This document shows, one piece after another, positions 1 through 64,000 of a stretch of 64,000 nucleotides of DNA. The stretch is from positions 104,075-168,074 of the forward strand of contig JAQGDQ010000487.1 of assembly GCA_030141605.1 (NCBI GenBank), read 5' to 3'. The position numbers and the translations under genes were made by a program. The notes beneath the pieces are model-generated. The model searched no databases, had not been told where the DNA came from, and saw only the letters and a list, made by a program, of their open reading frames with translations. This DNA is from Tubiluchus corallicola (lineage: Eukaryota; Priapulida; Priapulimorpha; Priapulimorphida; Tubiluchidae). The stretch's first letter is position 1. Each line of letters opens with the position of its first letter.

Positions 1-235
1 TTTTACCTGTGCAATTTTTTCTTGTGGCATTTTTACATGTGGCATTTTTACGTGTGCCATTTTTTCCTGTGCTATTTTTACCTGTGCTGTTTTTACCTGT
101 GCCACTTTTACCTAGGGCAATTTTACCTATGGCATTTTTTCATGTGACATTTTTACATGTGCCATTATTTCTTGTGCCATTTTCATTTGTGGCATTTTTA
201 CCTGCGCCATTTTTATACCGCGCATAGATAACTTG
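1..235. repeat. 15-17 base minisatellite
   Basis: About fourteen degenerate head-to-tail copies of a unit close to TTTTTACCTGTGCCA, cut by the window edge. The open frame across it, rich in Phe, Leu and Pro, is a by-product of the repeat. Confidence 0.9.
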
Positions 236-239
236 CGTT

Positions 240-1735
240 CATTCGCCACGCCTTCAACCTACAGCTAAATTACATTGATAATTGAATGATACTGTGCTAC
301 CTTCTGCGCCTTGCTCTATTAGCATTAGATCATACTAATTTTAGTTACAGTTAACAAGCGTGAAATTTTCGAATGCTAATTCTAAAAAAAGATAAAGATG
401 ATGCTATTTTGTATTGCAGTAATAGTATGTAACAATGTAAAATGTAACAAGACCATCTATCAAGAACCAGGCACATTTCAAAATTTAATCATTTGCGTTT
501 TTAATTTGTATTAATTTTTTCTGTTCGTTAGCTACAGCGTACAATAATAATCACAATGCAACTTTCATAATGTGTGCAGTTGAATTTCAACTTCAAATTC
601 AACCAAATTTTAAACTGCTGATAATAATACCTTATAATAATATAAGCCTACAATAGCTTGAAAACATATTCATATATTTATTAGAAGTTAATAGAAGCTT
701 GAACATATCTATTAGTCAACATTCTAAAACTAAGATTGCTGACTTTTAACTTCCGTTATACAAAATAGTAATCTTTCCAGCTTGGGCACCGTGTTTGTCA
801 ACTTGTTTAAAAGCTAAGCCTTCTGGAATGTTAGGCTTAGTTTAATGATCGCAAAATATATTAAAAATATTTAGTAATAAAAGTGTGATATGTAAGAGCC
901 TCGTATAATTAGTAAAACAGCGCACTGCCAATTTCAATCAAAAGCATAATAACAAGTTTTAACAAAGAGTCGGTAGCTAATTTTTGTGTTATTTTCATGA
1001 ATATTAGCTAAGCTACAGCAGTTTGTATTGGTTTAAGCAGCGCGCGCTGACGGAAAGCCACGATGCGTTTACGAAAAGTCACGAAGTCCACGACTTACGC
1101 ATAATATTGAAGTCAATGGCGGCTATCACTGCACCTAAAAATCACTATACAGGAGGAAGTATAATATAACTTACTGACTTATAGGCTTTTTGCTAATTTC
1201 GTTGTCACATAAATTTTTCTAAGCTTAAGTGACAGCAGTAAAATAAACTCTTTCTTTGACGTTTTCAGAAATGTGAGAAATATAGTTTTAGCTTCCTTAC
1301 TCAAAAACTATCACATTTGCCGACTTTATTCCTTCTCTTTTGAGGTATTAATAATTCTTTTATAAAATAGGTAACATTAATAACAATAACAATAAAATAC
1401 TGTCAATCTGTATTCAGAATTGCACCTCATAATATATATATATATATATGTCAAGTACAGAAAATGATACAGAAAAAAATCTATGCACGAATAATTGCAA
1501 TCACCATAAACTGCAAACGTAATTATTGTGTTAAGTATGTACTGTATTAAAACTGAGCATTTCTAAACTCAAAAATTCTAATACTGGGTCTTTATAATAA
1601 AAACAGTATGGTAACTGCAAGACAAATCATAACTTTGCAAGTATTTTCAACTCGCTCATATTTTAATAAGTTAAACTGCTGTTGGATTAGTACCATTTAT
1701 AATGCAAGGCATCAGGAAACAATAGCCTCGTGTAC
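240..1735. other. AT-rich stretch without a recognised gene
   Basis: No exon with a recognisable protein was found on either strand. There is a short (AT)n tract at about 1431-1449. Otherwise it looks like ordinary intergenic DNA downstream of the RUFY gene. Confidence 0.6.
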
Positions 1736-2332
1736 TTAAAGGACGAGGAAACGGCAGTGTAAAGTAAGTCTCAGAAAACTTGTATTAAAAACTCACAGAT
1801 GGTATGCTATTAGTATTTCTTCGCCGGCAGCTGATGAGTCAGTAGTCTTTAATAATAATTTGTAACTCCAACCCACCAACCAAATGACTAGACAATCAGA
1901 AGATGGATGAAAGTTACTCGTGAAATTTCAGGAAGTCTGTACAACAATCACACGCAATCTGTGTGTGTGCGTGCGACGTCCCGCAATGTACACCCCGCGC
2001 CCGTGTGTGTCACGTCACGCAATGTACACCCTGTGTGTGTGTGACGTCACGCAATGTACACCACGCGTCCACGCCATCAACAAGTTCACACTCATAAAGA
2101 GTCTTTAAACTCAGATTCGCTGGCAACGTGTGCAAGAGTTGAAATATTTACGTCGTGTGTGTGACGTCACGTAATGGCGCAGTCGGAACAGGAGATTTAA
2201 AGTGAAAGAAAACGGGAATTTCTTTTAATGTGAGTACGACATATGCTTAAGATTATTACAAGGTAATATAATTTGTAAGTCGATTTTTCTGAAACCTACC
2301 TTACAGACTACTTCTCTTGTCCTTTACAAGTT
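1736..2332. repeat. TIR element family B, copy 1
   Basis: The left end reads TTAAAGGACGAGGAAAC and the right end is its near inverse, TTCTCTTGTCCTTTA. The same ends occur in the copies at 21150-21830 and 30585-31256, whose right halves also share the text from the ACGTCA motif to the end. It is a non-autonomous DNA transposon with no coding capacity. Confidence 0.7.
1960..2180. repeat. Short repeats carrying CRE-like TGACGTCA sites
   Basis: Three to four partial copies of a GTGTGTGACGTCACGCAATG unit lie inside the family B element. Exact TGACGTCA palindromes (the CREB/ATF site) are at about 2042-2049 and 2162-2169. Whether they bind anything is unknown. Confidence 0.7.
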
Positions 2333-2339
2333 ATCAGAA

Positions 2340-2860
2340 ACACATATAAACCTACTTTTTAACATTTTAATAGTTTCAATATTATTAGTTAATGGTGTTT
2401 TTTAAATTCATTCGAATTCTTATTCTTGTCAGAAATCAAGAATCAACGACGTTTTTCAAGAAATGAGCACTGTTCACTTTAAGAAACCAACCCGAATCAA
2501 ATCGGAATCGAACCCTTGACCACTTACGGCCTCAGAAATGTGAATAGCGACAGTAGAACTTAAATAAGTGTTCGTCACACAACATTATATGGTCTTTTTC
2601 GTGGGTTTGTCAGTTTTCATCCTTTCGGTTTCTTCAGCAATGGGGGTGGGGGTTGTTTGGCTATCATTTCCTAACACCCCTTATATGCACACCAATACAT
2701 GTATGAAACCCTGAGAAACATAATAACATCTTAGTGGATTCTGTTAATCAAAACACATAAACTGCTTCGTCACTGTGACAAATATTTGCACATCAAAGTG
2801 ACTTCTGAAGCCGTTTTACTATATCCTATTCAATGAGGATGTGAACAGTTGCAATGATGG
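2340..2860. other. Non-coding stretch with a tRNA-like remnant
   Basis: At about 2495-2530 a minus-strand B-box-like motif (GGTTCGAT reversed) followed by sequence reading like a decayed tRNA-derived SINE head is visible. No gene is seen. Confidence 0.4.
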
Positions 2861-3250
2861 CGAAGGTCACATTACATTATACAACATTTGCCGTTGCCAT
2901 TGCTCATCAATATTTTGCTCAAGACTAATGCCAGTTGCATCGTAGTAGCAACACATCTTAACTATACCTGTCATGTGGGTAAAGCAAAGCCGAGTGCTGC
3001 ATCAGTTCACTAAGTTGTTGTTTTACGTGAACTTTACTTAATTATGTATTAGTCTGCGCATATAGTGATTTACTAACAGGATCTTGCTTGGGAACAAGAA
3101 AAAATGAACTAGGTAAGGTTCTAGCCTATTACAGTAAGTTCCGCTGCGAGGCGTTGTCACGTGTATGTAAATGCGTTTTCTGGTATACTTAACCTTTGAC
3201 CTTTTCACGATAATCGTCAATCTCTGGAACTGTGAAAAGGTGTATAATCT
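2860..3250. repeat. TIR element family C copy
   Basis: The right end (CTGGAACTGTGAAAAGG, about 3223-3240) and the interior (GGTAAGGTTCTAGCC, TTTACTAACAGGATCTTGCTTGG) match the copies at 55440-55720 and 56547-57276. The left end is decayed. Confidence 0.6.
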
Positions 3251-3254
3251 GTTT

Positions 3255-4005
3255 TTCTTACAACAAATGCCAGACGATGCCAAGCATGTGATAACTTGTC
3301 AAGAGTGATTCAAATGACATGAAAAACAGAAACGGCAACAAAACCTCTCGCAGAAGTCCAGCAATTCGCATAGTTAAGTTACTGATGTTATTAGTACATA
3401 TAATGTTAAATATCATAGTTTAAATTTGTACAAACATGTAACCTTAACAAATTAACACACTTCCTTCATAACAACAAATACTGCATGTTCATTATCAGTG
3501 TAACAACAGTGATATGATTCATGTTCAAACACGTAAGTGTGAACATCATAAATCTTTCTTATAAATATAAAATAAACCCTTGTAATATTCAATAGACAAT
3601 GATCTATCTTATGTAACAATGAGTTTCTATTATCGCATAAATTTGGTGTTACTCAAATCTAAAAACAGCTTCGATTAGCTTGCTGTTACAACTTGGTGTA
3701 ATTTTAAAATACTGGGCTAAATCAGAGGACGGACATAATTTACAAGAATGCCACCGGTGTTAATCTTAGTGAATACTATAATCTGCAACAAAATAATCAC
3801 ATCTAAGTAGCATAACTGCTTATAAATAAACTAACTAAATCTTCATGGAGATGCTGCCACAATTGTTTGGCAAACGGTAACAAGCATTGATTTGATACAC
3901 AAGTTTTACATAGTTTAACATTCTGAAAAAATAAGGCAAATTAACAGCAACAATGCCATGCCACCAAGGCCACCAAAAATTGAAATTACTTCAATACGAG
4001 GAGTA
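3255..4005. other. AT-rich stretch without a recognised gene
   Basis: It lies 3' of the RUFY stop codon. I saw no exon, and no clear AATAAA signal in the RUFY direction, so the RUFY 3' end is not placed. Confidence 0.5.
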
Positions 4006-4009
4006 AAAG

Positions 4010-4625
4010 ATGCGAAAGAGTTGATTGTGGATTCTGTGCACGAGAGTTGATTGTGGATTCTGAGCAGGAAAGAGTTAATTGTGGATTCTGTGCAGGAAAG
4101 AGTTGATTGTGGATTCTGTGCACTAGAGTTGATTGTGGATTCTGTGCACGAGAGTTGATTGTGGATTCTGTGCAGGAAACAGTTGATTGTGGATTCTGAG
4201 CAGGAAAGAGTTGATTGTGGATTCTGTGCAGGAAATAGTTGATTGTGGATTCTGAGCAGGAAAGAGTTGATTGTGGATTCTGTGCACGAAAGAATTGATT
4301 GTGGATTCTGTGCACGAGAATTGATTTTGGATTCTGAGCAGGAAAGAGTTGATTGTGGATTCTGTGCAGGAAAGAGTTCATTGTGGATTCTGTGCAGGAA
4401 AGAGTTCATTGTGGATTCTGAGCAGGAAAGAGTTGATTGTGGATTCTGTGCAGGAAAGAGTTGATTGTGGATTCTGTGCAGGAAAGAGTTCATTGTGGAT
4501 TCTGAGCAGGAAAGAGTTGATTGTGGATTCTGTGCACGAGAGTTGATTGTGGATTCTGAGCAGAAAAGAGTTGATTGTGGATTCTGAGCAGGAAAGAGCT
4601 GATTGTGGATTCTGTGCAGGAGTTG
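4010..4625. repeat. 28-30 base minisatellite, about 21 copies
   Basis: Tandem copies of a unit close to GTTGATTGTGGATTCTGTGC plus AGGAAAGA, with variants (CACGAGA, GAGCAGGA) scattered among them. The array begins about 200 bases 3' of the RUFY stop codon and may lie in its 3' UTR. Long overlapping open frames on both strands (repeating NSFLLRIHNQL-type text) come from the repeat and have no gene-like features. Confidence 0.95.
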
Positions 4626-4826
4626 GAAATGCTTTCAAAACTAAGTTCATTTAAAACAAATCGAATTCAAAAATGTAGTGTATTGTATCATTTCGATGGG
4701 AAAATGTATCTATTATACTGATACCAAATCGCACAACTAGTACCGATTAACTACACTACGACGACCGTAGAACTTTGGAATGTTCAAACTAGATATCAAA
4801 CTGGATTATGGTTTTACAAAGCAGTG

Positions 4827-37131
<32,305 letters not shown>

Positions 37132-40100
37132 CTTTATTTACTGTCGTCATTTCCAGTCCGATTTAACCGATAATCATTCTTTGTCATCAACATTCAACAC
37201 ACCATAATTTGCTTCGAGCAGCTCACCTCTCAGACCAGTTCACTGCCATCGATCTTGTGCTCGTTTCTGAGTCAAACTAAGTTGTCAAAGACCATGACTG
37301 ACGACATGAAAGCATCTCCTGCACAAGGCTTCTCGCTCGTGACACAACTTGCCGTCAGCAGAGTTAAACTTGAAGAATCGTTACCTGTAATTATGATTCT
37401 TATTAATACTCAGGCAGTCGTAGCAGACCCTGCCAGACAGTGCCGAATTTACACTTGCTGAGACCCTATGCTATATGAAGTTCTGTGGCCTTTCTTAGCA
37501 AGAGATATAGGAACCTCGAACATCACAATTATAATTCACTCTGACTTTTATTGGGTCACCTTGATTTTTTCCAGTAAAAACGACAAAACTGTTAAACATT
37601 TTAATACTCATCGAAGTTACCATGTAATTGTTACTTGAAGCAACATTTTTCCTCACGCCTGCATGCACTACAATTTGTCCCTACATACTGCGTGATTTGT
37701 GTCACACACAAAAAGTCGACAGTAGTTAAACGTGCAGGTGTAATGTTGTGCATAATATTTATACTATATATTAAACTATTATACTAGCGATCTCGTTCTA
37801 TAAATATCTTAGGCTTGTTGCATTAAAGATAAAACATAATTGATTTTTGCAGCAGCCCAGTTAACCTAACAGGCCTCATCAATTGGCAGAATTAAAATTT
37901 TCTTGATGATAAGTTTGTCTTGCTGACTCACTGAGTTGTGGTTGGCTTCAAATTATACCATTATAGTTGCCATAGTAACTGGTCTTACCACCTAGTCATC
38001 AGCCAGTACAGGTCATGTGTTAATATCTTAAAAACTTCAACACCTAATTACTTTTGACACTAAAAAACTTGTGTGCTAAACAGAATAAAAGGGCTCTTTT
38101 CTTAGTATAGTTCTGAGAAATTTTTATGGAGCAGTATAGAAGATAAGGCGAATTATCTTGCTAAGCATCACCGTTTTAAATCAGTTAATTCCACGTGTTC
38201 TTGGTGGGTACAACAAATTACTAATTAATGCTATAAGTGAGTGTGAAATTGTTTAAAGATAGCAGCTGTGTTAGCAATGAGAATGTATGTAAGTGGTGAA
38301 AATTCTAATAAAACTGACATTTTGGAAGTCCAACTTTTCAAATCTTCATGGAGCCATGATGCCATGGTGTCCTTTGCTGCAACCCTTCCCCCTCCTAACA
38401 ATCTCGATACTAGATATTTCTACAAAGATCTCTGAGCTTGGTCCATCACCAGGGTGCCAACGTTTAGTCGCTAGAGTGTTTGTAAGATTTTCCACCTCTC
38501 CTGACATGATGACAATTTGGTGAGAATTTGTGCAACGGTCTTTATGCTATACATGACATGCTGGATGAGTTACTGTGCTAAACGATGGCATCAGCACTAC
38601 ACTACCTCAGGTAATGTGATAGGATTACCTTGGGTAAAAATGACTATAAAACCCAATCAGGAATCTTCTTGAGGCCACATACAGATTGTGAAGCCATAAG
38701 CTGTAGTTTGTTTAGCTTGCACCTAAATGAAGCACTGTTTGATCGGAGGCTGCTACATATGGCAAAACACTTCTTCATTATTTACGGAATCGTACCGCAT
38801 CTCCTAATTTCAGGAATGGGTTTGCGTACAAATGTCAGCGATTGCTAAAGATTGCATCTGTGGTATAAAGTTAATTGCCTTGTCTGCGTCATAAACAACT
38901 GGGAGAACTCAGGCTTGTCTTGTGCATTAAAATCTTGGTATAATGGGTCACATTAATGTGGTGTTGCACAAAGCATGGCCAAGACAGCAACAACTGAAGC
39001 CAAGTAGTACCCCTCAAAAGCTCAGCTCTGGTTTAACTTCAGTTCAAATTAGTCATCTTAGAGCCCCGTTAAATGAACTACTTTTCGACTTAAACATTGG
39101 ATGGCAGGCATTACAACGAATCCATAGTCTTCATCTGCTCTGGAAAACAAGCAAAGTGCTACGCAGACACACTGCTCTCTTATAGTGGTAGCAAATGTCG
39201 TTCTGTCATCCAAATATTCGAGATCACAATAACATACTCACTGTTCAGATCCCACTAATTTCACAGGCCTGTGACATTAAGTGGACAATAATTTTGTTGA
39301 ATGTATCTGGGACATCCCTGACATACCTCCATTGTGACTCAGACTTAAAATCAGTGCCGTGACACAGCCCTCTTGGGTGTCTCTTGCTGGCTTTCTGCAG
39401 CAAGCTATCATCAGTCAACTGAGTCAAGTGCTGTTTTAATGCCAACAAAGACAGAGTAAGCAGCAAAAAAGCCTATCACTTAACTACTTGTGGTGTGTAA
39501 AATGTGCAAAGGAGAGTCAAGAAAGTGCACTTTAATAAAAACCTGGCTTACTGCAAGAGACTGCAGAAACTGCAACTACAAACACTGGCAATATGCATAG
39601 TTAGATGTAACTTGCTGCAAACATACACGTCTTACATGGACATCATTATAGACAATAACACATTTCAAGTGAAGACAAGAGAAAGAAGAGGACACAAGAC
39701 AATTGTGTTAAATGCCATTCATGACTGGCGACACGAAAGAACTTCTACTATCATTGTAATAGACTGCCACTAGTTGCAATGGAAGCTGTAAATACAAATC
39801 AGTTTCAAAAACAAAATAGGGCCATAATCACAGTGCTGCAAATTTGGAAAACCTATGTAATGGTTTGCAGTGCTGCCTCATTCAGGTGTATAATATAGAA
39901 TTTGTATTGGGCTTATACACTAAGAATATTGAAGGAACTGTGATGATGGCGGTAAGGTATATTCTTCCAAGAAAATTACAGTGCACATCCTGTCTAATGT
40001 TATCCATACAATATCAATAAATCACAGCAAACAAATGCAAGAATGAGTGTTAGCCAGTTGCTAAAAAGTGCTAACTAGGAAAAATGTTCTTCTGGTCAAT

Positions 40101-41430
40101 TGAAAACCAGACAAAATCCAAAACATTTAGTGAATAGTGAGTTAAAGATGATACTCAAATTGTCTAATTGTATCGGGCATAGTTACAACACCAGTTGTTC
40201 ATATATTTTATGCTCAATATGCACAAGAAGTATGCCATCAAAACCAGAGTAAACGATATGTCTAAACAAAATTTAAACGTAATTTAATATCAATACTAAC
40301 GTCCTCAGCTATGCACTATTACCTTGACGGCATCCTACGTGAAGTCAGTGACTTTCATAGTTTCATTTAGGCATATATGTCAGTCGGCTCATATCAAATC
40401 AAATCAAAACTCACGTAATTGGAGTCGGGGGCGATGGCCATTTTTGTGTCGACGTCGCCGCCGCTATGTCCAAAGCTTTCGTGTCTTGAAATTACTTAAA
40501 TGCTCGTTATTAATTTATTTAAGAAAGAAATTTTAAGTGCATTTTTGTTATTAAGCTTTTTGAGGTAAAAAAAAACGATTGTTAAGTATTTTGAGAAAAC
40601 CAGTTAAGTAATCAGACAGGGAAGAAAACTAAGATGGCCACTAGGGAAAAACTGTCCTGACGACACTAAAGTTGGACTTGGGTTTAAAGTTTTTCATCAT
40701 CATCCCCAAATTTGGTGCCTCTGGTATGCTTTGAAGTTTACATTATGTACATCAGTGTTTCGCTATTGTTTAGTGCTTAAAAAGAATCATTTTTGGAACT
40801 ATTAGGCTTCACATATTAATTATTATTGCTCTCGGAAAGCTCCATGCCAGATGAGTGTCGAAATAGATAAAACTTTATTTTATTTTAGTTCGCAAGTTAA
40901 TATATTAGTTATGACTCGTTTAATTGATTGTAAGCTTACTAGTATTTTCTCTTAATTTTATTTTCGATCTCCAGTCAAAAACAGGATTATTTTACGAAAT
41001 ATAAAATTAGGTATCTTGAAAATACTCTTTTTAAATTACTACAGTTTATATGCTCAGTACTGCATAACATTAATATTACACTTTGTCTGGGATGAAGAAT
41101 TCGATAACTGATCTTTTGCCACCCTTTCCATTTGTTTGTTTAATTAAGTTATACTAATCTTCTGTGTACTTTTTGATTGAGATGATTTGATTTGAGTTAC
41201 GGCATCTATTTTCAAAGCTGCGGCAGATAGCTTCCTGCCCCATCACTTAGTCACTTTTGTTTCCCCAGTAGTAGGCCAGTACACAATTAGGTACTCAATG
41301 ACGTAATAGACATACACAAATTTGACTTTGGGTTAACAACTAGGTTAACTGCTGCCAGGGAAAGGTAGGTTATCAGTAAACTGTAAACCACATGTGTTGC
41401 CCATTTTACTATTTTTCAAATATTTCTAAA
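37132..41430. other. Intergenic region between divergent RUFY and ITGB1BP1
   Basis: I found no confident exon in 4.3 kb. Several open frames at 38293-39773 on both strands are broken and unlike any family I know; they may be a decayed transposon. A CpG-rich patch at about 40425-40480 (GGGGCGATGGCC, GTCGACGTCGCCGCCGC) and AAGATGGCCACTAGGG at 40631 resemble promoter or YY1/CTCF-type motifs and could mark an ITGB1BP1 5' UTR exon. Confidence 0.4.
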
Positions 41431-41436
41431 GACGGA

Positions 41437-41437
<1 letters not shown>

Positions 41438-41478
<41 letters not shown>

Positions 41479-41640
41479 AGGGAGGGAGAGACAGAGAGAG
41501 AGAGAGAGGGGGGGGAGGGAGAGAGAGAGAGAAGAGCGGGAGAGAGAGGGAAAGAGAGAGAGAGGGAGAGGGAAAGAGAGAGAGAGAGGAAGAGACGGAG
41601 AGATAGGGAGAGAGAGAGAGAGTGGGAGAGGGAGAAAGAC
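41438..41640. repeat. (GA)n tract, about 200 bases
   Basis: AG dinucleotide repeat with G-runs. Its Arg/Glu and Ser/Leu open frames are artefacts. It lies about 100 bases before the candidate first coding exon of ITGB1BP1. Confidence 0.97.
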
Positions 41641-41745
41641 TGCATTACTGCTGATTTTTTCATTAGATCTTTTTTGTAAACATTTTGTCTTAGTGTAAGA
41701 AGCAATGTGCAGAGAGCATTTCTTTTCTCATCGTGTAATCAGATC

Positions 41746-41843
41746 ATGGGGAATTGTCCTTTGCACAATGTAAAAGCTTCGGACGAAATTAGCAGATTTA
41801 AAAATGAAATCATAATGGCGCATTCAAGACAAGTCTGTCTTAG
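41746..41843 (+). CDS. ITGB1BP1: ITGB1BP1 candidate first coding exon
   Basis: ATG 41746 opens MGNCPLHNVKASDEISRFKN then EIIMAHSRQVCLR, with donor CTTAG|GTATAA leaving two bases. That phase is exactly what exon 2 needs (AG|G gives Arg), and VCLR-YLGS makes a sensible first PTB strand. The MGNC start could be lipidated. There is no similarity to the human N-terminus, and a TTTTGTCTTAG acceptor at about 41683-41693 would also allow this to be an internal exon. Confidence 0.5.
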
Positions 41844-44800
41844 GTATAATAAATGTTTTTTCCATATTTCAGAGTTGTGTTTATGACGTAATTGGAACAG
41901 TAACACGATTGATGATGTCAACAGATTTCACACTGCAGTAAGCAAAATTATATATAAGTAAAATTTAAGTATAGATTATAATAATAAAATCTCTGACTCA
42001 GTATTTGCTGATTTTCTTGTGTTTATGACGTAATCGGAACAGTAACACGATTGATGATGTCAACAGATTTCACACTGCAGTAAGCAAAATTATATATAAG
42101 TAAAATTTAAGTATATATTATAATACTAAAAACTCTGACTCAGTATTTGCTGATTTTCTTTATGCAAAAGACAAAGACAAGATTTCTTTACCGTCGCTCA
42201 TTTAACAGACAGGATTAGCACTAATGGCTATTTAGCGACTTACACTTGTACAATAATACAGGTAAAGACGCAATACGCAAATAATGAATAACCTGTAAGG
42301 TATATGCCTCGACGTTTGTAGCCGCTAGACTCAAACTCGAGACTGTGTGGTTTCATTAAATAAAATAAATAAAAATAACTTCATTTCCTTTTCATTTGTT
42401 TTAATAAAATTGAACAGGTTAAGTTTCTGCTGCTTCACCATAACGTGTTTTATAGGTACTTGGGTTCTGTAGAAGATCTGACATTATCACCAACAAGTGA
42501 TGTGGTGGATAGGAGTGCAGAGGCACAACTAATCGATAAACTTGAGGATGCTCAGGTATGCATTTAGACACTCAGGGTCTAGGATGAATGTCTGTTTGGA
42601 GTACCTTGAGGATGCTCAGGTATGCATTTGGACACTCAGGGTCTAGGTCTAGGATGAATGTCTGTTTGGAGTACCAAGTGGTAAGGATGAGCAAGAGTTC
42701 TCTGTTTGTGACTAGGTAACGACCACTTTGAAACGGGTGCATTATCAACGTATGAAGTACCTTCTGGAGGCCAAATACACCAAAATTGTTTGGCTCGTAC
42801 ACATATCTGGGTTGCCGGACCTCGCTTTTACGGATATCGAAAGAATCGAACAAAATCTGGACCAACAAAGTCCCACATACTACGGACGCAGTGCAGTTGT
42901 TTTGCGAGCTGACCGCTAGTTGGCAGGCCATCAATTTGCTTACATCATTACATCAGTGTAATCAAGCAGCGTGTAACGACACATGTGTAGCTTGCGTGTT
43001 AGCGTGTTTAAGTGGTTTAGTCAGAGTCGATTATGCAGAGTTATTTGAGTCAATTGCTGACAGTTTTTCTATACTTTTGTATAGGAGTGTCCCGTACAAG
43101 CCGTTTTTGAGACAGTTAAGAGATTTGTTCTACATTACCCTGAGTCTAATACACGGTACCTACTGTATTAGCTTAGTGTCGGTAAATATGGGCAATCGGC
43201 AAATTCGGACCGATGTCTCCCCGCTTTTGTCTGGCAAAGTGAAATGTGGGTGTAATTACAATTTTGCCTTCGATTATAATTGATAATATTATGAGCTGCA
43301 GTGTTTTTCAAGTTTTACAAGTCAGCCTGAAAGACATTGATAGTTTATTATTTTATTGTTGAGGTTTTGTGTGATAAAATTTAAGTGCTATATGACATAT
43401 AACTTAGTTATTACCAATGGCATTGATAATTTTTTAGCTGGAGGGAAAGTTGCCTTACACTGCGTCAGAGAATGCGAAGGGAGTCTTACTGAATGTATCA
43501 AAGCATGGCATAAAAGTCATGGATGTGGCAAAGAAGGTAAGAAATGCATGTTCAAGAATCAAAGAATTTTAAGATATGTTAAAAAATTCAGAACAAAAAG
43601 CATCAGCTATACGGCTTCCGATTTTTTCTTTCAAAATTGACCAATTTGCGTTTCAAAGAATCGTCAATTCCGCTTCACAGAAATTAGAATGTACGTGGCC
43701 CTGTAACTAATGTTTATCATCAAATTATGTGATGTGCGATAGACTGTAATTAAAAAAATAAATTTTTATATGAATTAAGTATGTAGTCTATCAGGTATTT
43801 GTATTGGGCTAAGGTAAAATAAGAATGCCAACATTTAATTCGCACACAAAAGTCACGGAACAACATGCTATCATATTCGTATAAATCATTGGGAAACTAC
43901 CTGGCTAGCTGTCACATGCATAACATCGTCAGATCGTGTTTGTGTGAAAAGGGGAAACCTTTCCACAAACGTGGCGCTATTTGCTACAAGCTGTCGTTAA
44001 AAAATCTCCCATATTTCTTTTGACAAATGCAAAAACAAAGTGAAAGTAGGAACACAAGTTGCATAAAAAATAAAATTCCGGGAAGAACTTCTATTAAGGT
44101 CACGAAAGGCTGCTTAGTTTTGCCGGAAAGTATCAAGTGAAGAAAATTCCGTCTTTAAATGCATTAAATTGGCAGAGAAATCGGAAATCGGGGCAATTCT
44201 GTTTGTCATAACTATTTCCGTTTCAGTTACCCATTTCTGTGAATTCCGTCCGTTTTCCGCTATCGCTGAAAATCGGATGCCCTATATATATATATATATT
44301 TATAGACTGATTAAGAGATAGTCGAACATGATATTTTGGTTCAGTCCATAGTTCACTACAAAAAAGGACTTTTGATCACATAACATGATCATTACTGTCC
44401 AAAAATCGCTAAAGAGTTATTTACAAATTCACAATATGACATTGGGTTGCCATTGAAAAATTCATGCAGATCGTTAAAGTTCAGTTCAGTGATTCGTAAG
44501 TGGACAAAAACAGATAACATGCTCTTCTGTTTGATTGTTTAAACCAGGACAGGAGCATAGCCTGTCTTCTCTTTTTATCCTTGCCCGTCTTCCAGTCTCA
44601 ATAGCTAGGTTATGTGAGGAGAGGCCTAACCGAGATGTTCTAATCCTATGGAGCTCATTTAACACTATACATTGCACTGACAGATAGTACCTACAGCTGG
44701 TACATGTTAAAACTGCCCAAGCTAAAAGGAATAAAAACAATTTGTGTTCACACCAATAAGCAAGATACTATTACCACTGTTACACCACCAGCATGCATCA

Positions 44801-46643
44801 GTAACATTTATTTTCAAGCTTATTTGCTAATTAATGTAATTTCTGTGCTACTTGCTTGGTAATGGCTTTTATTTTAAAAATTGTTACCAATAAAACTGAA
44901 ACTTGATAACCGGTTGATTCTTCATCACAGTTTTTCTGTCTCAGATTTCCTTTTTACCTAAATTTTACCCATTTTATCTGTTATATAAATGTGTAATTTG
45001 TGTAATTTGTTAAATGTGTAATTAGAAATTACGTATTTACTTGAAGATAAAAATTAAGTATTCTCATTTAATCTACCTTGTTTTTACAGCTACATAAATA
45101 AGAATGTTTCGCTAGCTGTGACGAGAAAAAATAATGTGCCTATTTGTCGTTCAGTAATCACAAAAAATTGTTTTTGTCTACGTCATAGATTATTATTCAT
45201 CCTATTCACTTAAGGTATATTATTGAATGTTGTAAAATGTGTCCTATTTACTTGTGGTGTATTACCAAAATGTTGTGTATCCTAATTACTTGTGGTGTGT
45301 TACCAAAATGTTATAAAATGCATCCTATATACTTGTGGTGTGTTACCAAAATTTGTAAAATGCATCCTAATTACTTGTGGTGTGTTACCAAAATGTTCTA
45401 AAATGCATCCTAATTACTTGTGGTGTGTTACAAAAATGTTGTAAAATGTATCCTAATTCCTTGTGGTGTGTTACCAAAATGTTGTAAAATGCACCCTAAT
45501 TACTTGTGGTGTGTTACCAAAATGTTGTCAAATGCATCCTAATTACTTGTGGTGTATTACAAAAATCTTGGAAAGTCTATTTCAACTACTTGTGGTGTGT
45601 TAGCATAATACAAACATGATTCTGAAGTCACTGTTGGATCTCCATATAAAATTTTTCATGTTTACGCATCTTACCGGGAACACTACGAATCACCTTTTCG
45701 ATAAATCGTTTTTTTGAAAATTTTACCTGAGCCAGTTTGACCTGACATTTTCCGGTCGTAGAGTAAATTGGCATTTTTACAATACCATAACAAGTTCAGT
45801 AAGAATAGAAACTTGATTATAACGTACTCTCACTTGTCGCATTTCTACGCATTTTAAAGTTTTTATTAACTTTATTTCTGTTTTTACAGGATGTTTTTCA
45901 AAGGCATCCATTGCATGTCATTGCACAAGCCATTCACTATGCTGACGGACTGGGAAAGTTTAACCTTGTAATAAAGACTGGGCAGCCGGGAAAAAACACG
46001 TTTAGCTGTTACATATTCCAGTCCAGTGCTGAGGTGTGCTTTTAAACATTCTCAGTTTGTTTGTTTCACAGTGCTTTGATTGTGGTTGGGATGTGGTCAG
46101 ACAGTGGTTAGAGTGTGGTTAGACAGTGGTTGGCTGTGGTCAGACAGTGATTAGAGTGTGGTTAATGTGTGGTCAGACAGTGGTTAATGTGTGGTCAGAC
46201 AGTGGTTAGAATGTGGTTAGACTGTGGCTAAGAGTGTGGTTAGACAGTGGTTTGAGTGTGGTTGGGATGTGGTTAGAGTATGGTTAATGTGTGGTTAGAC
46301 GGTCAGAGGTTAAGAATCAGTGAATTTCGCTTTGACCATAGGATCCCTTTTATGCGAGGGAATTTACATGGGTTTCTATTACGCGGGACTTGGAGATATC
46401 GTCCCTTATAACCGAAAATCCCTTTTATCCGAGCACCTTATATGTGAAGATTTTTACATAGGAAAAACATTACAAAAAATTGGTACCTTATACCCAAGGT
46501 TGACTGTACAATCAACTAGCAACATATTTTCTCCTGTTTCTATTTAAAAATTGTATTTTGTCTTTGTTGTTTAGGATCAAATTGTTGGTGTTTCGAAGAA
46601 TCTACAGCAGATATTTAATCAAATAACTCAAACTCAGAGGTAG
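41746..46643 (+). CDS. ITGB1BP1: Integrin beta-1-binding protein 1 (ICAP-1) orthologue, whole gene
   Basis: ICAP-1 is a PTB-domain adaptor that binds the membrane-distal NPxY of integrin beta-1 tails, competing with talin and kindlin, and also binds KRIT1. Exons at 42456-42555, 43438-43536, 45890-46033 and 46575-46643 are secure. They give a PTB domain starting YLGSVEDLTLS and passing through LEGKLPYTA, VSKHGIKVMDV, DVFQRHPLHVIAQAIHYADG and CYIFQSSAEDQ to a stop after NQITQTQR. Human counterparts are [40 protein letters not shown] and CYDDGLG. Internal introns are phase 0. With the candidate first exon the product has 169 residues against 200 in human. The human Ser-rich N-terminus is not seen. 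Integrin control is inferred from the family. Confidence 0.92.
41875..42158. repeat. 142-base tandem duplication in ITGB1BP1 intron 1
   Basis: Two copies at a 142-base period, over 95% alike by eye, each from TTGTGTTTATGACGTAATYGG to CAGTATTTGCTGATTTTC. The second copy differs mainly by a few substitutions, so the duplication is recent. Confidence 0.9.
42456..42555 (+). CDS. ITGB1BP1: ITGB1BP1 exon 2: PTB strand 1 and helix
   Basis: After acceptor TTTTATAG it completes one codon and reads YLGSVEDLTLSPTSDVVDRS then AEAQLIDKLEDAQ before donor CAG|GTATGC. It aligns with human [20 protein letters not shown] and LDLINYIDVAQQ. The last 15 bases and the donor are duplicated in the intron (42605-42674). 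Confidence 0.93.
42541..42674. repeat. 64-70 base tandem duplication of an exon-intron edge
   Basis: The unit begins CTTGAGGATGCTCAG|GTATG (exon 2 end plus donor) and runs to CTGTTTGGAGTAC. It is repeated at once at 42605. The second copy gained a 6-base GTCTAG duplication. Both donors are intact. Confidence 0.95.
42790..43240 (-). repeat. Dispersed element family I, inverse copy
   Basis: Colinear with the inverse of 35010-35420. It ends near CTCGCTTTTACGGATATCGA. The 165-codon open frame at 42786-43283 lies wholly in this repeat and is not a gene. Confidence 0.7.
43438..43536 (+). CDS. ITGB1BP1: ITGB1BP1 exon 3: PTB core
   Basis: Reads LEGKLPYTASENAKGVLLNV then SKHGIKVMDVAKK between acceptor TTTTTTAG and donor AAG|GTAAGA, phase 0 at both ends. 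It aligns with human [20 protein letters not shown] and [10 protein letters not shown]. Confidence 0.96.
43640..44480. other. Intron sequence, nothing recognised
   Basis: ITGB1BP1 intron 3; contains a short (TA)n at about 44282-44300 and no exon. Confidence 0.5.
44480..44680 (-). mobile_element. Non-LTR retrotransposon C-terminal fragment
   Basis: The minus strand reads RTSRLGLSSHNLAIETGRRA then RIKREDRLCSCPG and QTEEHVICFCPLT, the same cysteine-rich tail as the fragment at 13110-13950. It is short and truncated at both ends. Confidence 0.75.
44690..45200. other. Intron sequence, nothing recognised
   Basis: AT-rich DNA before the 43-base array; no exon or bounded repeat was seen. Confidence 0.4.
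45205..45610. repeat. 43-base minisatellite, about nine copies
   Basis: The unit is near ACTTGTGGTGTGTTACCAAA then ATGTTGTAAAATGCATCCTAATT. It is in ITGB1BP1 intron 3, 280 bases before exon 4. Confidence 0.95.
45890..46033 (+). CDS. ITGB1BP1: ITGB1BP1 exon 4: PTB strands 4-6
   Basis: Reads DVFQRHPLHVIAQAIHYADG then LGKFNLVIKTGQPGKNTFSC and YIFQSSAE, phase 0 at both ends (TTTTTACAG; GAG|GTGTGC). It aligns with human [20 protein letters not shown] and SLWVYQCNSLE. Confidence 0.96.
46080..46310. repeat. 14-20 base minisatellite of GTGGTTAGACAGTG type
   Basis: About fifteen irregular copies of GTGGTTAGAGTGTGGTTAGA-like units, immediately followed by a family J copy. Confidence 0.9.
46318..46508. 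repeat. TIR element family J, right half
   Basis: Shares AATTTCGCTTTGACCA, GTTTCTATTACGCGGGAC and the right end AAGGTTGACTG with 59176-59632. The open frame across it also occurs in the other copy and is not a gene. Confidence 0.7.
46575..46643 (+). CDS. ITGB1BP1: ITGB1BP1 exon 5: C-terminal PTB helix
   Basis: Reads DQIVGVSKNLQQIFNQITQT then QR-stop. It aligns with human AQAICKVLSTAFDSVLTS, the amphipathic C-terminal helix that closes the PTB fold. Acceptor GTTGTTTAG, phase 0. Confidence 0.94.
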   Translation, partial: DQIVGVSKNLQQIFNQITQTQR

Positions 46644-46662
46644 CGCAAAGGATTTCCGTGCG

Positions 46663-46668
46663 AATAAA
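46663..46668 (+). terminator. Polyadenylation signal AATAAA
   Basis: Lies 20 bases after the ITGB1BP1 stop codon; if used, the 3' UTR is very short. Confidence 0.5.
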
Positions 46669-46862
46669 TTCATTTACAGGAATTTTATGGAACAATCTCG
46701 TTCGATCAGCTGTGATATTGAGAGTGGAGAAAACGATGTTTCAGATGCAAAGAAGTCATCGTAAGATGTCGAACTTTAAGTGCATAAGAAATGTCATGTA
46801 AATCGTGTCTAACTGCACCATCAGTTACTTAAGAAATGTCTTATTATGTATGATAGATCCAG

Positions 46863-47581
46863 TACTGTAAGACCTCGTATAACAGCTCTAATGTGTTCCA
46901 GCAAAACACGACATTAAACGAAACGTCTTTAAGCGAAACCAAAACTTCCATAGAAATTAATGTAGAAGAATTGAGATTCATTGCAAAAGCAAAAATTTTA
47001 TGCTGCTAAAATTGCATAAATTAAACTCGTTATGAGTTTCTCTTTCTATCTGCTTGTTTGAAACCACCTGTCTTTCTTATCAATACGTACCTAGCTGTGG
47101 TTTCTCTTTCATTAAGGTTTATGCCTAGGCAGCCATTACAAACACTGCAGAGTCAAAGCCAAGTGCTACATGAGGCGACCTTGGTAATTTTATCATGCCA
47201 GAGCACTGTATAATTTACTACCTAGTCAGTCTGGTTGCTATAGGAACAGATTGCAGGTAGAATTCCTTCCCACAAACTTTGTTCACAGATCTTGCTTGAT
47301 AAAAAAGTATAGTAGTCAGTCAGGAAGCAAAAACATGTATAATAATTGCATTGTTTACGTTACTGATGCACTTTTAAAACAGAATAACGCAATATGTGCT
47401 GCTTTAATACTTCAAATTAAGTAAAAAAGTTGCTGATCAATGAAAACTGGCTTTCAGCAAAGTAAAAAAATCGTCGTTAAAGTAAAATGTACGTCGTGAA
47501 GTGAAAAAAGGTGTCAAATGTTCAGCGTTGTTAGAACGAAACCTTGCCAAACGAGGAGTCGTTAAGCGAGGATTTACTGTC
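46863..47581. repeat. TIR element family F, full copy
   Basis: About 720 bases, starting TACTGTAAGACCTCGTATAA and ending CGTTAAGCGAGGATTTACTG. Colinear with 34051-34704. Confidence 0.75.
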
Positions 47582-47689
47582 CTACAATGCGCTGTAGTTT
47601 TCTGCAACAGGTTCAGCAGGACAATAATAATAATTTGCACTTTCTGCATTTTTATGGTTACGATTTTCTGCTATTATATTAAAAAACTA

Positions 47690-47760
47690 ATCGTGGGCTT
47701 CCAAACCAAAACCGTCCATAAGTCGGCATGGTTAAAACTTTATGCTGCTTCCAAGTAGAA
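47690..47760. repeat. TIR element family E, end fragment
   Basis: Only the end (TTCCAAACCAAAACCGTCCA, TAAGTCGGCATGGTTAAAAC) is present. Confidence 0.6.
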
Positions 47761-47794
47761 TGACCCAAAAATTTGGTGAATCTTTATCGCTGTC

Positions 47795-47935
47795 GTTCTA
47801 GTTGTTGTTGGTGTTGTTTTTGCTGTTGCTATTGTTGTTGTTGTCATTGTCTTTTGTTATTGTTGCTGTTGTTGTCACTGTCGTTGTCGTTGTTGTTGCT
47901 GTTGTTGTTGCTGTCATCGTTGTCGCTGTTTTTTA
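47795..47935. repeat. Imperfect trinucleotide repeat (GTT/GTC/GCT)
   Basis: Irregular TTGTTGCTGTTG-type tract; the Cys/Leu-rich frame is an artefact. Confidence 0.9.
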
Positions 47936-47939
47936 ATCA

Positions 47940-49035
47940 CGTTTTATTTCAATTTAGAATTTAATTTGACAACTAAAGATGGCGTGGACAATTCTCAGTT
48001 CCAAATCTGGATTTTTTGTTGCTTTTATTTTAAGCTTTATGCTTTCTGTGTAGTACTGACTTTTAAATGCGCCAGTTGATGTTCGCATATTAAGCCCATC
48101 AAGTTGGATCCTGCATGGTGCTGCCATCTAGCACCGAAGATAAAATGAAAACAGTTTACACTGCCTTTAAGATTACGTTGCATTTACTATGTAGGCACAT
48201 TCAGTTTAGTTTAGGCTTACTTTTGTACAAAAGCTCTAGTGGCAAATGTATAGTATCAGGTTTGCACTGACTTTGTAGATATAATATAAAATAAATTAAC
48301 TATTCTTTAGTTTTAAATAAAGAATGTGTTGCATTTTTATTCCGCCATCAAATGAACAATAAACGTAATCCTTTCCTTAGATCAGAGCCATCTAGCAGCC
48401 ATAATGTGAATAACACCACATATAGACTCTTATTAATGGTGAAAAATCAGTGGTATTGTATTTTTCAATAGGACTTCAACACTGAATTAGACTTTGCCTT
48501 ACAATATTTCGTCAAATTGTAACTATTACCTTTAGGTGTAAAAAGTCACCATTTGTGTAAATTTTTTCTGTTATCACAAGAAAGACAGAATAGTTGGGTG
48601 ATCAGTAATGAATTTATAAGTGCATGGGCTGGAAACCAGAAGCTGCATGCTGGATCATTGGTTCACATTCATATGAGTGTGAAGTAATTATGTTGGTGGT
48701 GTTATGTATATTATTCTTATGTGTATTATTGTTATGTGTATGATTGTTACGTGTATTATTGTTATGCGTATTTAATTACAAAATAAATAAATTGCAGTTG
48801 GATTAACTTGCTAATTAAATGATTAATTAATTAATTAGTAATTTAAGCAATACTAAAAAACATTGTTAGATGAATCACACTCGCTTAGATAAGTCCAGTG
48901 ATCACTCGACGCAAACAGTTGCGGAAAAGATACAAATACATAACCAGAAAAAATGCAAAAACGTAATTAAGTTGCCAACGATAAGAAGTACCTACTATAT
49001 TTTTTCGTGAAATGGTTTGAGTTTTCGTAAAGAAT
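47940..49035. other. Intergenic, with a 14-base microsatellite
   Basis: At about 48695-48775 five copies of GTTATGTGTATTATT occur. No gene was seen in the rest. Confidence 0.5.
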
Positions 49036-49039
49036 TCCA

Positions 49040-49630
49040 AAGGTAAGAGGCTCGAAAGAAGAAGCTGGATTGATAAGCAGCTCTCTGCATCTAGGAGTAG
49101 TGAAAGTTATAGCAGCAGCAGCAAAACGAGTAATTCAAACAAACCGCCTGCGTTTAGGTGGCTTGTACATTCGAAGAGGAGGTAATGTGATTCATGAAAA
49201 AAACCTTGGTAGTTTGTTAGACACCAAAGCCGACATACAAAAAGGAAAATTCTTGCATTGTCTGCTTATTCAGATCTCACAATGGTTTTTGAAAACAAAA
49301 GACTGTCTTGAATCCAAAATCCAGATCCTTTCTACTTTAGTTGAACCTGTGTTTTTGTACAATGCTGAGCTATGGACAATAAAAGTTAAGCAGCAGAAGG
49401 GAATTGCCGCTTTTCAAAGAAGTCTGTAGGAAGTTATTAGCAATTAGATGGCCTGAGAGAATATGCAATGATGATCTGTATAATGTGGTTAAGAAGAATC
49501 CTTGGAGTAAACAAATACAAGTAAGAAGATTGCATTGGATTGGGCAGGCACTAAGATTACCTCAAGGGTCTCCTCTTCCTATGATGATGATGATGATATG
49601 TATTACGTAAAGCTATTGAAGCGACAAAAA
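49040..49630 (+). mobile_element. Frameshifted non-LTR retrotransposon fragment
   Basis: Frame 1 (49070-49429) reads NVIHEKNLGSLLDTKADIQK, STLVEPVFLYNAELWTIKVK and QQKGIAAFQRSL. Frame 2 (49404-49610) continues CRKLLAIRWPERICNDDLYN, then KKNPWSKQIQVRRLHWIGQA and LRLPQGSPLP. This is the conserved sequence after the polymerase domain (LYG.ETW, LL.IRWPD.I.N.ELY, RRLRW.GH.LRLP). At least one frameshift near 49425 breaks it. Confidence 0.88.
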
Positions 49631-49739
49631 GCCGAAAGCCGTCAGCTTACAGCTAGACAGGTAGTGGCAGCGGACAGGAATAAAATTAATTGCATTAACA
49701 TTTGGAATGTGCCTTGTTTTCAGATGTAGCAACATCAAA

Positions 49740-50879
49740 ATGACGAAGACAATGATAAAATGCTGAGAGCATCTTCCATTACAGCAATAAAAGAAACTTA
49801 ATGTGGAAACTTAATTTCAATAACTACTATTACCTCTGCTCAGTTAATCTAATTTCACAGTGAAAAATTCCTCATGCAGTTCCTGAATTTTGATGCCAGC
49901 TAGAAGCTATGCGTCCTCCTCGTGAGAAATTTCCCCGCACGGTGGAAATACTGCATGTTCCATTTTTGTGAGGAATCCTCGGTGAATTCAGTTTTAAATT
50001 TAACACTCAGTTACTTCCTTCTTATTTAAAGAACAACAATTAACACATTTCAGCATAAAATTCTAAGATTTAATTTCTCTTTTAACAGACTGACGATTTT
50101 ATGTTGTATTAATGCAACACCGATGGCTCTATTTGTGAAAAAGGGAAAATGACGCACGCATATATTTATTTTGTATAATTTTTATATGCTTTTTCAGATT
50201 TTGAAGTGGCTAGTAGAACTTTACTAAAAAAACAAACTGGTCTGACATTACATTGACTAACATTATTAATTGTACTTGTACATGTGAAATATGGCAAGTA
50301 TAAGTTAGTTTAGACATTGTTATACAGTATAAAACTCGTAAAGTAGCTGCAGCTAACTGGACGGGCGGAAAAAACTGCGAGGTTTCATTATGAAATGAAT
50401 TTAGAAACGAATTGCTTCTCTGACAGCAATTCCGTGCGTCTTTTTCCTTGAGTCCTCATTGTGAAATTTTTTTTATTTAAATTTGATCATCCAGTCTCCA
50501 CCGTGAGCTTATTATATATACTTAGTGACGTAGGTCCAACGGAAACTCGAGCGGAGCTTTTATCTAGGCACGCCACAAAGGCAGCTGCATGTTAAAGGCG
50601 GGCAGGTGTTCATTTATAACATCTGCGGGGCATAGGCCAGTCCCTGGGCGAGCAAAACGTCTACATAGGTTTGATTTGAAGAGGTGAAAATCTGAAATGT
50701 TATAACTCGTCTGACATCTTTAGAAATTACACCGCGTCGCGTGTGGTAAACGTTCAGTAAGTGGGAGTTTCAACCGTTTGTGAAAAAGTGCGAAATTGTT
50801 GAAAATATTCTCGTCTTTAATAACTTCTAACGAGGTAAAAAAGTAATTCAGGAGAAAAAACGGAAATAGAGATAATCAC

Positions 50880-50880
<1 letters not shown>
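49740..50880. other. Non-coding, possible promoter area of the Ly6 gene
   Basis: No exon found. 50515-50640 is richer in CpG than its surroundings. It could be an upstream promoter or 5' UTR exon, without direct evidence. Confidence 0.3.
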
Positions 50881-51414
<534 letters not shown>

Positions 51415-51495
51415 AGCATGTTATTGTTATTACAGTAAAACCAGGAAAGGGATGTGTGGTTTCATCACATAACAGTCGTCTGCAAAGCTGACTCC

Positions 51496-51571
51496 ATGCG
51501 TTATGCAAAACTGATCAACAACGTTGTACTGCTGCTGATGTTGTTGGTACTGGTCACTAGTAACGCTAAAG
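51496..51571 (+). CDS. Ly6-like gene exon 1: signal peptide
   Basis: Reads MRYAKLINNVVLLLMLLVLV then TSNAK, donor AAAG|GTACGT, leaving one base. A short n-region with Arg and Lys, a 13-residue hydrophobic core and small residues at -3/-1 make a standard signal peptide. Confidence 0.88.
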
Positions 51572-54500
51572 GTACGTACAACAATTTACTTTGTTTAAAT
51601 TCATTTCTACTTCTTTCCCGTTTTTCTCAATCTGGTAATTGTTTAAAACAGGAGGCATCCAGCACTCAATGATACCAGGCACAGCAATGACAATTTTTTA
51701 ATTTATTTAATGACTGTAAAGCTTTACAACGTTACAGCTAAAGGAGTGGAAGTTACGTCATAGATAGAAAGTGGAATGTGCAGTACTTAACGGTAGGTAT
51801 TGTTGAACAGCTGTAGCTGTACCAGAACCTAACTTTTTATTCTAACTTATCTTTGAACAGTTAGTGTTCTTTGAACAGTTAAAGAGAAACTGAACTGACG
51901 GAGATCTCTTAATTAGTTACGCCTGGATGCAATTACATTCTTGGTCCTCGTCATTGCTGTGTACAGTATGGCGGAAAAATAACCTACTGGAAATAATTTT
52001 CCCAACTGTCACCCATTAATTTATTGACCGCCGAATTTAGTATTGCCTAACTTTGTATTTATCTTCATGACCCGTGCAGAGAATTGCGATAAAAATCAAT
52101 CCTGGCGAAAATCAAATGGCTGTGCATCCTTCTACTTGTAGGCTTTTGTTACTACTAAATTTTCACAAAAAAGTGTGAAAAACTGTTGGCATATGTTTTG
52201 CTATATTAAAGGAAAACCGGACGATTGTTTAGACTCAATCTCATTTTAATTTACTGTCCAAAATATACATTTTCTCTTCTCTTATCTACAAAAGTACGCA
52301 ATTGTTTCTTATATTTGAATAATTAGCTTAGAAAGTTAATTAATGGTAAACGAACACAGCTATTGCTTACGTCAGAAACTAACCACAGTTTGTGCAATGG
52401 CAGGTGTCTTCCCTTGCATGTCAAGCACATTTGCATAGGTGTTACAGTACTGTTTAAACGCATGTCACGAAAATGGGCTCTACATCATATGACGTCAGAA
52501 ACTAACACTGCAGTTCATGATCATGGTTATCACGGTCCCGCCTTCTATTTGTCGGCCATGCGAATGTGACAAAAAGGCGCCGGTGCCAATCTTAGTAGAT
52601 TCACTGAGCCACGCGTAGCTTTGAAAATTTAACAAAATTTGAGTATGCGAGGTAATTATTATTTTATCTAAGCTTTGATTTAAGATAAGCTATTGTAGTT
52701 TTCAATATTTTAGAGCATTCTTTATTCTGAACTCGTGTTTGCACAATCGCTTATCTGTATATTTGTCTCACTAACTGTGCATAAAATAAGGAGAATAAGA
52801 GCAAGATAAAACATTTATGCTCACCAAATGTAAATGTACATGTCATGATTGCCCAGAAAACAGAAGGTCTTGGGTTCGAGTCCCAGCGGAGTGAAAAACT
52901 TTAGTATTGTTTTTGTGTTCGTCTTACATTGGCCAATTGCGCTAACCTATCAAGGTTCACAAGGCTGCCCAGAAAACAAGGTTTTGGGTTCGAGTCCCAG
53001 TAGAGTACAAACTTGAGTACTGTTTTCGAGTGTTCATATTACATGGCAAATTGTGCTAACCTATCAAGGTAACATGGCGTCAAGAAAACAGAAGGTTTTG
53101 GGTTCGCATCCCAGTAGAGTGAAAACTTTAGTATTGTTTTCGAGCGTTCATATTTCATTGACCAATTGTGCTACCCTATCAAGGTTGACATGGCTGCCAA
53201 GAAAACAGAAGGTTTTGGGTTCGAATCCCAGCAGAGTGAAAAACTTTAGTATTGTTTTCGAGCGTTCATATTGCATTGGCCAATCCTGCTACCCTGTCAT
53301 TTACGGTTAAGCCTATCAAGGTTACCATGACTGCCCAGAAAGCAGAAGGGTTGGAGTACCAGTAGACGTGCAAAAAATTTTAAGTGTTTTTTTGCGTTCA
53401 TATAATTGATCTTGTACTACAATATTAATAGTGTGGACTGTGATTCCTTGCTAATAGACCAGTAGAGGCTTATACTGAAAGCAAAAACCAGTAGCTCTGT
53501 GGTGTAATCATGAACGTAGGTGCCTGAAAACTTGGTCTTAGGATCAAGTCCCAGTGGAAGTGCAATTTTTTTTCACGCTTTCTAGTTTAGTATTGTTTTT
53601 GTGCGTTTACATGATAGATAATGATGTCCCGTTATTGTAAGACAGGTGGACATCACATCAGAATGTATTAATTATGAACAAGGCTCGTTTGATGTGATTG
53701 ACTGGACAGATGGTTCAATGCCCTGCAGCGGTTTAATTTTTCACTTGAACGGCAATTAATTACCATTAGTAATTAGCTACACATCCGGAGAAATAAAAAT
53801 TAATTATTCAGTCCTTGTATTAATATTTATAAATATCACTAACTTTAATTAAAATTGGTGACAAATATTATATGGCAGATATTATAATCATTTGACTATT
53901 TTTCACATTGTCTGGAATTAAAGGACAAGTACCCGTTTTCACTTCTCCCATAATCCAAGTTACTAGACTATTAAAATTAGTGAATTCTGGCAGATATTAT
54001 AATCATTTGACTATCTTTCATATTGTCTGAAATTAAAGGACAAGCACCCGTTTTTCACTTCTCCCATAATCCAAGTTACTAGAATGTTAAAATTGGTGAA
54101 TTCTCACAGATATTATAATCATTTGATTATTTTTTCAGTGTCTGGAATTAAAGGACAAGTCAAGAGATGTTACAACTGTTTGTATGGGGAAAGTGTCCAT
54201 GGGAACATGCTGACTAAAGTCATAGGTTTGTGTTTACACTAATTACAATCTGTTGTCTATACTTATCACATAATTATGGAGTAATTATGAATAAAATCAT
54301 TTATTACATCAGTGACCTTGTGCCCTCGGGTAGCTTCATTTCTTATACGTTGCCACTAGTTCCTAAATGCCAACCACTTTGTTCATAGTATTCTCTTTTC
54401 TGTTGGTTCTGACAGGTTTCAGCTGGACATTCATAGATGTAGTACAGCAGCTTAGAAATTCGTTTTTCCTTCGAACCTCTTATGTGTGGAATTCTCTATC

Positions 54501-57500
54501 GGAAAATTATTCCCTTAAAAATTGCAACCTCACGTGCTTCAACAAGAACATTAACAGGGAGCACATTCTTCAAATTAGTAGTACGGATTCTACTTCTCTG
54601 GACAAGCCCTCACATTTTTATTTTAATACCTTATCTTGAGTCACCATTGACCTCATTTAGGTGATTTGTGTAAAGAAGTGTAGAACTTAATACCAAGGCC
54701 GACTACACTGAAAGCTGTGGTAGGACTAGAACATAGCTGATTAGCTAGCTGGCAAATTTTCTCAGCCATGGACTGGATGAGAATGTACCCTCATTTGATG
54801 AACAAACAGCCTGCAGCAGTGAGCAAGTGATATCAAAAGTGGGTCACCCATCCAGCTACTAACTAAGCTCGGTCGATGAACCTGGCTTACAAACGGTAAT
54901 GCCATGGATGCGAAAACATAACTGCACAAAAAATGAGGCAACCATAGTTATGAACAAAACAGCATTTATTAGCACAACATTTAAGAGCTAATATTGATTT
55001 TTTAATTGCATGCAATATCAAATTTTACAGAAAATAAGCTGCTACCTCGGTCAGAAATGTGCGGTGATCCACTGGATTTTAGTGGAGATGACGATCATCT
55101 AGTGGTGGAGTGTGCGGGATCATGCGTCAAAGTAAAAACGCTATTACATGGTTAGTGTTTTAGTTTTGTTTCACTTTAAACATCCTGTCACCGCTCAAAG
55201 TTCAAATTTCAAAGACGGATTTAATGTTGCCAATTTTATTTTGTTTGTGTTCAGTGTTTTGAATCAAAAAATACAAACAAACTGTGTAGGTGAGATGATC
55301 AGCTTTTATATTGTTATTCAAGTGATGCTGTGCCTGCAATGCCGCTATGTGGGCAGAGGAAAGAGGGTTTGAGGATAGCGGAAAGCGATCGAAATCCAAA
55401 TCTTGGTCAGCTTCCTTCTGATGGAACTAAGCATAGATCTGGATCAATAAGCATTTTCACAGTTCCAGTGATTGATGATGATCGTGAAAAGTCAACGGAC
55501 AAGTGTACCAAACAACGCATTTGTGTACACTTGACAACGCCTCGTAGTCTGTGTTATTACGTAATAGCAACAGTTTTAACAGCTAGCTAGAACCTTACTT
55601 GGTTCAGTTTTTCTTGTTCCCAAGCAAGATTCTGCTAGTAAATCACTCTATGCTGAGACTAGTACATAGTTAAGTAAAGTCTGCACAAAACAACTGCAGT
55701 TACTGAACTAACGTGGCAGACGGCTTTGCTATCACATGACGGTTGTAGTTAAGACGCATTACTGTGGTACACTCAATCTTTGACCTACACCAACTGGACG
55801 TGCGGACAATGAAACTATGAAAAGGCTTATTGACAGAGTTGCTGACATGTAGGCAAACCGCGAGGTCTGCTTATACGTTGTTGTTGTTGAGCAGGCACTT
55901 GTATTCAGCAGTAAGTATTCCACTGGGGACTTGTGCATAAATGAAAAAGTACTTATAACAGTCGGCAGTTCATAATTTAAGCTATAATTTAAACGAGTGT
56001 TCGTCCACCTTGTGTTCCTGTGCAAGTCAAAAATATCACTCGGGTTTTATCGGTGTGTCTCATTGCAGATAGTAATGAAACAAGTTTCTGTTCTCCTTGT
56101 TTTGCTAATATGACGTTGGGCTATTTAGATTCATTTATTTATCCATTTAGCACAATATTACAATATTGTAAATATTAAATTCGGTGGTATATATTGGTGG
56201 ATATATAACCGACGAGGCTACAGCTCCAACGACGGCACCATTCTCGACGATCTATACATCAAGCAAAAGGTCCGGACCCATAGATTTGCCATTGGGGTTT
56301 TATTTTTCGAATCGGGCCCACCGGGAGAAACGGGGGGGGGGGCGAAAAACCTCCAAAAATGGTCATTTTTTGCAAAACTTATATCTCTTATTTCTAGAGA
56401 TCCGGAATGGGCCGTGGGTGATGCTGGTAATGGTTGAATAGTGCATTTATAATTACAGAATTGACAATGATTGTAGTGCTATGAGCGTAGCAGAAGAAAT
56501 TATCCATGCTCAACATGTATAAGCCTTTATTATGGCATAGGCAAACAATAAGCCTTTTCCTGGTTTTGCTGTATGCATGCACAGTTGCTGTAGGTCAAAG
56601 GTTAAGTATACCACAGCAATGGGTCTTGACTACAACCATCACGTGACATGTGGGTAAAGCAATGCATCAGTTCAGTAACTTCAGTCGTTTTACATGGGCT
56701 TTACTTAATTATGTAAGGTCAAAGGTTAAGCATACCACAGCAATGGGTCTTGATTACAACCGTCACGTGACATGCGGGTAAAGTAATGCATCAGTTCAGT
56801 AACGTCAGTTGATTTACATGGACTTTACTTAATTATGCAAGGTCAAAGATTAAGTATACCACAGCAATGGGTCTTGATTACAACCGTCACGTGATATGTT
56901 AGTAAAGCAATGCATCAGTTCAGTAACTTCAGTTGTTTTGCGTGGACTTTACTTAATTATGCATTAGTCTGCATAGAGTGATTTACTAGCAGGATCTTGT
57001 TTGGGTAAAGCAAAGCGTCAATTCAGTAACTTCAGTTGTTTTACATGGACTTTACTTAATTATGCATTAGTCTGTGTGTAGAGTGATTTACTAGCAGGAT
57101 CTTGCTTAGGAACAAGAAAAAATGAACTAGGTAAGGTTCTAGCTAGCTGTTAAAACTGTTACTATTACAACAGCATGTACTGCGAGGCATTGTCAAGTGT
57201 ACACAAATGCGTCATATGGTACACTTAACCTTTGACCTTTTCACGACCAAATCGCTGGAACTGTAAAATGGCTTGAACAATTCAATGACAAGCAAAACTA
57301 TATATGATGTGTATGCTGTGTTACCTTGCCAAGTTTGTAGTTTTTTTTTGTTCATATTGTAACTTATTTGCAGGAGTTGAAGGAGTCAAACGTCACTGCC
57401 TCATATCAAATAAACACACGAGGAAAATGCCAATGTGCCTTAGTAGAGAGACGTCCAATTCAAAGCTTGAAATTTGCTACTGTAGTACTGACTTATGTAA

Positions 57501-57585
57501 CAAGACACCACAGACGTATAGTCCTTGTACAACAGTTATGTTGTTGTTCTTATGGATCAGCCTCAGATATTTAAGATTAATTTAA
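51496..57585 (+). CDS. Ly6/uPAR (Quiver/Sleepless-like) GPI-anchored protein, whole gene
   Basis: Four exons (51496-51571, 54139-54225, 55031-55150, 57374-57585), all introns phase 1, encode 164 residues. A signal peptide (hydrophobic LINNVVLLLMLLVLV, cleavage likely after TSNA) is followed by a three-finger domain from CYNC through MCGDP, VVECAGSCVKV, KRHCL and MPMC to the CYCSTDLCN end. Ten core cysteines fit the LU fold. The ECAGSCVKV...KRHC...CYCSTDLCN spacing is like insect Quiver/Sleepless, which tune potassium channels and nicotinic receptors. The tail TTVMLLFLWISLRYLRLI is hydrophobic and terminal, as in GPI-anchored proteins, though it carries two arginines, and one extra Cys precedes it. 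Function here is unknown. An in-frame ATG at 51454 would add 14 residues before the signal; 51496 gives the better signal peptide. Confidence 0.88.
51700..52195. other. Intron sequence, nothing recognised
   Basis: Start of Ly6-like intron 1; no exon was found. Confidence 0.4.
52206..52620 (-). repeat. Dispersed repeat family D, inverse full copy
   Basis: The inverse of 15672-16085, with both ends present: TTAAAGGAAAACCGGACGAT at the left and TTCACTGAGCCACGCG at the right. Confidence 0.75.
52845..53400 (+). repeat. Tandem array of about five 115-120 base units, each with a pol III B-box
   Basis: Each unit has GCCCAGAAAACAGAAGGTTT, TGGGTTCGAGTCCCAG, CTTTAGTATTGTTTTCGAGC and AACCTATCAAGGT. Four of five units keep a B-box-like GGTTCGAGTCCC or GGTTCGAATCCC. 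It appears to be a tRNA-related SINE amplified in tandem inside Ly6-like intron 1. Confidence 0.85.
53485..53600 (+). repeat. tRNA-like SINE piece
   Basis: CTCTGTGGTGTAATCATGAA (A-box region) and GGATCAAGTCCCAGTGG (B-box region) are at tRNA spacing; it ends in the same CTAGTTTAGTATTGTTTTTG text as the neighbouring array. Confidence 0.5.
53875..54160. repeat. 115-base tandem repeat running into Ly6-like exon 2
   Basis: Two complete units and a third half unit. Each has GATATTATAATCATTTGACT then TGTCTGGAATTAAAGGACAA. In the third the latter is the first 20-odd bases of exon 2. The TCTGG/TCTGA marks at 53911, 54026 and 54141 are exactly 115 apart. Only the third unit has the CAG acceptor. Confidence 0.92.
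54139..54225 (+). CDS. Ly6-like gene exon 2: first finger
   Basis: Reads (V)SGIKGQVKRCYNCLYGESV then HGNMLTKVI. Acceptor TTTTTTCAG completes G|TG; donor CATAG|GTTTGT leaves one base. RCYNC is the classical first Cys pair. Its first seven residues are encoded by the end of a 115-base tandem repeat. Confidence 0.88.
54367..54660 (+). mobile_element. Non-LTR retrotransposon C-terminal fragment
   Basis: The open frame reads LRNSFFLRTSYVWNSLSENY then SLKNCNLTCFNKNIN, resembling the widespread R..FF..R....WNSLP......S...FK...D end of jockey/CR1-type polymerases. It has no reverse transcriptase core. Confidence 0.7.
55031..55150 (+). CDS. Ly6-like gene exon 3
   Basis: Reads (E)NKLLPRSEMCGDPLDFSGD then DDHLVVECAGSCVKVKTLLH. 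Acceptor TTTTACAG, donor CATG|GTTAGT, one base at each side. It carries three cysteines, among them the C..SCVK motif typical of Quiver-like proteins. Confidence 0.9.
55438..55720. repeat. TIR element family C copy
   Basis: Starts CAATAAGCATTTTCACAGTT; the interior is an inverse match to 2860-3250 (GAACCTTACTTGGTTCAG, TTCCCAAGCAAGATTCTG). Confidence 0.65.
55725..56165. other. Intron sequence, nothing recognised
   Basis: Open frame 55759-56025 on the minus strand has no gene character. Confidence 0.4.
56170..56445. other. Locally GC-richer segment of unknown origin
   Basis: An 85-codon frame (56184-56441; YIGGYITDEATAPTTAPFST, then KRSGPIDLPLGFYFSN) crosses a G10 run. The text (GGTCCGGACCCATAGATTTG, GAATCGGGCCCACCGGG) differs in base composition from the neighbouring intron. 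It is probably an inserted element; I do not recognise it. Confidence 0.3.
56547..57276. repeat. TIR element family C, expanded copy
   Basis: From AATAAGCCTTTTCCTGG to GCTGGAACTGTAAAATGGCT. The interior holds three to four tandem copies (about 118-base period) of AAGGTCAAAGGTTAAGTATA through ACTTTACTTAATTATG. Confidence 0.8.
57374..57585 (+). CDS. Ly6-like gene exon 4: last finger, GPI tail, stop
   Basis: Reads VEGVKRHCLISNKHTRKMPM then CLSRETSNSKLEICYCSTDL, CNKTPQTYSPC and a hydrophobic tail TTVMLLFLWISLRYLRLI-stop. LCN is the hallmark end of the LU domain. Acceptor TTATTTGCAG, one-base entry. Confidence 0.9.
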
Positions 57586-57663
57586 TTTATTTAAAAACCA
57601 TATTTTGCATGCCGCAAATTTTTCTTATTATTGTGATTAGTTAGTTAATTTCATATTTTTGTA

Positions 57664-57669
57664 AATAAA
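57664..57669 (+). terminator. Polyadenylation signal AATAAA
   Basis: About 80 bases after the Ly6-like stop codon, within TGTAAATAAATAG; the likely 3' end signal. Confidence 0.55.
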
Positions 57670-57961
57670 TAGATATATTGAGAGGGCATGCCATGTGACA
57701 CGTCTTTATGGTGGGATAAACAGATATGAGATAACCCGCGAAAGTTTTGCAATCAAAATTTGAAAAAGTTAAGCAAAAAGATATCCACTTTCCCGATACA
57801 GACTTGGCGTTCCTACCATTGTGTTATCAGAAACGTTTTAAGTTTTTCATTTTACTCCGAGTTGTACATTCATATTCTGTGTTTAATGATTGTCTTAATT
57901 GTAAAATGTGTATAATAACTATTGTACAATTCTAAAATTACATAGCAATGCGATAATATGC

Positions 57962-58500
57962 GTGCTTGCAAACCAAAACGTCCATAAGTCGGCATAGTTA
58001 AAACTAAGTTATGAAGCAGAATGCACCAAAAGTTTGGTCAAATGTCGATTTTTTATTTTTTATGAAAACAAATGCTACATATACTGGACTTTTACATTCT
58101 AGCATCAAATTATCAAGAAAGTGTTCAAAAACACTAAAAATCTAATTTTATAACTCCTTACCCACTTTTCTGTCTAGAAACTAGTACTGCAATTGTAAAT
58201 GCATCTACTGGATTTAAACGTAACTTCAATGTGTTCTTGTAAAATCCATAGCAACTACACTTTCGTACGGTTGCTAAGTGTTTTGTAGAGATGCGACAAA
58301 AAACAATAGCTGACTTTAACAGTGATTTTCTCAAGATTATGATTTTCTCTGTGCAGCCTGCACCTCAACTTCAATGTGGATTAATTCAGCTTAGAAATAA
58401 CATAGAGCGATGAACTTGGTATCAAAATGATCTTCATGAAATGGAGATTCAGGATATGTGAATAACTAGACTTATGGACGATTTTGCTATGCAAGCACAC
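57962..58500. repeat. TIR element family E, copy 2
   Basis: The inverse of 25045-25600, both ends present. It has no transposase frame. Confidence 0.75.
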
Positions 58501-58504
58501 AATT

Positions 58505-59170
58505 ATTCTATTTCTTTTATTTCCTTGTTACTGAATTTTTTATTAACTGTTTATGACCTTTATTGCTAAGACTTTCTATGTGATTTTCTAAATATTTAAT
58601 ATAATTAGGTAAATAGGACGAACCTGCTTGTTGCATAATATATGATCCACATAAAAGTGGAGCCTCAAGATTGATTCTACAGATGGTAGCCATTTTGGAA
58701 TTTAAAATAAATTTCTGCACACACCAAATGTTCCGTATCATAAATTAAGACAATTTGTGAAATATTTAATAAAAAGTTCCGAAAATATTTTTTAGAATGC
58801 AAGTTTTTACAAAAATGAGGTAAACAATTTATTTGCAGAATTTAAAAGCCAGTTGATACCCGTTAGTTAAGTAAACTAAAATAAACTCTAAACTATATTT
58901 ACTATCAAAAATTTCAACAGCAAACAACAATGCAGCATACCTAGTAATGTAACGATGATTTTTTAATGATAGGAATTTTTTTGCAAATGCAAAATGAGCG
59001 CCCCTTTTTCACAAGAAAACTTGGTTTTAATGAATTGTTGATATTATTACAAAAATCTGGTTTCACTGCTTCACTCTTCAAGATATTTCTTGCCTCTAGT
59101 TTTGAACTTACACATATATTGTATTCACTTTACAGTTCTGTTAGAAAACTTTGTGTTGAAAAGCAAAACA
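58505..59170. other. Intergenic, nothing recognised
   Basis: Lies between the convergent Ly6-like and DSCC1 genes. The minus-strand frame 58517-58741 shows no family resemblance. Confidence 0.4.
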
Positions 59171-59175
59171 AAGTG

Positions 59176-59632
59176 CAGTCAACCTCGGATACAAGGGACA
59201 CCTCCGGACCGGAAAAAGCCATCCCTTGTATCTGATGTCCCCTATAGCCGAAGTTGAATCAGACCGAGGGTGCATCTAGATCTGTACTTTTACTCATATT
59301 TTTATGGATTATTGCTACACATTCAGTGCAAACAGTATGTAGGAAGCTCCGTCAGTGATGCGAGATGTATGTGACCATGGAAACCGAGTTGTTGGAAGGC
59401 CGAGTTTGCGAAAAATTGAGATTAAAAATCGATCAATTTCGCTTTGATCAGAGGGTACCTTATATGCGAGGTAATTTGCCTGGGTTTCTATTACGCAGCA
59501 CCTGAAGACTTCGTCCCTTATATCCAAGTACCTTATATACGAAGATTTTTACATAGGAAAAACGTTACGAAAAATCGGGACCAGTGTTGGTGGTCCCTTA
59601 TAAGCGAGTATCTTATACCGAGGTTGACTGTA
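59176..59632. repeat. TIR element family J, full copy
   Basis: CAGTCAACCTCGGATACAAG at the left, CTTATACCGAGGTTGACTG at the right (inverse). The 457-base element contains GTCCCTTATA/TATAAGGGAC subrepeats. It is non-coding; related pieces are at 46318-46508 and 61525-61718. Confidence 0.85.
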
Positions 59633-59639
59633 TATGTAC

Positions 59640-60650
59640 CTTTGCGCTACACATATTTGTCAATAGTCATACTAAGCATAGACAGATGGCAACTGAGTAG
59701 AGTCTGCAGTAGTGTTGCTGTTGTCTGGGCAACTCAGGATCTCCATACACCTTGCCCAGGCGTGCGCCCTGGAGACGTTCAAGGATCGCATTGCTCAGCC
59801 ACAGTCGACGCTGCAGCTCCATCAATGTGATCAATAACTGACTCTCTTGGCGCACACTCCATTGCCTTCCGAGATACAACGATGCCAACTACTTGATACA
59901 CTTACTTGATGCAGTCATATAAAGGCATATTTTTTTCATTTAAAAGGTAAAACGCAATAATTATTATAACATTCTTCTCTCATGGAACGCATTTTTCCAC
60001 GGCTAACTCTTGGCTAGGGTTGCCGTTTTGTATGATGCTTATTGTATTGGAAGCTAAAAGTGTCGAATTTTCCGCCAGATCGGTGTATTAACAGCCGAGT
60101 AGTGTTGCCGCTTATACCATAATTATCAGAACATACGTTCATGATACAAAAAATAGACTATACAATAATCAATGATTACACAATAATTTAGTAACGTGAA
60201 ACTAAAAAACAAAGCTTGAAAAAATGTCTATTGAAAAAATTTAAAACATTACTATACGCTTAATAGGTTTTCGAATAATTTAACAGCTGAAAAATAACTA
60301 AATAAAATATTACCAAAAAACTTACGAGATCATTTTAGCCTATGTCTGTGTTTTCAAGAAGAAAATTTTACATACATCTTTTTCCGTTTGTATGTGGTAA
60401 TACAGCGTATCTTCGGGCTAGGTCCTTTAAGATGATAGATTAAATGAAAACGCTCTAAAGTTTGCAAAGATTTACCAATTTTTCATTATCCGAACTGATC
60501 AGCATATTGGATCCGAATTTAGCTAACCTATCCGGTTATAATCCGAATCCAAAAGTCAGTTTGAGGAAATATTCGATGATATCCGGTATTCGCTATCCGG
60601 TAAAAAAAGTGTAGCCGGTCTCCTGTGTATCCGGTCTTCAGTCTGCTGTG
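59640..60650. other. Non-coding stretch downstream of DSCC1
   Basis: A minus-strand frame 59667-59888 (QLLITLMELQRRLWLSNAIL, ERLQGARLGKVYGDPELP) is richer in GC than its surroundings and looks protein-derived, possibly a retroelement fragment, but I cannot place it. At 60495-60610 TATCCGGTA/ACCGGATA pieces form a small decayed inverted-repeat element. Confidence 0.3.
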
Positions 60651-60656
60651 CCACCG

Positions 60657-60765
60657 CTATAATTTGTAACTTTTAGAACTGTAAACCCGCATGCCATTCT
60701 GAATGGAAGATCTCGCGTGCTTGGTTAAAAGTGCATTAACATCTGTCTTCTCGGCAGTGAGGTCT
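60657..60765 (-). CDS. DSCC1: DSCC1 last exon
   Basis: After acceptor TTTTCCAG it completes GA|A and reads DLTAEKTDVNALLTKHARSS then IQNGMRVYSSKSYKL-stop (TAG at 60657-60659). ALLTKHARSSIQNGMRVYSS is nearly the human ALLTKYSRSSMQNGVKVYNS. Confidence 0.95.
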
Positions 60766-63700
60766 CTGGAAAAGTACGAAATCACTCAATAGTGACAGCA
60801 AAGGGAGACTGGAACTTGACAAAAAAAACTTGACAGTTTTTTTTTCAATTTAATTCAATTCAAAATTTATTTGTCTCTCTTAGAAGGATTACAAAAGTAC
60901 TATAGTTAGCGAATTATATATATCAACAAAATGGAGGCAGTTTGGTGAAAGACCAGGGGTCATCTCGTTAGTGAGATCCGTACCTTTCTTCTCGGTGGTG
61001 AGGTCTCTGGAAATGTACAAAATCACTCAATAGTGACAGCAAAGGGAGCTGGAGCTTGACAAAACTTGACGCAGGTTTTTTCAATTGAATTCAATTCAAA
61101 ATTTATTTCTCTCTCTTAGAAGGATTACAGAAGTACTATAGTAAGCAAATTGTATCAACAAAATGGAGACGGTTTGGTGAAAGACCGGGGTCATCGAGCA
61201 GCCACCTCTATATGAATAAGTGAATTTTAGATACCACAGTTTTTTTTATATGATAATATATGTATATGTTATATTGTCTGTATCAGTTAGTTGTGTATAC
61301 TGTGTGCTGTTGATTTAAACTTGTCTGAAACAAAAATTATAATTGCGCAAATAATTATAATCAATTTAGAGATTTTTGAAGTTTATGGTGGACAAAATGA
61401 TGAAAAATGAAGCAATGTAATGAAATCATACAGTACCGATTAACCATGCATTGTAAGATAAAGTAAATGAACTATAATAAAAAAAAAGAAATTGACCGAA
61501 ACCATATCAAACATCTATATATATAGTCAACCTCGGATATAAGGGACACCTAGGGGCCGGAAAAAATCGTCCCTTATAGCCGAAGTTGTGTCAGACCAAG
61601 GATGTATCTAGACCTGTACCTTTCTGTATTTTTACCCATATTTTTATGAATTTTTGCTACTCATTCAGTGCAAACGGAATGTAGGAAACTCCTTCAGTGA
61701 TGCGAGATGTATGTGACCGGATGACAGTAACTTGTAAAGCTGTTCACACTTGCGAGTTTGTTGTCAAATAACTCGAAAGCATGTTCAAAACTCTCTGAGA
61801 GTTACTCTCCAACAGTAAACACGAACTGAGGCACGTTTTTTTCTATTCTCTGCAAGAAGAGTAACTCACTGAAGCATTCACACTAGACAGCAAATCCACT
61901 GGCAGAACTGTTGGAGAGTTTGCTAGAACTTGTAACTTGCTGACAGTAACTTGTAAAGCTGTTCACACTTGCGGGTTTGTTGTCAGAAAGAAAACTAGTA
62001 ACAGAAAACTCGCAACTAGGAAAGTATCGCAAAGTTTGTAAATAATGTTACGTGTACTGATTTAAATCTAAAATAAATAAGACACAAATAAATAGAATTA
62101 ATGCTGCAAAATATTTTTAATATCAGGGTTAAAAAAACTTACTCAATATAAGGTTTAATTTCTTCTAATGTCCATTTTGGCTTCGTCTTAAATAAAGCCG
62201 AGAATCTTTCCTGTAAATCCGTAGGTAGTTCCGAAGCGGGATAATACTTCACTACTTCCGGTTTAACGTTTCGGTCCACCAACGCAAGCCCCTGAGAAGT
62301 AAACAAACAAGTAAACAACAACAGCAAACTTACCGTATATACGAGCGTACAAGTCGACCTTATGTACAAGTCGATGTGCATTTTAAGACCAAAAATTGCA
62401 TCATTTTATATATTACCTGTGTACAAGTCGACCATAAAATATTAAGATCTTCCAGAGTAAATGATGTCAATAATGGCCGAGTAATAAATCAATAGCTTAC
62501 TGTGTTAGTGTGTAAGATACGTGCAAGTGCCTGGGCCGTGTATATTATACCTACCCGATGTATTCATGTTGAGGGCCCTCAATGCAATTCGTGATAATGT
62601 AGCCTGGCCTTTCATCGTGCATAATTGTTTGTAATGCCTTTAACTCTAGGATATCGCGGCCAGTCGTAACATTTCAATCGCTGATTTCTCACTTAAAACT
62701 AAAAACCCATACCTGAAACGTCACAGTTTTATACAGTAACATCATTGGCGATTTCCATGTTCTGATCGAGTGCTCCGTCGCTAGTTTATTTACAGGTAAT
62801 ATATAAATTTTAACTTAATTTCACATACATTAAAATAAATTACAGTAATATTTGTTAATTTTGTGAAGTAATGTCAAGATGCGAACATTCTCTGATGTGA
62901 AGTATGAGTGTTCATTCAGTCCAGCGTATAATGAAGGATTATTTCTTTACATATTCGTATTGTAAAGACTCTTTAGCGACATCTCCCAAAAACATATCGT
63001 AAGTATAAGTCGACCCCAAAAATTTCACCTTAAAATCGCCTCTCAAAAATTCGACTTGTACATAAGTATATACGGTATCATTCATAGATCAGGTGTATCA
63101 AAATTTATATGTGTATACATTCAGCCATGAACCCCATCACATTCTATCTTTGAACTCCTGAGTTCATATTAGTATTTGTATATTAGCTACGTAACAGATA
63201 TTTCACTAAAATTAAAATATTCTGTTTATCTATTCGCATGAAAACATTTTCATGGGTGTTTTGAATTTTTCATACGTGGAATAAGGCCTATCTTTCATTG
63301 TCATACAATGTTATTTGTAGGAGCAATAAGGCCTATCTTTCATTGTCAGTTTGCAGTTTCCCTTACTGATGTATATGGAAACAGCACATCTAGTTATTTA
63401 TTATTGTTTATTTTTTGTACATTTGTGGAGGTCGATGAGAAATCAAGGATCCGTGAAAGTGTCAATGGTCCAAAAGTTTGGTGACCCTAATTCATATATG
63501 GATAATTAAATATTCTAAATTTTCACAAAAAGACAGATTCACGAAAACGGTAAATGCTTCTTAAGGAAAAGATTAATTTTACGAGAAACGAGCAAGCGGG
63601 TCATGCTGGATCCAAACACCTCGGTGCTTGCATTCTAGCTGGCCATAAAATGAATAATAAGTATCGGGACATCAATAGCAACGAGTTAGTTCTTAATGGC

Positions 63701-63946
63701 AAAAATAACTGAGATCAATAAAAAACAATCAAACCATATTACAACATCAACACTTGTCAATCAATAAAGAGCTACGTTGTCGGCATGGCAAGGTGGTCAA
63801 GCTGGTGTAGCTGGTCAAGCTTTGAAATAAAATTTGCTAGGAAAAGTCCGATTGCTTCATACACTTACCCTTATCTGGTCCAAACTTGTTGTCATGTCCT
63901 CTGGTACAGTCTGCTGCCAACTCCTCAGAAATTCTGACAAACTAAA
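60657..63946 (-). CDS. DSCC1: DSCC1 (DNA replication and sister chromatid cohesion 1), 3' part of gene
   Basis: DSCC1 with CHTF18 and CHTF8 forms the Ctf18-RFC clamp loader, which loads PCNA on the leading strand, binds DNA polymerase epsilon and supports cohesion. Three exons (63869-63946, 62143-62291, 60657-60765) give the C-terminal 111 residues: FSLSEFLRSWQQTVPEDMTT, SLDQIR-GLALVDRNVKPEVV, LQERFSALFKTKPKWTLEEI, KPYIE-DLTAEKTDVNALLTK and HARSSIQNGMRVYSS. They closely follow the human C-terminus (FQEVWQQSVPEGM, LALVDRHSRPE, RFNSLFSLREKWTEEDIAPY, ALLTKYSRSSMQNG). This winged-helix region contacts polymerase epsilon. The rest lies beyond the right edge of the window. The Ly6-like gene converges on it. 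The last exon's 5' edge is duplicated in the preceding intron. Confidence 0.95.
60735..61205. repeat. About 235-base tandem duplication including the DSCC1 last-exon acceptor
   Basis: 60735-60960 and 60970-61205 share TCTTCTCGGCAGTGAGGTCT (TCGGTGGTG in copy 2), AATCACTCAATAGTGACAGC, AAATTTATTTSTCTCTCTTA and ACCAGGGGTCATC/ACCGGGGTCATC. Copy 2 lies in the DSCC1 intron and keeps a CCAG acceptor plus the first 20-odd exon bases. Confidence 0.93.
61525..61718. repeat. TIR element family J, left half
   Basis: AGTCAACCTCGGATATAAGG to GCGAGATGTATGTGACC, colinear with the left half of 59176-59632; the right half is missing. Confidence 0.75.
61723..61990. repeat. Direct repeat pair, 215-base spacing
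   Basis: TGACAGTAACTTGTAAAGCT then GTTCACACTTGCGRGTTTGT occurs at 61724 and 61939. It begins exactly where the family J half-element ends. Confidence 0.8.
62143..62291 (-). CDS. DSCC1: DSCC1 penultimate exon
   Basis: Reads GLALVDRNVKPEVVKYYPAS then ELPTDLQERFSALFKTKPKW and TLEEIKPYI, acceptor ACTTCTCAG (phase 0), donor ATTGA|GTAAGT leaving two bases. A family K element lies about 40 bases upstream of its acceptor. Confidence 0.96.
62331..63077. repeat. TIR element family K (TA target site)
   Basis: TA-CCGTATATACGAGCGTACAA then GTCGACC on the left, inverse TTCGACTTGTACATAAGTAT then ATACGG-TA on the right. Extra internal ACAAGTCGAC motifs repeat the end sequence. It is similar in style to widely spread Tc1/mariner-type miniature elements. 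Confidence 0.8.
63080..63865. other. Intron sequence, nothing recognised
   Basis: A short direct repeat of AATAAGGCCTATCTTTCATT occurs at 63279 and 63328. No exon was found in this part of the DSCC1 intron. Confidence 0.5.
63869..63946 (-). CDS. DSCC1: DSCC1 third-last exon
   Basis: Reads FSLSEFLRSWQQTVPEDMTT then SLDQIR, acceptor GTTTACAG and donor AGG|GTAAGT, phase 0 at both sides. Human has FNLAEFQEVWQQSVPEGMVT then SLDQLK. Confidence 0.96.
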
Positions 63947-64000
63947 CTGTAAACATTTACAGACTTTACAATAACAGCTTATTTGCAATTTTATCGCGTG

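Follow-up and report, generated by a model that had tools for sequence, protein, structure and literature searches.

Gene models and splice borders of the window

The stretch of Tubiluchus corallicola DNA analysed here (the window) comprises 64,000 nucleotides, C2178:104075-168074 of an assembly with 343,548,820 bp in 2344 contigs. Its DNA is animal, and models with open frames and GT-AG borders were built for four genes: a RUFY-like gene, ICAP1 (ITGB1BP1), a gene of the QVR/Ly6 type and DSCC1. ICAP1 was identified by Pfam ICAP-1 (E 4.7e-18) and a match to PDB 4dx8 (E 1.1e-14), the Ly6 gene by Pfam QVR/Ly6 (E 1e-8), and DSCC1 by a Dcc1 match (E 3.2e-15) from the exon preceding the last one. 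The 14 exons of the RUFY-like gene, on the minus strand, were located with a human RUFY1 probe and were then refined by hand. For ten other open reading frames of the window, no match to Pfam exceeded the curated cut-off.

Together the models define 45 splice borders (RUFY-like 27, ICAP1 7, Ly6 6, DSCC1 5), a set that leaves out most of DSCC1 as well as the first exon of both ICAP1 and RUFY. The scoring matrices for splice sites were derived from the window itself, with 24 acceptors and 22 donors as the training set; the three duplicated genuine borders are among them, and one donor is spurious, being a GT after the DSCC1 stop codon. The features that concern us are as follows.

42456 to 42555, plus strand: ICAP1/ITGB1BP1-like exon (exon 2 of the first-pass annotation), ending LEDAQ/gtatgc (Pfam ICAP-1 4.7e-18, GT-AG model)
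42541 to 42675, plus strand: ICAP1 tandem duplication in two copies, with units of 64 and then 70 nt
42620 to 42625, plus strand: ICAP1 duplicate donor GTATGC (9-mer score 9.5, equal to the original)
53848 to 54160, plus strand: Ly6 acceptor array, spacing 115-122 nt
54139 to 54225, plus strand: Ly6/QVR-like exon 2 (Pfam QVR 1e-8, GT-AG model)
60655 to 60765, minus strand: DSCC1 last exon, EDLTAEK...SYKL stop (exon scan, GT-AG model)
60743 to 61195, minus strand: DSCC1 two-copy duplication of intron end, acceptor and 23 exonic nt, spacing 232-241 nt
60984 to 61006, minus strand: upstream DSCC1 copy, 23 exon-like nt, possible micro-exon or alternative last-exon start

Exon edges are duplicated in three genes

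The first-pass annotation had described tandemly duplicated exon edges in three of the four genes. All three are present at the places it gave and lie at real exon borders; the duplicated exonic pieces measure 15 nt in ICAP1, 22 nt in Ly6 and 23 nt in DSCC1.

In ICAP1 each unit holds the last 15 exonic nucleotides, the donor and 49-55 intronic nucleotides. The copies differ by one substitution and a 6-bp insertion, and when read by eye they abut with one base common to both; because they are nearly identical, the duplication is probably young. The donor CAG/GTATGC at 42556 recurs at 42620, and splicing at the second donor is predicted to add V C I and a stop. The copied residues fall inside the stretch that aligns with a solved relative.

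The Ly6 array repeats the end of the intron and 22 exonic nucleotides, which are present three times, the two extra copies lying upstream of the exon. The acceptor of the exon scores 16.9, and the best scores in the two upstream copies, both of which are without AG, are -0.9 and -4.3. The copied residues, VSGIKGQV, precede the match to the QVR profile, which begins about residue 10.

The last DSCC1 exon, EDLTAEKTDVNALLTKHARSSIQNGMRVYSSKSYKL, begins at 60765 on the minus strand, as the first-pass annotation had placed it. An earlier model of our own, ending GGCSMTPVFHQTV..., was dropped once the exon scan had revealed the exon EDLTAEK...NALLTKHARSS. It was recognised as the last exon by its fit to the human C-terminus rather than by a database alignment. 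Its acceptor and 23 exonic nucleotides recur at 61006, at a spacing of 241, and the acceptor is intact in each copy, with a score of 10.1 next to the exon and 8.9 upstream. Directly after the upstream 23-nt piece stands a donor, AAG/GTACGG, with a score of 9.8; with regard to a possible intron gain, a candidate acceptor (8.9) and a candidate donor (9.8) flank the 23 nt. Inclusion of this piece is predicted to shift the frame, and use of the upstream acceptor alone to give a different C-terminus with a stop, with AATAAA at 60871.

The copies adjoin one another head to tail in units of tens to hundreds of bp, as in small tandem duplications; about 39 nt between the Ly6 copies are matched in neither flank, and about 19 nt between the DSCC1 copies are without a match in the flanks. 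The spare sites are intact in ICAP1 and DSCC1 and absent from the Ly6 copies.

Coverage of borders by arrays in the window

Direct-repeat arrays were defined by an offset of 30-600, a length of at least 28 nt and 40 bits. They cover 15.3% of the window and 13.6% of 346 kb of the assembly (bacterial-looking contigs included), and matches at borders are therefore to be expected. When borders were shifted round the window, coverage was not above chance, with 3 of 45 borders covered against 6.9 expected (P 0.97), and neither was the number of window genes with a covered border (3 seen, 2.5 expected, P 0.49). All three covered borders belong to the duplicated genes; none of the 27 borders of the RUFY-like gene lies inside an array of the window. 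With the 11 few-copy arrays of the window, sorted by hand, the counts came to 3 borders, with 3.0 expected, and to 3 genes, with 1.5 expected (P 0.07).

How far the arrays reach into exons gave a different result. Across the 45 borders, and with any overhang admitted, all three border-crossing arrays of the window carry only 15-23 exonic nucleotides. Arrays that cross a border and end at most 25 nt inside the exon numbered 3 against 0.40 expected (P 0.006; few-copy arrays alone, P 0.0008), figures to be read in the knowledge that the 25-nt limit was chosen after the cases had been seen and that the window itself was picked for those cases.

Further sequence of the same assembly

A sample of 30 stretches of 10 kb left 250 kb without N once bacterial-looking contigs had been taken out, and held 54 few-copy arrays. 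Exons were predicted here with an ab initio finder trained on the window, where its score is optimistic. It returned 24 exons; four that lay mostly in arrays and one whose coding score was under the cut-off were dropped, and 19 exons with 38 borders were kept. Ten of the 24 were compared with Pfam; six matched with E < 0.001, four of these over the curated cut-off. Not one of the 38 predicted borders in the 250 kb lies in an array.

Array ends were also scanned directly, 206 of them (46 in the window, 160 outside) each being examined for coding sequence and a splice site no more than 30 nt away. Eight matched, three of which are the cases already described, against 3.85 expected from 112 matches at 6000 random positions. 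One of the five others is strong, in a DUSP16/8-like gene on L010. The remaining four outside matches (three on C2, one on L016) are weak and fit the chance expectation of 3.85; they were set aside.

Over 314 kb, four arrays exit into an exon at most 30 nt from a candidate border against 0.76 expected (P 0.007, with a cut-off set post hoc); outside the window alone the count is 1 against 0.32 (P 0.29). Candidate borders were called on splice and coding score and include decoy copies and false sites. Arrays covered 12 of the 78 in the 314 kb, with 11.8 expected; the window contributed 10 of 43 (6.6 expected, P 0.14) and the sequence outside it 2 of 35 (5.3 expected). The expectation that arrays would cover borders more often than by chance was not borne out in these samples of the genome (3/45 vs 6.9, 12/78 vs 11.8, 0/38).

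A donor ladder in a DUSP16/8-like gene

On the minus strand of L010 an exon ends ...LLHCMAGISRSPTFAIGYVMKHLQISSDDAYR and continues past the intron with YVKEKRPVISPNFNF. The joined protein matches DUSP16 (E 1.6e-44) and the DSPc domain (8e-35). This exon had been missed by the ab initio finder, and the case comes from the array-end scan, which was limited to an overhang of 30 nt.

A minisatellite at 4732-5979 is headed by the last 24 exonic nucleotides and the donor. Counting that of the exon itself, there are 14 GT donors, and 12 of the 14 are exactly CAGGTAAGT (CAG/GTAAGT). Reading through the first donor leads to AYR and a stop. The copies differ at many positions, the copied residues lie within the stretch aligned with solved relatives, and a BLAST comparison of the unit with the rest of the 346 kb examined gave no match.

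The four overhangs, of 15, 22, 23 and 24 nt, are commoner than random placement would give; this runs against a reading of the duplications as ordinary and could hint at a border bias.

Tandem donor words in the whole assembly

Pairs of CAGGTAAGT spaced 60-90 nt apart occur at 466 places in the 343-Mb assembly, against 60 for the reversed word. The single words are themselves unequal (5468 against 2250), and per occurrence tandem pairs of CAGGTAAGT are 3.2 times as frequent as in the reversed control, an excess that again could hint at a border bias, against the ordinary-duplication reading. Among the matches listed, a few arrays supply most of the pair places. Grouped by hand, the first 100 of the 466 places (to contig C507) form 16 clusters; over the same part of the assembly the reversed word, all 60 places of which were listed, has 4 of its 14 clusters. 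Per occurrence this excess is not significant (binomial P about 0.22, with 17 used for 16). Of the donor-word places, that of the DUSP gene lies at an exon border.

Discussion

We consider that these structures are probably small tandem duplications of an ordinary kind, which abound in this genome, rather than the work of a mechanism directed at splice sites. They may have originated in the repair of staggered breaks or a similar process. A duplication astride a border would keep the outer exon whole, its border included, and place a partial copy, with a spare site, in the intron; because the outer exon copy stays complete, selection would tolerate it. The spare site would then be a decoy, intact in ICAP1 and DSCC1, destroyed in Ly6 and multiplied in DUSP. 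Such decoys are presumably unused, neutral or mildly harmful, and may either decay or multiply. The shortness of the overhangs may be due to the stronger competition that a longer exonic piece would probably offer as an exon, and selection may be the reason why only short exonic pieces are carried. As judged from the predicted reading frames, use of the spare sites would break the protein, through V C I stop in ICAP1, a frameshift or another C-terminus in DSCC1 and AYR stop in DUSP.

The first-pass annotation had gone further and proposed a genome-wide habit, which our results support in part. What stands of this is that the duplications are real, fall in three unrelated genes and in DUSP, and exit near borders four times against 0.76 expected; what does not is any rise in border coverage, and the excess is not significant for the outside exits (P 0.29) or the word clusters (P about 0.22). 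Duplication or array expansion focused near splice sites, for example by breaks at transcribed exon borders, and seeding minisatellites and spare sites throughout the genome, is accordingly a reading we regard as unlikely. It would account for border arrays in the window that carry only 15-23 exonic nucleotides, for the 24 of DUSP (from a scan limited to 30) with its ladder of 14 donors, for the exits and for the surplus of donor words, in pairs (466 vs 60) and singly (5468 vs 2250). Yet borders are not over-covered, none of 38 is covered outside the window, the outside exits are 1 against 0.32, the cluster count is not significant, and a few arrays give many of the donor-word pairs. It is similarly doubtful that exon borders are preferred seeds of duplications and minisatellites that take up some 15-25 exonic nucleotides and a splice signal, so that introns would repeatedly gain ladders of spare sites with the 14 donors of DUSP as an end stage.

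The converse order of events, in which an exon edge develops from a copy within an older tandem repeat once that copy has acquired a splice signal, seems to us quite improbable. It is possible for Ly6, where AG is found only in the copy adjoining the exon and VSGIKGQV stands before the QVR-matching part. In ICAP1 and DUSP, however, the copied residues are inside stretches aligned with solved relatives, and because coding sequence aligns there the borders are probably older than the copies; for DSCC1 the copied residues fit the human C-terminus, which also makes such an origin unlikely. That the duplications are working devices, with regulated use of the spare sites yielding, for instance, isoforms that carry a stop or another last exon for DSCC1, is very improbable on the sequence as it stands: the spare sites score like real ones (ICAP1 9.5, DSCC1 8.9 and 9.8), and the upstream DSCC1 piece has an open alternative C-terminal end with AATAAA at 60871, but the Ly6 spares are without AG and the predicted products are truncated, shifted or deprived of the usual C-terminus. 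An assembly artefact, which the first-pass annotation had named as a possible refutation, is scarcely credible given the many differences among the Ly6, DSCC1 and DUSP copies; the near-identity of the ICAP1 copies leaves that one case less well protected.

Ordinary duplication of this kind has known counterparts. Small tandem duplications arising from break repair have been described (PMC8355091), and they resemble ours in being local and tens to hundreds of bp long, although those reports concern vertebrate genomes or cell lines and the origin proposed here is drawn from anatomy alone (PMC2671141; PMC8355091). A human set of 824 donors has 4 listed as partial exon/intron (PMC2671141; PMC8355091). 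A review treats tandem duplication as the route to new introns that has support in vivo and sets out the tandem genomic duplication model (Rogers; Hellsten 2011; Gao and Lynch 2009; via PMC3443670). There too tandem copies provide spare AGGT-type splice sites, but in the model an exonic AGGT segment is duplicated, whereas in our cases, known from sequence, an existing border has been copied (PMC3443670). In the potato RdRp gene, a tandem duplication across an intron-exon boundary gave a new intron whose splicing is supported by RNA-seq (PMC4974935). The duplicated intron end and exon start are similar, and the DSCC1 copy has a strong donor right after its exonic piece; the spliced intron was seen in potato, however, while a DSCC1 micro-exon is a prediction and would shift the frame (PMC4974935). 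The DUSP donor ladder is comparable to the tandem array of dual-specific AGGT splice sites in UBC, but UBC units are coding monomers (PMC10809524), and the DUSP array is intronic, where use of later donors would lead to a stop.

Among the matches listed in a limited literature collection, none reports that tandem duplications are in excess at borders across a genome, and in the same limited collection none was on point for duplicated splice sites or intronic splice-donor minisatellites. Were borders favoured seeds, duplication would continually supply new introns and alternative splice sites, by a mechanism testable genome-wide. Even if the duplications are ordinary, the near-identical tandem 5' splice sites (two in ICAP1, 14 in DUSP) offer a natural experiment on donor choice among equals.

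Tandem arrays in the DUSP16/8-like gene and on other contigs

In the DUSP16/8-like gene (minus strand of L010, a 10-kb stretch sampled outside the window from contig C9 of the assembly, G000), an intron holds a minisatellite whose unit joins ~24 exonic nucleotides to a GT donor. With 14 GT donors in total, this array is, as read from sequence, a ladder of near-identical putative 5' splice sites. Genome-wide word counts located period-33 arrays bearing CAGGTAAGT in most of their units on two contigs, C5 and C265.

L010 4732-5979 (G000:C9), intron minisatellite
G000:C5:114068-115594, array of period 33
G000:C265:66011-66580, array of period 33
L010 2608-3031, second array in the DUSP16/8-like gene (period 80 bp, 5.3 copies, 99% identical)

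By eye, the second array starts ~36 nt ahead of the stop codon and extends into the 3' end of the gene.

Other features of the window and assembly

41875-42160, two-copy duplication (142 bp, copies 97% alike)
52841-53403, 114-bp array of ~4 copies containing GGTTCGAATCCC
31394-31653, minus, predicted exon

The ICAP1 exon lies ~300 bp downstream of the duplication. The GGTTCGAATCCC motif resembles a tRNA B box, and the 114-bp array is possibly of SINE derivation. The predicted exon, perhaps a 5' exon of the RUFY-like gene, had no Pfam match above the cut-off.

Long, densely packed ORFs of ribosomal-protein and elongation-factor types, bacterial in appearance when judged by eye, occur in the sampled stretches L002, L014 and L017; their contigs (C1, C200 and C2000, respectively) look, by eye, like bacterial contigs within the animal assembly.
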